The notes under the pieces are model-generated. The model did no database searches, had not been told where the DNA came from, and saw only the letters and a list, made by a program, of their open reading frames with translations. DNA of 64,000 nucleotides. It comes from an uncultured Maribacter sp. GTDB lineage: Bacteria > Bacteroidota > Bacteroidia > Flavobacteriales > Flavobacteriaceae. Location: assembly GCA_947498505.1 (NCBI GenBank), contig CANMKG010000006.1, positions 62,001 to 126,000 on the forward strand, written 5' to 3'. Below are positions 1 to 64,000 of the stretch, piece after piece. The stretch's first letter is position 1; every line of letters starts with the position of its first letter. The position numbers and the translations under genes were made by a program.

Positions 1-129
1 TTTGCCTCATCAGTTTTAATTTCCAATTATGTAGATGCAATAGAAAAACCTAACATAAAGGAGATTGCACTTATGATAGCTGTTTTTATTCCTTTTTTAG
101 TGTTTGTTACAAGCTTAATTCTTCAATAA
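1..129 (+). CDS. C-terminal end of a membrane protein (partial)
   Basis: The window opens inside a reading frame (frame 1) that ends with TAA at 127-129. The 42 visible residues end in a strongly hydrophobic stretch of about 20 residues, so this is probably the last transmembrane helix of a membrane protein whose start lies outside the window. No family can be assigned from this fragment. It is followed after about 30 bases by the DUF4254 gene, which has its own promoter-like element, so the two need not be co-transcribed. Confidence 0.55.
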   Translation, partial: FASSVLISNYVDAIEKPNIKEIALMIAVFIPFLVFVTSLILQ

Positions 130-136
130 ATAGGGG

Positions 137-144
137 TATATTTG
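137..144 (+). promoter_or_regulatory. Bacteroidota -7 promoter element TATATTTG
   Basis: TATATTTG matches the TAnnTTTG element of the Bacteroidota primary sigma factor. It lies 18 bases before the ATG at 163. A transcript starting some 5-7 bases downstream would begin near 150, which disfavours the in-frame TTG at 157 as start of the DUF4254 gene. I see no clear -33 TTG at normal spacing. Confidence 0.5.
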
Positions 145-162
145 TTGTAAAATATATTGACT

Positions 163-765
163 ATGTTTAGTGATTTAGCTCTTAAAATCTTTGAAGAAAG
201 TATTACACAATACCATGTAAAAGATGACGTAAATCAATCATTTGATAATCCTTACCCTAAAGATGACGTAGCACATTTGTTGTATAGAAAAAACTGGATT
301 GACACTGTGCAATGGCATTACGAGGACATTATTAGAGACCCAGAAATTAATCCGGTTGATGCTTTGGTGTTAAAACGTAAAATTGATGCCAGTAATCAAG
401 ATAGAACGGATTTAGTGGAGTATATAGATAGCTATTTTCTTAATAAATATAAAAACGTATCTAAAACCTCAACGGCAACAATAAATACAGAAAGTCCGGC
501 ATGGGCAATAGATCGTTTATCAATTTTGGCTTTGAAAATATACCATATGGATGAAGAAGCCAATCGTAAGGACGCTTCCGAAGAACATTTGAATAAATGT
601 AACGAAAAGTTGAATATTCTTTTGGAACAGAAAAAGGATTTATCCTCTGCTATTGACCAGTTACTTACCGATATTGAAAATGGCGATAAGTTTATGAAAG
701 TATACAAGCAAATGAAAATGTATAATGACGATGAACTTAATCCTGTTTTAAGAGCTCAGAAATAA
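163..765 (+). CDS. DUF4254 family protein
   Basis: A 200-residue soluble protein without signal peptide. The conserved central block (residues about 65-90, with NPVDALVLKRKIDASNQDR) is what I recognise as DUF4254, a Bacteroidota family usually found beside glycosyltransferases. The last third is charged and helical, probably coiled coil. The ATG at 163 is preferred over the in-frame TTG at 157 because of the promoter element at 137-144. A GT9 glycosyltransferase starts 15 bases after the stop, so a joint role in surface glycan synthesis is likely but is inferred from context only; the biochemical function is unknown. Confidence 0.85.
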   Translation: MFSDLALKIFEESITQYHVKDDVNQSFDNPYPKDDVAHLLYRKNWIDTVQWHYEDIIRDPEINPVDALVLKRKIDASNQDRTDLVEYIDSYFLNKYKNVSKTSTATINTESPAWAIDRLSILALKIYHMDEEANRKDASEEHLNKCNEKLNILLEQKKDLSSAIDQLLTDIENGDKFMKVYKQMKMYNDDELNPVLRAQK

Positions 766-780
766 TTAAAATTTTTAGTT

Positions 781-1818
781 GTGAAGTCCCGAAAGCATAT
801 ACTCGTAATTAGATTATCAGCGATGGGTGATGTAGCAATGACAGTTCCTGTTTTGTCTTCATTTACACAACAATATCCAGATGTAAAAATTACGGTTTTA
901 ACTCGAGCTTTTTATGCACCTATGTTTTCTCAATTAAAGAATGTCACCGTTTTTGAGGTGGATGTTAAAGGAAAGCATAAAGGAGTTTTAGGTATACGAA
1001 AATTATATTTTGACTTAAAACCTTTAAGGATTGATGCTGTTGCCGACTTTCACAATGTGCTTAGAAGTAATGTTTTAAAATTTTTCTTTGGCTTTAGCGG
1101 TATTCCATTTATTCAGATTGATAAAGGGAGGAAAGAAAAAAAAGCTTTAACAGCTTCAGTCAACAAAAAATTTGAGGCATTAAAAACTAGTTTTGAGCGC
1201 TATGCTGATGTGTTTAGAACATTAGGTTTTCCCATAAACTTGTCTGAAGTAAACTTACCTAAAAGAGAACCATTAACCAATAAAGTTGTGGATTTGGTAG
1301 GCTCGGATGTTAAAAAATGGATTGGGATTGCCCCTTTTGCTGCCTTTAGTGGTAAAATGTATCCTTTGGGTTTGATGAAGGAATTAATAGCGCTTTTAAA
1401 TGTTAAGAGTGAATACAAAATATTACTTTTTGGAGGAGGAGAAACTGAAAAAGAAAAGTTAAACGCTCTCCAAGAAGAATATGGTAATTGTATAAATATT
1501 ACTGGGCAATTATCATTTGCGGAAGAGCTTTCACTAATTTCTAATTTGGATTGTATGGTTGCTATGGATAGTGGAAATGCGCATCTGGCAGCCATGTACG
1601 GAATAAATACGATTACGTTGTGGGGAGTTACGCATCCTCATGCTGGTTTTTACCCTTTTGGTCAAAATCCTGAAAACGCTTTGTTGTCAGATCGAAGTCA
1701 ATACCCTTTAATACCAACCTCAATCTATGGTAACAAATTTCCAGAAGGATATGAGTTTGTTATGAATACCATACAACCTCAAAGCGTTTATCAGAAAATA
1801 GTTAACGTATTATCTTAA
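781..1818 (+). CDS. Glycosyltransferase family 9 (heptosyltransferase-like)
   Basis: A 345-residue protein related to ADP-heptose:LPS heptosyltransferases. The N-terminus (KHILVIRLSAMGDVAMTVPV) has the IRLSAMGD signature of GT9, and the C-terminal half holds the nucleotide-sugar site with MDSGNAHLAAMYG and a TLWGVTHP block. It is expected to transfer a sugar to a lipopolysaccharide or lipooligosaccharide core at the inner face of the cytoplasmic membrane. Acceptor and donor cannot be read from the sequence. The start is GTG at 781, 15 bases after the DUF4254 stop. It converges with the TetR gene, with only 22 bases between the two stops. Confidence 0.88.
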   Translation: MKSRKHILVIRLSAMGDVAMTVPVLSSFTQQYPDVKITVLTRAFYAPMFSQLKNVTVFEVDVKGKHKGVLGIRKLYFDLKPLRIDAVADFHNVLRSNVLKFFFGFSGIPFIQIDKGRKEKKALTASVNKKFEALKTSFERYADVFRTLGFPINLSEVNLPKREPLTNKVVDLVGSDVKKWIGIAPFAAFSGKMYPLGLMKELIALLNVKSEYKILLFGGGETEKEKLNALQEEYGNCINITGQLSFAEELSLISNLDCMVAMDSGNAHLAAMYGINTITLWGVTHPHAGFYPFGQNPENALLSDRSQYPLIPTSIYGNKFPEGYEFVMNTIQPQSVYQKIVNVLS

Positions 1819-1840
1819 TCGTTTTGACTAGTTATTGTGT

Positions 1841-2458
1841 TTAAACATTTTCCTTTTTAGCCTCAATAGCCTTAAAGTATACTTTTATCTGGTGCATAAA
1901 ACGATATTTTAAAGCACTTGGTGCAGTTTCAACCATCATTGTACGTATTCCTAAAAAACTACTAATTAAAAATACAGCTACTGCTTCACTGTCAGTATGT
2001 CTATCAATATAACCATTGAATTTTCCTCTTTGCAGTGTAGAAACTAGGTTTACCTCCCATATTTTTAAAACATCATTCAGATGCTTCATTATTTTAGGGT
2101 TTCTTCCGTTAAACTCAGAGATGAAGTTTCCTAAAATAAAACCAAAATCCATTTCGTTGTGTACGGCAGTTTCTAAAGCGTCCTCAAAACAATTTGTTAT
2201 AAGTTCAAATGGATTTTCGTGACCTTCTATAGGTTCTATTAAAAGACTGTATACTTTTCTTGCTAATAGATTTTGAACAATTTCAATGAAGAAATCTTCC
2301 TTAGACGAAAAATGATAATAGAAAGCGCCTTTTGAAAGGGATAGTTCTTTTAAAATGTCATCAATACTAGTATTATAATATCCTTTTGTATAGAATAATT
2401 CCAGTCCAGTTTTTTGCATGTTTTGCATGGTAGCCATGCGTTTAAGATTCTTGTTCAT
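1841..2458 (-). CDS. TetR/AcrR family transcriptional regulator
   Basis: A 205-residue regulator. Residues about 15-60 form the TetR helix-turn-helix (ELFYTKGYYNTSIDDI, then LSLSKGAFYYHFSSKEDF). The C-terminal ligand domain resembles the NemR/YcdC-type fold in length and in its helix before EVNLVSTLQRGKFNGYID. It lies downstream of arsS in the same direction, but a 245-base gap with two dyad sites separates them, so it may have its own promoter. The dyad ATAGACCATTGGGTCTAT lies 23 bases upstream of the ATG and is the obvious autoregulatory operator candidate. Ligand unknown; whether it controls the arsenosugar genes, the patatin gene or both is inference. Confidence 0.9.
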   Translation of the reverse strand: MNKNLKRMATMQNMQKTGLELFYTKGYYNTSIDDILKELSLSKGAFYYHFSSKEDFFIEIVQNLLARKVYSLLIEPIEGHENPFELITNCFEDALETAVHNEMDFGFILGNFISEFNGRNPKIMKHLNDVLKIWEVNLVSTLQRGKFNGYIDRHTDSEAVAVFLISSFLGIRTMMVETAPSALKYRFMHQIKVYFKAIEAKKENV

Positions 2459-2480
2459 AACGATTTGGGTTTTACGTTAA

Positions 2481-2498
2481 ATAGACCATTGGGTCTAT
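2481..2498. promoter_or_regulatory. Dyad operator candidate upstream of tetR (ATAGACC..GGTCTAT)
   Basis: ATAGACCATTGGGTCTAT has perfect 7-base arms around a 4-base centre and sits 23 bases before the tetR start. The layout of two 8-base half sites and a 2-base centre is typical of TetR-family operators. From memory, a TAGACC-n4-GGTCTA box is known for NemR, so a NemR-like repressor is possible. Its half site (ATAGACCM) partly resembles the ACMAACYA half site of the dyads listed elsewhere in this window. Confidence 0.55.
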
Positions 2499-2608
2499 AA
2501 CAAAGAACCAGCGATTGCTAAAACTGGTGAACAATAAATGATAAACTGTGCATAAAAAACGGTCAACCGACAAAAATCGGGTGAACTACACTTTTTTTTC
2601 AAATAGTA

Positions 2609-2626
2609 ACAAACTAGGTGGTCGGT
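2609..2626. promoter_or_regulatory. TetR-type operator candidate, copy A
   Basis: ACAAACTAGGTGGTCGGT forms two imperfect inverted half sites (ACAAACTA and, on the other strand, ACCGACCA) around GG. It lies in the arsS-tetR gap, 78 bases past the arsS stop and 151 bases upstream of tetR. The same 18-bp layout recurs at 5080, 5206, 36022 and 36148. Its centre is 128 bp from the centre of the ATAGACC dyad. Confidence 0.5.
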
Positions 2627-2703
2627 TTATATGTTTAGTTTTTACGATTAAAAACAATCAAAAGTAAACTTAGGATTACTTTTTGAAATCTAAAAACCTA
2701 CTT

Positions 2704-3759
2704 TTACGCTACTGTCCCTTGACAACTGCTTCCCGCTCCAGCGGTACATCCGTAACAATGCTGAGATATAATTATGTTTCTATCATTCAATATATCTTCA
2801 TTGTAATCCTTTATATGTTTAACCTTACTAGCTACTTTTAAACCCAGCATTTGGTTAAAATCGCAATCATATAACCAACCATCCCAACTAATAGATATTG
2901 TGTTTGTACACATTACATTAGCAACAGCGGCCGGATTGTATGCTTCTACAAGTGCGTACATATAGTCTTCGTAATTTTCAGAAGCTATTAAGTAGTCTAA
3001 AAAACGGGATATTGGAAGGTTTGTTATTGCAAAAAGATTATGAAATTGGATATTAAAATCCTCTAGCAATGCTTTTTTAAAATCTTTTTCCATTGCCATT
3101 TGGTCCCCAGGTAAAAATGCACCGGAAGGATTGTAAACCAAGTCTAGACGCAAATCACTATCTGGCATACCATATCCAACAGCATTAAGCTCTTGTAGTG
3201 CTTTTATAGATTTATCAAAAACACCATCTCCGCGTTGCTTATCCGTTTTTCCTCTTGTATAATGTGGCATTGACGAAATTACGTGTACATTATGTTTTTT
3301 AAAGAAATCAGGCAAATCATAATATTTTTTGTTTGCACGTATAATGGTAAGATTAGATCTAACAATAAAGTCTTTAATACCTGCTTTAGAAGCTTCCTCA
3401 ACAAACCATCTGAAATTTGGATTCATTTCTGGAGCACCTCCGGTTAAATCTAAAGTATGAGCTCCTGTTGTTTTAATAATATCCAGGCACTGTTGCATGG
3501 TTTCTTTTGTCATGATTTCCTTTCTATCTGGACCAGCATCTACATGACAGTGTTCGCAAACCTGATTACACATGTAACCAACATTAATCTGCAAAATTTC
3601 AAGCTTTTTAGGACGAAGTGGAAAATGCCCTATCTCTGATATTTTATCTTTGAAATATGGCAACTCGCCGTCTGCAAAAATTCCTCCGTCAAGAATTTCT
3701 AACTGTTTATTAGTTTGCGCAAGCTCGTCTTGTCTTGCTTTTAATGATTTTGTCGCCAT
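2704..3759 (-). CDS. arsS: Arsenosugar biosynthesis radical SAM protein ArsS-like
   Basis: A 351-residue radical SAM enzyme. The 4Fe-4S cysteines are C64, C68 and C71 (GYMCNQVCEHCHVDAGPD), followed by a DLTGGAPEMNP block for SAM contact. The C-terminal tail HCYGCTAGAGSSCQG (C335, C338, C346) is the hallmark of the radical SAM/Cys-rich (earlier rSAM/selenodomain) family now called ArsS. That family is associated with transfer of the SAM 5'-deoxyadenosyl group to methylated arsenic for arsenosugar synthesis. Two upstream genes, an AhpD-like protein and a TIGR04282-type glycosyltransferase, are standard partners, which strengthens the call. This copy uses Cys throughout, with no in-frame TGA. 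No arsM is visible nearby. Confidence 0.88.
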   Translation of the reverse strand: MATKSLKARQDELAQTNKQLEILDGGIFADGELPYFKDKISEIGHFPLRPKKLEILQINVGYMCNQVCEHCHVDAGPDRKEIMTKETMQQCLDIIKTTGAHTLDLTGGAPEMNPNFRWFVEEASKAGIKDFIVRSNLTIIRANKKYYDLPDFFKKHNVHVISSMPHYTRGKTDKQRGDGVFDKSIKALQELNAVGYGMPDSDLRLDLVYNPSGAFLPGDQMAMEKDFKKALLEDFNIQFHNLFAITNLPISRFLDYLIASENYEDYMYALVEAYNPAAVANVMCTNTISISWDGWLYDCDFNQMLGLKVASKVKHIKDYNEDILNDRNIIISQHCYGCTAGAGSSCQGTVA

Positions 3760-3835
3760 TTTTTATTGTATTCTTTATTTAAATCTAGGGCATTGGATAA
3801 TGCAAAATCTTTGAAAAACGATATTTTCTTCCTGA

Positions 3836-4171
3836 TTACATGCTTAACTTATCATATTTGTTCATCATTTGAACACCGTGAACTAATGTAGCTCCACTTT
3901 CAATAGCCGCTCCTGCATGTACAGCTTCCATCATTTCCTCTTTAGTAATACCTTTTTGAAGGCCATCTTTAGTATAAGCATCTATGCAATAGGGGCATTT
4001 AACAACATGTGCTACAGCAAGAGCTATTAGTGATTTTTCCCTGGCACTTAGAGCGCCTTCTTCAAAGACTTTTCCGTAGTATTCAAAAAACTTGTTTCCA
4101 AGCTCTTCACTCCATTCTGTTATTTTTCCAAATTTTCTTAAATCGGCTGCGTCGTAATAGTTGTTTGCCAT
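3836..4171 (-). CDS. AhpD-like, arsenosugar-associated peroxidase-like protein
   Basis: A 111-residue carboxymuconolactone decarboxylase/AhpD-fold protein. The redox motif is CPYC at residues 59-62 with a histidine four residues before it (AHVVKCPYC), as in alkylhydroperoxidase AhpD. The short version encoded directly before the radical SAM/Cys-rich gene is known as the arsenosugar biosynthesis-associated peroxidase-like protein. It lies 76 bases upstream of arsS in the same direction, so co-transcription is likely. Its role is probably a thiol-disulphide step or protection of the pathway; the exact reaction is not established. Confidence 0.85.
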   Translation of the reverse strand: MANNYYDAADLRKFGKITEWSEELGNKFFEYYGKVFEEGALSAREKSLIALAVAHVVKCPYCIDAYTKDGLQKGITKEEMMEAVHAGAAIESGATLVHGVQMMNKYDKLSM

Positions 4172-4290
4172 TATCTTTATTTTAATAGTAGTTGATTAAT
4201 ATGTTTCACATAGGATTGAATTCTCAAATCCAAGTGTTATGATTTTGTTCAAAATTTTGAATATATACTAAGGTCTTAAGTAAGGAAGTT

Positions 4291-4980
4291 TTAGAATAAA
4301 GGAGACCCTTTATTAAAAGAAGAAGGTAAAAATGTTTTTTTAATACCAAAAAGTATATTCTGGAGCAATGTTTTAGCAAATAAGCGAAGGATTTCGACAA
4401 TTTCTAATCGTATACGATTAGAAATTTTTCGAAATAAATTCAGCATAAACCTTAAATCATCAATAGAATCTACATCTCTGAGCGTTTTTAATTTAAATGT
4501 TGATGAGGAATTTGCAACAAGCCATTCTGTAATTTCCGAAGTAATTTTTGATGTACACCAAGAAAAACCACTAAAAACATTGGCATTGAAATTGCATTTA
4601 TTGATGCCTAAAAGGTAAAATCCACCATCCGCAGATGGTCCTAAGACTGTTTTGTTGTCTTTTAATTTTTCAGATGCGTTTAAAATTTGAAATGATTCAA
4701 GTTGCGGTGTATCATTGCCAATTGTAATAACGTTTTCGTATCCTAAATCAAAAACATCTTGTATGGCATTTGTAAATTTTTCACCAAAAGAAAAACCACG
4801 CTGTTTAGTTTCCGAAAAGACATAATAGGGTAGCCCAGTTTTTTCAACTTTTCCAATAGTATCTTTTGAAAACTCTTCAAACAAAAAATTACTTTTTGGA
4901 ATAGATTTTTGCCTAGCATCTTCTTGTGCAGAATTTGCAAAAATTAAAACAGCCGTAGTATGTTTTTTCTTAGGAATCAA
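4291..4980 (-). CDS. TIGR04282-type arsenosugar biosynthesis glycosyltransferase (GT-A fold)
   Basis: A 229-residue protein of the DUF2064/TIGR04282 group (rSAM/selenodomain-associated transferase 1), recognised from VITIGNDTPQL and GPSADGGFYLLGI near the middle. These are GT-A-fold nucleotidyl/glycosyltransferases that accompany ArsS. Only TTG at 4980 gives a full-length N-terminus; no suitable ATG lies near it. It is first in the minus-strand run glycosyltransferase, AhpD-like, arsS. A dyad at 5080-5097 lies 100 bases upstream. The C-terminal 60 residues are basic and hydrophobic and look less conserved. The usual second transferase (TIGR04283) is not in the window. Confidence 0.82.
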   Translation of the reverse strand: MIPKKKHTTAVLIFANSAQEDARQKSIPKSNFLFEEFSKDTIGKVEKTGLPYYVFSETKQRGFSFGEKFTNAIQDVFDLGYENVITIGNDTPQLESFQILNASEKLKDNKTVLGPSADGGFYLLGINKCNFNANVFSGFSWCTSKITSEITEWLVANSSSTFKLKTLRDVDSIDDLRFMLNLFRKISNRIRLEIVEILRLFAKTLLQNILFGIKKTFLPSSFNKGSPLF

Positions 4981-5079
4981 AAAAAGTTTTTCTAAGGTAA
5001 ATTTACACTTTTTAAGTGCTAAGTTTTTTGTCGTGTAATTTTTAATCGAATTACAGATAAATTACTAAAAATAAGATTT

Positions 5080-5097
5080 ACCAACTAAGTGGTTTGT
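5080..5097. promoter_or_regulatory. TetR-type operator candidate, copy B
   Basis: ACCAACTAAGTGGTTTGT: half sites ACCAACTA and, on the other strand, ACAAACCA around a 2-base centre. It lies 100 bases upstream of the leftward glycosyltransferase start. Its centre is exactly 126 bp from that of copy C. Confidence 0.5.
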
Positions 5098-5205
5098 TAA
5101 CGCAGTTCAAAAAAGAGTTATTTTGATATGTAATAGCTATTAAAGGAACCAAAAAATGGTTGAAACGTAACACTGATTCACATTTTAAAAGAATAATAGA
5201 AAACT

Positions 5206-5223
5206 TAAAACTAACTAGTTTGT
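5206..5223. promoter_or_regulatory. TetR-type operator candidate, copy C (one weak half)
   Basis: TAAAACTAACTAGTTTGT reads ACAAACTAGTTAGTTTTA on the minus strand. One half site (ACAAACTA) is perfect and the other is degenerate. It ends 43 bases before the promoter element at 5266 of the patatin gene, a suitable place for an operator or activator site. Confidence 0.42.
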
Positions 5224-5265
5224 TAAATCAATTAAAATTTTAACCTGCTTTTGAGTTAATCCCTA

Positions 5266-5273
5266 TAAATTTG
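5266..5273 (+). promoter_or_regulatory. -7 promoter element TAAATTTG of the patatin gene
   Basis: TAAATTTG fits TAnnTTTG. Transcription would start near 5280, which rules against the in-frame TTG at 5278 as start codon and favours the ATG at 5308. Confidence 0.5.
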
Positions 5274-5307
5274 AAGTTTGCAGCAGGCAAATAAAAACGT
5301 TGTTATT

Positions 5308-6093
5308 ATGAATTTAGAAACACTTCAAGCAAAGAAAATAGGGTTAATATTATCTGGAGGAGGTGTTCGTGGAATGGCTCATATTGGCTTAATCAAAGCC
5401 TTAAAGGAGTTTAATCTTAGTGCGGACGTGGTTGCTGGATCAAGTGTTGGAGCTTTGGTGGCTGGGTTGTATGCTAACGGAAAATCTACTGACGAGATGC
5501 TTCATTTTTTTGAGGACACACCGCTTTTTAAATATAGTTTTTTTACGATTAATAAGGCCGGATTTTTAGATACTGTAAAATATATAGAGCTTTTTAAGAC
5601 ATATTTTCCTGATAATACTTTTGAAGCCTTACAGAAGAAACTTTTTGTTGTAGCTACTAATCTGGAGTTAGGAGAAGAAAAAATGTTTTCTAGCGGCGAG
5701 CTTATAAGACCTTTATTAGCTTCTGCGGCTTTACCTCCAGTATTTAGTCCTGTAGAAATAGGGGGATTTTTATATGCGGATGGAGGAATTATGAATAATT
5801 TTCCGAAAGAGTATGTGGACCCATTTGTAAATTTTACTATTGGTAGTAATGTTTCTATCGCGGGAGAGATTGGAAAAAAGGATGTAAAAAACCCAATACA
5901 AATGGCTGCGCGTGTAACCGGCCTAATGATATACGCTTCTAGTAAAAAGAAGGTTCAGGAATGCGATTTAGCAATTTCACCTAAAGCACTGGAGAGTATT
6001 GGTCTTTTGGATAAAAAGGGTATTAAAAAAGCTTATGAAATTGGTTATTCCGAGACTATGAAAAGTTTAGAAAACCTTTTTAAACTAAGCTAA
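5308..6093 (+). CDS. Patatin-like phospholipase family protein
   Basis: A 261-residue RssA/YchK-type patatin. The oxyanion loop GGGVRG (17-22), nucleophile motif GSSVG with Ser46, and catalytic Asp158 in DGG (YADGGIMNNFP) are all present, so it should be an active Ser-Asp dyad acyl hydrolase. There is no signal peptide, so action in the cytoplasm or at the inner membrane is likely. The ATG at 5308 is chosen over the TTG at 5278 because of the promoter position. The stop overlaps the convergent reductase gene by a few bases. Two dyads upstream suggest repressor control. Confidence 0.9.
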   Translation: MNLETLQAKKIGLILSGGGVRGMAHIGLIKALKEFNLSADVVAGSSVGALVAGLYANGKSTDEMLHFFEDTPLFKYSFFTINKAGFLDTVKYIELFKTYFPDNTFEALQKKLFVVATNLELGEEKMFSSGELIRPLLASAALPPVFSPVEIGGFLYADGGIMNNFPKEYVDPFVNFTIGSNVSIAGEIGKKDVKNPIQMAARVTGLMIYASSKKKVQECDLAISPKALESIGLLDKKGIKKAYEIGYSETMKSLENLFKLS

Positions 6094-7139
6094 ACATCAT
6101 CAAAATCTATTTTTAAAGTTGGTGTTGTTGCATGTGCTTGACAAGCTAGTATATATCCATCTTCAATTTCTCCATCAGTTAAAATCTGGTTTTTCACCAT
6201 TTCTACTTTTCCCTCAGTTACCTTGGCTATACAACTGCTACAAACACCTCCTTGACAAGAATACGGAGCATCAATATCTTCTTTAATAAGAGCATCTAAT
6301 ACTATAGTGGATTTGTCTATTTCCAATGAAAACTCTTCATCATCAACAGTTACAGTTAATTGTGTAGTACCATCGGCAGATACAGGCAATTCATCTTTAA
6401 TTTCAGTTGAGGTAAAAAGTTCAAAATGAATTTTATCTTTTGAAATTTCGTTTTCAGCTAAGGTAGCTTCAACATTACGAATCATAGCCTCAGGACCACA
6501 TAAATAAAAGGCATCAAAGTCAATATCTTTATGCTTGTTTTTCAACACATAGTTTACTGTAGAAGTGTCTATCCTGCCAAATAACGAATTATCTTCACGA
6601 GTTTGACTATTTGTAAAATACACAAAAAACCTATTGGTATATTCAAGCTCTAGTTTAACTAAATCGGTGTAAAACATAGCCTCTTTGAGAGATTTATTAC
6701 CGTAAACCAAAACAAAAGTGTTTTTAGTATTTGCAGATAAAACGCTTTTAGCAATGCTTAAAATTGGAGTAATACCACTTCCGGCTGCAAAAGCAACTAT
6801 GTTTTCTGGCTTGTTGGCTGTTGCATACGTAAACCTTCCTTCTGGAGGCATAACTTCTAAAACGTCTCCTACTGCAATTTTGCTATTTGCGTAATCGGAA
6901 AAACCTTCTTTACCTACTTTTTTTACTCCAATAGTAAATGATTCAGCGTTAGGGGTAGAGCTTATTGAATATGCTCTTCTAAATTCTTTGCCTTTAACTT
7001 CCTTTTTAATTGTGATATACTGCCCTGGAAGAAAAGTAAAAGTTTCTGATAATTCTGAAGGAATAAAAAAAGTTATAGCGACAGAACTGGGAGTTAATTG
7101 ACTTACGTGCTTTACCGCTAGTGGATGAAAATTGGCCAT
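6090..7139 (-). CDS. PaaE-like ferredoxin-dependent oxidoreductase (FAD/NAD(P)H/2Fe-2S)
   Basis: A 349-residue electron transfer protein with three domains: FAD-binding (residues about 5-105, with RAYSISSTP), NAD(P)-binding (about 110-235, with AAGSGITPILSI and YLCGPEAM) and a C-terminal plant-type 2Fe-2S ferredoxin domain with C295, C300, C303 and C333. This order matches the phenylacetyl-CoA epoxidase reductase PaaE and related flavohaem-type reductases. No paaABC genes are present here, so the partner oxygenase or desaturase is unknown. It stands alone, converging with the patatin gene. Confidence 0.88.
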   Translation of the reverse strand: MANFHPLAVKHVSQLTPSSVAITFFIPSELSETFTFLPGQYITIKKEVKGKEFRRAYSISSTPNAESFTIGVKKVGKEGFSDYANSKIAVGDVLEVMPPEGRFTYATANKPENIVAFAAGSGITPILSIAKSVLSANTKNTFVLVYGNKSLKEAMFYTDLVKLELEYTNRFFVYFTNSQTREDNSLFGRIDTSTVNYVLKNKHKDIDFDAFYLCGPEAMIRNVEATLAENEISKDKIHFELFTSTEIKDELPVSADGTTQLTVTVDDEEFSLEIDKSTIVLDALIKEDIDAPYSCQGGVCSSCIAKVTEGKVEMVKNQILTDGEIEDGYILACQAHATTPTLKIDFDDV

Positions 7140-7214
7140 AGTATTATATTAAGTCTCTAAAAAAGAGAGTGCAAAATTACATAAAGCTGGCATTGTACTA
7201 AAGAAGATTACAAA

Positions 7215-7262
7215 AAATATATACCTAAGTTTTTTATGTATAAGAAAATTATGTATATATTT
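7215..7262. promoter_or_regulatory. Inverted repeat overlapping the padR promoter (candidate autoregulatory operator)
   Basis: AAATATATAC at 7215-7224 and its exact reverse complement GTATATATTT at 7253-7262 are 28 bases apart. The right arm overlaps the TATATTTG promoter element at 7256-7263. PadR regulators commonly bind AT-rich dyads over their own promoter. The AT-rich composition makes chance matches easier. Confidence 0.4.
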
Positions 7263-7263
7263 G
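7256..7263 (+). promoter_or_regulatory. -7 promoter element TATATTTG of the padR operon
   Basis: TATATTTG fits TAnnTTTG and lies 13 bases before the ATG at 7277, implying a very short leader of about 5-10 bases. Confidence 0.5.
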
Positions 7264-7276
7264 AGTTGATAGAAGT

Positions 7277-7621
7277 ATGAGCATGGGGAATTCTAAATTA
7301 TATAAGGGCAGTTTAAATACTATTATTCTTAAGTTATTGGACGAGCGGGGGAAAATGTATGGCTATGAAATAACCCAAAAGGTAAAGGAACTCACAAAAG
7401 GTGAGTTGAACATTACTGAAGGAGCTTTATATCCTGCACTTCATAAACTAGAAGCAGAGGGTTTGTTAGATGTAGAGATAGCTAAGGTGGATAATCGTTT
7501 ACGAAAGTATTATAAGCTCACAGAGGCAGGTGAGAAAGAAACAGTTAATCGTTTGCAAGAATTAGAAGAGTTTATTCGTAGCATGCAAAACTTGGTAAAC
7601 CCTAATTGGAGTATTTCTTAA
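7277..7621 (+). CDS. PadR family transcriptional regulator
   Basis: A 114-residue winged-helix protein of the small PadR type. Typical features are GSLNTIILKLLDERGKMYGYEI at the start and ITEGALYPALHKLEAEGLL with the wing residues RLRKYYKLTEAG. It heads a probable operon with two related membrane proteins and a DUF2059 protein, a common layout in Flavobacteriaceae where PadR controls a small set of membrane proteins. The ATG at 7277 follows the promoter element closely; an in-frame ATG at 7283 is also possible. Confidence 0.92.
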   Translation: MSMGNSKLYKGSLNTIILKLLDERGKMYGYEITQKVKELTKGELNITEGALYPALHKLEAEGLLDVEIAKVDNRLRKYYKLTEAGEKETVNRLQELEEFIRSMQNLVNPNWSIS

Positions 7622-7632
7622 AATTAGTATTC

Positions 7633-7728
7633 ATGAAATTAACCAAAGAACAATTGAGAACTATTGAAAGTCATTTGAATTACCGAGAGCTAAGTCATAT
7701 GAATGTAAAACGTGGTCAATTCCTATGA
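7633..7728 (+). CDS. 31-residue stub related to the next gene (truncated paralogue)
   Basis: This short frame encodes MKLTKEQLRTIESHLNYREL and eleven more residues, then TGA at 7726-7728. Its start and register match the N-terminus of the following protein (MKLTKQDILNIDKYLRQKGI, later YMDVRYEL against HMNVKRGQF). The TGA overlaps the ATG of the next gene as ATGA, a layout that permits translational coupling. Most likely it is what remains of an upstream duplicate after an internal deletion. It could now serve as a leader frame. It is also possible that it is not translated. Confidence 0.5.
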   Translation: MKLTKEQLRTIESHLNYRELSHMNVKRGQFL

Positions 7729-8378
7729 AGCTTACCAAACAAGATATTTTAAATATCGATAAGTATTTAAGGCAAAAAGGCATTAAATATATGGATGTTA
7801 GGTATGAGTTAATGGATCATTTAGTGTCGGAATATGAGTCAATAGAAAACTATCCTGATTTAGAGAGTTTTTTACGAAAAAGAATAGCTTGGTGTAGAAA
7901 AGTTTCTGAAGAAAAAAGTAAATCCATACACTGGGGGTATCAAAAAGCATTGCAGAAAAGAATAGTTAACTTTTTAAAGGAGCCTGTTTTCTACGGATGC
8001 TTTTTTTTATGGGGAATAATGCTATTTACTATTGATATTTTTTTTGAAGATGCAGGGATTAAATTTTTTGGAGTTGGAGTTATTGGTATATGTTTAGTAA
8101 CTCAAATAATTGCTTTTTTTAGAGGAAATTATTTCGGGTTAAAACTTGAAAAAAAGGTATTATCTTATAAATACTTATTTAATATTTACAGTTTGCCCAT
8201 GTTATTTCTGCAGTTTCCGAATTTTTTTAATCTTCTTGAATTTGAAAAAAAATGGTTTTGGGTTATATGTAACAGTATAGCATTTATTTTAATTATAGCA
8301 GCAAACATAGAAGTAGCCTTAAAAAGAAAAAAAGTTCTAACAGAGTATACCTTTCTGAAAACTTATTTTGAAGAATAA
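7725..8378 (+). CDS. PadR-associated membrane protein, paralogue 1
   Basis: A 217-residue protein with a soluble N-terminal part (residues 1-85, containing MDVRYELMDHLVSEYE) and about four transmembrane segments (near 89-108, 113-133, 145-165 and 180-198). The N-terminal block recurs in the protein at 8814-9533 (FDLQTELVDHLANSIE), so the two are paralogues; residue identity outside this block is low. I do not recognise a named function. Its position directly after padR suggests it is the regulator's target, perhaps a stress-responsive membrane protein. The ATG overlaps the stop of the 31-codon stub. Confidence 0.75.
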   Translation: MKLTKQDILNIDKYLRQKGIKYMDVRYELMDHLVSEYESIENYPDLESFLRKRIAWCRKVSEEKSKSIHWGYQKALQKRIVNFLKEPVFYGCFFLWGIMLFTIDIFFEDAGIKFFGVGVIGICLVTQIIAFFRGNYFGLKLEKKVLSYKYLFNIYSLPMLFLQFPNFFNLLEFEKKWFWVICNSIAFILIIAANIEVALKRKKVLTEYTFLKTYFEE

Positions 8379-8398
8379 TTAATAAACACTAATTACAT

Positions 8399-8812
8399 AT
8401 GAACACTAAAAAAAGAATCCTATTAATTTGTTTTTTCGTTGCAGCAATACCATTTGTAAAAGCACAGAAAAGTTCCGATTTTAAATCAGATACTGTTAAT
8501 TTTTTAAAGCTTACTGGAGCTGGTGCAGCTTTCGAGCAAGTTGTAACACAAATGGGAGGAATGGTTGCCGAAGCAAATAAAGAAGTTTATAAAAAAGAAG
8601 CAACAGAAAGTATTGATGGGATATATTCAAAAATGGCAGAAATGTATATGGAGGAATTTACCCATGATGAAATAAAGGAACTTGTTAAGTTTTATAACTC
8701 TGATTTGGGAAAGAAAATGGCATCTAAACAAATGATGCTTATGCAAAAAGGAATGCAGTTAGGACAAAATTGGGGAATGGAACTTCAACAAATAGCTCAA
8801 AAGTATCAATAA
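8399..8812 (+). CDS. Secreted DUF2059 domain protein
   Basis: A 137-residue protein with an N-terminal signal peptide (about residues 1-22, cleavage likely after VKA) and a DUF2059 helical domain, visible in EFTHDEIKELVKFYNSDLGKKMASKQ. It should be periplasmic. DUF2059 proteins have no established activity. It lies between the two paralogous membrane proteins and ends one base before the next start, so it is part of the padR operon. Confidence 0.82.
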   Translation: MNTKKRILLICFFVAAIPFVKAQKSSDFKSDTVNFLKLTGAGAAFEQVVTQMGGMVAEANKEVYKKEATESIDGIYSKMAEMYMEEFTHDEIKELVKFYNSDLGKKMASKQMMLMQKGMQLGQNWGMELQQIAQKYQ

Positions 8813-8813
8813 A

Positions 8814-9533
8814 ATGCCCAGACTTAGTGATTCTGAAATACAAGAGCTATATGCCTTTACTCGTAAGCATAATGTAGTGTATTTTGATTTACAAACGGAA
8901 TTAGTAGATCATTTAGCCAATAGTATTGAGGAGCAAATGTTTCTAGATTCGCAAATATCTTTTAACGAAGCGCTAAATAAGGAATATAAAAAGTTTGGAG
9001 TTTTTGGTTTTCTTGATGTTGTTGAGAAAAAACGAAAAGCCATGTCCCTTAGATATTGGAAAGTAGTTCTGGGGTTTATGAAAACCTACTTTAAACCTCC
9101 TAAGATATTATTGGTGTTCTCCTTTATTTTTGCACTTACTATGATCTTTAAAGCAATCAATATAGAACACAGGTACAATGTATATTTTAGTTTACTATTA
9201 ATAATTTCTTTTGGAGTTTTAACCTTTAGATTTATAAGTGATAAAAAGTATAACAAAGAAACTTTGAACAACAGTAAACAGTGGCTTTTAAAAGAACAGA
9301 TATATTCTTTTTGTAATTATGTTCACATTATTAACCTTATTCCTATAATGTTAAACTTAACTTTTGTATCTGATTTGATAGCTGCTAAATTAATGTTTGA
9401 GGAGTTATTTTTTGCTATTTTAATAACAACGCTTATGATGCTGTCTTACATTATAATATTTGTAGTTCCGCAAAAAGCAGAAAAGTTACTTGAAGAAACG
9501 TATCCAGAATATAAATTGATTACAAAAAATTAA
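8814..9533 (+). CDS. PadR-associated membrane protein, paralogue 2
   Basis: A 239-residue protein with the same plan as the protein at 7725: a soluble N-terminal segment with FDLQTELVDHLANSIE followed by about four transmembrane helices (near 97-115, 122-140, 162-185 and 200-222). It starts one base after the DUF2059 stop, indicating tight co-translation. Function unknown; membrane location is the only firm prediction. Confidence 0.75.
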   Translation: MPRLSDSEIQELYAFTRKHNVVYFDLQTELVDHLANSIEEQMFLDSQISFNEALNKEYKKFGVFGFLDVVEKKRKAMSLRYWKVVLGFMKTYFKPPKILLVFSFIFALTMIFKAINIEHRYNVYFSLLLIISFGVLTFRFISDKKYNKETLNNSKQWLLKEQIYSFCNYVHIINLIPIMLNLTFVSDLIAAKLMFEELFFAILITTLMMLSYIIIFVVPQKAEKLLEETYPEYKLITKN

Positions 9534-9602
9534 TAATTTGTCCGTAAGATTAATTTTTGTTTCGTCATAGACTTAGTTATTAATATTTAAAACAAAATTG
9601 AA

Positions 9603-9950
9603 ATGAAAGATTTTATGATGATTTTTATTGGAGCAGACTATCAAGAGTTAGGCTTGTCTCCCGAACAATTACAAGAGCGTATGGGAAAATGGTTTGCCTG
9701 GAATGATAAAATGGAGGGGCAAGGTATTCTTAAAGGAGGAAATGCTTTAGTGCCTGTGGTAAAACATGTTTCTGGGCCAAACAGAACAATTACTGATGGC
9801 TCTTTAGTTGAAGGTAAAGAACTGGTTGGAGGCTATTATATTGTTTCAGCTGAAAATGCAGATGCAGTAGTTGAAATTGCTCAAGATTATCCAGATTATG
9901 ATTTGGGAGGAACCGTTGAAATACGTGAAGTAATGGTATTTGACAAATAA
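9603..9950 (+). CDS. YCII-related (DGPF) protein, partner of the ECF42-type sigma factor
   Basis: A 115-residue YCII/DGPF-domain protein. Diagnostic blocks are the start (DFMMIFIGADY), TDGSLVEGKELVGGYYIV and VEIREVM at the end. In many bacteria DGPF proteins are encoded with group ECF42 sigma factors, and the next gene here is such a factor with a TAATG overlap. The family resembles YciI; an enzymatic role is not established for this branch. A distant homologue lies at 49364-49711 without a sigma partner. Confidence 0.88.
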   Translation: MKDFMMIFIGADYQELGLSPEQLQERMGKWFAWNDKMEGQGILKGGNALVPVVKHVSGPNRTITDGSLVEGKELVGGYYIVSAENADAVVEIAQDYPDYDLGGTVEIREVMVFDK

Positions 9951-11191
9951 TGGAAAATAAAATTGTCGACCATCTTTTCAGACATCAATACGGAAAGATG
10001 GTCGCTATTTTGGTTCGTTTTTTTGGATTTTCCAATATCGAAACTATTGAAGATGCCGTTCAAGATACTTTTGTAAAAGCTACATTGCAATGGCGAAACG
10101 AAATTCCTAAAAACCCAGAGGCATGGCTAGTAAAAGTTGCCAAAAACAGAACCATTGATTTGCTTAGAAGCATTAAGGCAGAAAAAAATCGCTTTAATAA
10201 AATATCTTCTGGAGCAAGTGCAATAGTAATAAATGAACTATTTCTAGACCACGAAATTGAAGATAGTCAGTTACGAATGATATTTGTTGCCTGTCACCCC
10301 AGTTTAAAACCTAAAGAACAAATAGCCTTTGCTTTAAAAACTATTTCAGGTTTTAGTCTTAAAGAAATTTCCGCTGCACTACTCACTAAAGAAGAAACTA
10401 TTCAAAAAAGATTAAGTAGGGCAAAAAAAACAATAATTAAAAAAGATATTCAGTTTGATTATCCACCTGCTGTAGATATTGAAAAAAGGTTAGATAGGGT
10501 AATGGAAGTGTTATACTTGACCTTTAATGAAGGTTTCCACTCTACCAATAAAACAAAATTAATTAGAGAAGATTTGTGTGGTGAGGCAATTCGTTTGGTA
10601 AAGCTGCTATTAAAAAAAGAGAAATTTAGGAATGGCAAATTGTATGCATTATTTGCTTTAATGTGTTTTCATTCTTCACGCTTAAGCAGTAAAATCAATA
10701 ATAAAAATGAAATAGTAACCATTAACGAGCAGGATAGAAGTAAATGGTATTTTCCTTTGATTAAAATAGGGAATGATGCTATGAATAAAACTATGGAGTA
10801 TGATGATATTTCTTGTTATCATTATGAAGCAGCAATTGCAGTAGAGCATCTAAAAGCCAAAACTTTTGAAAAGACCAATTGGAATAAAATATTACGATGG
10901 TATAACAAATTATATGAATTGCAACCAGCGGTATTTACCTATTTAAATATTGCTATCGTGAATTTACAGCTAAATAAGCTTGAGGTTGTAAAAGAAATGC
11001 TAGATACCATTGTGGTATCTGACTTAGAACAGCGAGCATATTTGTATTATGGATGTTATGCTGATTATTTTTTTAAAAGAAAAGAGATCAAAAAGGCAAT
11101 TTCCTACCTAGATAAAGCCATTCAAAACACCTCTAATAATTTAGAAAAAGAATATCTTAAAAAAAGGAAATTACAGTTAGAAATTATTTAA
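9950..11191 (+). CDS. ECF42-type RNA polymerase sigma factor with C-terminal extension
   Basis: A 413-residue protein, much longer than ordinary ECF factors. Residues about 1-70 hold sigma region 2 (YGKMVAILVRFFGF, DAVQDTFVKATLQW), about 105-155 hold region 4 (GFSLKEISAALLTKEETIQKRLSRAKKTI), and the rest is the long helical, TPR-like extension (DUF6596 type, with VLYLTFNEGFHSTN). Group ECF42 uses this extension in place of an anti-sigma factor. Translation is coupled to the DGPF gene through the 1-base overlap at 9950. Target promoters are unknown; self-regulation of the DGPF operon is likely from the family. Confidence 0.9.
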   Translation: MENKIVDHLFRHQYGKMVAILVRFFGFSNIETIEDAVQDTFVKATLQWRNEIPKNPEAWLVKVAKNRTIDLLRSIKAEKNRFNKISSGASAIVINELFLDHEIEDSQLRMIFVACHPSLKPKEQIAFALKTISGFSLKEISAALLTKEETIQKRLSRAKKTIIKKDIQFDYPPAVDIEKRLDRVMEVLYLTFNEGFHSTNKTKLIREDLCGEAIRLVKLLLKKEKFRNGKLYALFALMCFHSSRLSSKINNKNEIVTINEQDRSKWYFPLIKIGNDAMNKTMEYDDISCYHYEAAIAVEHLKAKTFEKTNWNKILRWYNKLYELQPAVFTYLNIAIVNLQLNKLEVVKEMLDTIVVSDLEQRAYLYYGCYADYFFKRKEIKKAISYLDKAIQNTSNNLEKEYLKKRKLQLEII

Positions 11192-11257
11192 ACTTTAAAT
11201 TAGGTGTAACAATTTCCGAAATTTAGATACTAACCTTTCGCAGAAATTTACCAACCT

Positions 11258-12727
11258 ATGTTTAAATATTTTATAAACCTTCAATGGAAGTCTTTTTTTA
11301 GATCCGCAAATTTGAGCAAAGGGTTAGCCTTAAAAATCGTTATGATTTTTTTTGCTATCTACATGCTAGTCTCTTTTACTTTTTTGGGAATCGGCCTTTT
11401 TTTTATGTTAGAAAAGTTCTTCCCTGACGCTGACCCAATGGTAATTTTGAGTCAGTATCTTGTATATTGGATTATCATAGAGCTTTTAGCCAGGTATTTC
11501 ATGCAAAAATTACCGGTGATGGATGTAAAACCTATGTTATTACTTCCTGTTAAAAAAAGTACAATAACACATTACATTTTAGGCAAATCAGGTTTTTCAT
11601 TTTTTAATTTGCTGTCCATGGTAATTTTTATACCATTTGGTATGGTGCTTATTGCTCACGACTATCCAGTGGCAAATGTTTTAATTTGGTTACTTTCAAT
11701 ACTAGGTATTGTAATGTCTATTAATTACATAAATTTTATAATTAATAAGAGCGATAAAATATTCTTTGGCTTACTTCTTACGCTTCTTGGTATATACGGT
11801 TTGGAGTATTTTAATATTTTTTCGGTTACTGAGTATTTGGGTCAAATGTTTTATTCATTATATGCTAATCCAGTTTTAACTGTTGTACCAATTGTTCTAG
11901 CAGTAATAACGTATTTTCTGAATTATAAGTTTTTAAGGAGTAGAATTTTTTTAGATGCATCCTTAAAGAAGGAAGTAAAAACAGTAGAAGCATCAGATTT
12001 ATCATGGACCAAACGCTTTGGATCAATTGCTCCTTTTCTTCAATTAGACTTAAAACTTATTTGGAGAAATAAAAGAACAAAAACTCAAGTGTTTATGTCA
12101 CTTGCAATGATATTTTATGGCCTCATTTTTTACAAGATGGATGATTTTGGACCAACCTCACCCATGATGGTTTTTGTCGGAATTTTTATTACAGGAATTT
12201 TTCTAACCAATTTTGGGCAATTTATACCAGCCTGGGATAGTGCATATTATAGCATGATGATGTCACAAAATATTCCACTAAAAAAGTATTTAGAATCTAA
12301 GTCGGGTTTAATCTCAGTAAGTGTTGTTGTAATGTTTTTATTGTCAGTGCCATATGTATATTTTGGTTGGCAAGCATTAGCAATTAATTTTAGTTGCGCA
12401 TTGTATAATCTTGGAGTAAATGTTCCGCTAATTTTGTTTTTTGGGTCATTTAATAAAAAACGAATAGACTTAGATAAAAGCGCTTTTGGAAATATGCAAG
12501 GAGCTGGTGCTGCACAGTTTTTAATTATGCTGCCCATAATTGTTCTGCCTTTATTGCTCTACGTTGGATTTAAGTATTTAGTCTCGTTTGAGGTGGCGCT
12601 TATGGTAATAGGTGGGGTAGGCATTATAACTTTTGCCTTTAGAAATATGCTTTTAAATTATGTTACTAAAGCATATCGAAAAAAGAAATATGGAATGATA
12701 TCAGGATTTAAAGAAACAAATAGCTAA
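11258..12727 (+). CDS. DUF5687 family ABC exporter membrane protein
   Basis: A 489-residue integral membrane protein with about ten to twelve predicted helices. It is followed four bases later by an ABC ATPase gene, so it is the permease of a two-gene ABC exporter. The N-terminal block (NLQWKSFFRSANLSKGLALK) is typical of the DUF5687 family of Bacteroidota. The central soluble loop with KLIWRNKRTK between helices resembles the coupling region of ABC-2 type permeases. Substrate unknown. Confidence 0.85.
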   Translation: MFKYFINLQWKSFFRSANLSKGLALKIVMIFFAIYMLVSFTFLGIGLFFMLEKFFPDADPMVILSQYLVYWIIIELLARYFMQKLPVMDVKPMLLLPVKKSTITHYILGKSGFSFFNLLSMVIFIPFGMVLIAHDYPVANVLIWLLSILGIVMSINYINFIINKSDKIFFGLLLTLLGIYGLEYFNIFSVTEYLGQMFYSLYANPVLTVVPIVLAVITYFLNYKFLRSRIFLDASLKKEVKTVEASDLSWTKRFGSIAPFLQLDLKLIWRNKRTKTQVFMSLAMIFYGLIFYKMDDFGPTSPMMVFVGIFITGIFLTNFGQFIPAWDSAYYSMMMSQNIPLKKYLESKSGLISVSVVVMFLLSVPYVYFGWQALAINFSCALYNLGVNVPLILFFGSFNKKRIDLDKSAFGNMQGAGAAQFLIMLPIIVLPLLLYVGFKYLVSFEVALMVIGGVGIITFAFRNMLLNYVTKAYRKKKYGMISGFKETNS

Positions 12728-12731
12728 AAGT

Positions 12732-13427
12732 ATGATAGTTGCAAAAAATTTAACCAAACAATATGGTGGCAAACAAGTTTTAAATATTGAAAACTTAGAA
12801 ATTCCAAAGGGACAAAGTTTTGGGCTTGTTGGTAATAATGGAGCAGGAAAAACAACATTTTTTAGTCTACTTTTAGATTTAATTGAACCCTCAGCAGGAG
12901 AAATTATAAATAATAATGTTCAAGTAAATACAAGTGAAGACTGGAAACCCTTTACATCATCATTTATAGATGAAACATTTTTAATAGGGTATTTAACACC
13001 AGAAGAATATTTTAATTTCATTGGAGAATTACGCGGACAAAACAAGGCAGATGTTAATGCATTGCTTTCAAGGTTTGAAGATTTTTTTCATGGAGAAATT
13101 TTAGGGCAAAATAAATATCTGAGAGACTTGTCCAAAGGAAATCAAAAAAAAGTGGGAATTGTAGCCTCATTCATTGGCAATCCAGAAGTAGTGATTTTAG
13201 ATGAACCTTTTGCTAATTTGGACCCTACCACTCAAATAAGATTAAAAGGGATAATAAAAGACTTAGCGAATACACAAGGAGTAACCGTTTTGGTATCAAG
13301 TCATGATCTTATTCATGTTACAGAAGTATGCGAACGCATTGTTGTTTTAAACAAAGGAGAAATTGTTAGAGACATTGAAACTTCAACAGAAACACTTCAA
13401 GAGCTAGAAAGTTTTTTCGCTGGTTAA
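12732..13427 (+). CDS. ABC transporter ATP-binding protein
   Basis: A 231-residue nucleotide-binding subunit. Walker A is GNNGAGKT (residues 34-41), the signature is LSKGNQKKVGI (about 137), Walker B is VVILDEPF (about 155) and the H-loop is SSHD (about 195). The signature has K rather than Q after LS, as in many ABC-2 exporters. It pairs with the DUF5687 permease directly upstream. A hairpin terminator follows. Confidence 0.93.
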   Translation: MIVAKNLTKQYGGKQVLNIENLEIPKGQSFGLVGNNGAGKTTFFSLLLDLIEPSAGEIINNNVQVNTSEDWKPFTSSFIDETFLIGYLTPEEYFNFIGELRGQNKADVNALLSRFEDFFHGEILGQNKYLRDLSKGNQKKVGIVASFIGNPEVVILDEPFANLDPTTQIRLKGIIKDLANTQGVTVLVSSHDLIHVTEVCERIVVLNKGEIVRDIETSTETLQELESFFAG

Positions 13428-13449
13428 ATTAGGTTTAAAACATATTTTT

Positions 13450-13488
13450 AAAAAGCTGTTCTTTGTAGATACAATGAGCAGCTTTTTT
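13450..13488 (+). terminator. Rho-independent terminator after the ABC exporter operon
   Basis: AAAAAGCTGTTC (13450-13461) pairs with GAGCAGCTTTTT (13476-13487), with one T-G wobble and a loop of about 14 bases. A T-run closes the 3' side and an A-run opens the 5' side, so it could act in both directions. Confidence 0.75.
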
Positions 13489-13701
13489 GATTTATAAAGA
13501 TGAATTAAATCGCTTAACTCGGTAAGAAATTAAGAATCACCATTTTTTATTTGGCAAATAAATGATTACATATTTATTCTTGATACGTTAAAAAAATAAG
13601 AGATAAATACATATGAAAACGTATACACGTTTATTTTGTCGATGAAATACATAATAATATGGTAGATTTTCTGTTTACATAACGTACGAATACATAGAAT
13701 T
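13489..13701. other. Intergenic region upstream of sprE
   Basis: AT-rich gap without an ORF. It contains the inverted repeat AAACGT-ATAC-ACGTTT (13617-13632), possibly an operator, and further TACGT words nearby (13573-13578, 13684). No clear TAnnTTTG promoter element was found. The sprE promoter must lie here or upstream. Confidence 0.35.
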
Positions 13702-16251
13702 TTGAAGCTTCAATATAAACTTATTATAACTGCCATTTTCGGAGGATTCATTTTTAATGCATGCTCTACTAAAAAGGATGCATTTCTGAATCGGAATTGG
13801 CATGCCTTAAATACCAAATATAATACGCTTTACAATGGTGATATTGCATTTGATGAAGGCCGAAAATCATTGAACGATAATTACACTGATGATTATTGGA
13901 ATGTACTCCCTATAGAACGTCTACAGGTTACCGAAGATATAAAGCTAGATTCCGAAGATAATAACCCAAATTTTGTTATAGCTGAAGAAAAAGCAACCAA
14001 AGCTATTCAGAAACATAGTATGGACATTGATGATGAGGAGCGTAATTATCAAATAGATGAATCGTTTGTATTGCTAGGTAAAGCAAGATACTTTGATCAA
14101 AGGTACATGCCCGCTTTAGAAGCATTTAACTATGTACTTAGAAAATATCCTAAAAGTAGTCAACTTAATGAAGCAAGTATTTGGAGAGAAAAAGTTAACA
14201 TTAGGTTAGATAATAACGAATTGGCAATTAAAAACCTTAAAAGGTTAATGAAGTATGAGGAATTAAAGGATCAAGAATATGCCGATGCCCGCGCGATGTT
14301 AGCTCAGGCTTATCTAAATTTAAATGCTCCAGACACTGCAATTCAACAGCTTCGTATAGCTTCGGCATATACGCCAAAAAAGCCAGAAAAAGGGCGATAC
14401 TATTTTATCATTGGGCAGCTGTATAATCAAATTGGCCATAAAGACAGTGCTAACTTAGCTTTTGATAAGGTGATAGATTTAAATAGAAAATCACCAAGAG
14501 TTTATATGATTAATGCGCATTTACAGAAAATTGGGAATACAGCATTAACCTCAGAAAATGAATTAGAGTTGCTTGAATACCTCACTGATTTAGAAGAAAA
14601 CAGAGAAAACCGACCTTTTTTAGACAAAATTTATCGTAAAAAGGCAGAATACTATTTAGCAAAACAGTCTGATAGTTTAGCCCTCGTATATTTTAATAAA
14701 TCGCTTAGAAGTACGCAAAATGATCCTACACTAAACGCTTTAAATTATGAAAACCTGGGGACTTATAATTTTGATATAAACAATTATAAACTAGCTGGCG
14801 CATATTATGATAGTGTACTTCCTAATTTAAAGGATAACACTAAAAAGTACAGACAAATTAAAAAGAAATTAGATAACCTAGAAGACGTAATTAAGTATGA
14901 AGACATCGTACATTATGCGGATAGCATTATAACATTATATCGTTTACCAAAAGAAAAACAAATAGCCTATTTTACCGAGTATACTACTGCATTAAAAGAA
15001 GCAGATGAAGCTGCTTTGAAGAAGCAAAAAAATAAAATAACAGCAGGATATGCTGCATTTGGTGAAAGTAAAGGCGGTAAGGAAAACAAAGGGAAGTTTT
15101 ATTTTTACAATATTACAAGTCTTGGTCATGGACAAAATGATTTTAAAACACGTTGGGGTACCAGAGAGTTAGAAGACGATTGGCGTTGGTCAGATAAAAA
15201 TACAGTTACTATAAGCTCAGATGATAATACGTCAACAGCATCCAACGATAATGTTGAACCCTCTCAAAGCGAAAAGTATGATGTAGAATTTTATATGAAG
15301 CAGATACCTACTGATGAGAGTTTTATTGATAGTTTGCAAGGGCAAAGAAATTTTTCTAATTACCAACTAGGGTTAATTTACATGGAAAAATTTAAGGAAA
15401 ACCAGCTAGCAGCAGCAAAGTTAGAAGATGTTTTAAAATCTAATCCAGAAGAACGTTTAATACTTCCAAGTAAATACAATCTGTTTAAAATATATGAACA
15501 AGAGGGTAGCGTGTTAGCGGAGTCAATGAAAAACAATATTATTAATAATCACCCTGATACGCGTTATGCCAAAATATTATTAAATCCTGATACGGTTTTG
15601 GAAGGAAACCAAGATAGTCCAGATTCAAGATATGAAGCACTGTTTAAGCAATATCAAGCGCAGGAATATTTAAGAGTTATTACTGGTGCTGAGGAAAATA
15701 TAGATCGGTATACCGGTGATCCAATTGTTCCTAAGTTTGAAATGCTAAAGGCAAATGCAATTGGAAGATTACAAGGATTTAATGACTTTAAAGAAGCATT
15801 AAATTATGTTGCACTTACCTATCCAAATAACCCAGAAGGGAAAAAGGCAGAAAAAATGGTGAGTGAACAATTACCTAAATTAGAAACAAAAGAATTTTCG
15901 CAAGAGCAAGGGAGCAAGGGAACAAGTAATTGGAAAGTAGTTTTTCCTTTTAAAATTAGAGATAACGAAGTTGCTTTAAAGCTTAAAGAAAAGTTGGAAA
16001 AATCAGTAAAAGAGCTTAATTACAACAATAAAATTTCAAAAGATATTTATAATCTTGAAGATCAATTTGTAATAGTTCACGGTTTTAAATCAAAGGAATT
16101 TGCCCTTGGCTATGTAGAGCTTTTAAAAATTAATAAAGATTACAAAATAGCTAATAAGAATTTCGTAATTTTATCGGAGAACTATAAAATAATACAAGTT
16201 CACAAGAATATTGATGAATATCAAAAAGCAGAATTAACCCCAAAACCTTAA
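13702..16251 (+). CDS. sprE: Type IX secretion/gliding lipoprotein SprE (PorW)
   Basis: An 849-residue TPR lipoprotein. The signal peptide with lipobox FNAC puts the lipid-bearing Cys at about residue 21, and the mature start CSTKKDAFLNRNWHALNTKYN is the conserved SprE/PorW N-terminus. TPR-type helices fill about residues 100-400; a low-complexity acidic linker follows near 500-520. SprE/PorW is an outer-membrane lipoprotein needed for type IX secretion and gliding. The start is TTG at 13702, because no ATG exists before the signal peptide. Its position upstream of bactofilin and the ATP synthase genes matches what I recall for other flavobacteria. Confidence 0.88.
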   Translation: MKLQYKLIITAIFGGFIFNACSTKKDAFLNRNWHALNTKYNTLYNGDIAFDEGRKSLNDNYTDDYWNVLPIERLQVTEDIKLDSEDNNPNFVIAEEKATKAIQKHSMDIDDEERNYQIDESFVLLGKARYFDQRYMPALEAFNYVLRKYPKSSQLNEASIWREKVNIRLDNNELAIKNLKRLMKYEELKDQEYADARAMLAQAYLNLNAPDTAIQQLRIASAYTPKKPEKGRYYFIIGQLYNQIGHKDSANLAFDKVIDLNRKSPRVYMINAHLQKIGNTALTSENELELLEYLTDLEENRENRPFLDKIYRKKAEYYLAKQSDSLALVYFNKSLRSTQNDPTLNALNYENLGTYNFDINNYKLAGAYYDSVLPNLKDNTKKYRQIKKKLDNLEDVIKYEDIVHYADSIITLYRLPKEKQIAYFTEYTTALKEADEAALKKQKNKITAGYAAFGESKGGKENKGKFYFYNITSLGHGQNDFKTRWGTRELEDDWRWSDKNTVTISSDDNTSTASNDNVEPSQSEKYDVEFYMKQIPTDESFIDSLQGQRNFSNYQLGLIYMEKFKENQLAAAKLEDVLKSNPEERLILPSKYNLFKIYEQEGSVLAESMKNNIINNHPDTRYAKILLNPDTVLEGNQDSPDSRYEALFKQYQAQEYLRVITGAEENIDRYTGDPIVPKFEMLKANAIGRLQGFNDFKEALNYVALTYPNNPEGKKAEKMVSEQLPKLETKEFSQEQGSKGTSNWKVVFPFKIRDNEVALKLKEKLEKSVKELNYNNKISKDIYNLEDQFVIVHGFKSKEFALGYVELLKINKDYKIANKNFVILSENYKIIQVHKNIDEYQKAELTPKP

Positions 16252-16254
16252 CTA

Positions 16255-16686
16255 ATGTTTTCAGATAACAAAAAACCTAAAGCTATGAACGAAATCGGCG
16301 GACAACCAAACAGAATTGAGAAAAACACAAAAATTAAAGGAGATATTATTTCTGAAGCCGATTTTAGAATCGATGGAAAGTTAGATGGTAATGTTACTAC
16401 TTCTGGTAAAGTGGTCATTGGTAAAGATGGCTATATAAATGGTAAAGTGGAATGTGTAAATGCTGATATTGAAGGTAATTTTAATGGAGAACTTTTAGTT
16501 TCGGACTTACTTTCATTAAAAGCTTCAGCAGTTATAGAAGGAACAGTTTCTGTTACTAAATTAGCTGTAGAGCCAGGAGCAACATTTAACGCTTCGTGTA
16601 CTATGAAAGGTAAAGGAGGTGCATCTGCTTTTTCAAAACCGCAACAAGTAAGTAATTCAACTAATGGAACAGCAAAAGCGTCCTAA
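16255..16686 (+). CDS. Bactofilin (polymer-forming cytoskeletal protein)
   Basis: A 143-residue protein with the bactofilin right-handed beta-helix between about residues 22 and 118, built from repeats such as IKGDIISEADFRIDGKLDGN and VVIGKDGYINGKVECVNADIEG. The tails are short and disordered. Bactofilins form nucleotide-free filaments at the cytoplasmic membrane with roles in cell shape or anchoring. It starts three bases after sprE and its 3' end overlaps the AtpI-like gene by 23 bases in another frame, indicating one operon. Confidence 0.93.
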   Translation: MFSDNKKPKAMNEIGGQPNRIEKNTKIKGDIISEADFRIDGKLDGNVTTSGKVVIGKDGYINGKVECVNADIEGNFNGELLVSDLLSLKASAVIEGTVSVTKLAVEPGATFNASCTMKGKGGASAFSKPQQVSNSTNGTAKAS

Positions 16687-16885
16687 TAAAGGACGTTTTT
16701 TAAGAAATGCAGCCAGTTTTTCGGGAATAGCAATTCAAATGGGGGCGACAATTTATTTTGGAAACCTTTTGGGAGAATGGCTCGATGAAAAATATGATAA
16801 GACTTATTTTGAAAATATTGTCACCATGATTGCAGTATTTTTGTCCATGTATTTAGTAATACTCAAAGCAACTAAAATTAAATAG
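16664..16885 (+). CDS. AtpZ/AtpI family protein
   Basis: A 73-residue protein with two transmembrane helices (about 13-35 and 47-68) and the AtpZ/AtpI pattern (SGIAIQMGATIYFGNLLGEWLDEKY). Such proteins are encoded at the head of ATP synthase operons, assist c-ring assembly and may take part in Mg2+ uptake. The start lies 23 bases inside the bactofilin gene, so it depends on translation of that frame. Confidence 0.88.
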   Translation: MEQQKRPNKGRFLRNAASFSGIAIQMGATIYFGNLLGEWLDEKYDKTYFENIVTMIAVFLSMYLVILKATKIK

Positions 16886-16896
16886 CTCCAAGGTTT

Positions 16897-17268
16897 TTGA
16901 AAAGTTACATTACTTATATCTTAGTTTTTTTAATAGTTGGTTTTTTCGGTTATTATTTACACCATTACATGGCTAATTTAAGTAGCCAGTTCTCATTATT
17001 ACTTAAACAAGTTTATATATTTCATGCAACGTTTTCTTTAGTTGTATGCATCGGTTTTCAAATAGTTTCAAAGATTAAGTCAATAGCCCATCAATTGGGC
17101 TTTATTTATATTGGCTTTTTTGTGCTAAAGATTTTTTTATTTTCCATTCTCTTTTATTCTCAACTATTTGAGGAGTCATTAACTAAGCAACAAAGCGGTT
17201 CACTACTTATTCCCGTGTTTTTGTTTTTGTTTTTAGAGGTTTATTTTATTTCAAAAATTATTAGATAA
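16897..17268 (+). CDS. Small membrane protein, DUF6168-like
   Basis: A 123-residue hydrophobic protein with four predicted transmembrane helices (about 5-24, 40-60, 67-88 and 100-120). It resembles the DUF6168 proteins found between atpI and atpB in Flavobacteriaceae; in other bacteria this slot holds a hydrophobic AtpI-type subunit. The start must be TTG at 16897, since no ATG precedes the first helix. Position suggests a role in F1Fo assembly, which is inference. Confidence 0.72.
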   Translation: MKSYITYILVFLIVGFFGYYLHHYMANLSSQFSLLLKQVYIFHATFSLVVCIGFQIVSKIKSIAHQLGFIYIGFFVLKIFLFSILFYSQLFEESLTKQQSGSLLIPVFLFLFLEVYFISKIIR

Positions 17269-17323
17269 TTGCAAAACACAAATTTTATAACTAAAAAATG
17301 CTGTGTTTTACGTTTTTAATATT

Positions 17324-17331
17324 TACTTTTG
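17324..17331 (+). promoter_or_regulatory. -7 promoter element TACTTTTG of the atp operon
   Basis: TACTTTTG fits TAnnTTTG and lies 38 bases before the atpB ATG, in the 100-base gap after the DUF6168-like gene. It suggests that the structural ATP synthase genes have their own promoter in addition to any read-through from sprE. Confidence 0.5.
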
Positions 17332-17368
17332 CGCAAATTTTAAAGAGCCCTATTTTTAAAAATACGCA

Positions 17369-18484
17369 ATGAACGGAGCATCAAAATCTTTTAAATTAGT
17401 AGTATTAATAATGATACTATTTGCATCGTTTCAAGGATTGGCAAAATCTGAGAACGACGAAAATAAAGAAGTAGATACAAAGGATGAAGTTACAGAGTAC
17501 ATCCTACACCATATTAAGGATGCACATGATTTTCATTTGTTTTCATATACAAGTGGAGAAGGCGAACGTAAACATGTAGGTTTTCCACTTCCAATAATTT
17601 TATGGACAAGTAACGGCTTAACAACTTTTATGTCGTCAGAATTTCATCATAATGATGATGGACATGTTATTGTGGAGAAAAACGGTTTAAAATTCGCCAA
17701 AATTCACAGTAAAATATATGAATTAGAAAGTGGAGCGTCTGAAGTTTCTTTTGATGATGGTCATCATGCAACAAATGCTAGTAAGGTTTTAGATTTATCT
17801 ATAACTAAAAGTGTTTTTGGAGTATTATTGGTTGGGTTATTAATGTTTTTAGCTTTTTCTTCCCTTGCTAGACAGTATAAAAAGAAACAAATTCCAACAG
17901 GTTTTGGTAGAGTTTTAGAACCACTTGTTATTTATGTAAGAGATGAAATAGCAAGACCAAATATTGGAGAAAAGAAGTACAGAAGATTTACTGGTTATCT
18001 ATTAACCGTTTTCTTTTTCATATGGATATTAAATTTATTAGGATTAACACCACTTGGATTCAATGTTACTGGGCAGTTAGCTGTTACAGCTGCGTTAGCC
18101 ATATTTACTTTAGTAATATACACAGTTAGTGGTAATAAAGATTATTGGATGCACATTTTATGGATGCCAGGGGTTCCTATTTTAATTCGTCCAGTACTTG
18201 CCGTAATAGAATTGGCAGGGGCTTTATTAATTAAGCCTTTTTCATTATTGGTTCGTCTTTTTGCAAATATATCTGCAGGGCATATTGTAGTTATGAGTTT
18301 AATTGCAATAATGTTTACACTTAAAGAATCATTAACAGTTGGAGGAGCAACAGCATTATCATTGTTGCTGTCATTTTTTATAACATTAATAGAAGTGTTA
18401 GTCGCTTTCTTACAAGCATATATTTTTACAATGCTATCTGCATTGTTTATAGGTATGGCTGTGGAGGAGCATGATCATCACTAA
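17369..18484 (+). CDS. atpB: F1Fo ATP synthase subunit a
   Basis: A 371-residue subunit a, longer than the roughly 270 residues of E. coli. Extra length is at the N-terminus: a signal-like helix (residues 8-25), then a charged, His-rich periplasmic segment of about 100 residues, as is common in Bacteroidota. The core with the essential arginine is in LLIKPFSLLVRLFANISAGH near residue 300. It forms the proton half-channels against the c-ring. The protein ends in a His-rich tail (VEEHDHH). Confidence 0.95.
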   Translation: MNGASKSFKLVVLIMILFASFQGLAKSENDENKEVDTKDEVTEYILHHIKDAHDFHLFSYTSGEGERKHVGFPLPIILWTSNGLTTFMSSEFHHNDDGHVIVEKNGLKFAKIHSKIYELESGASEVSFDDGHHATNASKVLDLSITKSVFGVLLVGLLMFLAFSSLARQYKKKQIPTGFGRVLEPLVIYVRDEIARPNIGEKKYRRFTGYLLTVFFFIWILNLLGLTPLGFNVTGQLAVTAALAIFTLVIYTVSGNKDYWMHILWMPGVPILIRPVLAVIELAGALLIKPFSLLVRLFANISAGHIVVMSLIAIMFTLKESLTVGGATALSLLLSFFITLIEVLVAFLQAYIFTMLSALFIGMAVEEHDHH

Positions 18485-18504
18485 TAAAAGTTTGTTTAAT
18501 TTAA

Positions 18505-18708
<204 letters not shown>

Positions 18709-18730
18709 TAATCCAAACAAAACTAAAGGC

Positions 18731-18762
18731 ACACTCCTGTAACGGTTGGTTACAGGAGGTGT
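18731..18762 (+). terminator. Hairpin between atpE and atpF (attenuator or mRNA stabiliser)
   Basis: ACACTCCTGTAAC (18731-18743) pairs with GTTACAGGAGGTGT (18749-18762) with a 5-base loop and one bulge, followed by a short T-run. It looks like an intrinsic terminator inside the operon. Partial termination or 3'-end protection here would raise subunit c output over the downstream subunits, matching its higher copy number in the enzyme. Confidence 0.6.
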
Positions 18763-18800
18763 TTTAAAATTAAACAAAGAAGAAATTTAATTTTCATAGT

Positions 18801-19301
18801 ATGGAAACTTTATTAAACGATTTTTCACCAGGATTATTTATAGTACAAACAATATTATTATTAGGATTAATTTTTCTAATGGTAAAATTTGCATGGAAGC
18901 CTATTCTTAATTCATTAAATGAACGTGAATCTGGTATTCAAGATGCTTTGGAAGCAGCAGAGAATGCAAAAAAGGAAATGCAAAACCTTCAAGCGGATAA
19001 CGATAAGTTATTAAAGGAAGCTCGTGCAGAAAGAGAAGCTATGCTTAAAGAAGCTCGCGAAATTAAAGATAAAATGATTTCTGACTCTAAAGAGCAAGCT
19101 AAGGTTGAGGCTGATAAAATGATTCAGCAAGCACAAGCAGTTATCGAAGGAGAGAAGAAGGCTGCAGTAGCTGACATTAAAAATCAGGTTGCAAATCTTT
19201 CAGTAGAAATTGCAGAAAAAGTTATTAAAGAACAACTATCTAATAAAGACCAACAATTAAAGCTGGTTGACGATATGTTGGGAGATATTAAATTGAATTA
19301 A
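18801..19301 (+). CDS. atpF: F1Fo ATP synthase subunit b
   Basis: A 166-residue peripheral stalk subunit with one N-terminal transmembrane helix (about 12-30) and a long charged helix rich in Lys, Glu and Ala (about 40-135) that forms the dimeric coiled coil. It links Fo to the F1 head through subunit delta, which is encoded 10 bases downstream. Confidence 0.95.
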   Translation: METLLNDFSPGLFIVQTILLLGLIFLMVKFAWKPILNSLNERESGIQDALEAAENAKKEMQNLQADNDKLLKEARAEREAMLKEAREIKDKMISDSKEQAKVEADKMIQQAQAVIEGEKKAAVADIKNQVANLSVEIAEKVIKEQLSNKDQQLKLVDDMLGDIKLN

Positions 19302-19311
19302 TCAAAGAATA

Positions 19312-19851
19312 ATGAGCAATTCTAGAGCAGCAGTACGTTACGCTAAAGCTATACTGGATCTTGCGGTTGACAATAAAGTTGTTGATGCTGTTGAGTCAGA
19401 TATGCGTGCTATAGTAAGTGCAATATCAGAAAGCAAAGAACTTAATGATATGTTGGTAAGTCCTGTGATTAAGCCAAGTATTAAAAAGGACGCTTTGTTA
19501 GAAATATTTAAAGATAGTAACTCAGTTACTCAAGGAGCAATAAGTATGCTGGTTGATAATAAAAGAGTTTCAATTCTAAATGAAGTTGCTTTGAAGTATA
19601 TTATTCTTAATGAGCAGTTAAAAGGAAAAGATGTTGCTTTTGTAACTACAGCAGTGCCTTTAACTTCAGAATTAGAGCAAAAAGTATTAAGCAAAGTATC
19701 AGAACTAACAGGAAATAAAGTTGTCATCGAAAATAAAATAGATGAGAGCATTATTGGAGGTTTTGTATTGCGTGTTGGTGATGTGCAGTATGATGCAAGT
19801 GTTGCTAACAAATTAAGTAGTTTAAAAAGAGAATTTACAAATAGTCTATAA
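19312..19851 (+). CDS. atpH: F1Fo ATP synthase subunit delta
   Basis: A 179-residue OSCP/delta subunit. The N-terminal helical domain begins with SRAAVRYAKAILDLA, and the C-terminal part carries the conserved VIENKIDESIIGGFVLRVGD block. It connects the b stalk to the top of the alpha-beta hexamer. Lies between atpF and atpA in the usual order. Confidence 0.95.
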   Translation: MSNSRAAVRYAKAILDLAVDNKVVDAVESDMRAIVSAISESKELNDMLVSPVIKPSIKKDALLEIFKDSNSVTQGAISMLVDNKRVSILNEVALKYIILNEQLKGKDVAFVTTAVPLTSELEQKVLSKVSELTGNKVVIENKIDESIIGGFVLRVGDVQYDASVANKLSSLKREFTNSL

Positions 19852-19896
19852 TATATTTTCGGATTATAATAATCCAGAACCTTATATCTAAAACAA

Positions 19897-21474
19897 ATGG
19901 CAGGAGTAAAAGCCGCTGAAGTATCAGCAATTTTAAAGAAACAATTATCAGGATTTGACGCTACGGCCTCTTTGGACGAAGTAGGAACTGTATTGCAGGT
20001 TGGTGATGGTATCGCTAGAATCTACGGTTTATCTAACGTTCAGTATGGGGAGCTAGTGGAATTTGAAGGAGGTTTAAAAGGGATCGTTCTTAACCTTGAA
20101 GAAGATAATGTTGGTGCGGTATTATTAAGCCCATCTAGAGATGTTAAAGAAGGGTCTACGGTTAAAAGAACACAAACTATTGCTTCTATCAATGTTGGTG
20201 AAGGAATTGTTGGACGTGTTGTTAATACACTTGGCTTACCAATAGATGGTAAAGGACCTATCTCTGGTGAAACTTTTGAAATGCCATTAGAGCGTAAGGC
20301 TCCTGGGGTTATTTTCCGTGAGCCAGTTACTGAGCCATTACAAACTGGTATTAAAGCGATTGATGCCATGATTCCTGTAGGTAGAGGTCAACGTGAACTT
20401 GTTATTGGTGACCGTCAAACAGGGAAAACTACTGTTTGTATTGATACCATCCTTAATCAGAAAGAATTTTACGATGCTGGTGAACCAGTATATTGTATAT
20501 ATGTTGCTATTGGTCAAAAAGCTTCTACGGTTGCTGCAATTGCACAAACGTTAGAAGATAAAGGTGCATTAGCATATACAACAATTGTTGCGGCTAACGC
20601 TTCTGATCCTGCTCCAATGCAGGTTTATGCGCCTTTTGCTGGGGCTGCAATTGGAGAGTATTTCCGTGATACAGGTCGTCCTGCTTTAATTATATATGAT
20701 GATTTATCTAAGCAGGCAGTTGCTTACCGTGAAGTATCTCTTTTATTAAGAAGACCTCCAGGACGTGAAGCTTACCCTGGTGATGTATTCTACCTTCACT
20801 CTAGATTATTAGAGCGTTCAGCAAAAGTTATTGCTGATGATGATATTGCTAAAAACATGAATGACCTTCCGGATTCTTTAAAATCTAAAGTTAAAGGTGG
20901 TGGATCATTAACGGCATTACCAATTATTGAAACTCAAGCAGGTGATGTATCTGCATATATTCCAACTAACGTAATTTCTATTACTGATGGACAAATATTC
21001 TTGGAGCAAGATTTATTTAACCAAGGTGTACGTCCAGCAATTAACGTAGGTATTTCGGTATCTCGTGTTGGAGGTAATGCTCAGATTAAATCAATGAAAA
21101 AGGTTTCAGGAACACTTAAACTAGATCAAGCACAGTTCCGTGAATTGGAGGCATTTGCTAAGTTTGGTTCTGACCTTGATGCAGCTACCTTAAACGTTAT
21201 TGAAAAAGGTAAACGTAATGTTGAAATCTTAAAACAAGCTCAAAATGATCCTTTCACAGTGGAAGATCAAGTGGCAATTATTTATGCTGGTTCTAAAAAC
21301 TTGTTGAAAGATGTACCTGTTGAAAAGGTAAAGGAGTTTGAAAGAGATTTTATTGAATTTTTGAACGCAAAGCACAGAGGTGTTTTAGATACATTAAAAT
21401 CAGGTAAATTAACAGATGAGGTTACTGAAACGTTAACAGCAGTTTGTAAAGATTTATCTGCTAAGTATAACTAG
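19897..21474 (+). CDS. atpA: F1Fo ATP synthase subunit alpha
   Basis: A 525-residue alpha subunit. The P-loop is GDRQTGKT (about residues 169-176), the beta-barrel domain is N-terminal, and the signature around [14 protein letters not shown] lies near 375. It is encoded in fast, regular codons with little AT bias compared with neighbours, as expected for high expression. Subunits beta and epsilon are not adjacent, matching the split atp organisation of Bacteroidota. Confidence 0.97.
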
Positions 21475-21534
21475 TAAGAGGTATTTAGTAGAAAACATTC
21501 TAACTTAAATACTTAATACTAACTACTATATAAA

Positions 21535-22395
21535 ATGGCAAACTTAAAAGAAATACGTAACAGAATATCTTCAGTATCTTCTACGATGCAGATTACTAGT
21601 GCTATGAAAATGGTATCTGCTGCAAAGCTAAAGAAGGCTCAAGACGCTATTACCGCTATGAGACCATATGCGGATAAACTAACTGAACTTCTGCAGAGTT
21701 TAAGTGCTAGTTTAGATGCAGATTCTGGAAGTAAATTTGCTGAAAATAGAACAGTAAATAAAGCATTGGTTGTTGCCATTACTTCAAATAGAGGTTTGTG
21801 TGGCGCTTTTAATACCAATATACTTAAAGAGTGTTTTTCTTTAGCAGAAAACACATATGAAGGAAAACAAGTAGATTTTATTGCGGTTGGTAAGAAAGCG
21901 AATGATATACTTACTAAAAACCATAATGTTGTTAATAATCATAGTAATATTTTTGATGACTTAACTTTTGATAACTCTGCTGCAATAGCTGAAGAGTTAA
22001 TGGAGTTATTTGTTCAAGGTACTTATGATAAAATTGAAATTGTATACAACAAGTTTAAAAACGCAGCGACTCAGATTGTAATGACGGAACAATTTCTACC
22101 AATAGTTCCTGTTACTAGTGAGAAATCTTCGAATTCTGATTATATTTTTGAACCATCAAAAACGGAAATCGTAGAGCAGCTAATACCTAAGTCTTTAAAG
22201 ACTCAATTATACAAAGGTATTCGCGATTCTTTTGCAAGTGAACATGGCGCACGTATGACTGCTATGCATAAAGCAACTGATAATGCTACAGAGCTTAGAG
22301 ATCAGTTAAAATTAACTTATAATAAAGCAAGACAGGCTGCAATTACTAACGAAATATTAGAAATTGTTGGTGGAGCAGAAGCCCTAAATGATTAA
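21535..22395 (+). CDS. atpG: F1Fo ATP synthase subunit gamma
   Basis: A 286-residue central rotor subunit. Both conserved ends are clear: MANLKEIRNRISSVSSTMQI at the start and ATDNATELRDQLKLTYNKAR at the end, which form the coiled-coil shaft inside the hexamer. It is the last gene of the cluster and is followed by a strong terminator. Confidence 0.97.
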   Translation: MANLKEIRNRISSVSSTMQITSAMKMVSAAKLKKAQDAITAMRPYADKLTELLQSLSASLDADSGSKFAENRTVNKALVVAITSNRGLCGAFNTNILKECFSLAENTYEGKQVDFIAVGKKANDILTKNHNVVNNHSNIFDDLTFDNSAAIAEELMELFVQGTYDKIEIVYNKFKNAATQIVMTEQFLPIVPVTSEKSSNSDYIFEPSKTEIVEQLIPKSLKTQLYKGIRDSFASEHGARMTAMHKATDNATELRDQLKLTYNKARQAAITNEILEIVGGAEALND

Positions 22396-22457
22396 GTTAA
22401 GCAAAAGAACAAATATTTTTTTGATGTAATTTACTGAAATACAGTATGTAATATTAT

Positions 22458-22484
22458 AACCTCACTTTTTAGTGAGGTTTTTTT
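22458..22484 (+). terminator. Terminator of the atp operon
   Basis: AACCTCACT (22458-22466), loop TTTT, AGTGAGGTT (22471-22479), then a T-run. A perfect 9-base stem 62 bases after the atpG stop. Confidence 0.88.
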
Positions 22485-22540
22485 GTTTCTGTATGTAACA
22501 TTTTTTTATAAATGTATCTAAAAGGAAAATTAAATAAAAA

Positions 22541-23392
22541 ATGAATCACATGAAGACAATTAAAAGCACCTTATTTTTAGCAACATTTTTATTAGCGACA
22601 GGGTTATTTGCCCAAAACAAAGCATTTAAAGTAGAAGTAATAGGTAAAGGTGATCCAGTATTGCTTTTTCCAGGATTTACATGCACAGGAGAAGTTTGGG
22701 AAGAAACGGTAGAAGAGCTTTCAAAAAAATACGAATGTCATATATTCACTTTTGCTGGTTTTGGAGATGTAGCGCCTATAGAGAAGCCATGGCTTCCAAA
22801 AATTAAGGAAAGTGTAGAAAACTATGTCTTAAAGCACAAGTTAGAAAACCCATCTATAATAGGACATAGTTTAGGAGGAGTTTTAGGCTTATGGTTAACC
22901 TCAGAAGAGAATAGTAATTATAAAAAATTAATTGTTGTAGATGCTTTACCAGCTTCAGGAGCTTTAATGATGCCTAATTATAAAAGTGAAAATATGGTAT
23001 ATGATAGTCCATATAATAAGCAGCAATTAGCAATGAATGAGGAAGATTTTGAAAAAATGGCTTTAGGCATGGTACCGTATATGATGCTTTCTAATGAAAA
23101 ACAAGCCATGGTTGTGGAATGGATGGTACAGAGCGATAGAGAAACCTATGTATATGGATATACCGATTTTTTAAGGTTGGATTTGAGAGAAGATGTGGCT
23201 AAGATTAAAACGCCAGTAACTATTTTGGCAGCAACAAAACCCTACGGTAAAGATGTGGTTCAGAAAAATTATGAAGAACAGTATAAAAACTTATCTTCTT
23301 ACTCTATTATTTACGCGGAAGAATCGGCTCATTTTATAATGTTTGATCAGCCAGAATGGTTTGTGAATCAAGTTGTGGAAGAGCTTAAATAA
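22541..23392 (+). CDS. Secreted alpha/beta hydrolase
   Basis: A 283-residue protein with a signal peptide (about residues 4-25, cleavage after FAQ) and an alpha/beta hydrolase domain. The nucleophile elbow is GHSLGG, with Ser at about residue 110; the catalytic His is in ESAHFIMFDQPEW near the end. The oxyanion loop is FPGFTCTG. Substrate unknown. The ATG at 22541 gives MNHMKT; the in-frame ATG at 22550 is an equally good start. A sigma factor gene follows after 20 bases. Confidence 0.88.
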   Translation: MNHMKTIKSTLFLATFLLATGLFAQNKAFKVEVIGKGDPVLLFPGFTCTGEVWEETVEELSKKYECHIFTFAGFGDVAPIEKPWLPKIKESVENYVLKHKLENPSIIGHSLGGVLGLWLTSEENSNYKKLIVVDALPASGALMMPNYKSENMVYDSPYNKQQLAMNEEDFEKMALGMVPYMMLSNEKQAMVVEWMVQSDRETYVYGYTDFLRLDLREDVAKIKTPVTILAATKPYGKDVVQKNYEEQYKNLSSYSIIYAEESAHFIMFDQPEWFVNQVVEELK

Positions 23393-23412
23393 TACTATTT
23401 AATTATTATAAC

Positions 23413-23907
23413 GTGGAGCAATTACAAATACATTTTGATAATCTATACAAAGACAATTATGCAAAAGTAATACGGCTTTGTATGGGTTATGTGAATGGAG
23501 ATGAAGCAAAGGCTAAAGATATTACTCAAGAGGTGTTTATAAAGGTTTGGGAGAATTTAGAATCTTTTAGGGAAGAATCTGGGATATCAACATGGATATA
23601 TAGAATAACAGTAAATACTTGTTTGCTTCAACTCAGAAATGAAAAAATTAAAAAGACCTCAACTCAAAGTGAATTTAATAATGTTGTTGAAGAAGAGGAA
23701 GAAAGTAAAACAACACATGAAATACAATTAAAAAGTATGTATGCATGTATTCACAAGCTTTCTAAAGAAAACAAAAGTATTATACTATTGGAGTTAGAAG
23801 GATTACCACAAAAGGAAATAGCAAATATAACAGGACTTTCCCATGAAGCAATTCGTGTAAGAGTCCATAGAATAAAAAATAGTTTAACTAAATGCGTTCA
23901 AAAATGA
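23413..23907 (+). CDS. ECF-type RNA polymerase sigma factor
   Basis: A 164-residue sigma-70 family factor. Region 2 is visible in YAKVIRLCMGYVNGDEAKAKDITQEVFIKVWENLESFR, split as NGDEAKAKDITQEVF, and region 4 in LPQKEIANITGLSHEAIRVRVHRIKNSL. The start is GTG at 23413. The next gene overlaps by ATGA and encodes a small membrane protein with a soluble N-terminus, a natural candidate for the cognate anti-sigma factor. Confidence 0.9.
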   Translation: MEQLQIHFDNLYKDNYAKVIRLCMGYVNGDEAKAKDITQEVFIKVWENLESFREESGISTWIYRITVNTCLLQLRNEKIKKTSTQSEFNNVVEEEEESKTTHEIQLKSMYACIHKLSKENKSIILLELEGLPQKEIANITGLSHEAIRVRVHRIKNSLTKCVQK

Positions 23908-24458
23908 CAACATTTGAAGACTTACAATCACAATGGAAAAAGCAACCAGCAACTGAAACTCCAGAAAACGGATCTAAACAGATTGTGGAGAAAGTGGCTT
24001 TAATTAGAAAAAAACAGAATATTACCAATATTGTTTTAATGACTACGGCTATAATTTTAATTTTCTTTTTCTTCTATGTTTCCGCATACAAATCTCAGAA
24101 ACCAATGATTGGGTTATCTCTTATGATAGGAGCATTAGCTACAAGGGTTGGTTTAGAAATTTTGAGCATCAGAAGTTTAAAAAATTTGAATGTTGCAAAG
24201 GCAACTGAGATTTTCAAAAAACAAATGATTGGCTATTATAGTAAAAGGGTTAAAATACATTTTATAATTACGCCCATTATAATTATGACCTATTGTATAG
24301 GGTTTATTATGCTTTTACCCTCATTTAAAGAAAATTTATCATCCGGATTTTACACTTATATTAAAATATCATCTACAGTAATGCTTGTTGTATTAAGCAT
24401 TTTCATCGCAAAACAGATTAAAAATGAGTTAGAGGTTTTAAAGGAATTAAAACAATAA
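23904..24458 (+). CDS. Membrane protein coupled to the ECF sigma factor (possible anti-sigma factor)
   Basis: A 184-residue protein with a short soluble N-terminus (FEDLQSQWKKQPATETP) and about four transmembrane helices (near 40-60, 67-85, 112-132 and 145-165). The ATG at 23904 overlaps the sigma factor TGA as ATGA, which is preferred over the longer ATG start at 23892. The family is common next to sigma factors in Flavobacteriaceae. An anti-sigma role is inferred from position; I see no zinc-binding HxxxCxxC motif. Confidence 0.7.
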   Translation: MTTFEDLQSQWKKQPATETPENGSKQIVEKVALIRKKQNITNIVLMTTAIILIFFFFYVSAYKSQKPMIGLSLMIGALATRVGLEILSIRSLKNLNVAKATEIFKKQMIGYYSKRVKIHFIITPIIIMTYCIGFIMLLPSFKENLSSGFYTYIKISSTVMLVVLSIFIAKQIKNELEVLKELKQ

Positions 24459-24559
24459 AAATATGGGAATCAAAAAAGTATTTTGTTTTTGTTCCATAAC
24501 TAACTAAACTTTGTTTACGGGCTTTAAATGTTTAATTTTAACCCCTAAGCAAAGGACTA

Positions 24560-26020
24560 TTGAATCCGTTAAAAAAACTTTTTAAGCAAACATTTGTTTA
24601 TGGTTTAGCAACCGTATTACCTAGAATGTTATCCTTTATTTTGGTTCCTATTTATACTGAGGTAATGGCGCCAGGTTTATACGGAGAAGTATCAGTAATT
24701 TTTGCATGGTTTGCCATTTTTAATGTAGTTCTTGCTTATGGAATGGAAACCGCTTTTTTTAGATTTTATAATAAAGCAGAAAATAAAAAAACGGTTGTTT
24801 CTACATCATTAATATCCATTTTAGGAACAACTGTTTTATTTATGCTAATTGGGTTGTTGTTTCAAACTAATCTAGCAAACATGCTTGGTATTAGTGTTGA
24901 TTATATTAGGTACGTATTATTTATTTTGGTTTTAGATGCACTTGTGGTAGTGCCATTTGCTTGGCTACGGGCTAATGAAAAACCAATGAAATATGCTATT
25001 ATAAAGATAGCTAACGTAGCAATAAACTTAGGACTTAATGTTTTCTTTTTATTAATTCTTCCTGGGATCCTTAAAAATAACCCAGACACTTTTTTACAGG
25101 CACTCTACAAGCCCAATTTTGAAATATCGTATATCTTCATTTCCAATCTAATAGCGAGTGGTATAACATTACTATTAATGTTTAAGCTATATGTTAAAAT
25201 TAAATATGTTTTTGATATTCAGCTATGGAAGAATATGATGAAGTACGCCGCTCCAGTCTTAGTAGCAGGTATTGCGTTTTCTATTAATGAAGTTTTTGAT
25301 CGCGTATTGCTAGAAAAGCTACTTCCAGAGAATGTCGCTTCAAGTAAAGTGGGAATGTACTCAGCATGTTATAAAATATCACTTTTTATGACACTCTTTG
25401 CTACGGCATTTCGAATGGGAATAGAACCCTTTTTCTTTAGTCACTCTAACTCCGAAAATCCACAAAAAACATATGCACAAATCACAAATTACTTTGTGAT
25501 TTTAGGAAGCATTATTTTGTTGACTGTAGTAGTTTTTGCTGATGTTTTAAAAGTACTCATTGTGCGTGATTCTGATTATTGGGAGGCAATGCCAATTGTA
25601 CCTATAATTGTTTTAGCAAGTTTCTTTTTAGGCATATACCATAACCTTTCTGTCTGGTATAAAGTCACGGATCGTACGAAGTTTGGTGGTTACATTTCAA
25701 TGATAGGTGCAATACTTACCATTGTAATTAACTATGTGTTTATTGAGCATTTTGAATATATGGCTTCAGCCGTTGCTACTTTGGTGGCATATGGTACAAT
25801 GATGGGACTTTCCTTATATTTTGGACGAATGTATTATCCTATTCCATATAACTTTAGAAAAATAGTATTCTACTTAGGCTTATCTATTATTTTTTCTTTT
25901 ACATCTTTTTACCTATTTAATAGAAGTTTAATTATTGGCAGCATACTGTTAGTAGTATTTTTGGGATTAATATATAAGCTTGAAAATGATAACCTTAGAA
26001 AAATATTTTTAAAAAAATGA
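24560..26020 (+). CDS. Polysaccharide flippase (Wzx/PST family)
   Basis: A 486-residue membrane protein with about 14 helices. The N-terminus [20 protein letters not shown] and the block [19 protein letters not shown] are typical of polysaccharide biosynthesis proteins of the MVF (Wzx, MurJ-like) superfamily, which flip lipid-linked glycans. The start is TTG at 24560. It is the first gene of a six-gene envelope operon and overlaps dut by ATGA. Confidence 0.9.
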
Positions 26021-26451
26021 ATATAAAAATCATTAATAAATCTTCACACGATTTACCTCATTATGAGACTGGAGCATCAGCTGGAATGGATTTAAGAGCC
26101 AATATTTCAGAATCCATAACGTTACAACCTTTGGAAAGAACAATCGTTAAAACGGGATTGTTTATTGAGCTTCCGGTTGGATTTGAGGCACAAGTAAGAC
26201 CAAGAAGTGGATTAGCTGCTAAAAAGGGAATTACCGTGTTGAATGCTCCAGGTACAGTTGATGCTGATTATCGAGGAGAAATTGGTGTGATATTAGTCAA
26301 TTTATCTAACGAAGCATTTACTATTGAAAACGGAGAACGTGTAGCGCAATTAGTAATTGCAAAACATGAAAGAGCAGAGTGGATTCAAGTTGAAGAGTTA
26401 TCTGAAACAGCTAGAGGAGAAGGAGGATTCGGAAGTACTGGAACAAAATAA
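26017..26451 (+). CDS. dut: dUTP diphosphatase
   Basis: A 144-residue trimeric dUTPase with all five motifs: [40 protein letters not shown] and the C-terminal Arg-Phe arm [10 protein letters not shown]. It converts dUTP to dUMP and pyrophosphate in the cytoplasm. The start overlaps the flippase stop by 4 bases. Confidence 0.96.
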
Positions 26452-26458
26452 ATTCTTG

Positions 26459-26517
26459 CAATAGCAGGAAACTATTGAATAAAAATAAAGTTTAAAATGT
26501 TTCCATCGTTGTGGAAA
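26459..26517. other. Two hairpins in the dut - nucleotidyltransferase gap
   Basis: CAATAG-n7-CTATTG (26459-26477) and TTTCCA-TCGTTG-TGGAAA (26500-26517) are perfect 6-base stems in the 82-base gap. Neither has a T-run, so they may be processing or stabilising structures rather than terminators. Confidence 0.35.
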
Positions 26518-26533
26518 AGAAATAAAATCTAAA

Positions 26534-27550
26534 ATGAAAATAATAGTACCAATGGCGGGCAGAGGTTCTCGTCTACGCCCACATTCTTTAACAGTACCAA
26601 AACCATTAATTCCTGTTGCAGGCAAGCCAATTGTACACCGTTTGGTAAGTGACATTGCAAAAGTTCTTAAACAGCCTATTGAGGAAATTGCCTTCGTTTT
26701 AGGAGATCCAGCATGGTTTGGAGATGATGTAATTGCAAGTCTTCAAGAATTAGCAAAAGGTTTAGGAGCAAAAGCTTCAATTTATAGACAAGATCAGCCA
26801 TTAGGTACAGGTCATGCTATCATGTGCGCTGAACCTTCGTTGTCCGGTCCTGCGGTTATAGCTTATGCCGATACACTGATTAGAGCTGAATTTGATTTAG
26901 ATCCAGAAGCTGATAGTGTAATATGGACTAAAAAAGTAGAAAACCCAGAAGCTTACGGAGTTGTTAAGTTAAATAGCAATGATGAAATTGTTGAGTTAGT
27001 TGAAAAGCCAGAAACCTTTGTTAGTGACCAAGCTGTAATTGGTATTTATTACTTTAAAGATGTAGCAGTTTTAAAAGGAAAGTTGCAAGAAATTCTTGAT
27101 GAAAACATCATGAATGGCGGAGAGTATCAAATTAATGATGGTATTAAACGTATGATGCAAGATGGTAAAGTATTTAAAACAGGTACCGTTGATGAATGGA
27201 TGGACTGTGGTAATAAAAATATTACTATTGAAACCAATCAAAGAATGTTAGGTTTTCTTGAAGCGGATGGAGAGCAACTTATCGCAAATTCTGTACAACT
27301 AGAAAATGCAAATATTATAGAACCTTGTTTTATAGGAGAAAATGTAGTTTTAAAAGATACTACCGTTGGCCCTTTTGTTTCAATCGGAGATAATACTGTA
27401 GTTGAAAATTCAACGATAAAAAATAGTTTAATTCAAACTAATGCTAAAATTAGCAATGCAGATTTAGATAATGCTATGATTGGAAATCATGCTAAATTTA
27501 ATGGAGATTTTAAAGCTATAAGTATTGGAGATTATTCTGTTTTGGAATAA
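26534..27550 (+). CDS. Sugar-phosphate nucleotidyltransferase
   Basis: A 338-residue enzyme. The GT-A nucleotidyltransferase domain (residues 1-240) starts with PMAGRGSRLRPHSLTVPKPL, where the Arg and Lys contact the nucleotide; the C-terminal part (about 250-338) is a left-handed beta-helix with hexapeptide-like repeats (IGENVVLKDTTVGPFVSIGD). It resembles glucose-1-phosphate thymidylyl/uridylyltransferases such as RmlA or RfbA-like proteins. The exact sugar is not clear. Context in an envelope operon supports a role in surface glycan precursors. Confidence 0.9.
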   Translation: MKIIVPMAGRGSRLRPHSLTVPKPLIPVAGKPIVHRLVSDIAKVLKQPIEEIAFVLGDPAWFGDDVIASLQELAKGLGAKASIYRQDQPLGTGHAIMCAEPSLSGPAVIAYADTLIRAEFDLDPEADSVIWTKKVENPEAYGVVKLNSNDEIVELVEKPETFVSDQAVIGIYYFKDVAVLKGKLQEILDENIMNGGEYQINDGIKRMMQDGKVFKTGTVDEWMDCGNKNITIETNQRMLGFLEADGEQLIANSVQLENANIIEPCFIGENVVLKDTTVGPFVSIGDNTVVENSTIKNSLIQTNAKISNADLDNAMIGNHAKFNGDFKAISIGDYSVLE

Positions 27551-27571
27551 TAACTTTTAGAGAGATATTAA

Positions 27572-28522
27572 ATGAAAATTGCTGGGCGTTTTTTTTTACT
27601 TTTTATGGGGCTATTTTGGTTCCCAAAACTTTCTTTTGCCCAAGAAACGGACTCCCCTCTTAATATCGAGGAAAGTGCAGAGGTCTTTCTAGAAGCTTAT
27701 TCTGATGAGTTTCAAGAGAAATTTTTTGAAGGCCTTAAACAAAAAGGGATTGAAAATTATGATCGGGCAATAAATCTTTTTTTAGAATGTGAAAAAATAG
27801 AAGCCAACAATACGGCCATTTGGTATGAGTTAGCCAAAAGTTATACCCTAAACAAGCAATATATTTTAGCGCAAGAATATGCCATTAAAACCGTAAATAG
27901 TGCGCCAGAAAATTATTGGTATTTATATACGCTGGTACAAGTTTTGCAAAAACAATCCAGTGATTTTAGTATTGTTAAAAACGAGATCCCTTTTAGCAAT
28001 AATACCCTCCAGTTGAATTTAGCTCGTATATATTTTAATCAGAAAAATTTTGGAGCAGCACTTAGGGTTATCGAAAATGTAAAGAAAACTTCATTTTCAG
28101 AAACATTAACGTCAAAAATTAAGGACTCTATCAAAAAGCAAAAAGCAAAAACTGTAACCACCAGTGCTTCATTTAGCTTTAAACAGGGGACTTCTAATGA
28201 GGCAAGTTCCGTACAAAATTACAAAATGCGCATTCAAGGTCAAATGCGTATAAAAGGGAATGCTTTAGTGTTACAAACAGCAAAAAAGGCACTAGAGGAG
28301 TATCCAACACAGCCTTATTTTTATTACGCGCAGGGATATGCATTAAATCGCACTAAAAAATATCGTGATGCTGTTGAAATTTTAGAGGCGGGGCTTGATT
28401 ATTTATTGGATGATATTTCGCTTGCAAATAAAATTTATAAGGAACTGTCAGATTCCTATAAAGGCGTAAATAACATTTCTAAGTCAAATATGTATCTTCG
28501 TAAGATAAAACCTGGATTTTAA
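27572..28522 (+). CDS. Exported TPR protein
   Basis: A 316-residue protein with a signal peptide (about 1-24, cleavage after FAQ) and TPR repeats in two sections (about 55-130 and 225-300). It precedes the DUF4292 lipoprotein by four bases. Likely a periplasmic scaffold in envelope biogenesis, judged by neighbours; no specific function known. Confidence 0.82.
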   Translation: MKIAGRFFLLFMGLFWFPKLSFAQETDSPLNIEESAEVFLEAYSDEFQEKFFEGLKQKGIENYDRAINLFLECEKIEANNTAIWYELAKSYTLNKQYILAQEYAIKTVNSAPENYWYLYTLVQVLQKQSSDFSIVKNEIPFSNNTLQLNLARIYFNQKNFGAALRVIENVKKTSFSETLTSKIKDSIKKQKAKTVTTSASFSFKQGTSNEASSVQNYKMRIQGQMRIKGNALVLQTAKKALEEYPTQPYFYYAQGYALNRTKKYRDAVEILEAGLDYLLDDISLANKIYKELSDSYKGVNNISKSNMYLRKIKPGF

Positions 28523-28526
28523 GCAT

Positions 28527-29324
28527 ATGACCATAATATGGCGATTAATAAAGAAAAGTATTTGCCTATGTACTTTTCTATTACTGTTAGTATCATGTAA
28601 AAGCAAGTCAGTTATTGCTGATGGAACCGTTAATAAGAATCTTTCTGCAAAGGCCATAATAAAAACACACTATCAAAATCAACTTAACTTTAAAACATTA
28701 AGCGGAAAGGTTAAAATAGATTATTCCGATGGGTATGCTTCTCAAGGAGTTAGTGTAAGTCTTAGGATGGAAAAAGATAAAGCCATTTGGATGAGCGCTC
28801 CATTAGGTATGGTTAAAGCGTACATTACCCCAGAAAGGGTTACTTTTTATAATAAATTACAAAACGAGTATTTTGATGGAGATTTCTCGTATTTGAGTGA
28901 TATGTTAGGTGTTGAGTTAAATTTTGATAAGGTTCAAAACCTGTTACTGGGTCAGGCACTTTTTGATTTACGAAAAGAAAAATATATATCTTCTGTTTCC
29001 AATAAGAAATATCAATTAAAACTAAAAAAAGCACTAGACCTTTTTAAAGTAATGTACCAAATTGAGCCTCAAAATTTTAAAATGGCTACACAACAATTAT
29101 CACAGCCTTCAAAAAATAGATTGCTCCAAATAGATTATAAAAACTATCAAAAAATTAATAAGTGGATAATACCCAATCAGGTACTTATTAAAGCAGAACA
29201 AGCTACCAATAAAAGTACCATTGATTTAGAGTATAGAAATGTTGAGTTTAATAAATCGCTTAACTTTCCTTATAAAATACCAAAAGGTTTTAAAGAAATT
29301 GTTTTAAGAAAAAATGAAATATAG
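28527..29324 (+). CDS. DUF4292 lipoprotein
   Basis: A 265-residue lipoprotein with lipobox LVSC (Cys at about residue 24) and a DUF4292 domain, seen in FKTLSGKVKIDYSDGYASQG and MSAPLGMVKAYITPERVTFY. The fold is predicted to be LolA/LolB-like in this family, and Bacteroidota lack a canonical LolB, so a role in lipoprotein or lipid handling is possible. It overlaps the following EnvC-like gene by 11 bases. Confidence 0.85.
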   Translation: MTIIWRLIKKSICLCTFLLLLVSCKSKSVIADGTVNKNLSAKAIIKTHYQNQLNFKTLSGKVKIDYSDGYASQGVSVSLRMEKDKAIWMSAPLGMVKAYITPERVTFYNKLQNEYFDGDFSYLSDMLGVELNFDKVQNLLLGQALFDLRKEKYISSVSNKKYQLKLKKALDLFKVMYQIEPQNFKMATQQLSQPSKNRLLQIDYKNYQKINKWIIPNQVLIKAEQATNKSTIDLEYRNVEFNKSLNFPYKIPKGFKEIVLRKNEI

Positions 29325-30546
29325 CAAGCTATATCGTGTTTTTTTGATTGTTTGCTTAGTTAGTGCGAGTTCGCATTTAAGCTTTGGGCAAACTAATGAA
29401 CAAAAATCTTTAGAAGTAAAGCGCGAAAAGCTTCAAAAGGAAATCAGAGAAATTAACAGATTACTTTTTGCCAAAAAAAAGGAGAAAGGTAATGTGTTAG
29501 ATCAAATGGAGGCGCTGGATAAAAAAATTAGTGTACGTCAGCAACTTATTAGGGTTACCAACCAACAATCCAACTTATTAAGTAGAAAAATTAGTGCAAA
29601 CATCAGAAGTATAAGTAAACTTAAAGCTGATTTAAAAACGGTTAAAGAAGAATATGCGGCTATGATTCAGAAATCGTATGAAAACAAATCTCAGCAAAGT
29701 AGAGTGTTATTTGTACTGTCCTCTGAGAGCTTTTTTCAAGCCTTTAAACGCCTTCAATACATAAAGCAATATACAGAATACAGAAAGAAGCAAGGAGAGG
29801 AGATAGTGGCTAAAACAGACGAATTAGCACGATTAAATAAAGACCTTAATGAAGAGCGTAAAGTAAAACAGGTTTTACTTGCTCAAAATCGAAAAGCCAA
29901 AAATCAATTATTTTCCGAAATTCAAGCGCAAAAGGAGTTGTTGAGTAATATTCGAAAGAACGAGAAAAAGTATACCGCAACTATTGATAAGAAAAAGAAA
30001 GAAGCTAAAAGGATTGACCGTCAAATAGAAAAGTTAATCAGAAATGCAATTGCGGCTTCGAATAAAAAGGCAGGAAAGAAGACGACAAGTTCAAGTAAAT
30101 TTGTGTTAACACCAGAAGCAACTCGCGTAGCAAACAGTTTTTCTGCAAACAAGGGGAAACTTATTTGGCCAGTAGAAAAGGGAATAAAAAGTCAAGGTTT
30201 TGGAGTGTACAAAGATGCTGTTTATCCGGGTATTAAACATCAGAGTAATGGCGTAATAATTACAACTAATCAAGGCTCAAATGCAAGGGCTATTTTTGAA
30301 GGAGAGGTGATAGCAATTTTAGCGGTACCTGGTGGAAACAAAGGTATTCAGGTAAAGCATGGTAATTATATTAGTACGTACTATAACTTATCTGAATTAT
30401 ACGTTAAAAAGGGAGATAAGGTAACTGCTAAACAGTCGTTAGGTAAGATATATACCAATCGGAATAATGGCCAAACTCGCCTTAAATTTTATCTATATAA
30501 AGATACAAGTAGGTTAAATCCAGAGGACTGGGTTTATCAGTTATAA
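29314..30546 (+). CDS. EnvC-like murein hydrolase activator (degenerate M23/LytM domain)
   Basis: A 410-residue exported protein: signal peptide (about 1-25), long coiled coil (about 28-255) and a C-terminal LytM/M23 domain (about 285-410). The metal ligands of active M23 peptidases appear lost: the usual HxxxD is HQSNG and the usual HxH before the last strand reads LKFYLY, while VKHGNYISTYYNL keeps only one His. This is the EnvC pattern, in which the domain activates an amidase instead of cutting peptidoglycan. The coiled coil would bind an FtsEX-type partner. It ends the envelope operon. Confidence 0.88.
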   Translation: MKYSKLYRVFLIVCLVSASSHLSFGQTNEQKSLEVKREKLQKEIREINRLLFAKKKEKGNVLDQMEALDKKISVRQQLIRVTNQQSNLLSRKISANIRSISKLKADLKTVKEEYAAMIQKSYENKSQQSRVLFVLSSESFFQAFKRLQYIKQYTEYRKKQGEEIVAKTDELARLNKDLNEERKVKQVLLAQNRKAKNQLFSEIQAQKELLSNIRKNEKKYTATIDKKKKEAKRIDRQIEKLIRNAIAASNKKAGKKTTSSSKFVLTPEATRVANSFSANKGKLIWPVEKGIKSQGFGVYKDAVYPGIKHQSNGVIITTNQGSNARAIFEGEVIAILAVPGGNKGIQVKHGNYISTYYNLSELYVKKGDKVTAKQSLGKIYTNRNNGQTRLKFYLYKDTSRLNPEDWVYQL

Positions 30547-30613
30547 CATTTTCTCTATTGTACTTGTAAAAAAACTGTAGTCCTACGACTAACCAATATT
30601 AAATCGTTTTTTT

Positions 30614-31852
30614 ATGAAAAGTTCTAGATTGCATATAACTAATACTAAAGGCGTTAAACTACACGCGTATTTAGAACTTCCAGCAAATCAAAGACCTAAT
30701 TATTATGCCATATTTGCACACTGTTTTTCCTGTTCTAGCACGTTAAGTGCCGTGAAAAATATAAGTAGGTCTTTAACTAATCATGGTTTTGGAGTAGTGC
30801 GGTTTGATTTTACTGGTTTAGGAAGAAGTGAAGGAGAATTTGCGGACAGTCATTTTTCTGCCAATGTGGAAGATGTAATCGCAGTTAATAACTTTATTAC
30901 CTCCGAATATGAAGCTCCAAGTTTACTAGTTGGTCATTCACTAGGCGGAGCGGCAGCCATTGTTGCTGCTTCTAGGTTGGATAATATTAAAGCTGTGGCA
31001 ACTATTGGAGCCCCTGCAACTGTTAATCATGTTACGCACTTATTTTCTCATGCCATAGATGAAATTAAAGATAAAGGAGAGGTTAGTGTAAATATAGGAG
31101 GTAGATCTTTTAAGATTAACAAAGAGTTTGTAAGTGATTTTGAAAAGACGGACTTGCCAGAAATCACTAAAAATTTGCGAAAACCAATTCTAATAATGCA
31201 TGCTCCGTTTGATATTGTTGTAGGTATAGAAAATGCGCAAAAATTATATCATAACGCCCATCATCCTAAAAGTTTTGTAAGTCTAGATGATGCAGACCAT
31301 TTACTTTCTAAATCTAAAGACAGTAAATATGCAGGAAACATTATTGGCGCTTGGGTGGGGCGCTATTTTGAACCTATTGAAAATACGATGCTTTCTACAG
31401 GGGGAGAGCAGCTTGTTGCACGTTTAAGTTTATTGGAAGATAACTTTACCACAAGCATGCAAACTAAAAACCATGCATTTATAGCGGATGAACCTGTAAG
31501 TTTTGGAGGTGATGATTTTGGACCGTCACCTTACGATTTTTTAAGCGCTTCTTTAGCTTCTTGTACGGTTATGACCTTAAAATTATACGCAGAACGTAAA
31601 AAATGGGATTTACAAGAAGTGTTTGTATACATTACATATGCTAAAAAGCATAGTGATGATTTAGGTCTAGATTTAGATAAGTCAATACGTTTAGATGTAT
31701 TAGATAAAAAGTTAAAGTTTGTTGGAAATTTAGATGATACTCAGATAAATAGGCTTAAAGAAATAGCAAGTAAATGCCCTGTTCATAAAACCTTGTTGAG
31801 TGATATTAAAATTAATACTGAGGTTATTGGTGACAAACAAACTACACATTAA
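30614..31852 (+). CDS. Bifunctional alpha/beta hydrolase - OsmC fusion
   Basis: A 412-residue two-domain protein. Residues about 1-255 are an alpha/beta hydrolase with GHSLGG (Ser near 116) and a terminal His in DDADHLLS. Residues about 275-405 are an OsmC/Ohr domain with the paired cysteines in [19 protein letters not shown] and [10 protein letters not shown], expected to reduce organic hydroperoxides. The fusion is known in many bacteria; linked hydrolysis and peroxide reduction of the same esters is a reasonable but unproven idea. Confidence 0.92.
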
Positions 31853-31859
31853 AAAACGT

Positions 31860-31948
31860 CATTTCGAGTGTTTTATCGTAATAAAATAAAGACGAAATGT
31901 ATTGAGAAAAGTTTTTAATTCTATAACCCTATTTTCTTGATACATTTT
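31860..31948. repeat. REP-like palindromic element
   Basis: CATTTCG (31860-31866) pairs with CGAAATG (31893-31899), enclosing a second stem TTTTAT/ATAAAA (31871-31876 and 31881-31886). Downstream, GAAATGTATTGAGAAAAG is matched in inverted orientation by CTTGATACATTTTTC near 31936-31950. The words resemble interspersed intergenic palindromes I associate with Flavobacteriaceae genomes. No other copy was seen in this window. Confidence 0.5.
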
Positions 31949-31997
31949 TCCTAAAGTTACAAATTTCGCAAAGCTTCACTTCGCAGAGTAGTTACTA

Positions 31998-32555
31998 CTA
32001 CCAGTTAGCTGTATATTTTTTATTTTTTTTTGGCAACTGTTTTTTAATATAAATGGCGGTAAAATTTTCATCTTCTCTCTTAACAAAAAGAGAATCACCA
32101 TTAACACCTATAGTGGCACTGTATATACCCCTTTTAAGGTTTTCACTTACTATTGTAAAAATTGCAAGCTTGTTTTCACCCCCATTACTATAGCACACCC
32201 CTCTATTTCCACTATTTTCAGGGTTTAATTGTGGTATCTTATCAGATAATACGTCACTCTTTTTTAAAAAAAATAGATTCACGCATCCATTCTCATAAAA
32301 TTTTAAAACATTCAAGTATGCCCGATCTTTGTTATCAAAATTGCTTTTTAATACTTCATAATGATCTCTATAGTAACCTCCCACGTAAATCGAATTATAA
32401 TCTACTCCCTCAATAAGTTTAACAGTAGCATTTTTTCGATAGTTTTTGTTAAAAAAATTATCGTCTAGAGGTATTTTGGTACTTCCATCTAATAACACTT
32501 TAGTTTCCATTGATCCGCATGACACAAACAACAACAAAAAAAGAAACCTTACCAT
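31998..32555 (-). CDS. Hypothetical lipoprotein, tandem copy 2
   Basis: A 185-residue lipoprotein: MVRFLFLLLFVSCGSMETK gives a very short signal with lipobox FVSC, Cys at residue 13. The rest has blocks shared with its tandem neighbour: GVDYNSIYVGGYYRDH, RFYENGCVN-like (KFYENGCVNLFF), NGGRGVCY-like (NSGNRGVCY) and a C-terminal KKYTANW. No family is recognised. The lineage-specific pair probably sits in the outer or inner membrane facing the periplasm. Confidence 0.72.
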   Translation of the reverse strand: MVRFLFLLLFVSCGSMETKVLLDGSTKIPLDDNFFNKNYRKNATVKLIEGVDYNSIYVGGYYRDHYEVLKSNFDNKDRAYLNVLKFYENGCVNLFFLKKSDVLSDKIPQLNPENSGNRGVCYSNGGENKLAIFTIVSENLKRGIYSATIGVNGDSLFVKREDENFTAIYIKKQLPKKNKKYTANW

Positions 32556-32620
32556 AATGTAAATTTATTTTTAGTTTGATACTGAAAATAGGGTTCTATT
32601 ACCTCTAAATAGGGTTAGAG
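32551..32620. repeat. 70-base direct repeat, copy 1 (upstream region of lipoprotein copy 2)
   Basis: Identical to 33171-33240 apart from one base (32606 T, 33226 A). It covers the first codon and the upstream region of both lipoprotein genes, offset 620 bases. It contains two AACCCTATTT words in minus orientation, possibly part of the promoter. Confidence 0.85.
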
Positions 32621-32632
32621 GAGTGGTTACTA

Positions 32633-33175
32633 CTACCAATTAGCAGTATATTCTTGATTTTTTTTAGACAATGGTTTTTTTATTAAAACGCGATTATAAT
32701 TTGAACCTTTTTTTAGTAGAAATAGAGTATCTCCTTTAAGCTTGATTTCAGGGTTATAAATACCTATCTTATAGTATTCCCCGGTGATGGTTACCATAGC
32801 CATCATATATCTATTGTCTAGAAAATAACAGATGCCTCTACCTCCTGTTATATCAGGATTTAAATCTATCTGATCAGATTCCAGACCTTTATAAATGTCA
32901 AATTGATTTACACAGCCATTTTCGTAAAATCGAATTCCCGTTTCAACAAAATAATCTTTTATACTTATCATTTTACCCTTATGATTAATATAATATTCTT
33001 CCATATAAATAGCATTATAATCTATACCAGCAATATTCTTAATTTTATATTTTTCTCGATAATTCGTATCAAAAAAGTCTTTTTCAGCAGGAACATCTGT
33101 TACTCCATCTTTTAACTCTATGGTTTTTAAAGATCCGCATGACAAAAACAGCAGTAAAAAAAGTAATCTTACCAT
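32633..33175 (-). CDS. Hypothetical lipoprotein, tandem copy 1
   Basis: A 180-residue lipoprotein with signal MVRLLFLLLFLSCGS (lipobox FLSC, Cys13). It is a tandem paralogue of the gene at 31998: shared segments are GIDYNAIYMEEYYINH, RFYENGCVNQFD, TGGRGICY and the C-terminal KKNQEYTANW. The protein sequences have diverged clearly while the upstream 70 bases remain nearly identical. Function unknown. Confidence 0.72.
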   Translation of the reverse strand: MVRLLFLLLFLSCGSLKTIELKDGVTDVPAEKDFFDTNYREKYKIKNIAGIDYNAIYMEEYYINHKGKMISIKDYFVETGIRFYENGCVNQFDIYKGLESDQIDLNPDITGGRGICYFLDNRYMMAMVTITGEYYKIGIYNPEIKLKGDTLFLLKKGSNYNRVLIKKPLSKKNQEYTANW

Positions 33176-33240
33176 AATGTAAATTTATTTTTAGTTTGAT
33201 ACTGAAAATAGGGTTCTATTACCTCAAAATAGGGTTAGAG
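33171..33240. repeat. 70-base direct repeat, copy 2 (upstream region of lipoprotein copy 1)
   Basis: Second copy of the repeat at 32551-32620, 69 of 70 bases identical, including the ATG and upstream region. Marks the unit of a tandem gene duplication of about 620 bases. Confidence 0.85.
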
Positions 33241-33273
33241 CATATATTTACGTTTCAATAACATGAATAAACC

Positions 33274-33789
33274 CTATTCCCCCATAAAAAGTGCACGTAG
33301 TTCGGTAGCCTCTTTGGGTTTAAGTTTTCCTGCTAACACAAGACTTAATTGTTTTCTTCTTAAAGCGGCCTCAAATCGTTGACTTTCAAGTTTTGTTTCT
33401 GGCACTAACTCTGGCACTTTAGTTGGTTTTCCAGTATCATCAACAGCTACAAAAGTGTAAATAGCTTCGTTCGCTTTTGTACGTTCACCACTGAAACGAT
33501 CTTCCATCCAAACATCTAAATAAACTTCCATTGAAGTATTAAATGCTCTGGAAACTACAGCTTCAACAGTAACTACACTACCAACAGGAACAGCTTGATT
33601 AAATGCAACGTGATTAACAGATGCGGTAACCGTAATTCTTCTGCTATGTCTACGAGCGGCAATACTGGCAGCACGATCCATACGAGCTAAAAGCTCGCCA
33701 CCAAATAAATTATTTAATGGATTAGTTTCACTAGGTAAAACCATATCTGTCATTACGGTACGAGAATCACTGGGAGTTTTGCTAGACAT
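33274..33789 (-). CDS. Acyl-CoA thioesterase (hotdog fold, YciA type)
   Basis: A 171-residue single hotdog-domain thioesterase. The motif NPLNNLFGGELLARMDRAASIAARRH contains the helix with the catalytic Asp (about residue 38), and SVNHVAFNQAVPVGSVV forms the central strand. The C-terminal 30 residues are an Arg-Leu-rich tail. It should hydrolyse acyl-CoA to the free acid and CoA in the cytosol. Monocistronic. Confidence 0.9.
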   Translation of the reverse strand: MSSKTPSDSRTVMTDMVLPSETNPLNNLFGGELLARMDRAASIAARRHSRRITVTASVNHVAFNQAVPVGSVVTVEAVVSRAFNTSMEVYLDVWMEDRFSGERTKANEAIYTFVAVDDTGKPTKVPELVPETKLESQRFEAALRRKQLSLVLAGKLKPKEATELRALFMGE

Positions 33790-33844
33790 ACTTTTTCTTT
33801 CTGCAAAGATACGTTCAATTTAAAAGAAAATAGAGTGAGTAGTC

Positions 33845-34804
33845 TTATTTTAAAGAAAGTAACCAAGCATCTTTAGATTGTACTCGTTTAATTTTTCTTA
33901 GGGCAGATAAGGCTTGGTCAACATCTTCATAGCGATCGTAGGTTACCATGTGTAAACCATGCTTATTAGTTCCAATATAATCAGCATGATAACCAAGACG
34001 CTTAAGTTGCCTAATTTTGCGGTCTGCATTTTTTTTGAACCTAAAAGCACCAGCAACAATGTGGTGAAGTGATTGATTTTCTTTTTTGTTTGCCTTCGTA
34101 ATTACATCTAAATTAATAGTTGGTAATTCCATGGGAACAGCATCAAAAAAGGTCGCTTTTTGAATATATTTAGAAACCTCTTCTTGTGCTTCTTGTTGCA
34201 CAAGTTGATTTTTCTCTTTGTTATTTTCGTAAAATTTGAATCCTGTAAGTCCTGTCGATAGTGCTAATAATGCTATAGCGGCATACTTATAGTAAAATCT
34301 GAAAGACGATTCTTTTCTCTTTTCAGGAGTTATGATAAAAGGAATTCTTTCTTCAAGTACTTCAACTTCCTCTTTTAAGACTTCTCTAGTAACAGGGGTT
34401 GATGAAAAAGTTGTAAGCCCAAAAGATGAGGTCAAATAATTTTCATTATCAAATGGTTCAAACTGAATTTTTTCTTCAACACTTAAGCTTAAAACACCAA
34501 TGTCTTCTAGATTTAACTTCTCTCCTTTGAGTAAATTATCCTTCCATGTTTTGGCAACATTTTCGACCTCAATTAACGTTTTTTCGTAGGGAACTTTTTT
34601 AAGCTCAGCGATATACGAAATTAACAATCCGTCATTAGAAGATAATTGCTCGTTAAATGAAATTAATTTAGATGGGGCATAAAAGGTATTGCTATCTTCT
34701 TGAAGTCTAGCAGATTGCTTTTGAGCCAAAAAAGCACCAAAGCCTGGTATAACTACACAATTATACCTGTATAATAAATCTTTTATATAGTGTTCTAAAA
34801 CCAT
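33845..34804 (-). CDS. HU-CCDC81 / SPOR domain membrane protein
   Basis: A 319-residue protein with an N-terminal HU-like (HU-CCDC81) region (about 1-130, with LEHYIKDLLYRYNCVVIPGFGAFL), one transmembrane helix near 170-190 (YAAIALLALSTGLTGF) and a C-terminal SPOR domain (about 240-319, HHIVAGAFRFKKNADRKI), which binds denuded peptidoglycan. The ATG at 34804 is chosen over an upstream TTG at 34813. The N-terminal part would face the cytoplasm. Such proteins probably act in cell division or envelope-DNA linkage; function not established. Confidence 0.88.
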   Translation of the reverse strand: MVLEHYIKDLLYRYNCVVIPGFGAFLAQKQSARLQEDSNTFYAPSKLISFNEQLSSNDGLLISYIAELKKVPYEKTLIEVENVAKTWKDNLLKGEKLNLEDIGVLSLSVEEKIQFEPFDNENYLTSSFGLTTFSSTPVTREVLKEEVEVLEERIPFIITPEKRKESSFRFYYKYAAIALLALSTGLTGFKFYENNKEKNQLVQQEAQEEVSKYIQKATFFDAVPMELPTINLDVITKANKKENQSLHHIVAGAFRFKKNADRKIRQLKRLGYHADYIGTNKHGLHMVTYDRYEDVDQALSALRKIKRVQSKDAWLLSLK

Positions 34805-34910
34805 AGTACACAAAGATTGTAAAAAAAGAGGGCTCTAAAAACTCTTCAGGTAACTTTTTATTAACATTATATTTTTACTAATTTGTGAATAAATACTAAC
34901 TAAATTATAA

Positions 34911-36014
34911 ATGACTACAAGTGAATTAATTGCAACATTACGTTTGCAACATATTCCAAATATTGGAGATGTTACAGCTAAAAAATTAATTTCACATTGC
35001 GGAAGCCCATCAGCCGTTTTTGAAGATAAAATACAACACCTTTTAAAAATAGATGGTATTGGAACCCATACTTTAAAAGGAATTTATGATGGTGAGCATA
35101 TTGAAGCCGCTCAAAAGGAACATGAGTATATTACAACAAATGATGTTTCTTATACTTATTTTTTGGATGATGATTATCCAAATTTGCTAAAACATTGTAT
35201 AGATGGCCCTATCTTGATTTTTAAAAAAGGAAATATAAACCTTGAAAATCAAAGGATAATTAGTGTGGTTGGTACACGAAATATAACCAGCTATGGAACT
35301 GATTTTTGTGAACAATTTATTGCAGATATTGCTCCATTAAACCCAATTATCGTTAGTGGTTTTGCTTATGGGGTGGACATTTGTATTCAACGTGCAGCAA
35401 TTAAATATAACTTGCAGACTATTGGTTGTTTAGCACATGGATTAAATCAAATTTACCCTAAAACACATGCTAAATATGTTAAGGATGTGGAGAAAAATGG
35501 GGGTTTTATAACAGATTTCTGGAGTAATAGTAATCCAGACCGAAATAATTTTTTAAAACGAAATAGAATTATTGCAGGGATGTCTGAGGCTACCGTAGTT
35601 ATAGAGTCAGCAGAAAAGGGAGGTAGTTTGGTTACTGCCGATATTGCGCATAGCTATAACAGAGATATTTTTGCAGTCCCTGGAAGAGCAAGAGATAAGT
35701 ACAGCCTCGGATGCAATAACTTAATAAAACAACAAAAAGCACAAATGCTTACTTCTGCAGCGGATTTAATCTATACACTAGGTTGGAATATTGAAGAAAA
35801 GCATTCAAAAAACGTACAAGCAGAGTTATTTGTGAATTTAACTGATGAAGAACAATTAATATATAGTCTATTACAAAGTAATGGAAAGCAATTATTAGAT
35901 AGTATTGCATTAACATGTAAACTACCAATATTTAAAACTTCGTCAACGCTTTTAAATATGGAAATGAAAGGTGTTGTTAGACCATTACCTGGAAAATTAT
36001 TTGAAGCTATTTAA
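34911..36014 (+). CDS. dprA: DNA-processing protein DprA
   Basis: A 367-residue protein with an N-terminal helix-hairpin-helix/SAM-like region (about 1-70), the Rossmann-type DprA core (about 80-290, with VVGTRNITSYG, SGFAYGVDI, GGSLVTADIA and AVPGRA) and a C-terminal winged-helix domain (about 305-367). It loads RecA onto incoming single-stranded DNA during natural transformation. recA lies 4.6 kb away. No other competence genes are in the window. Confidence 0.94.
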   Translation: MTTSELIATLRLQHIPNIGDVTAKKLISHCGSPSAVFEDKIQHLLKIDGIGTHTLKGIYDGEHIEAAQKEHEYITTNDVSYTYFLDDDYPNLLKHCIDGPILIFKKGNINLENQRIISVVGTRNITSYGTDFCEQFIADIAPLNPIIVSGFAYGVDICIQRAAIKYNLQTIGCLAHGLNQIYPKTHAKYVKDVEKNGGFITDFWSNSNPDRNNFLKRNRIIAGMSEATVVIESAEKGGSLVTADIAHSYNRDIFAVPGRARDKYSLGCNNLIKQQKAQMLTSAADLIYTLGWNIEEKHSKNVQAELFVNLTDEEQLIYSLLQSNGKQLLDSIALTCKLPIFKTSSTLLNMEMKGVVRPLPGKLFEAI

Positions 36015-36021
36015 AAATTAT

Positions 36022-36039
36022 ACAAACTAATTGGTTTGT
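36022..36039. promoter_or_regulatory. TetR-type operator candidate, copy D
   Basis: ACAAACTAATTGGTTTGT: half sites ACAAACTA and, on the other strand, ACAAACCA; 7 of 8 positions are symmetrical, the best dyad of the set. It lies 7 bases after the dprA stop. Confidence 0.5.
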
Positions 36040-36147
36040 TCGTAATATTATAGCGTTATAAATAATTATTAATAGTGCATTTCGTCGATAATTTATAGAG
36101 CAAAATCTACACTGAAAGCGTTTATACTTAAAAATGTACTTTTAGCT

Positions 36148-36165
36148 ACAAACTAGGTAGTTGGT
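36148..36165. promoter_or_regulatory. TetR-type operator candidate, copy E
   Basis: ACAAACTAGGTAGTTGGT: half sites ACAAACTA and, on the other strand, ACCAACTA; 7 of 8 positions symmetrical. It shares its first ten bases with copy A. Lies 33 bases from the 3' end of trpS. Confidence 0.5.
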
Positions 36166-36197
36166 TTTCACTTTTAAAGGTTTTGGATAGAGGGAGA

Positions 36198-37166
36198 TTA
36201 ATAACCCACTTTGTTTCGTACTCTTAACAGTACTTCATCCGCAACTTTTTTAGCTTTTTCGGCTCCAATAGCTAAAGCCTCATCAACCTCATTTAAATTA
36301 TTCATGTAATAATCAAACTTTTCTCGGGCTTCTCCAAACGTGTTAATAATAACCTCAAACAAAGCTTGTTTAGCATGACCATAACCAAAATTACCTTGCT
36401 CATAATTTTTACGCATTTCTGCTATTTGAGTGTCATTTGCAAGTATACTGTATAAAGCAAATGTAGTATCAATATCTGGGTTTTTAGGTTCCTCCAGAGG
36501 TGTGCTATCTGAAGTTATACCCATAATTTGTTTTCGTAATTTTTTGTCGGGCTGAAATAGGTTAATTAAGTTCCCTTTACTTTTACTCATTTTTTCACCA
36601 TCGGTTCCTGGAACATACATGGTTTCTTCATGAATTTTTGCATCTGGTAAAACAAAGGTTTCTCCTAATTGGGCATGAAAACGCGATGCTACATCACGTG
36701 TCATTTCTAAATGTTGTAACTGGTCTTTTCCAACAGGAACAATTTGTGCATCATACAACAGAATATCAGCGGCCATAAGCATGGGATAGGTAAACAATCC
36801 AGAGTTTACATCGGAAAGTCTATCTGATTTATCTTTAAATGAATGTGCAAGTGTTAATCGTTGATACGGAAAAAAACAGCTTAAGTACCATGACAATTCT
36901 GTTACCTGCGGGACATCACTTTGCCTGTAAAATACAGTTTTACTAATATCAAGACCAAAAGCTAACCAAGTGGCAGCAGTAGCATAGGTATTGTTTCGTA
37001 ACTGTTCACCATCCTTTATTTGGGTAAGGGAGTGCATATCGGCAATAAACAAAAACGATTCGTTTTCTGGATTTTTAGCCATTTCTATTGCAGGCATGAT
37101 TGCACCTAAAATATTACCTAAATGTGGAGTTCCTGTACTTTGTATACCAGTTAAAATTCTTGCCAT
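36198..37166 (-). CDS. trpS: Tryptophanyl-tRNA synthetase
   Basis: A 322-residue class Ic aminoacyl-tRNA synthetase. The HIGH-like motif is TGTPHLGN (about 11-18), and the KMSKS motif is GEKMSKSKGN (about 190-199). The middle has the tryptophan pocket region VGKDQLQHLEMTRDV. It charges tRNA-Trp in the cytosol. A short dyad lies just before the start codon (37173-37186). Confidence 0.96.
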   Translation of the reverse strand: MARILTGIQSTGTPHLGNILGAIMPAIEMAKNPENESFLFIADMHSLTQIKDGEQLRNNTYATAATWLAFGLDISKTVFYRQSDVPQVTELSWYLSCFFPYQRLTLAHSFKDKSDRLSDVNSGLFTYPMLMAADILLYDAQIVPVGKDQLQHLEMTRDVASRFHAQLGETFVLPDAKIHEETMYVPGTDGEKMSKSKGNLINLFQPDKKLRKQIMGITSDSTPLEEPKNPDIDTTFALYSILANDTQIAEMRKNYEQGNFGYGHAKQALFEVIINTFGEAREKFDYYMNNLNEVDEALAIGAEKAKKVADEVLLRVRNKVGY

Positions 37167-37172
37167 AATATC

Positions 37173-37186
37173 ACCTGAGTGCAGGT
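37173..37186 (-). promoter_or_regulatory. Short dyad in front of trpS
   Basis: ACCTG-AGTG-CAGGT, a perfect 5-base inverted repeat 6 bases upstream of the trpS ATG. As RNA it would form a hairpin next to the start codon and could affect initiation. Short enough to be chance. Confidence 0.25.
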
Positions 37187-37250
37187 ATCTTGTAAAGTGT
37201 TAAACAAGAAGCAAAGTTAAAACAAATAGCAAATAATGCCGTCAAATTAT

Positions 37251-37258
37251 TACATTTG
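37251..37258 (+). promoter_or_regulatory. -7 promoter element TACATTTG abutting the plsC start
   Basis: TACATTTG fits TAnnTTTG and ends only 4 bases before the ATG at 37263. A start site 5-7 bases downstream would give a leaderless or nearly leaderless mRNA. Confidence 0.42.
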
Positions 37259-37262
37259 ATTA

Positions 37263-38003
37263 ATGCTAACTTTTTTAAGGCATATTGGGCACGTATTGTA
37301 TAGAATTTGGTTCTATGTATTAGTAGCCTTGCCAATATTTATATTTTTTCCTTTTCTTTTTTTGTTTACACTTCGCGAACAATGGTATCCCCAGTTTTTT
37401 TGGCTAGCGCGTAATTTATGGGCGAAACCTATTCTTTTGGGCATGGGGTGTATTCCCAAAATAGTAGTGGAACAAAAAATAGTAAAGGGTAAGAGTTATA
37501 TGCTAATAGCTAACCATACTAGCATGTTAGATATTATGCTTATGCTTATAGTGAGTAAAAATCCTTTTGTTTTTGTTGGAAAAAAAGAGCTTGTTAAAAT
37601 TCCCGTTTTTGGTTTTTTTTATAAACGCGTTTGCATATTGGTGGATAGAGAAAGTGCAAAGAGTAGAACAGGTGTATACCGAAGAGCACAACGAAGATTA
37701 AATCAAGGGTTAAGTATATGTATATTTCCTGAAGGCGGAGTGCCTGATGAGAATGTTGTTTTGGATGAGTTTAAAGATGGAGCTTTTAAAATGGCTATAG
37801 CGCATAAAATTCCAGTAATTCCCATGACGTTTTATGATAACAAAAAACGATTTTCATTCACTTTTTTAAGTGGTGGTCCTGGAAGAATAAGAGCCAAAGT
37901 GCATAAGTTTTTTGAAACTGGAATATTGGAAGAAGAAGACAAAAGCACACTTCGAGAAGAAGTGCGCGATGTTATTCTAAATGAGTTAAAATCTAAAGTT
38001 TAG
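37263..38003 (+). CDS. 1-acyl-sn-glycerol-3-phosphate acyltransferase (PlsC family)
   Basis: A 246-residue membrane-bound acyltransferase. An N-terminal transmembrane helix (about 17-37) precedes motif I NHTSMLD (NHX4D, residues about 82-88) and motif III FPEGGVPD (near 155). It should acylate lysophosphatidate in phospholipid synthesis. The 3' end overlaps the convergent barrel gene by 18 bases. The promoter element lies immediately before the ATG. Confidence 0.92.
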   Translation: MLTFLRHIGHVLYRIWFYVLVALPIFIFFPFLFLFTLREQWYPQFFWLARNLWAKPILLGMGCIPKIVVEQKIVKGKSYMLIANHTSMLDIMLMLIVSKNPFVFVGKKELVKIPVFGFFYKRVCILVDRESAKSRTGVYRRAQRRLNQGLSICIFPEGGVPDENVVLDEFKDGAFKMAIAHKIPVIPMTFYDNKKRFSFTFLSGGPGRIRAKVHKFFETGILEEEDKSTLREEVRDVILNELKSKV

Positions 38004-39494
38004 TCCACTGTAAATACCTATAGAATAAGGCCTAAAAGAACCGCTAGTGTCTGAAAAAGTATTCAATTGGTATTTAAAAACAGGTTCAATATTCAATTTA
38101 ATTTTAGGCGTAAATTTATAATTAAAACCTAAGCCAACATTAGTACTAAAGTTAACCGCATTAATATTATTTGCTTCGCCTATTTCCGTTGATAAATCTC
38201 CAGATACTAATGAAATGGAGTTGTCAATTAAAAACAAAGAACTTACACCCCCTATTACGTTTACACCAAACCTATTATTTATTAAAGCATAGTTAAGTTC
38301 TAGAGGTACTTCCACGTAACCAAACTGTTGTGTCATAAACCCTTCTCTAGAGGGGCTTTTATTACTAAGTACATCAAAAGCATCTTGTTTAGTTAAAGAA
38401 TTTGTTCTTTCTACAGGAGAATTATTACCATTTATGACCAAATTTTCAGAGGCGGCACTGTAATCTACGTTTGCAAATTGGGGATTACTGGATGCGTTTA
38501 CCGATGAAGTGAATTCAATATCATTGGTGTTGTAACTATAGTCTACTCTATGAATTCCAGAACGAATACTTAGTTTATTACTTAATTCATAAGTTACAGC
38601 CAGACCATAACTCAATTTAGTATCCCCTGATTTTGAATTAGATTCAAAAACTGAATTTACAGGAGAACCACCACCAATAGCGTCAAAATATACAGGGGCA
38701 ACCGTAGGACCTGCTGACCATTTACCAGATGTTTTTTCAGCAACTAGTGTCTCTTCTTCCTCATTAATCTCATCAAAAATGGATTTTTTAGCCGAGTCAT
38801 TATCTTCCTGATTTTCAGCTAATGCATTTTCAGTAAGCACTTCGGTGTTTTTAATGTTATTATTGTTTTTGGAAACTGGATTATTTTTAGAATCTACAAT
38901 AACAGTATTTTCAATATTGTTGTTAATAAAATCAGATTGGTTTTCAGGTGTTACTTTATCCGATTCGGAAGATGATACAATAACATTGTTTTGAGGTTCC
39001 TTTTCAGTTAGCCTGTTCGTTTGTGTGTTGGTCTTTTGTTCAACCAATTCAGACGGAATAGTAGATTTCGTATTTTTTTTGGAAACCCTATTGCCAAGAG
39101 CATTTTGTTGATTTGGCAAGGAATTAAAACGATTGGTATTTTTTGAGTTTATTTTTTCTTCTTGCTCTTTTTCTGCAAATGGGTGTTTCGAGTCTTTATT
39201 TACGATGATCTCTTCGTTAACATTATTTTGGTTAGTAGAACCCTTTTTTTCTTCATTTTCCACATTAGAAATACTTGAATCATCCAATTCTTTTTCGAAA
39301 GGATTTATAACAAATATTCCTATAGCAAGGGCAGCTGCAATTCCACCAAGTTTCCACCAAATCGGAATAACTTTACGGTCATTTTTTTTCTTATCCAAAG
39401 AAGCCTCTATCCTTTCCCAGACCCTTTCATCAGGAAGCTCCTTGAAGTCGGTAAACTTCTCTTGGAATAAGTTGTCTAATTTTTTCTTACTCAT
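37986..39494 (-). CDS. Anti-sigma-like membrane protein with C-terminal outer-membrane beta-barrel
   Basis: A 502-residue protein: a cytoplasmic N-terminus (LDNLFQEKFTDFKELPDERVWERIEASLD), one transmembrane helix (about 47-63, WKLGGIAAALAIGIFVI), a long Asn/Ser/Thr-rich disordered linker (about 75-260) and a C-terminal domain (about 265-502) built from amphipathic strands and ending in Phe (GLNFRF), as in outer-membrane barrels. It is encoded 53 bases after an ECF sigma gene. The N-terminal part fits an anti-sigma role, and the linker could span the periplasm. The dual inner/outer membrane topology is inferred. Confidence 0.8.
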   Translation of the reverse strand: MSKKKLDNLFQEKFTDFKELPDERVWERIEASLDKKKNDRKVIPIWWKLGGIAAALAIGIFVINPFEKELDDSSISNVENEEKKGSTNQNNVNEEIIVNKDSKHPFAEKEQEEKINSKNTNRFNSLPNQQNALGNRVSKKNTKSTIPSELVEQKTNTQTNRLTEKEPQNNVIVSSSESDKVTPENQSDFINNNIENTVIVDSKNNPVSKNNNNIKNTEVLTENALAENQEDNDSAKKSIFDEINEEEETLVAEKTSGKWSAGPTVAPVYFDAIGGGSPVNSVFESNSKSGDTKLSYGLAVTYELSNKLSIRSGIHRVDYSYNTNDIEFTSSVNASSNPQFANVDYSAASENLVINGNNSPVERTNSLTKQDAFDVLSNKSPSREGFMTQQFGYVEVPLELNYALINNRFGVNVIGGVSSLFLIDNSISLVSGDLSTEIGEANNINAVNFSTNVGLGFNYKFTPKIKLNIEPVFKYQLNTFSDTSGSFRPYSIGIYSGLNFRF

Positions 39495-39547
39495 TTCTTA
39501 GTGGCTTAAGCCATGTTTGTGTTTTTCTTTGCGTGTTAATCATAGCA

Positions 39548-40120
39548 TCACAAAGAATTGTCCAAAACAATAATTAATAATCCAATTATTGCTTCGGTGG
39601 TTTTGGTTTCGATTTTTTCTTTTAAAATCATTCTTGCTCTCGCAAGATTAGATTTTGATGTTCCTTCTGATGTTCCCAATAGGTTACTAATTTCTTTATG
39701 AGAATATCCGTCCAGAACATATAAATTAAATGTTGTTCTATACTTGTCAGGTAATTCCTGAATATATTTTAGCAATGTTTGCAATGGAATTGTAGCATCT
39801 TTTTCTTGAATTTCTACCACTTCTTCCTTTGTGTAATTATCGCTAACAACCTCCAGGAGCTTTTCCTTTCTATATTTTTGAAGAACCGTATTTACGGTAA
39901 TTCTTTTAATCCAGCCTTCAAAAGAACCTTCTGACTTATATTGCGCTATCTTATTAAAAATCGTCATAAAGCTGTCATGCAAGCTATCTTCAGCTTCAGC
40001 TTTATTTCGTGAGTATTTGAGGCATATACCAAACAACACAGCAGCGTATTTGCTGTATAATTGCGATTGTGCCTTTCTATCTCCTTTTTTACAATTATGT
40101 ATGAGTTCTTCTAGACTCAA
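39548..40120 (-). CDS. ECF-type RNA polymerase sigma factor
   Basis: A 190-residue sigma-70 family factor. Region 2 is in YSKYAAVLFGICLKYSRN and AEDSLHDSFMTIFNKI; region 4 in LDGYSHKEISNLLGTSEGTSKSNLARARMIL. This branch (SEGTSKSNLARAR) is common in Bacteroidota beside proteins with an anti-sigma-like N-terminus and a porin-like C-terminus, as here. A lipoprotein gene ends 27 bases upstream of its start, so the three may be co-transcribed. Confidence 0.92.
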   Translation of the reverse strand: MSLEELIHNCKKGDRKAQSQLYSKYAAVLFGICLKYSRNKAEAEDSLHDSFMTIFNKIAQYKSEGSFEGWIKRITVNTVLQKYRKEKLLEVVSDNYTKEEVVEIQEKDATIPLQTLLKYIQELPDKYRTTFNLYVLDGYSHKEISNLLGTSEGTSKSNLARARMILKEKIETKTTEAIIGLLIIVLDNSL

Positions 40121-40146
40121 GATAGCGGGTTGTTTACTTAAAAATG

Positions 40147-40560
40147 TTAATTATTTACGGGTACTTCTACCTCTAAATATTCGTTTTCTCCATCAGCATT
40201 TTCTCCTTGCCAAAAGCGAAACGTATAGGGTTGGTTATAAAGTACAATAAATCTAAACATTTCTGTAACAAGAACCGTTTCTTCTTTACAATTATCTTCG
40301 TCTATTAGCTCTCTGCCTAGTGCAACTACCCTCCGAACAGTTTCATCTTCTCTAACAACATCAAAACCTTCAAAAAATGAACAATCATTTGATGTTTGGT
40401 AGGTTACTTTAATATCATAAGTCTCATTTAAATTAAAAGACTCAGGGAGTTCCGCCTCAACGATATTTAGTGCTACGTAATTAAAGTTGGGGTCATCATC
40501 ATCAAGAGTACAACTACTAAAAGCAAGTACCGCAATTACGGCATAAAAAAACCTTTTCAT
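40147..40560 (-). CDS. Hypothetical lipoprotein
   Basis: A 137-residue lipoprotein. The signal MKRFFYAVIAVLAFSSCTLD has lipobox FSSC with Cys17, followed by an acidic stretch (DDDDP) that may influence sorting. The mature part looks like a beta-rich domain (GFDVVREDETVRRVVALGRE, YTFRFWQGEN). No family recognised. It lies between recA and the sigma factor gene and could be part of the sigma operon. Confidence 0.75.
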   Translation of the reverse strand: MKRFFYAVIAVLAFSSCTLDDDDPNFNYVALNIVEAELPESFNLNETYDIKVTYQTSNDCSFFEGFDVVREDETVRRVVALGRELIDEDNCKEETVLVTEMFRFIVLYNQPYTFRFWQGENADGENEYLEVEVPVNN

Positions 40561-40627
40561 TTAACTAACATTTTTTACTTAAGATGCTTGTTAAATGGAA
40601 AGGTTGCGTAAAAAAGAAGGGCTGAGG

Positions 40628-41632
40628 TTAAGCTAGCGCTTTAATTGCTTCCCTTATTTTGCTGTCTAGTTCTTCAAAAAGTTCAGGGTTATCTAAAAGT
40701 AATGCTTTTACAGCATCTCTACCTTGACCTAATTTAGTATCACCATAGCTAAACCATGAACCGCTTTTCTTAACAATTTCATATTCAACGCCAAGGTCAA
40801 TAATTTCACCCACTTTGGAGATTCCTTCACCATACATAATATCAAACTCAGTAGTTCTAAATGGTGGAGCAACTTTGTTTTTTACAATTTTTACACGGGT
40901 TTTGTTTCCTTGAACGTTACCGTCGGTATTTTTAATTTGAGTAGATCGTCTAATATCCAAACGTACTGAAGCGTAAAATTTTAACGCATTACCACCAGTT
41001 GTTGTTTCAGGGTTACCAAACATAACCCCTATTTTTTCTCTTAATTGGTTAATAAATATTACAGTACAATTTGTTTTACTAATAGAACCTGTTAGCTTTC
41101 TAAGTGCTTGTGACATTAAACGAGCGTGTAATCCCATTTTAGAATCACCCATTTCTCCTTCAATTTCACTTTTAGGAGTTAGCGCAGCAACTGAATCTAT
41201 TACTACAATATCTATGGCTCCAGATCTAATTAGATTATCAGCAATTTCTAAACCTTGCTCACCGTTATCTGGCTGAGAAATAATAAGGTTATCAATATCA
41301 ATCCCTAGTTTTTCAGCATAAAAACGGTCAAAAGCATGCTCTGCATCAATAAAAGCGGCAATGCCTCCATTTTTTTGAGCTTCTGCAATTGCATGTAATG
41401 TCAGCGTAGTTTTACCCGAAGATTCAGGACCATATATTTCAATAATTCTGCCTCTTGGATATCCTCCAACTCCTAAGGCGACATCAAGTCCAAGCGAACC
41501 AGAAGGAATAACTTCAACATCCTCTATAACGCTATCACCCATTTTCATGACAGCTCCTTTTCCGTAAGTTTTGTCTAATTTGTCAAGGGTAAGCTTTAGG
41601 GCTTTTAGTTTCGCATCTTTTTCTGAACTCAT
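40628..41632 (-). CDS. recA: Recombinase RecA
   Basis: A 334-residue RecA. Walker A is GPESSGKT (about 70-77), Walker B is VVIDSVAAL (about 144), and loop L2 lies around [22 protein letters not shown]. It forms filaments on ssDNA for recombination and repair. The C-terminal tail is short ([12 protein letters not shown]) compared with the acidic tail of E. coli. A perfect 11-base palindrome (GCTAAATTAGC) is found 19 bases upstream of the start. Confidence 0.97.
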
Positions 41633-41650
41633 TATCTATTTTTTAGGCAA

Positions 41651-41661
41651 GCTAAATTAGC
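41651..41661. promoter_or_regulatory. Palindrome in the recA upstream region
   Basis: GCTAAATTAGC, 5-base arms around one A, lies 18-29 bases upstream of the recA start. It may be a regulatory site, but it does not match the LexA boxes I know from other phyla. Confidence 0.25.
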
Positions 41662-41894
41662 ATTTCTTTTATCAAAAAGCTATCTCTAATTTTAAATTTA
41701 TCAACATAAACGATATTCTTTTTTGGCAACCGGTTTTTTTAACGCAACCTTTTTTACAACTATGCATCTAGTACAAAATAGCAATCGCTAACTCAATATA
41801 CCATTGCCATTTTTTGGTAATGGGACAGTGATGACTATCTCCTTAACTACTCTTTCAAGAATGCTATGAAAAAGAATGCTAGGAATAGTCTATT

Positions 41895-41925
41895 AAGAGT
41901 CTTGATAATTCAAGACTCTTTTTTA
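41895..41925 (+). terminator. Terminator in the recA/trhO gap
   Basis: AAGAGTCTTGA (41895-41905), loop TAAT, TCAAGACTCTT (41910-41920), then a T-run. A perfect 11-base stem. The T-run is on the plus strand; the minus strand has none, so it acts rightward. Confidence 0.82.
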
Positions 41926-41948
41926 TTTCATCAAGTTTGTAGAATAAT

Positions 41949-41956
41949 TACCTTTG
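41949..41956 (+). promoter_or_regulatory. -7 promoter element TACCTTTG of trhO
   Basis: TACCTTTG fits TAnnTTTG, 44 bases before the trhO ATG and 24 bases after the terminator, which separates trhO from whatever is transcribed upstream. Confidence 0.5.
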
Positions 41957-41999
41957 TGTTCTTAAAATAATAATTCTTTAACTTAAATATTGATATAGC

Positions 42000-43031
42000 A
42001 TGCAACTGTACAATACGTTAAGCGCAAAGGAAAGGGCTGCTTTAATTGAAGAAGCGGGTAAAGATCGTCTTACAATTTCTTTCTACAAATATGCGCATAT
42101 TGGTAATACTTCCATTTTCAGAAATCATTTGTTTATCAATTGGAACGATCTAGATGTTTTAGGGCGTATTTATGTCGCTAATGAAGGTATAAATGCTCAG
42201 TTATCTGTTCCTTCCGAAAACTTTTTGTCTTTTAAAAAACACCTAGACAGTATTTCATTTCTAGAGAATGTACGTTTAAATGTTGCGGTGGAGCAAGACA
42301 ATAAATCTTTTTTAAAGCTTAAAGTAAAAGTGCGTCATAAAATTGTTGCTGACGGGCTTAATGATGATACTTTTGATGTTACTAATAAAGGAATTCATGT
42401 TGGTGCGGAAAAATTTAATGAGTTAATTGAAGATCCTGATACGGTTTTGGTGGATATGCGGAATCATTACGAAAGCGAAATAGGACATTTTAAAAACGCA
42501 GTTACGCCTGATGTTGATACATTTAGAGATTCATTAGATATTATTGAAAATGATTTGGCGGACCACAAAGAAGACAAAAAACTGGTTATGTATTGTACAG
42601 GAGGTATACGATGCGAAAAAGCAAGTGCCTATTACAAGCATAAAGGTTTTAAAAATGTTTTTCAGCTTGAAGGAGGAATAATAGAATATACTAGACAAGT
42701 AAAAGCAAACGACCTAGAAAATAAATTTTTAGGCAAAAATTTTGTTTTTGATCATCGACGAGGTGAGCGTATTTCTGAGGATATTATTGCAAATTGTCAT
42801 CAATGCGGAAAGCCATGTGACACTCATGTGAATTGTGCCAATGAGGCCTGTCATTTATTATTCATACAATGTGAAGAATGTGCGGAAAGTATGGACAGTT
42901 GTTGTTCTAATGAATGCCAAGAGATTAATAGTTTGCCTTACGAAGAACAAAAAGCACTTCGAAAAGGGAAAACAGTAAGTAACAAAATCTTTAAAAAAGG
43001 CAGGTCAGAAGTATTAAAGTATAAGAAGTAG
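42000..43031 (+). CDS. trhO: tRNA uridine hydroxylase TrhO (rhodanese family)
   Basis: A 343-residue YceA/TrhO protein: N-terminal acylphosphatase-like domain (about 20-120, with RIYVANEGINAQLS), rhodanese domain (about 135-235) with active-site loop CTGGIRCEKAS (Cys near 200), and a C-terminal Cys-rich zinc-binding segment (CHQCGKPCDTHVNCANEACH, then CEECAESMDSCCSNEC). TrhO makes 5-hydroxyuridine at tRNA position 34 in an oxygen-dependent reaction. Own promoter upstream. Confidence 0.93.
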   Translation: MQLYNTLSAKERAALIEEAGKDRLTISFYKYAHIGNTSIFRNHLFINWNDLDVLGRIYVANEGINAQLSVPSENFLSFKKHLDSISFLENVRLNVAVEQDNKSFLKLKVKVRHKIVADGLNDDTFDVTNKGIHVGAEKFNELIEDPDTVLVDMRNHYESEIGHFKNAVTPDVDTFRDSLDIIENDLADHKEDKKLVMYCTGGIRCEKASAYYKHKGFKNVFQLEGGIIEYTRQVKANDLENKFLGKNFVFDHRRGERISEDIIANCHQCGKPCDTHVNCANEACHLLFIQCEECAESMDSCCSNECQEINSLPYEEQKALRKGKTVSNKIFKKGRSEVLKYKK

Positions 43032-43162
43032 TAAGGATACTGGAAGAATTTGAAATACTGATTTCGCTTACGACTCAAATTGTTTTATCTTTACACTTAA
43101 GTAAATTTTATGAACCTATTTTGGTGAAAATATTAAGTTTTCACTAAATCAAGATATAAATT

Positions 43163-44329
43163 ATGGGTTGTAGCAGTTGTTCAACCGGTAAGGACGGACA
43201 ACCAAAAGGATGCAAGAACAATGGTACTTGTGGAACAGATGGTTGTAATAAATTAACGGTTTTTGATTGGCTTTCCAACATGTCGCTTCCTAATGGAGAA
43301 AGACCTTTTGACTGTGTTGAGGTGCGTTTTAAAAATAGTAGAAAGGAGTTTTTTAGAAACTCTGAAAATTTATCATTAGCCATAGGAGATATTGTTGCTA
43401 CCAAAGCACAGGCTGGTCACGATATTGGAATGGTAACACTTACAGGAGAACTTGTAAAGGTTCAAATGAAGAAGAAAAAGGTAGATTTTGATGATGAAGA
43501 ACTTCCTAAACTGTACCGAAAAGCTTCGCAAAAAGATATAGATATTTGGCAAAAGTGTAGAGATCGTGAAGAAGAAATTAAGAAGCGAGCTCGAGAAATG
43601 GCAATTATTCTTAAACTTCAGATGAAAATTTCTGATGTTGAATTTCAAGGAGATGGTTCTAAAGCAACGTTTTATTATACTGCAGAAGATCGAGTAGATT
43701 TTAGACAGTTAATTAAAGATATGGCTAAAGCTTTTGGAATTCGTATTGAAATGCGTCAAATAGGTTACCGCCAAGAAGCGCAAAGGCTAGGGGGTATTGG
43801 ATCATGTGGAAGAGAACTTTGCTGTTCCACTTGGTTAACTGATTTTAGGTCGGTGAGCACATCAACTGCTAGATATCAACAACTTTCATTAAATCCTCAG
43901 AAGCTTGCAGGTCAATGTGGAAAACTTAAATGTTGTTTAAATTACGAGCTTGATGTTTATTTAGATGCGTTAAAGGATTTTCCAGCTCAGGACACTAAAT
44001 TGTTTACGGCAAAGGGTTTAGCGTTTTGTCAAAAGACCGATATTTTTAAGGGGCAACTATGGTTTTCCTATAAAGACGAACCTGCAAATTGGCATGTACT
44101 TACAAAAGATCAGGTACATGAGATTTTAGAGAAAAATAAGAAAAAAGAAAAAGTAGCAAGCTTGGAGGAGTATGCTTCTGAAGCTATTGAAGAAGAAAAA
44201 GTTGTTTTTGAAAATGTAGTGGGTCAAGATAGCCTTACTCGTTTTGACAAACCAAAACATAAAAACAACCGGAACAAGAAAAAAAGAAATAATAGAAACA
44301 ATAGAAAAAAGAAAGCCAGAAATGCTTAA
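43163..44329 (+). CDS. ricT: PSP1/RicT (YaaT-like) family protein with Cys-rich N-terminus
   Basis: A 388-residue protein. The PSP1 domain covers about residues 60-250, with QRLGGIGSCGRELCCSTWL and AGQCGKLKCCLNYE, the conserved cysteines that bind an iron-sulphur cluster in the Bacillus Ric complex. The first 30 residues add five cysteines (GCSSCSTGKDGQPKGC and more), and the C-terminus is a Lys/Asn/Arg-rich tail, probably RNA-binding. ricA and ricF are absent here, so partners may differ in this phylum. The stop lies within the first codons of gldH. Confidence 0.88.
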   Translation: MGCSSCSTGKDGQPKGCKNNGTCGTDGCNKLTVFDWLSNMSLPNGERPFDCVEVRFKNSRKEFFRNSENLSLAIGDIVATKAQAGHDIGMVTLTGELVKVQMKKKKVDFDDEELPKLYRKASQKDIDIWQKCRDREEEIKKRAREMAIILKLQMKISDVEFQGDGSKATFYYTAEDRVDFRQLIKDMAKAFGIRIEMRQIGYRQEAQRLGGIGSCGRELCCSTWLTDFRSVSTSTARYQQLSLNPQKLAGQCGKLKCCLNYELDVYLDALKDFPAQDTKLFTAKGLAFCQKTDIFKGQLWFSYKDEPANWHVLTKDQVHEILEKNKKKEKVASLEEYASEAIEEEKVVFENVVGQDSLTRFDKPKHKNNRNKKKRNNRNNRKKKARNA

Positions 44330-44807
44330 GGGTATACTTGTTTTAACGCTCACCGTTTTTTTAATTTCCTGTAACGATTCACTAAAAGTATCTGACCATC
44401 AATCAATTTCTAATGCTGTTTGGAATAAAGATGAACCTGTTAAATTTACTTTCCAAGATTTAGATACCATTCAAAAACATAATTTGTTTATTAACGTTAG
44501 AAATGATGATGATTTTGAATATAGTAACTTGTTTTTAATTGCATCGCTTTATTTTCCTGATGGAAAAATACAAACAGATACTTTAGAGTATGAAATGGCT
44601 TTACCAGACGGTACTTGGTTAGGTAAAGGAAGTGGAAGCCTTAAAGAAAACAAGTTGTGGTATAAAGAGAACATCGTTTTTCCAACTTCAGGCGTATATA
44701 CTTTAGAGGTTTCGCACGCTATGCGAAAAAACGGAAATGTATCAGGAGTTGCTAAACTTTCTGGAGTACATGATGTTGGTTTAGAAATTGTAAAAAGTAA
44801 TAAATAG
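44322..44807 (+). CDS. gldH: Gliding motility lipoprotein GldH
   Basis: A 161-residue lipoprotein with signal MLKGILVLTLTVFLISC (lipobox LISC, Cys17) and the GldH domain, recognised from SISNAVWNKDEPVKF and NLFINVRNDDDFEYSNLFLI. GldH is required for gliding motility in Flavobacterium johnsoniae. The ATG at 44322 is chosen over the upstream ATG at 44244, because it gives a proper lipoprotein signal; it overlaps the ricT stop by eight bases. PBP1A starts 5 bases after the stop. Confidence 0.9.
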   Translation: MLKGILVLTLTVFLISCNDSLKVSDHQSISNAVWNKDEPVKFTFQDLDTIQKHNLFINVRNDDDFEYSNLFLIASLYFPDGKIQTDTLEYEMALPDGTWLGKGSGSLKENKLWYKENIVFPTSGVYTLEVSHAMRKNGNVSGVAKLSGVHDVGLEIVKSNK

Positions 44808-44811
44808 GTAT

Positions 44812-47163
44812 ATGGCAAAGGCTGCAAAAAAAAAGGTAGCAGGTAGTTTTTCGAAATTTATTAAGTGGTTTTGGATTTTAGTTTTAACAGGTATTTCACT
44901 GGTGGTTTTTGTTTTTTCGGCTGCTTCGTGGGGTTGGTTGGGAGAAATGCCAACATTTGAAAGTTTAGAAAACCCTCAAACCAATTTAGCATCTCAACTT
45001 ATTTCAGCTGATGGAGTATTACTGTCAAAATATTACTTAGACGATAATAGAACGCCAGTAGCTTTTAAAGATTTAAACGATAATTTAGTTAATTGTCTTA
45101 TTGCAACCGAAGATGTAAGATATTATGATCATTCGGGCATTGACATGAGAAGTTTTTTAAGAGCTTTATTTGCAAAATTAACTTTACGAAATGCTGGTGG
45201 AGGAAGTACCATATCTCAACAGTTATCAAGACAACTATTTGTTGGAATCAGAGCTAAGAATTGGAAAAAATATACTCAAAAAATTAGAGAATGGGTTATA
45301 GCAACCCGACTGGAACGCAATTATACAAAAGAAGAAATTATTGAAATGTATTTCAATATTTATGATTTTGGCAACAATGCGGACGGAATACGATCAGCAG
45401 CAAGAATATATTTTGGAAAGGAACCAAAGGAGTTAAAAATTGAAGAAGCGGCTATGTTAGTCGGAATGTTTAAAAACTCTTCTTTATATAATCCTATTCC
45501 GAGGAGAAACCCTGAAGGGACTAAAAATAGGAGAAATGTTGTTTTAGCCCAAATGGCTAAATATGATTTTATTACGGAAAAAGAAAAAGATTCGCTTCAA
45601 GCTATGGAAATGAAGCTGAATTTTAATCCAGAATCCCATAAAGACGGACTTGCAACATATCTAAGAATGCATTTACAAAGGGATTTTATCAAAGGGTGGA
45701 TTAAAGATAATCCTAAACCAGCTTTAGAAGGGGAAAGAGATAAATGGAATCTTTATTTAGATGGGTTAAAAATATATACGACCATAGATTCTAGAATGCA
45801 AGCAAATGCAGAGGCAGCGGTACAAGAACACATGACTAAATTACAGGCGGAGTTTTTTCATCAAAACACACCAGATCGCAATTCTACTGCACCTTTTTTA
45901 GATCTTAAAAAAGAAGAAATAGACCGTATATTAAATCGGGCTATGAAGATTTCAGATAGATGGAGAATACTTAAGAAACAGGGAAAATCAGAAAAAGAAA
46001 TTAAAGCCTCTTTTAATAAGAAAATTCAAATGAGTGTCTTTGATTGGAATAGCGAAAATCAAAGGAAAGATACTGTAATGACTCCTCTTGATTCTATTCG
46101 CTATTATAAGACATTTTTAAGAACAGCTATGATGTCTATGGAGCCTCAAACAGGTCATGTTAAAGCATGGGTTGGAGGGATAAATTATAAACATTTTCAA
46201 TACGACAATGTTATTCAAGGTTCAAGGCAAGCGGGTTCAACATTTAAGCCTTTTGTATATGCAGCTGCAATAGATCAATTGCGCTATTCTCCATGTGATT
46301 CTCTACCAGATACCCAGTATTGCATTGAAGCCAACAAACATGGTAATCCAGAACCTTGGTGTCCTAAAAATTCTAATAGTAAGTATTCTGGAAAAATGTA
46401 TTCTTTAAAAAGAGCATTGGCAAATTCTGTAAATACGGTTACTGCGCAGTTAATTGATAAAGTAGGTCCTAAATCTATTGCTTTAATAGGTAAAAACTTG
46501 GGAATAACTAGGGAAATTGCGGAAGTTCCTTCTATTGCGTTGGGAGTTTCGGAGATGAATGTATATGAAATGGTTGGGGCTTATGGAGCTTTCGCCAATC
46601 AAGGTGTATATGTAAAACCTGTTTTGGTTACCCGAATCGAGGATAAAAATGGCACAGTATTGTATGAATACACCCCAGTAACTAAAGATGTGTTAAGCAA
46701 AGATGTTGCTTATGCGATGGTAGACCTTATGAAAGGTGTTACTCAGGGAGGTTCTGGAACGCGATTAAGAACTTCCGGAGTTAACAAATGGAAGAAGGAG
46801 TATGATGAAATTATTACAGGATATCCTTATGGTTTTAAAAATCCAATTGCTGGAAAAACAGGTACTACACAAAATAATAGTGATGGTTGGTTTATGGGCA
46901 TGGTTCCAAATTTAGTTACTGGAGTTTGGGTTGGTGGAGAAGATAGAGCTACTCATTTTAAAAGTGTTACTTATGGTCAAGGAGCTTCAATGGCTTTACC
47001 AATATGGGGGCTTTATATGAAGAAAAATTATGCTAATAAAGAGATTGGAGTTTCGGATAAAGCTTTTCCTAAACCCAAAGACATATCTATAAATATAGAT
47101 TGTAAAAAGGTAGTTGCTTCTGATATTGAAATTGAGGATGATATGGACGATATAGATTTCTAA
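44812..47163 (+). CDS. Penicillin-binding protein 1A (bifunctional)
   Basis: A 783-residue class A PBP. One N-terminal transmembrane helix (about 19-40); GT51 glycosyltransferase domain (about 65-240) with catalytic Glu in ATEDVRYYDHSG and GGGSTISQQLSRQLF; transpeptidase domain with S476-T-F-K, the SVN triad near 545 and KTGT near 681. It polymerises glycan strands and crosslinks peptides in the periplasm. The C-terminal tail is acidic (IEIEDDMDDIDF). Encoded with ricT and gldH, as in other flavobacteria. Confidence 0.95.
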   Translation: MAKAAKKKVAGSFSKFIKWFWILVLTGISLVVFVFSAASWGWLGEMPTFESLENPQTNLASQLISADGVLLSKYYLDDNRTPVAFKDLNDNLVNCLIATEDVRYYDHSGIDMRSFLRALFAKLTLRNAGGGSTISQQLSRQLFVGIRAKNWKKYTQKIREWVIATRLERNYTKEEIIEMYFNIYDFGNNADGIRSAARIYFGKEPKELKIEEAAMLVGMFKNSSLYNPIPRRNPEGTKNRRNVVLAQMAKYDFITEKEKDSLQAMEMKLNFNPESHKDGLATYLRMHLQRDFIKGWIKDNPKPALEGERDKWNLYLDGLKIYTTIDSRMQANAEAAVQEHMTKLQAEFFHQNTPDRNSTAPFLDLKKEEIDRILNRAMKISDRWRILKKQGKSEKEIKASFNKKIQMSVFDWNSENQRKDTVMTPLDSIRYYKTFLRTAMMSMEPQTGHVKAWVGGINYKHFQYDNVIQGSRQAGSTFKPFVYAAAIDQLRYSPCDSLPDTQYCIEANKHGNPEPWCPKNSNSKYSGKMYSLKRALANSVNTVTAQLIDKVGPKSIALIGKNLGITREIAEVPSIALGVSEMNVYEMVGAYGAFANQGVYVKPVLVTRIEDKNGTVLYEYTPVTKDVLSKDVAYAMVDLMKGVTQGGSGTRLRTSGVNKWKKEYDEIITGYPYGFKNPIAGKTGTTQNNSDGWFMGMVPNLVTGVWVGGEDRATHFKSVTYGQGASMALPIWGLYMKKNYANKEIGVSDKAFPKPKDISINIDCKKVVASDIEIEDDMDDIDF

Positions 47164-47191
47164 GGTTTTTATTAAACATAGTAGACCTAGT

Positions 47192-47233
47192 AAAAAAGCA
47201 CTTTTCTTTTCATTGAAAGAAAGGTGCTTTTTT
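47192..47233 (+). terminator. Terminator after the PBP1A gene
   Basis: AAAAAAGCACTTTTCTTT pairs with AAAGAAAGGTGCTTTTTT, with a small T/G mismatch and a loop of about 6 bases, ending in a T-run 70 bases after the stop. Confidence 0.85.
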
Positions 47234-47278
47234 GATATTAATCATGTATTTTTAGTAAGAATTGTTTAAAATATAACA

Positions 47279-47977
47279 ATGATAAATAAAAAGGTAGATA
47301 GCGCAAAAGTAGCACTTAAGGGTGTTGAGAATGGAATGACCTTTATGCTCGGAGGTTTTGGCCTATGCGGAATTCCAGAAAACGCAATTGCTCAATTAGT
47401 GGCCTTAGGGATTTCTGATATCACTTGCATTTCTAATAATGCTGGGGTAGACGATTTTGGGTTGGGTTTATTATTACAAAAACACCAAATAAAAAAAATG
47501 ATTTCTTCGTATGTAGGAGAAAATGATGAGTTTGAACGACAAATGCTAAGTGGAGAGCTTGAAGTAGAACTTACTCCTCAAGGAACTTTGGCAGAAAAAT
47601 GTAGAGCGGCGCAAGGAGGCTTTCCTGCGTTTTATACACCAGCGGGTTACGGTACAGAGGTCGCTGAAGGAAAGGAAACTAGAGAGTTTAATGGAAAAAT
47701 GTACGTTTTGGAAGAGGCATTTAAGTCCGATTTTTCTTTTGTAAAAGCTTGGAAAGGTGATGAGGCAGGGAACCTAGTTTTTAAAGGCACAGCGCGTAAT
47801 TTTAATCCCTGTATGTGTGGAGCTTCTAAAATAACAGTTGCTGAGGTTGAAGAGTTGGTTCCAGCAGGAACTTTAAACCCTAATGAAATTCATGTACCAG
47901 GGATATTTGTTCAACGAATTTTTCAAGGTAAAAACTATGAGAAAAGAATAGAGCAAAGAACAGTAAGAACAAAATAG
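47279..47977 (+). CDS. 3-oxoacid CoA-transferase subunit A
   Basis: A 232-residue alpha subunit of a heterodimeric CoA-transferase. Typical are the glycine-rich start [19 protein letters not shown] and the [12 protein letters not shown] block. With subunit B, encoded at 48354, it transfers CoA between succinyl-CoA and acetoacetate or related acids. The two subunit genes normally adjoin; here a 116-codon gene sits between them. Confidence 0.93.
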
Positions 47978-47981
47978 CTGT

Positions 47982-48332
47982 ATGAGATTAACATATACTT
48001 GTAGAGCATGTAAAAGGAGAAATTTTTTAAACCTAAGAGAAGATAACAGAGCTAATTTGCAAATGAAGGTTAATGATGAAGAGGTTATAGTGAATTGTAA
48101 TAACTGTGGAAAAACAGATAAAAGACACATAAATAGAATCACTGCAATACCTGATAATAGGGTAATTATTGTTAGTGTTGTATTGGGTGTTGTTGTTACA
48201 GCAATTTTAATTAGTTATTTGGGATTTATAGCAAGCTTTAGTTTTTCGATTCCAATTTTTGTTTGGAGATATGAAGGAGAACAGGCTCATAAATTTAACT
48301 CTGTTGTAATACGAAGGAAATCGTCAAATTAA
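47982..48332 (+). CDS. Small membrane protein with zinc-ribbon-like CxxC pairs
   Basis: A 116-residue protein. The N-terminal half has CRAC (7-10) and CNNC (about 39-42), which could bind one zinc ion; the second half has two hydrophobic segments (about 60-80 and 81-96) consistent with a membrane hairpin. No family recognised. It starts 4 bases after CoA-transferase subunit A and ends 21 bases before subunit B, in the same direction, so it is co-transcribed with them. Confidence 0.72.
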   Translation: MRLTYTCRACKRRNFLNLREDNRANLQMKVNDEEVIVNCNNCGKTDKRHINRITAIPDNRVIIVSVVLGVVVTAILISYLGFIASFSFSIPIFVWRYEGEQAHKFNSVVIRRKSSN

Positions 48333-48353
48333 TACATTTTCAAATCAATTTTT

Positions 48354-49007
48354 ATGTTAGATAAAAACGGAATAGCTAAGCGCATTGCAAGGGAAGTCAA
48401 AGATGGCTATTATGTAAATCTGGGTATAGGAATACCAACCTTAGTTGCAAATTTTGTACGTGAGGATATCAGTGTAGAATTTCAAAGCGAAAATGGCGTA
48501 TTAGGCATGGGACCATTTCCTTTTGAAGGCGAAGAGGACGCTGATATAATTAATGCAGGAAAACAGACTATTACAACGCTTCCTGGAGCTTCATTTTTTG
48601 ATTCCGCGACAAGCTTTTCAATGATTAGAGGCCAGCATGTAGACCTTACCATTTTAGGTGCTATGGAGGTTTCTGAAGAAGGAGATATTGCAAATTGGAA
48701 AATACCAGGAAAAATGGTTAAAGGTATGGGGGGAGCAATGGATTTAGTAGCTTCTGCTGAAAATATTATCGTTGCCATGATGCATACGAATAGAGCAGGA
48801 AATTCCAAACTGTTAAAGTCATGTACTTTACCATTGACAGGAGTTGGTTGCGTAAAAAAAATTGTTACTAACATGGCTGTGCTTGAAGTAACTTCTGAAG
48901 GATTTTTGCTTTTAGAACGTGCACCTGGTGTTTCTATTCAGGAAATAAAAGAAGCTACCCAAGGTACTTTAGTAATCCCAGATACCGTTCCAGAAATGAT
49001 AGATTAG
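48354..49007 (+). CDS. 3-oxoacid CoA-transferase subunit B
   Basis: A 217-residue beta subunit. The catalytic glutamate is in EFQSENGVLGMGP (about residue 44), which forms the glutamyl-CoA thioester intermediate. GGAMDLVASAENIIVAMMH and TLPLTGVGCVKKIVT are conserved in subunit B. It works with subunit A encoded upstream. Confidence 0.94.
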   Translation: MLDKNGIAKRIAREVKDGYYVNLGIGIPTLVANFVREDISVEFQSENGVLGMGPFPFEGEEDADIINAGKQTITTLPGASFFDSATSFSMIRGQHVDLTILGAMEVSEEGDIANWKIPGKMVKGMGGAMDLVASAENIIVAMMHTNRAGNSKLLKSCTLPLTGVGCVKKIVTNMAVLEVTSEGFLLLERAPGVSIQEIKEATQGTLVIPDTVPEMID

Positions 49008-49175
49008 AGTAAAATTAAAATGTTATTCGTCGAAGAAATTGGCAGCTGGTATTTTTCACAACATTTTCCAATGAGTTCACAACAATAATAATGTGCTACA
49101 TAACGTTATATACTACATTTGCTAAGCAATAAGCAAGTAAAAAACCAAAAATCTAACCGTATAAAACTTAACCTA
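49008..49175. other. Leader region of the small unit at 49116-49341
   Basis: AT-rich region after the CoA-transferase. A 22-codon frame (49020-49088) is too short to support. The TACATTTG element at 49116-49123 starts the small unit described next. Confidence 0.35.
49116..49123 (+). promoter_or_regulatory. -7 promoter element TACATTTG of a small unit
   Basis: TACATTTG fits TAnnTTTG. A transcript from about 49130 to the terminator at 49341 would be roughly 210 bases and contain one 35-codon frame. Confidence 0.42.
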
Positions 49176-49283
49176 ATGGATGCACAATTAGACCATAGAA
49201 CAGTTGAAAAAGAAATTCAAGTTTATAAAAATGATTTTTTAAACGGAATTGTCTTTTTAACTAAGAAATTATTTATGTTATAA
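49176..49283 (+). CDS. Possible 35-residue small protein
   Basis: Frame from ATG 49176 to TAA 49281-49283. The product starts MDAQLDHRTVEKEIQVYKND and continues with an amphipathic-hydrophobic end (LNGIVFLTKKLFML). It sits between a promoter element (49116) and a terminator (49306-49341), so it is an independent unit. The ATG lies in an A/T-rich context as is usual here. Alternatively the RNA is non-coding. No homologue known to me. Confidence 0.42.
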   Translation: MDAQLDHRTVEKEIQVYKNDFLNGIVFLTKKLFML

Positions 49284-49305
49284 TCTTTTGCAAAAAAGAA
49301 TTATG

Positions 49306-49341
49306 AAAAAGAGCAGTTTCCCCAAAGACTGCTCTTTTTTT
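49306..49341. terminator. Bidirectional terminator between the small unit and the YCII gene
   Basis: AAAAAGAGCAGT (49306-49317) pairs with ACTGCTCTTTTT (49328-49339) around a 10-base loop. T-runs exist on both strands. It can end the rightward small unit and the leftward YCII gene (stop at 49364). Confidence 0.85.
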
Positions 49342-49363
49342 GTTTAATGTAGTTTACATTACA

Positions 49364-49711
49364 TTACATATCCATAGACATAATTTCTCGTACTTCAGTA
49401 TTTCCATTATGCTCATAGATTGGGCATCCCTTTGATATTTCAACAGCTTCTTCTAAATTATCAGCGGTTACAATTAAATAACCCCCAACAACTTCAGCTC
49501 CTTCTGCAAAAGGACCATCTGTAATTACCTCTCCAGCCTTATGAACTACATTACCCTTTTCTGATAGTGGTAAACCATCTACAAGTTTCCCTTTTTCTTT
49601 TAAACTACCCATCCAGGCTCCCCATTTCTGCATGTGTGCCTGTACAACTTCTGGTGACTGGTTTTTCCATTCTTTGTCTCCTCCTCTAAATAAAAATAAA
49701 AAATTGCTCAT
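49364..49711 (-). CDS. YCII-related (DGPF) protein
   Basis: A 115-residue YCII/DGPF protein with FLFLFRGGDKEW, TDGPFAEGAEVVGGYLIV and TEVREIM, showing the actual DGPF-type motif (DGPF). It is homologous to the protein at 9603 but has no adjacent sigma factor. Likely cytosolic; activity unknown. It is last in a long leftward series and ends at the bidirectional terminator. Confidence 0.87.
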   Translation of the reverse strand: MSNFLFLFRGGDKEWKNQSPEVVQAHMQKWGAWMGSLKEKGKLVDGLPLSEKGNVVHKAGEVITDGPFAEGAEVVGGYLIVTADNLEEAVEISKGCPIYEHNGNTEVREIMSMDM

Positions 49712-49773
49712 TTTGATTGTGTTTTATGTTTCTAAAGTAATGACGAATACATTTTTAAGGATTGGACAATTTT

Positions 49774-50847
49774 TTAAAATAATTTCATTTGCCCGTCTTT
49801 ATATTGTTCATGTAATTTGGTATTTAATTTAGGAAATACTTTTTGTTTAAAGTATTTGTTATTGGCTAAACGCAATAAATCATGTATTTGGGTTGCTATT
49901 TTACCTTCCCCCTTGGTTCTAATACCAAAGCGACTATCATTTAAATTACCATTATGGCATTCGGCAATTTGATTTAAAACTTTATCTGCTTTGTTGGGCA
50001 ATGTTTTTTTTATCCAATCTGTAAAAATTTCTCCAATTGCACCATTTAATCGCACTACAGTAAACCCAAAAGATAAAGCTCCATTATCTGAAACAGCTTT
50101 TGCTAAGCTCAAAATTTCATGACTGTTAATACCTGGTATTATTGGGGCTAGCATTGCATTTACCGGAATATTATTTTCTGATAAAATTTTTATAGTATCT
50201 AATCTTTTTTTTATGGTTGTTGTGCGAGGCTCTAAAACGCTACGTGTTTTTTCTGACAATGAGGTTACCGAGATATTTACGCCAACTAATTGATGCTCAT
50301 TTAATGCCTTAAGAATATGTAAGTCTCTTAGAATTAAGGAGTTTTTAGTAATTATTCCGACAGGATGTTTATATTTTAAAAATACTTTTAAACAGGCCTC
50401 CGTTATTTTAAATTTTTTTTCTGCTGGTTGGTAGCAGTCTGTATTTCCGGATAATACTATGGTTTTAGCAATCCATTTTTTGTTTTTGATTTTTGCTTCA
50501 AGTAATTTTGGAGCATCTTTTTTAATCAGAATTTTACGTTCAAAATCTAGACCAGCACTATATCCCCAAAACTCATGAGTATTGCGAGCATAACAATAAA
50601 TACACCCATGTTCGCAGCCTTGATAAGGGTTCATGGAATATGTCATTCCAATATCAGGGCTGGTAACTTTGTTTACAATGGTTTTTGGAAATATGGGAAC
50701 ATACTGCGTTTTGTTGTTATCTGCTTCTTCGCCTTCAATACGGCAAAACTCTAGGAAGTCGTCACGAGTTTCATAAACATCTTTTAGAAATTTGTTTGCA
50801 GTATTTTGTTGGGCTCCTCTCCCTTTAATGTATTTTTTAGAGTTCAA
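49774..50847 (-). CDS. PA0069 family radical SAM protein
   Basis: A 357-residue radical SAM protein of the PA0069/COG1533 group, distantly related to spore photoproduct lyase. The cluster motif is GCEHGCIYCYARNTHEF (CxxxCxxC near residue 82). The N-terminus IKGRGAQQNTANKF is characteristic. The start is TTG at 50847. Function of this family is unknown; some members are linked to DNA repair by gene neighbourhood, which is not evident here. Confidence 0.9.
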   Translation of the reverse strand: MNSKKYIKGRGAQQNTANKFLKDVYETRDDFLEFCRIEGEEADNNKTQYVPIFPKTIVNKVTSPDIGMTYSMNPYQGCEHGCIYCYARNTHEFWGYSAGLDFERKILIKKDAPKLLEAKIKNKKWIAKTIVLSGNTDCYQPAEKKFKITEACLKVFLKYKHPVGIITKNSLILRDLHILKALNEHQLVGVNISVTSLSEKTRSVLEPRTTTIKKRLDTIKILSENNIPVNAMLAPIIPGINSHEILSLAKAVSDNGALSFGFTVVRLNGAIGEIFTDWIKKTLPNKADKVLNQIAECHNGNLNDSRFGIRTKGEGKIATQIHDLLRLANNKYFKQKVFPKLNTKLHEQYKDGQMKLF

Positions 50848-50897
50848 TTTTTGGATTTATTCCAAAAATATGGAATTAATCCATTTATTATAAGTTT

Positions 50898-52460
50898 CTA
50901 TTTATTTTTAACATCAACTTTTACCAGTTGTTTTTTGTTCCCTCGTTTCGCATAAAAGAGAATATCATTGTTTTTAGTGTCAATTAAAGGTTTAGAAACC
51001 ATAAGTGGTAGACGAGCGTCTTTACTATCAATAATTTTTTTGAAGTCCATTTTACCCGCTTCATTTAAGCGAATAACAAAAACGTTCCGATTTCTGCTCA
51101 AACCTTGTTTAAATTGAATACGCTCCGAAGATAATTGTTGTGGGTTTTCAGAAGCCGTACTGATAAAAAAGTATGTGGTTTCTCCAAGTGTATAAGATGT
51201 GTATGATGCATAAGCTCCATCACCTTGCGTAACCTCTGTTTTATTAATGTTTCTTGCCCAAACCATATCACCGTTAAGATTAAGCTTTACGCTTACAATA
51301 TCATTATGATGAAACCTTTCAACCCGAACACGACCTCCACTGCTGTTAGCCTGAACACTTGTGCTTTTAAAATACTCTTCTGCGTTAAAAAGTATAGACC
51401 CAGAATCTGTGATGTTCATACTTTTAAAAACTAAGTTTTTAATTTCTTTATCATCTTCACGACCAAATTTGTCATGCATAAATTGTTCAGAAAATTTGTT
51501 GTATTTTTTTTCTTTTATGGTAAGTGAGGATGGGTCCACTTTAAAATATCCTATTCCGTTATAGCGATTGTCTTTTCTATTTGAGTAAAATCCAAGACAA
51601 AATAAATCTCCGTTATATAAAATAGGTTTTAAAGATTCTGAATATTTTCCTTCACTATCAAATTCAAGAGTCCTAGCTCCAGATTGGGATATTTTTACCA
51701 ATTCGTACCTAAACTTACGTTCTTTAGCACCAAATCGTCTTTTTTTATAATAAGCCTTTCCTACCAGAAAAACCTCTTTTAAATCCTTAGAAATAGCCAT
51801 GTTTTCAAAGGCATAATTTTTTTCCTCAGCAGCTTCAGAGAAGTCATATTCAATTAATTTGTTTAATGATGCTGAGAAAAGGTGGATACGATGTTGATTG
51901 GTTTTTCCTTTTTTGAAATGAGTAGAAATTACAAATGCCGTTTTTTCTGTATTAAATAAAATGGAACTTGTGAACCCTTTATTGAAATTTCGGGTATATC
52001 TATTTCTGTCAAACGGATTATTTACTTGTTTTGATGAAATGTTTAAAATAGTTTCTTTGGTAAAATTATAATCATCAATAGGGCTTCTGTGTACTGAATA
52101 TTTATAGGAGCCTCGGTCATAGTCATAATCCATAAACAATAAATACACTTGTCCGTTTTGGGTATATGATTCTACAAAATTTGAATTTTTAAGCTTGTAA
52201 TTATACTCAGAAATAAGCTCTAAATTTTCATTGTAGTGTTCTATAAAATATCCTCTAGGGTGTAAAATTATTCCTGTATAATAGGCTCTAACTAAAATAC
52301 TACCTCCTTTGCCATCTTGAGTGATGGATAGCAAATTGGAATATTTATACTTATCGTTATATTTTTCTCCAAAACTATATTCAATGGGTATTTCTTGACC
52401 TTTTACTACGAAACTAAGAGCAAAAAAAAGTAGTAGGATAGTATTTTTAAGATATTTCAT
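50898..52460 (-). CDS. Secreted hypothetical protein
   Basis: A 520-residue protein with a signal peptide (about 1-21, cleavage after VKG). The mature part has repeated short beta-like segments (SVHRSPIDDYNF, HRIHLFSASLNKLIEYDFSE, YNGDLFCLGFYSNRKDN), suggesting a beta-propeller-type fold, as in several Bacteroidota periplasmic proteins. No family assigned. It lies between the crotonase and radical SAM genes in the leftward run. Confidence 0.72.
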   Translation of the reverse strand: MKYLKNTILLLFFALSFVVKGQEIPIEYSFGEKYNDKYKYSNLLSITQDGKGGSILVRAYYTGIILHPRGYFIEHYNENLELISEYNYKLKNSNFVESYTQNGQVYLLFMDYDYDRGSYKYSVHRSPIDDYNFTKETILNISSKQVNNPFDRNRYTRNFNKGFTSSILFNTEKTAFVISTHFKKGKTNQHRIHLFSASLNKLIEYDFSEAAEEKNYAFENMAISKDLKEVFLVGKAYYKKRRFGAKERKFRYELVKISQSGARTLEFDSEGKYSESLKPILYNGDLFCLGFYSNRKDNRYNGIGYFKVDPSSLTIKEKKYNKFSEQFMHDKFGREDDKEIKNLVFKSMNITDSGSILFNAEEYFKSTSVQANSSGGRVRVERFHHNDIVSVKLNLNGDMVWARNINKTEVTQGDGAYASYTSYTLGETTYFFISTASENPQQLSSERIQFKQGLSRNRNVFVIRLNEAGKMDFKKIIDSKDARLPLMVSKPLIDTKNNDILFYAKRGNKKQLVKVDVKNK

Positions 52461-52487
52461 AAATAGGTTTTTTTAGTTGATTAAAAC

Positions 52488-53276
52488 TTATAACCCTTTG
52501 AAATTAGCTTTTCGTTTTTCCATGAAAGCTGAGGTGCCCTCCTTAAAATCTTTGGTACCAAAGCATGCTCCAAAAGCTTCAATTTCGCTGTTATAACCAT
52601 CTTTATCATCATTAAAACCTGCATTTATAGCTTTTATTGCATAGGAGATAGCTGTTGGTGAATTATTGGAAATTTTACGTGCTATTTTTTCGCATGTTGG
52701 AATAAGGTCTTCTAACGGCACAACTTGATTAACAAGACCGTATGTCAATGCTTTATCGGCTGAAATCATTCCTGCGGTCATAATAATTTCCATAGCTCTT
52801 CCTTTGCCAATTAATTGTGGAAGTCGTTGAGTTCCTCCGTAACCTGGAATTACCCCTAAAGAGACTTCTGGTAAACCCATTTTAGCATTTTCGCTTGCTA
52901 GTCTAAAATGGCATGCCATTGCCAATTCTAAACCGCCACCTAAGGCAAACCCGTTTACAGCAGCGATAACAGGAGTGTTTAAGTTTTCAATAAAATTGAA
53001 CAGCGTGTTTTGTCCATCCGATGCTAATTTTGTGCCTTGTTTTACCGAAAAGTCAGCAAATTCTGAAATATCTGCTCCTGCCACAAAGGCTTTGTCTCCA
53101 ACACCAGTAATAATAATAGCCCTAACATTTTTGTTTTCATCACATACCTCAATAGCTTCATGCAGTTCTTGAATGGTTTCAATGTTTAGTGCATTTAGTT
53201 TTTTTGGACGATTTATGGAAATCGTTGCTATTTTTTCGTTTTCTGAAATCAAAATATTCTTATACTTCATCATCAT
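52488..53276 (-). CDS. Enoyl-CoA hydratase/isomerase (crotonase family)
   Basis: A 262-residue crotonase. Both catalytic glutamates of hydratases are present: in GGGLELAMACHF (about 118) and in GLPEVSLGVIPGYGGTQRL (about 138). The CoA-binding AGADISEF block is near 68. It should hydrate short enoyl-CoA, in fatty acid oxidation or butanoyl-CoA metabolism. Three ATG codons lie in a row at the start; 53276 is the first. It begins 5 bases after the histidine kinase stop. Confidence 0.9.
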   Translation of the reverse strand: MMMKYKNILISENEKIATISINRPKKLNALNIETIQELHEAIEVCDENKNVRAIIITGVGDKAFVAGADISEFADFSVKQGTKLASDGQNTLFNFIENLNTPVIAAVNGFALGGGLELAMACHFRLASENAKMGLPEVSLGVIPGYGGTQRLPQLIGKGRAMEIIMTAGMISADKALTYGLVNQVVPLEDLIPTCEKIARKISNNSPTAISYAIKAINAGFNDDKDGYNSEIEAFGACFGTKDFKEGTSAFMEKRKANFKGL

Positions 53277-53281
53277 TTGCT

Positions 53282-54739
53282 TTATAAATTGTTTTCTTTT
53301 GGAAATTTTACAGTAAAAACGGTTCCTTTATTTATTTGAGAGGTAAAATCTATGCTACCGTTATAAGTGTCTACGATGTTGCTTACCATTCCTAAACCTA
53401 GCCCCATTCCACTGGTTTTAGTGGTAAATTTTGGCTCAAAAACCTTTTCTCTATGATCATCTGCAATACCTACACCATTATCCGCAACGGAAATTTTTAC
53501 GCTTTCTTTTTCTGAGGAAACGGAAACTAAAATTCTAGGTGTAACTGATTCTGGAATTGCCTGAATGGCATTTTTTACAAGGTTGGTGATAACACGTATT
53601 AATTGTGTGCGATCTAATTTAGCAATAATTTCTTGTTCTTCAGCGAGGAAATGAATGTAGTCTTCATTAAAAATATCTAGCGCCAGTTTCACGATTTTAA
53701 CCACATTTAGTGTTTCGTTTTGTTGTGCAGGCATTTTTGCAAAATTTGAAAAAGCTGAAGCAATGTTACTCATTGTATCAATCTGTTGGATAAGCGTTTT
53801 GGAGTATTCCCCTACTTTGTCTTTGACATTTGGATCCGTGGAATCAAATTTTCGTTCAAAACTTTGTACACTCAAACGCATTGGAGTAAGTGGATTTTTA
53901 ATTTCATGGGCAACTTGTTTTGCCATTTCTCTCCAGGCTTGTTCCCTTTCACTTCGAGCCAATTTCGCAGCACTTTGTTCCAGTTCATCAATCATATCAT
54001 TGTACGAATCTACCAGCTTACCTATCTCTTCACTTGGATTTTCAATGTATATTTTTTCGTTTCGCTTAGTTAAATCTGTTTTGTTCATCATATCAGAAAT
54101 AGTTTGAAGCGAACGGGTAATATATTTTGTTATAAAATAAGCCAAACCAATTGCAATTATTAGCATTGCAAAGTATACCCAACCCAAACGAATTAAAAAC
54201 TCTCTAAGTTCCATATCGTTAAAGGTATTGTCCTCGTAATAAGGTAAATTTAAAATACCAATTGGTTTAAATTTACCATCAGTAATGTAGGTGTATGATG
54301 CCTGGTACTTGTCTCCAGCAGCAGAATTTCGTTCAATATATCTACGTTCTAAACTGGCTTGCAAGTTATTTAGCACTTCTGCGTCCAAACAATTTGATGT
54401 GAGTGCTTTTTCAAAATCTGGTCTTGAACTTTTTAGTAATTGACCATCTAAATCATAAATGTTAAAGTGGGCTGATAATACTTCGGCTATTTGATAAATT
54501 TCTTCTCTAAAAATATGAGGTAAATTTTCAGTAGTTTGGGGGTACGTTGTTCTTTTAAGGACATTACTAACACTTTGTTTTACCTGTTCTTCCTTTTTGT
54601 CTAAACGAATTTCATGATAGTCTGAGTTTCGTTCTCTGGATTGGTAAATGGTAACACCAGCAATTAAAACTGATGCTATTAGCACCAATAGAATCATGGT
54701 AATGAATATTCTTGACCTAAGGGATAATTTTTTGAACAA
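53282..54739 (-). CDS. HAMP-domain sensor histidine kinase
   Basis: A kinase of about 485 residues: transmembrane helix 1 (about 12-32), periplasmic sensor region (about 33-180), helix 2 (about 188-208), HAMP (about 210-262), the phosphoacceptor in AHEIKNPLTPMRL and a C-terminal ATPase domain with NLVKNAIQ, DNGVGIADD and GLGLGMV. No response regulator is adjacent, so the partner is elsewhere. The N-terminus is uncertain: TTG at 54739 gives MFKKLSLRSRIF, while TTG at 54769 adds ten residues. No ATG is available. Confidence 0.9.
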   Translation of the reverse strand: MFKKLSLRSRIFITMILLVLIASVLIAGVTIYQSRERNSDYHEIRLDKKEEQVKQSVSNVLKRTTYPQTTENLPHIFREEIYQIAEVLSAHFNIYDLDGQLLKSSRPDFEKALTSNCLDAEVLNNLQASLERRYIERNSAAGDKYQASYTYITDGKFKPIGILNLPYYEDNTFNDMELREFLIRLGWVYFAMLIIAIGLAYFITKYITRSLQTISDMMNKTDLTKRNEKIYIENPSEEIGKLVDSYNDMIDELEQSAAKLARSEREQAWREMAKQVAHEIKNPLTPMRLSVQSFERKFDSTDPNVKDKVGEYSKTLIQQIDTMSNIASAFSNFAKMPAQQNETLNVVKIVKLALDIFNEDYIHFLAEEQEIIAKLDRTQLIRVITNLVKNAIQAIPESVTPRILVSVSSEKESVKISVADNGVGIADDHREKVFEPKFTTKTSGMGLGLGMVSNIVDTYNGSIDFTSQINKGTVFTVKFPKENNL

Positions 54740-54829
54740 CAGTGTTAAATTTGAACATAAAGATAGCAATAATCAGTCCAAATCTTGGGTATTGGTTTTT
54801 TAACAAAATCTGTTGAGAGGTATAAAAGT

Positions 54830-55390
54830 CTAAGATTTTTTGTCCCAAGAATTCTTTTTCATGATATTCTTGTATAGCCTAATGCCTAACATTAACAGTA
54901 TTCCTAGCACTATAATACCAACAACGCCAAAAATCCAGTTAAACGTTCCTTTTAAAATCACTAGAAAAATAACTGCAAAAAGAATTAACGTTGCTCCTTC
55001 ATTCCAAATTCTCATAAATCTTGAGGTATAGTTAACCTCATCCCGCTGCAATTGCTTAAATATTTGATGATTTTTTAAATGATATACAAATAGGAGTGCT
55101 ACAAAAATCAGCTTAATAATCATCCAGTTTTGGTCTAACCATGCCGGAATAAGTATTAGTAGCCAAACTGCAAAAACGGTGCATAATATGGCCGATGGCC
55201 ATGTAATAATATACCATAAACGTTTAGTCATTACCTTTAGTTGATTAGATAAAATTTCTTTTTCGGGAGAAGATTTTTGTTGTGCTTCAATATGATAAAT
55301 AAATAGGCGCGGTATGTAAAACAGGCCAGCAAACCATGTTACCACAAAAATGAGATGTAAAGCTTTGATGTAATTATAATATTCTCCCAT
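54830..55390 (-). CDS. CopD/HemJ-like membrane protein (possible protoporphyrinogen oxidase)
   Basis: A 186-residue protein with about four to five transmembrane helices, starting YYNYIKALHLIFVVTWFAGLFYIPRLFIYH. The early His (in ALHLIFVV) and the block FMRIWNEG resemble HemJ (UPF0093), which oxidises protoporphyrinogen IX. Ferrochelatase hemH lies 5.7 kb away on the same strand, consistent with a haem role. CopD-type annotation is the alternative. The Asp-box propeller gene ends 4 bases upstream of its start. Confidence 0.8.
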   Translation of the reverse strand: MGEYYNYIKALHLIFVVTWFAGLFYIPRLFIYHIEAQQKSSPEKEILSNQLKVMTKRLWYIITWPSAILCTVFAVWLLILIPAWLDQNWMIIKLIFVALLFVYHLKNHQIFKQLQRDEVNYTSRFMRIWNEGATLILFAVIFLVILKGTFNWIFGVVGIIVLGILLMLGIRLYKNIMKKNSWDKKS

Positions 55391-55394
55391 TATT

Positions 55395-58300
55395 TTATTC
55401 TTCTATAAACAGATAATTTAGTTTTAAGGTATTAAATTCTTGGTTAAATTCTTGAAGTTCTTTATTAATTACAGCGTTAAACGCTTTTAATTGCTTTTCA
55501 ATTTGCGTGGTTAATTCGTTTTTAACCGCAATATCTTGATCCGTTGGCGGAAAATCGTCAATAGCAACCAAACTATTAAGATGCGCTAGTTTATTATTAA
55601 GTCTGATAGGAAAGTTCAATGGATCTTGAGCACTTTTGTTTTTAGTTTGGTATAAAGCCTTTTCCACAGTACTTAGCTGTTCCTTCATTTTTTTGGCTTT
55701 ATCTACTAAATTTTCTGTTTGCGCATTGTCTCTATATTGCTTTGTAAACGCATCCAGCTGTTTGGATATATTTCTGATTTTTTTAATGGAATTATGTGCT
55801 TTTTCTATTGTAACATTTACGTCTGTAATAAAATCATATTGTTTTTGCATATCAGCAACCGAAACTTCAGCTCTAGGGTCGGGTAAGATTATAAACTCTT
55901 GTATTTGATTATTTCCGTTTACATTTAGGTGTACTTTATAATTACCTGGGACAGCTTTTGCACCATCTAGATTTGCCCACCACAAAATCATACCATCTAG
56001 TTTTTTTGCTCCTTTTCCTCTAGTGTTCCATACAAAGGTATTTCCTCCTTTTTTTACACTTAGTTTTTTATCTTTCTTTTTTGTAGAATTATTGTAAGAC
56101 GCTAAAGTATCTCCATTGATTGTTGTGTAAGAGAGTTCAATTTTATCATCTTTTGAAATTTCTTTAAGATAAAAATGAGTAATAACACCATTAGGATGAT
56201 TTGTTCCCACAGTTAGGGAAGGCTTTTTTGTAGATTTACCTTTAGTTCTATATGAGTCTTTAGGTTTGTATAATATTGATGAAGCACTTTTTTTAGCATT
56301 ATCTAATTGATGTAAAACTGTTAAGTCATCCATTACCCATAAACTTCTCCCTTGGGTTGCTACTATTAAATTATTTTCTTTAATAGTTAAATCAGTAATA
56401 GGAACAATAGGTAAGTTTAATTGAAAAGGACTCCAATCTGTGCCATCATTAAAAGAAACGTACATTCCAGTTTCGGTGCCAGCATAAAGTAATCCTTTGC
56501 GTTTAGGGTCTTCACGTAGCACTCTTGTAAAATGTTCACTTTTTATACCGTTTGTTATTTTGCTCCAGGTTTTACCATAATCTGTAGTTTTATATAAATA
56601 AGGTTCAAAATCACCCAATTTATATCTTGTAGCTGCAACATAGCAAGTACCTTCATCAAAAGCGGAAGGTTCAATACTGTTAATCATGCTCCATTCTGGT
56701 AGGTTTGAAGGCGTTACATTTTCCCAACTTTCACCGCCATTTTTTGTAATGTGGATTAATCCATCATCACTACCTACCCATAAAAGACCTTCTTTTAAAG
56801 GACTTTCATTTGCTGCAAAAATGGTGCAATAGTATTCCACACTAGTATTGTCTTGAGTAATAGGGCCTCCGCTAGAAACTAGTTTTGTTGCATCATTTCT
56901 GGTTAAATCATCGCTTAATAAGCTCCAGCTTTGACCTTCATTTTCGGTAACATGAACATGGTTGGAAAAAGCATATAACTTTTTTGGATTGTGTTTACTA
57001 AATATAATAGGGAAATTCCATTGAAACCTATATTTCATTCCTTCAGCACCATGTCCCATAGGGTTATCTGGCCATACATTTATTCCTCTAACCGTGCCTT
57101 TATCATGATTTACTCGGGTTAAAAAGCCATCATAACTACCACCATATACAATTTCATTGTTAGAGGGATCTATAGCTATATGAGCAGATTCTCCTCCAGC
57201 AGTTGGTTCCCAGTCTTTATCTGTGATACTTGACCCATTACCTCTATGATTGATTCTAATTGTAGAATTATCTTGTTGTGCAGCATAAATTCTGTAAGGG
57301 AAAGCATTATCCGTATTAACCCGGTAAAATTGTGCTGTGGGCTGGTTGTAATAGGTGCTCCATGTTTCTCCACCATCATACGATACTTGGGCACCACCAT
57401 CATCACCAATTATCATACGTTTGGAGTTTTCTGGCGAAATCCATAGGTCGTGATGGTCTCCATGTGGGGCATTAAACGTTGTAAAGCTTTTACCACCATC
57501 AGTGGATTTGTGATAGCGTACATTTAAAACATAAACAACATCAACATCTTCCGTATCTGCGTAAATCCTTGTATAATACCAAGCACGTTGGCGTAATTTA
57601 CGCTCACTATTTACTTGTGTCCATTTTTTTCCACCGTCATCGCTTCTGTATAGTCCTCCTTTTTCTTTATTTTCTACAATAGCCCAAACGCGTTCAGAAT
57701 TTTTAGGAGATACGGTTACTCCTATAATTCCGAGTGTATCTTTTGGAAAACCTTCGTTTTTTGAAATTTCTTGCCAGGTTTTTCCGCTATCTGTACTTTT
57801 CCATAATGCAGAGCCTTCACCACCGCTGCTTAAACTGTAAGGTGTGCGTTTTGCTCTCCATGTGGATGCATATAAAATACGAGGATTATTAGGGTCAAGT
57901 GTTAAATCTACCGCTCCAGATTGATTGTTTACAAAGAGTATTTTTTTCCAGGTTTTTCCACCATCAATACTTTTATAGATACCTCGTTCTTGTGTAGGTT
58001 TGTAAATATTTCCAAGTACCGCAGCATAAACAATGTTGTGGTTATCTGGATGCACTCGAATACGAGGAATGTGTCTACTATTTTTTAGTCCAGCAGATGA
58101 CCAGGTTTTTCCGCCATCAACACTTTTCCAGGCTCCATAACCGGAAGAAACATTTCCTCGAAGGGTTTTTTCACCACCACCAACGTAGATAACATTTTTA
58201 TCACTTTTTGAAACTTCTATAGCTCCAATGCTTCCTCCAAAAAAACCATCAGAAATATTTTCCCAAGTACGACCCCCGTTGAGGGTTTTCCAAACACCTC

Positions 58301-58529
58301 CGCCAGTAGCTCCAAAATAGAATAAGTTTGGTTCTCCAGGCACACCAGTTACCGCGGCAGAACGTCCTCCACGAAAAGGACCAATTAGTCTATAGCTTAA
58401 GCTGGAATATAAATCCTCAGAAAATTGAACTGTTGCTTGTTTGGATTTTTTTCGTTGCGCTGTAATTATTGAAGGTACCATAAAAGTACACAGCAAGGTA
58501 ATAGATAATACTTTGCAGAAAGTTTTCAT
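55395..58529 (-). CDS. Large secreted Asp-box (BNR/VPS10-type) beta-propeller protein
   Basis: A protein of about 1044 residues with a signal peptide (MKTFCKVLSITLLCTFMVPS, cleavage after ITA). At least eleven Asp-box-like repeats occur in the first 700 residues, e.g. TLNGGRTWENIS, SVDGGKTWSSAG, SIDGGKTWKKIL, STDSGKTWQEIS and TKNGGESWENVT, forming sortilin-like propellers. The C-terminal 300 residues are a separate beta-rich plus helical part. The ATG at 58529 is preferred over 58619, which overlaps the preceding gene and lacks a signal peptide. It may bind glycans or peptides at the cell surface; no catalytic residues assigned. Confidence 0.88.
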   Translation of the reverse strand: MKTFCKVLSITLLCTFMVPSIITAQRKKSKQATVQFSEDLYSSLSYRLIGPFRGGRSAAVTGVPGEPNLFYFGATGGGVWKTLNGGRTWENISDGFFGGSIGAIEVSKSDKNVIYVGGGEKTLRGNVSSGYGAWKSVDGGKTWSSAGLKNSRHIPRIRVHPDNHNIVYAAVLGNIYKPTQERGIYKSIDGGKTWKKILFVNNQSGAVDLTLDPNNPRILYASTWRAKRTPYSLSSGGEGSALWKSTDSGKTWQEISKNEGFPKDTLGIIGVTVSPKNSERVWAIVENKEKGGLYRSDDGGKKWTQVNSERKLRQRAWYYTRIYADTEDVDVVYVLNVRYHKSTDGGKSFTTFNAPHGDHHDLWISPENSKRMIIGDDGGAQVSYDGGETWSTYYNQPTAQFYRVNTDNAFPYRIYAAQQDNSTIRINHRGNGSSITDKDWEPTAGGESAHIAIDPSNNEIVYGGSYDGFLTRVNHDKGTVRGINVWPDNPMGHGAEGMKYRFQWNFPIIFSKHNPKKLYAFSNHVHVTENEGQSWSLLSDDLTRNDATKLVSSGGPITQDNTSVEYYCTIFAANESPLKEGLLWVGSDDGLIHITKNGGESWENVTPSNLPEWSMINSIEPSAFDEGTCYVAATRYKLGDFEPYLYKTTDYGKTWSKITNGIKSEHFTRVLREDPKRKGLLYAGTETGMYVSFNDGTDWSPFQLNLPIVPITDLTIKENNLIVATQGRSLWVMDDLTVLHQLDNAKKSASSILYKPKDSYRTKGKSTKKPSLTVGTNHPNGVITHFYLKEISKDDKIELSYTTINGDTLASYNNSTKKKDKKLSVKKGGNTFVWNTRGKGAKKLDGMILWWANLDGAKAVPGNYKVHLNVNGNNQIQEFIILPDPRAEVSVADMQKQYDFITDVNVTIEKAHNSIKKIRNISKQLDAFTKQYRDNAQTENLVDKAKKMKEQLSTVEKALYQTKNKSAQDPLNFPIRLNNKLAHLNSLVAIDDFPPTDQDIAVKNELTTQIEKQLKAFNAVINKELQEFNQEFNTLKLNYLFIEE

Positions 58530-58594
58530 TTTTTGTGTGGTATAATTAGTCACTTTAAATGTAACGATAATACCAAAGACTCTAAAGGGATTAT

Positions 58595-59692
58595 TTAATT
58601 TTCTAAAAACTGTAGACAAACAGGGCTAGGGAGTTTTACATCATGTAAAAAACTTAGCATTCCAGATTTTTTGTCTCTTCTAAAAACTGAAATATTATTA
58701 CTTTTTTGATTGGCTACTAGCAAGAAATTATTTGTAGGATCAATGCTAAAATTTCTAGGCCAATTTCCATGCACAGATGATCTTCCTACTAGCGATAATT
58801 GGCCAGTTGAGTTATTAATTTTGAAAATTGCTATGGTGTTTTCACCTCTATTGGATCCGTATAAAAAATTACCGTCTTTAGACAGGTGAATATCAGCACA
58901 GAAATTTTCCCCAGTATAGTTTTTGGCAACTGTTGGTATAGTTTCTATGGTTTTGTACTCTCCAATTTCATTTCTTTTAAAAACTGTTATGGTGCTGTTT
59001 AGTTCATTAATAACATATAAAAATGCTTTAGTAGCATTAAATTTAAAATGTCTTGGACCCGCACCATTTGGTAAATCAAGTGTTTCTTGAGAATGAGGAA
59101 TAAATTTATTACCATCGTGAACGTATCTTTTTACAGCGTCTAAACCTAAGTCTGCTGTAAATAATCCATCAGGAGTAAATATGGAAGCATGTGCCTTTGC
59201 TTTTTTTATACTGTCCAGTATTTTATGGTTTATGTATTGAGGGTTAGCAGATAAAGAACCGTCTTCCTGAACATTATATATGGATAAGCTTCCATCTGAA
59301 TAGCATGACGCAGCTAAAAAATCTCCTTTTTCCGAAACACCAACATGGCAGGGGTAACCTCCGCCTGTTCCAACGGTATTCATTTCTTTTAATCCGTTTT
59401 CTTCAATTTTATATGCCGAAACAGCACCTTTAGAATTTACAAATTCATTTGTTCGTTTGGTTACGTACAAGAATTTTTTGTTAGTGGAAATTGTTAAAAA
59501 CGACGGGTCTTTAATTTTTACTTCTACTTTTTTATACGTTAATTCCCCAGAATCTGTATTAAATAAAAAGCTATATAGTCCCTCACTATTGTTTTCTGAG
59601 AATGTACCTACAAACAACTTTTTAGTTTCATTTTCACATGAAACAATTAGTATTGCGTTAAATAATACCAGAAGGAATTTAATTTTTTTCAT
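58595..59692 (-). CDS. Lactonase family beta-propeller lipoprotein
   Basis: A 365-residue lipoprotein with lipobox IVSC (Cys19) and a seven-bladed propeller of the 6-phosphogluconolactonase/lactonase (Pgl, COG2706) family, seen in GGYPCHVGVSEKGDFL, GAGPRHFKFNATKAFLYVINE and GNWPRNFSIDPTNNFLLVANQ. Being a lipoprotein it acts outside the cytoplasm, so a role in the pentose phosphate pathway is unlikely. It starts 15 bases after the MATE stop. Confidence 0.88.
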   Translation of the reverse strand: MKKIKFLLVLFNAILIVSCENETKKLFVGTFSENNSEGLYSFLFNTDSGELTYKKVEVKIKDPSFLTISTNKKFLYVTKRTNEFVNSKGAVSAYKIEENGLKEMNTVGTGGGYPCHVGVSEKGDFLAASCYSDGSLSIYNVQEDGSLSANPQYINHKILDSIKKAKAHASIFTPDGLFTADLGLDAVKRYVHDGNKFIPHSQETLDLPNGAGPRHFKFNATKAFLYVINELNSTITVFKRNEIGEYKTIETIPTVAKNYTGENFCADIHLSKDGNFLYGSNRGENTIAIFKINNSTGQLSLVGRSSVHGNWPRNFSIDPTNNFLLVANQKSNNISVFRRDKKSGMLSFLHDVKLPSPVCLQFLEN

Positions 59693-59707
59693 GTTGTTTT
59701 AGGTGGA

Positions 59708-61084
59708 TTAAATTAGTGTTTTCTTTACTTCCTCTCTTAAATAATATCCTGTTACAATGGTTGCTAATACATCTGAAATTGGAAAAGAAATCCAGACACC
59801 TAGTTCTCCTAGAAAATTAGGCAAAATTATAATTAAGGGAATAAAAAAGAACCCTTGTCTCATTAAAGTAAGTAATAAGGCAGGGACTGCTTTACCAATA
59901 GCTTGGAAATAAGCAGCTCCTATTAGTTGTATTGCAATAATTGGTGTTGCAGCAAAAACCCACCGTATTGCATTCGGAGCGTGCTCCATTACAAATGCAT
60001 TTGTGGCAATATCCGCGGCAGATAAATTGGGGTTATCACTTAAAAATAGGGAAGCAATGGCTTCTGGAAATATCATTAGACCCAAAAACACTATGGTTGC
60101 TAAAACTGCAGCATATTTAATTGCTGTATTTATAGATTCACGTACTCTATCCCATTTTTCTGCCCCATAGTTATAACCGGCAATAGGTAAAAACCCTTGA
60201 GTAATACCAAAAACAGGAAAAAAAGCAAACATTAGCATACGACCAATAATCGCATAAACCGCCACCATTGCTTCTCCTCCTAGATTGAATAAAATATTAT
60301 TCATTAGCAAATAAATTACACTAACTACCGCTTGGCGCGATAATGTAACAAAACCAAGAGAACCTATTTCTTTTAGTATTGTGTTATCAATTTTGAGATG
60401 GGAGAGCTTTATTTTTAGTTCTGAATTTTTGGAAACGAAAAAATAAAAAACGTATCCACAACTAAGTAAATAAGCGAAAGTGGTAGCCCAAGCAGCACCG
60501 TACATTCCCCAGTCTAAAATGTAAATAAAAATATAATCCATAAGTAAATTTCCTATGGAGGGTAGAATAAGGGCAATCATTGCAAACTTTGGTTTTCCTT
60601 CTGCTCTAATAACGGAGCTTCCCATCATTGAAAAACCTAATAACGGAACCCCATACAAAACAATAATGTAGTAAATTTTAGCAGGTTCAAAAATGGTTCC
60701 TTTTCCTCCAAAAGCAGGAATCAGTTCATCTACATAAAACAAACCAAAACAGACAAAAATAGCGGTTGCAAAGAATGTGAGTGTTATTTGGTTGCCAAAG
60801 GTTTTAAGTGCCTTTTCCTTAAGATTACTACCCAAAGCCCTAGAAATAATACTTGAACCACCAACGCCGATGGCCATTCCTAATGCACCAATAAAAAAAG
60901 AGACAGGTAATACAACGTTAATTGCAGCAATTGCAATGGGTCCTATCCAATTGCCAACAAATATGGAATCTACCAAAACATTTAGAGACATTACTAAAAT
61001 ACCTATTGCTGCTGGAACGGATTGTTTAACTAGCAATTTTCCAATAGTTTGAGTGCCTAATTGTTCTGTCGAAATTTTTGACAT
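59708..61084 (-). CDS. MATE family efflux transporter
   Basis: A 458-residue membrane protein with twelve predicted helices in two MatE halves (about 15-225 and 240-450). The conserved start GKLLVKQSVPAAIGILVMSLN and the loop block FGITQGFLPIAGYNYGA support the family. It exports drugs or cationic metabolites by ion antiport. Its ATG overlaps the hemH stop by one base (TAATG), so translation is coupled. Confidence 0.93.
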   Translation of the reverse strand: MSKISTEQLGTQTIGKLLVKQSVPAAIGILVMSLNVLVDSIFVGNWIGPIAIAAINVVLPVSFFIGALGMAIGVGGSSIISRALGSNLKEKALKTFGNQITLTFFATAIFVCFGLFYVDELIPAFGGKGTIFEPAKIYYIIVLYGVPLLGFSMMGSSVIRAEGKPKFAMIALILPSIGNLLMDYIFIYILDWGMYGAAWATTFAYLLSCGYVFYFFVSKNSELKIKLSHLKIDNTILKEIGSLGFVTLSRQAVVSVIYLLMNNILFNLGGEAMVAVYAIIGRMLMFAFFPVFGITQGFLPIAGYNYGAEKWDRVRESINTAIKYAAVLATIVFLGLMIFPEAIASLFLSDNPNLSAADIATNAFVMEHAPNAIRWVFAATPIIAIQLIGAAYFQAIGKAVPALLLTLMRQGFFFIPLIIILPNFLGELGVWISFPISDVLATIVTGYYLREEVKKTLI

Positions 61085-62115
61085 TAGGTTGGAAGAATTT
61101 CAGATTCTTCCCAGGTGTTTACCCAATTTGCCATAACATTAACCCAGTCACTGCTTTCGTTTAAACAGGGAATATGTTTGTATTTTTCTCCTCCAGCTTC
61201 AATAAACTGATTTTTTCCTTCCATTGCAATTTCTTCCAAAGTTTCAAGACAATCGGCAACAAAAGCTGGGGTTATTACCGCTAATTTCTTTTTTCCTTCT
61301 TTTGGAAAACGTTCAAATTCAAAATCCGTATAGGGTTTTAACCAAGGGTCATTTGGAAGTCTGGACTGAAAAGATAAACTTACCTTATCTTCTGGTAATC
61401 CTAAGTAAGCTTTTACTCTTTCGGTAGTATCAAAACATTGATGACGGTAGCAAGTGTTGTGAGCTACAGAATTTGTTGAACAACAATTACCGTCTATTTT
61501 ACAATGAAATTTTGTTGGATCAGACTTTCTAATATGCCTTTCAGGGATACCGTGATAAGAAAATAAAATATGATCATAATCAAAATCCTTTAATCCGTCC
61601 GCAATACTTTCTGAAAGCACTTTAATGTAGTCCTCATTTTTATAAAAAGCAGGCAATGTAGTCATCTTCATTTCTGGAAAAAACTCGTTTTTATCTTCCA
61701 TAGCTTTTACAACTACAGTTTCAAAAGATGACATTGCATATTGAGGATATAGAGGCACTAATAAAACATCGTTTACGCCTCTATTTTTTAATTCTTGAAG
61801 GGCATTTTTTATGGTCATGCTGCCGTAACGCATTCCAAGGGCAACAGGCATTTTAGTTTGCTGTTTTACTTTTTCTGTAAATCGTTCAGAGATAACTACT
61901 AAGGGAGAGCCTTCATCCCACCAAATTTTTTGATATGCTTCGGCCGATTTTTTAGGTCTGGTTTGCAATATTATGCCTCTAACAATAATATTTCGTAACC
62001 AATTAGGCACATCAATTACCCTTTTGTCCATTAAAAATTCATCCAAATAAGGTTTTACATCTTTTGGTGTGGGACTATCTGGGGAACCTAAATTTACCAA
62101 TAAAACTCCTTTCAT
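61084..62115 (-). CDS. hemH: Ferrochelatase
   Basis: A 343-residue enzyme that inserts ferrous iron into protoporphyrin IX. The start GVLLVNLGSPDSPTPKDVKPYLDEFLMD and the metal-site His in FSYHGIPERHIRK (about 180) are conserved. Between about residues 198 and 225 it has a Cys-rich segment (CKIDGNCCSTNSVAHNTCYRHQC). A second conserved Glu lies near 260 to 300. It heads a leftward run that also includes the HemJ-like gene. Confidence 0.95.
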   Translation of the reverse strand: MKGVLLVNLGSPDSPTPKDVKPYLDEFLMDKRVIDVPNWLRNIIVRGIILQTRPKKSAEAYQKIWWDEGSPLVVISERFTEKVKQQTKMPVALGMRYGSMTIKNALQELKNRGVNDVLLVPLYPQYAMSSFETVVVKAMEDKNEFFPEMKMTTLPAFYKNEDYIKVLSESIADGLKDFDYDHILFSYHGIPERHIRKSDPTKFHCKIDGNCCSTNSVAHNTCYRHQCFDTTERVKAYLGLPEDKVSLSFQSRLPNDPWLKPYTDFEFERFPKEGKKKLAVITPAFVADCLETLEEIAMEGKNQFIEAGGEKYKHIPCLNESSDWVNVMANWVNTWEESEILPT

Positions 62116-62308
62116 TCCTTCTTTTTTATGTGAGGCAAAAATACTACTTGTATTGAATATACGTTAGCATTATTCTAATACATTAACAATAGTGCTATAA
62201 GTAAAGGTAATTGTGCTGCAAAAAGGTTGCTAATTAAAAGTTAATTCCTAGACCTATATTTTTAAAATCAATTCTTTTAAGCCAACTTTATAAAAACATA
62301 TGTGTTTT

Positions 62309-64000
62309 ATGCGATTAAGTATACTCTTTTTTATGATTTTCTCTTGTAGCGTAACTGCACAAGAAGAAAATAGCTTGTTATGGGAGGTTTCGGGAAATGG
62401 TCTTGAAAAAAGCTCGTACCTGTATGGAACTATGCATGTTAGTAAAAAAATTGCATTTAGGCTTGATGATGTTTTTTATGAAGCGTTGGATAGTAGTGAT
62501 ATTGTTGCTTTGGAAAGTGATCCTGATACATGGTTAGAGAGCGAAAATCTTGCGAGTAATATGAGATTATCGTATGGGCTGGGGAATGCTTTAAAAGGTT
62601 TTTATACGTATTCTTTTAAGGTTAAGAATCCGCGAAAAGAAAATATTGGCTCTTATCTGGCTTATGAGGACCGAATTGTGAATGGAATATTGTACCGTAC
62701 AAATGATTTTTCTCAAAATTTTGAGGAAGAGACCTATTTAGATATGTTTATTTATCAAGCGGGCAAAAAGTACGATAAACCTATTGTAGCTCTTGAAGAT
62801 ATTGAAGAATCTGCTGCTTTAGTTGGTAGGGCAAGTTTAAATGCAATGAAACAAAAGCCAGATGAATGGCTTCAAAAAAAGATGCAATTACAAAACCCTA
62901 TGTTTTTAATGGAAGACGCATATAGGGAACGTAATATTAACCTTTTGGATTCGCTGGATAATGCAATGTATACAGGGCATTATTTAAAAAATATGCTTCA
63001 TATTAGAAACGAAAATATGACTAAGAGTTTAGACTCTGTAATGCATCTTGGAAAAGTTTTTGCAGGTATTGGTGCTGCGCATTTGCCTGGAGAAAAAGGA
63101 GTCATAAATCTTCTTAGGAAAAAAGGGTATAGGGTTAAAGCGCTAACCTCTAAACTCAGTTACAAGGGAAAAAAAATTAAGACCCAACTTGAAACCAAGG
63201 TAAAGGAAAATATATATAAACCTTACAGCCCAGAGGATGGTTTTTTTACTATAAACCTTCCTAATAAACTGTATCCTTTTTCTGAGGTAGGAAAAACAAT
63301 ATATATCTCTCCAGATTTAGCCAATGGTAGCTTCATGGTTGTTGATCGTATTCCTACTTTTTCTTTTTTGAAGCATGATGTTTCATTGGAGTTATCTGAT
63401 ATTAATGAGCTTCTTTTTGAAAACATTCCTGGTAAAATTCTTGAAAAAGATACCATTACAAATGGAAAGTTTATTGGATTAGATATAAAAAACGAACTTA
63501 AAAATGGAGATAAACAACGTTATCATATTTACAAAACGCCCTTAGAGATTATTATATTTAAAATGGGGGGTCAAGGAGACTACGTGACTAAATATTCCGA
63601 TTCTATTTTTAATAGCATTTCGTTTAAAGATTTCAAAAAAACTAAGGAAAAAGTAACTTCCGCTTTTAAAGATTTTGAAGTTGAGGTACCGTCGTTATAT
63701 AGTTTTAATAATGTCTCACAAAAAGGAAATCGGTATATAGAAGCATATGATGAGGATACAGAATCCTATTACTTTGTTCATAAAGTAACTATAAACGATT
63801 TTAATTTTATTGAGCAGGATACCTTTGAATTAAAGCAAATTCAAAAAAGATTTTATCAAGATTTAAAACTTAAGCCTGTTTATGGAGATTTTAATGAGCG
63901 TTCATTATCCTCCAAGGCGGTTTTTAATAAAAAGAAAATACATTTAAAATCAGTGCTTAATGGAAATAGTTATTATTTATTAGGAGTTGTTACTCATTTG
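62309..64000 (+). CDS. TraB/GumN family protein (partial, 3' end outside the window)
   Basis: The frame is open to the end of the window (564 codons). The signal peptide is about 1-18 (MRLSILFFMIFSCSVTA). The TraB/GumN part (about 20-290) starts with WEVSGNGLEKSSYLYGTMHV and ends with the conserved GIGAAHLPGEKGVINLLRKKGY, both motifs of this metal-dependent protease-like fold. After about residue 295 comes an additional region with no clear family. The in-frame ATG at 62300 is an alternative start. Confidence 0.88.
   Translation, partial: MRLSILFFMIFSCSVTAQEENSLLWEVSGNGLEKSSYLYGTMHVSKKIAFRLDDVFYEALDSSDIVALESDPDTWLESENLASNMRLSYGLGNALKGFYTYSFKVKNPRKENIGSYLAYEDRIVNGILYRTNDFSQNFEEETYLDMFIYQAGKKYDKPIVALEDIEESAALVGRASLNAMKQKPDEWLQKKMQLQNPMFLMEDAYRERNINLLDSLDNAMYTGHYLKNMLHIRNENMTKSLDSVMHLGKVFAGIGAAHLPGEKGVINLLRKKGYRVKALTSKLSYKGKKIKTQLETKVKENIYKPYSPEDGFFTINLPNKLYPFSEVGKTIYISPDLANGSFMVVDRIPTFSFLKHDVSLELSDINELLFENIPGKILEKDTITNGKFIGLDIKNELKNGDKQRYHIYKTPLEIIIFKMGGQGDYVTKYSDSIFNSISFKDFKKTKEKVTSAFKDFEVEVPSLYSFNNVSQKGNRYIEAYDEDTESYYFVHKVTINDFNFIEQDTFELKQIQKRFYQDLKLKPVYGDFNERSLSSKAVFNKKKIHLKSVLNGNSYYLLGVVTHL

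Follow-up and report, generated by a model that had tools for sequence, protein, structure and literature searches.

In the literature examined, the site-specific proteins that organise or mark one region of a bacterial chromosome come from E. coli (MaoP, MatP and SlmA) and Bacillus (RefZ and Noc). MaoP and MatP are site-specific, acting through maoS and matS, and each organises one chromosome region (PMC5023128, PMC5441646); MatP serves the Ter domain, while MaoP has a single maoS site and is not called TetR-like in its abstract (PMC5023128). SlmA is a TetR-family protein whose chromosomal sites (SBSs) act as a spatial landmark (PMC6657595) and occur throughout the chromosome outside the terminus. 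RefZ, also of the TetR family, acts in Bacillus sporulation; its five sites (RBMs) hold conserved positions relative to the origin, two per arm and one near oriC, and the account consulted mentions neither a paired architecture nor a middle motif. ParB likewise has palindromic sites, parS, near the origin.

The window, a 64,000-nucleotide stretch of DNA from an uncultured Maribacter sp., carries a TetR-family gene and three elements, each built of two dyads (Table 1). We suggest, with a probability of about 0.6, that such elements are putative binding elements of this TetR-family protein around the chromosome origin of marine Maribacter-like bacteria, and that they are landmarks of the origin region. 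They would be best explained as working like RefZ and its RBMs, with which they share a TetR-family protein (1841-2458) and conserved site positions relative to the origin, here gauged by parS and GC skew, but as a twelve-turn, two-operator element with the site of another protein inside. RefZ is not named among the 60 PDB matches listed, of 82, for the protein. No description of the element was found in the open-licence PMC literature searched.

Table 1. Features of the window, with positions counted from its first base
Feature	Positions	Strand	Remarks
TetR-family protein (205 aa) that probably binds the dyads	1841..2458	-	Pfam domains, orthologues, upstream pair
Element 1, dyad pair 128 bp apart, upstream of the TetR gene	2481..2626	-	place and spacing kept in relatives
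Gene-proximal dyad ATAGACCATTGGGTCTAT of element 1	2481..2498	.	matrix score 15.7
Conserved TTCTTTG string adjoining the gene-proximal dyad	2501..2507	-	promoter-like by our reading
Direct repeat at offset 36, first of some three within element 1	2576..2590	-	weak here, 1.9 bits
Distal dyad ACAAACTAGGTGGTCGGT of element 1	2609..2626	.	exact pattern match
Element 2, dyad pair 126 bp apart, between divergent DUF2064 and patatin genes	5080..5223	-	
Dyad ACCAACTAAGTGGTTTGT of element 2	5080..5097	.	exact pattern match
Degenerate core TACGTTTCAACCATT, offset 54, of element 2	5155..5169	-	weak, 4.0 bits; reversed interior 5.1
Dyad TAAAACTAACTAGTTTGT of element 2	5206..5223	.	pattern match with 2 mismatches
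Element 3, dyad pair 126 bp apart, between converging dprA and trpS ends	36022..36165	+	
Dyad ACAAACTAATTGGTTTGT of element 3	36022..36039	.	exact pattern match
Core TGCATTTCGTCGATA, offset 54, of element 3	36076..36090	+	
Dyad ACAAACTAGGTAGTTGGT of element 3	36148..36165	.	exact pattern match

A first-pass annotation of the window had listed six dyads, all intergenic and arranged in pairs. All six are present where it placed them and all fall between called genes, with start-to-start spacings of 128 (2481/2609), 126 (5080/5206) and 126 bp (36022/36148). Allowing 2 mismatches, the pattern finds 5 sites (10 strand hits) in the window against 0.99 +/- 1.32 expected, and none of 100 shuffles reached 10 strand hits. 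The dyads at 2609, 5080, 36022 and 36148 match the pattern exactly on the + strand. That at 2481 (ATAGACCA-TT-GGGTCTAT) is missed at 2 mismatches and scores 15.7 bits with a matrix trained on 16 sites of its own genome, itself included. No known RNA was matched in the window at Rfam gathering scores.

The observation is confirmed, and is larger than first described. Eight dyad pairs were found in the genome of origin; they lie on contig C6 and at the beginning of contig C3. In the genome-wide scan that the annotation had proposed as a check, every pair found measures 126-128 bp and lies at C6:64-166 kb or C3:17-85 kb; the other contigs were scanned at up to 2 mismatches only, with about 100 of 109 matches listed, and among these 7 of the 8 pairs show both of their sites. 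Taken singly, hits at 2 mismatches do not exceed the reversed control genome-wide (53/56 vs 49/55). At 1 mismatch this genome has 12 sites against 3 in the control, an excess made up of strong sites, and such sites outnumber the control in all 8 genomes examined of the genus. In regions from eleven genomes, with spacing left free up to 1 kb, 50 of the 52 distances of at most 1 kb between strong sites (n=127) are 124-129 bp. These regions were picked mostly where dyads, TetR or LytTR genes had already been seen, which biases per-base counts and affects the spacing result less. The full element spans about 145 bp with its dyads about 127 bp, or about 12 helical turns, apart; the earlier proposal of two sites some twelve turns from one another is supported.

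The annotation had named the TetR protein at 1841-2458 as the simplest candidate for a single dimeric regulator, and comparison with relatives favours this choice. The protein carries Pfam domains TetR_N (2.7e-14) and TetR_C_13 (3.3e-08), and orthologues of at least 40% identity occur in 30 of 199 genomes of the family, its own included. A survey of the best 80 of 182 TetR loci, mostly closely related, with spacing left free between 100 and 159 bp, found a dyad pair upstream of the TetR gene in 78 of 80; 72 of these 78 pairs measure 124-129 bp, and in 71 of 78 a dyad ends 19-23 bp before the start codon. One of the two loci without a pair (L259) has just 99 bp of upstream sequence. A TetR_N domain, and a conserved dyad ahead of the gene that encodes it, are also what an autoregulated TetR regulator would present. 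Sites with 0 mismatches occur in 21 of 30 genomes with an orthologue and 24 of 169 without (Fisher p 1e-9, a statistic that ignores kinship). The reversed pattern at 0 mismatches matches 15 of 199 genomes, so some dyads in the 24 TetR-less genomes may be chance matches or sites of other TetR proteins. At 6 of 30 TetR loci (L207, L209, L215, L221, L222 and L223) no pair was detected; at L209 a single dyad with 0 mismatches lies upstream at a distance of about 150 bp, and in L221 and L223 the recognition helix of the TetR protein is altered. Since the pair precedes its gene at nearly all of the surveyed loci and site presence tracks the gene, the TetR protein probably binds the dyads.

Between the dyads, a middle motif (TGYATTTCRTCGAWA) lies at a fixed offset. 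The first-pass annotation overlooked it: its statement that the interiors are not alike holds for the rest of their length, where no common sequence was found, and fails for this 15-bp core at offset 54. In the window the first pair has a variant with three repeats, the second a weak degenerate form, and the third the core at 36076-36090. Elements from eight genomes of four genera were compared with 26 TetR-upstream elements. A core of at least 10 bits stands at offset 53-55 in 20 of 43 non-TetR elements, 8 of which had trained the core matrix; of the 43 reversed interiors, 1 has such a core, whatever the offset. With orientation set by the best core, it peaks at offsets 36, 55 and 76 in the 26 TetR-upstream elements and at 54, with a weak peak at 75, in the 43 others. 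The sequences show both the fixed spacing and, in roughly half the non-TetR elements, a core at a fixed offset. The other 23 of 43 have no core of at least 10 bits at offset 53-55, so a third partner may be mistaken or limited to some elements. Genome-wide, at up to 2 mismatches, the core does not exceed the reversed control (66/77 vs 86/85).

The core may be of LytTR type. One variant (AACCGTTCGTCGATA) contains the AlgR site CCGTTCGTC, but most copies are unlike that site. The repeats of the TetR-upstream elements lie about 20 bp apart, and LytTR-type regulators are described as binding imperfect direct repeats at a distance of about 12 bp (PMC4064291). One LytTR protein of 244 aa (C6:199750 in the genome of origin) is 80-90% identical across six genera and encoded about 177-266 kb from parS; with 13-20 LytTR matches in each of six genomes, it is a lead only as binder of the core.

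The sites gather at distances of up to about 200 kb from parS; in a complete genome (G039, 3.87 Mb) this is near the GC-skew origin. In G039, 13 of 16 sites at up to 1 mismatch fall within 205 kb, an interval set by the sites themselves; parS (1,586,658 and 1,588,564) lies inside the cluster, and the skew turns nearby, around 1.66 Mb. Skew was read from 40 stretches, each of 20 kb, and gives a mixed picture elsewhere. A terminus domain was suggested by the place of dnaA in this genome, 1.7 Mb from parS, and was rejected when parS and skew pointed to the origin. No DnaA-box clusters stood out by which to locate oriC, and position relative to the origin was gauged by parS and skew instead. In the genome of origin, parS is also on C6 (C6:20132-22514), on both sides of a gene that we take to be mnmG. 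parS was sought in 16 genomes, two of which (G197 and G111) gave no exact or near match; TetR and parS are 38-70 kb apart in 10 of the 11 genomes with both on one contig and 245 kb apart in the eleventh. The parS motif differs from the dyad, and was found separately in the same region.

The signal is thinner in other complete or near-complete genomes than in G039: sites at up to 1 mismatch number 8 against 5 in the reversed control (G063), 4 against 1 (G087), 3 against 1 (G197) and 10 against 4 (G178). Six of the 8 sites group together in G063, 2 of 4 are near parS in G087, and 7 of 10 lie within about 190 kb of parS in G178. The places of the elements have at least one flanking gene in common across genera; inheritance within a syntenic region explains part of the clustering, so the genomes are not independent. 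Clustering near parS and the skew minimum, positions common to genera and co-occurrence with the TetR gene are evident in the sequences. A spread like that of the SBSs of SlmA was not found, given the cluster in G039 and, in the genome of origin, pairs on C6 and C3 only (among about 100 of 109 matches listed).

The first-pass annotation had read the pairs as controlling the arsenosugar cluster and the promoter of patatin. An ordinary TetR regulon, in which the protein represses its own gene and these neighbours through looped operators twelve turns apart, is an unlikely account of the main function. It agrees with the position of the TetR-upstream element just before the start codon and beside TTCTTTG, with element 2 upstream of both the DUF2064-CMD-arsS run and patatin, and with the finding of arsS no more than 5 kb from TetR in 52 of the 70 loci with full flanks (from the best 80 of 182). 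In the other 18 of 70 arsS was not found within that distance, and at least 17 of these keep the pair, since L315 alone among full-flank loci lacks it. The third pair of the window lies between the converging dprA and trpS, and of 58 pairs 23 lie in converging, 25 in tandem and 8 in divergent gaps; converging placement is enriched over gaps of at least 140 bp (68 of 339; p 7e-5). This count used spacings of 123-130 bp and genes from our own crude ORF caller, yielded no pair in the G087 regions at its threshold, and, beyond the elements used for the core and TTCTTTG counts, takes in those of G063 and G178. TTCTTTG, a string picked after viewing the alignment, occurs in 20 of 26 TetR-upstream elements and in none of the 43 others. 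A flavobacterial promoter consensus occurs in neither group (0 of 43 and 0 of 26) and does not discriminate between them; TTCTTTG alone separates the two. The flanking genes, as read, have no common pathway, and a regulon leaves the restriction to a small part of the chromosome unexplained. A promoter-only reading is weakened by the converging placement and by the absence of TTCTTTG outside the TetR-upstream elements. With element 1 placed at the promoter of TetR and element 2 between divergent genes, both may have a regulatory role, and the divergent and tandem placements mean that some other pairs could regulate as well.

Converging gaps and proximity to the origin would also suit a regional element that acts as a roadblock or insulator, guarding the origin's neighbourhood from read-through or head-on conflicts, or a part of replication control; elements in converging gaps span from stop to stop, mostly with about 5-70 bp to spare on each side. 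We think this improbable, since the tandem and divergent placements are left over and core orientation is mixed within the domain, a poor fit to a polar fork trap; a polar replication trap was ruled against on that ground. Palindromic ends recurring at a fixed distance recall a MITE- or REPIN-like mobile element, but no homologous interior was found, nothing being common apart from the core, the flanking genes are common across genera and the pair tracks a TetR gene, making this very improbable. Chance dyads in AT-rich DNA would explain why single hits at 2 mismatches stay at control level; the 1-mismatch excess throughout the genus, the nearly quantised distances and the TetR-upstream pairs refute that explanation, to which we give hardly any credence.

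Returning to the origin-region landmark, each dyad would be occupied by one TetR dimer, and a bending protein on the core, perhaps a LytTR response regulator, would help two dimers to meet, closing a 127-bp loop. The resulting beads would bridge to one another or to a partner in the envelope or in the machinery of division or segregation, and the bridged beads would organise or position the origin region; the TetR-upstream copy would additionally hold TetR levels constant. In its full form the proposal is tentative, at somewhat under even odds: the TetR protein and a LytTR regulator would build twelve-turn looped beads at about 8 inherited positions over about 250 kb around parS, organising the origin independently of transcription as a macrodomain or segregation landmark of Bacteroidota. 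The architecture is unusual: two operators at a fixed distance of twelve turns, with a third site between them. Conserved, computable sites in the origin region, together with a candidate protein that can be named, would provide Bacteroidota with a system for organising or marking one chromosome region that is open to test.

The window corresponds to C6:62001-126000. All six 18-bp dyads (ACMAACYA-n2-TRGTYKGT) placed in it by the first-pass annotation were found at their positions; the pattern is exact at four, carries two mismatches at window position 5206, and has a divergent member at 2481. The window contains 10 strand hits versus about 1 in shuffled sequence. The pairing proposed there also holds, with spacings of 128, 126 and 126 bp, and the suggested scan of the whole genome (4.08 Mb, 37 contigs) yielded eight pairs, termed elements here, at 126-128 bp on contigs C6 and C3; among the matches listed by this pattern scan, no such pair was found on other contigs. 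A dyad matrix gave 12 hits of at least 15.7 bits in 226 kb of C6, every one a pair member, and six weaker hits (12.2-15.3 bits), none in a pair.

Dyad pairs in the Maribacter genome (contig positions)
Contig	First dyad	Second dyad	Remark
C6	64481	64609	
C6	67080	67206	
C6	98022	98148	
C6	128670	128797	
C6	143405	143532	
C6	165444	165571	
C3	17840	17967	
C3	84174	84301	alternative 84297, spacing 123

Eight genomes of the genus have 8-17 sites with at most one mismatch, versus 0-5 in the reversed control. Regions taken from eleven genomes of seven genera (1.62 Mb) contained 58 pairs, distributed over ten genomes and six genera; G087 had no pair at the threshold used. The 127 strong sites give 52 distances that do not exceed 1 kb; 50 of these fall in the range 124-129 bp and the remaining two are 207 and 961. 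Across genera, element places have at least one flanking gene in common: the TetR-family gene with arsS, patatin, dprA, ogt, a rimK/desuccinylase pair, or genes for a DUF1460 or a GNAT protein (the last four named by ORF reading; names outside the window do not come from family searches). Elsewhere in the window (9950-13427), a gene for a DUF6596-domain sigma factor is followed by genes for a DUF5687 protein and for the ATPase of an ABC transporter.

The first-pass annotation held the pair interiors to be unlike each other, overlooking a 15-bp core that emerges when the eight elements are aligned. This core, TGYATTTCRTCGAWA, occurs with 0-2 mismatches in six of them, 54-55 bp from one end and in either orientation; the element at C6 67080 has a weak degenerate core and that at 64481 a variant. 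With elements oriented by the best core of each, the mean core profile of 43 elements not upstream of TetR genes (eight genomes, four genera) has its maximum at offset 54 and a weak secondary one at 75, and that of 26 TetR-upstream elements peaks at 36, 55 and 76, forming direct repeats about 20 bp apart. At offset 53-55, 20 of these 43 elements have a core of at least 10 bits (the matrix was trained on 8 of the 20); reversed interiors have one, at any offset, in 1/43. Measured between centres, the intervals of about 52, 75 and 127 bp would each approximate an integral number of helical turns. A likeness of the core to LytTR-type sites is seen when a variant in G039, AACCGTTCGTCGATA, is compared with the AlgR consensus, CCGTTCGTC (excerpt of PMC4064291). 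Tandem core copies 19-23 bp apart at C3:357610/357629, C7:168251/168274, C2:131302/131322 and C1:473288/473307, with a dyad pair seen at none, are possibly ordinary LytTR sites. A 244-aa LytTR protein at C6:199750 (L026; counterparts L224, L225, L226, L228 and L231; 80-90% identity, six genera), encoded about 177-266 kb from parS, is a candidate binder of the core.

The dyads cluster most distinctly in G039, a single contig of 3,868,304 bp, where 16 sites have no more than one mismatch and 13 of them fall within 1.433-1.638 Mb; parS lies at 1.587 Mb, and GC skew (40 stretches sampled), mostly negative before about 1.66 Mb, becomes positive there. Its dnaA (C1:3288590) is 1.7 Mb from parS (C1:1586658) and the skew turn, nearly the maximal distance on a 3.87-Mb chromosome. 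Clustering is less distinct in the other four genomes scanned: 6/8 sites lie together, 70-170 kb from parS, in G063, 7/10 in G178 at no more than about 190 kb from parS, 2/4 near parS in G087, and 2/3 near the TetR gene in G197, where a search for parS found none. Both parS and the TetR gene were located in 13 genomes, on separate contigs in G033 and G082 and on one contig in 11; their distance is 245 kb in G142 and 38-70 kb in the other 10. In the Maribacter genome itself parS flanks, on both sides, a gene read as mnmG; judging by orthology with G039 position 1637926, the C3 elements should fall beyond parS, on its other side.

The TetR protein (window 1841-2458, minus strand) probably binds the dyads; the evidence is good though indirect: dyads and orthologues co-occur, pairs lie upstream of its gene, and orthologues with an altered helix have neither the pair nor a zero-mismatch dyad. 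The best 80 of its 182 relatives are mostly from Maribacter, Zobellia and neighbouring Flavobacteriaceae, and orthologues (at least 40% identity; next match 35%) occur in 30/199 family genomes, this one counted. Zero-mismatch dyads are found in 21/30 genomes with an orthologue versus 24/169 without (counts uncorrected for relatedness); the reversed pattern matches in 15/199. The pair is present at 24/30 TetR loci and, in a second collection, upstream of the gene in 78/80 (72/78 at spacing 124-129). Two orthologues, L221 and L223 in G093 and G182, provide a natural test of specificity: the recognition helix is altered, the upstream pair is absent, and the genome has no zero-mismatch dyad.

A plain TetR regulon is disfavoured by the placement of the elements. 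Of the 58 pairs, 23 lie in convergent, 25 in tandem and 8 in divergent gaps, against 68, 172 and 99 among the 339 gaps of 140 bp or longer that this DNA contains; the other two pairs are at an edge and within a called gene (convergent placement, Fisher p 7e-5, related elements counted as independent). It is disfavoured also by TTCTTTG, a string picked from the alignment, which accompanies 20/26 TetR-upstream elements versus 0/43 others; the flavobacterial promoter consensus was absent from both sets. The link to the arsenosugar cluster drawn in the first-pass annotation is common, not constant: of the 70 loci whose flanks are complete, 52 have arsS no more than 5 kb from TetR.

Searches of open-licence PMC papers gave no description of this architecture, of such a system in this taxon, or of the pairing with a LytTR-like site. 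In its working the system would come closest to RefZ, which also belongs to the TetR family and whose RBM sites keep conserved places relative to oriC in Bacillus (excerpt of PMC6657595); the comparison is one of likeness, with no claim that the Maribacter system belongs with RefZ. On the reading we favour, TetR dimers would occupy two dyads twelve turns apart and, assisted in many copies by a bending protein at the core, would assemble into compact looped complexes at some eight positions surrounding the origin. Such a system would be of an already known kind, that of a site-specific protein that marks a chromosome region.
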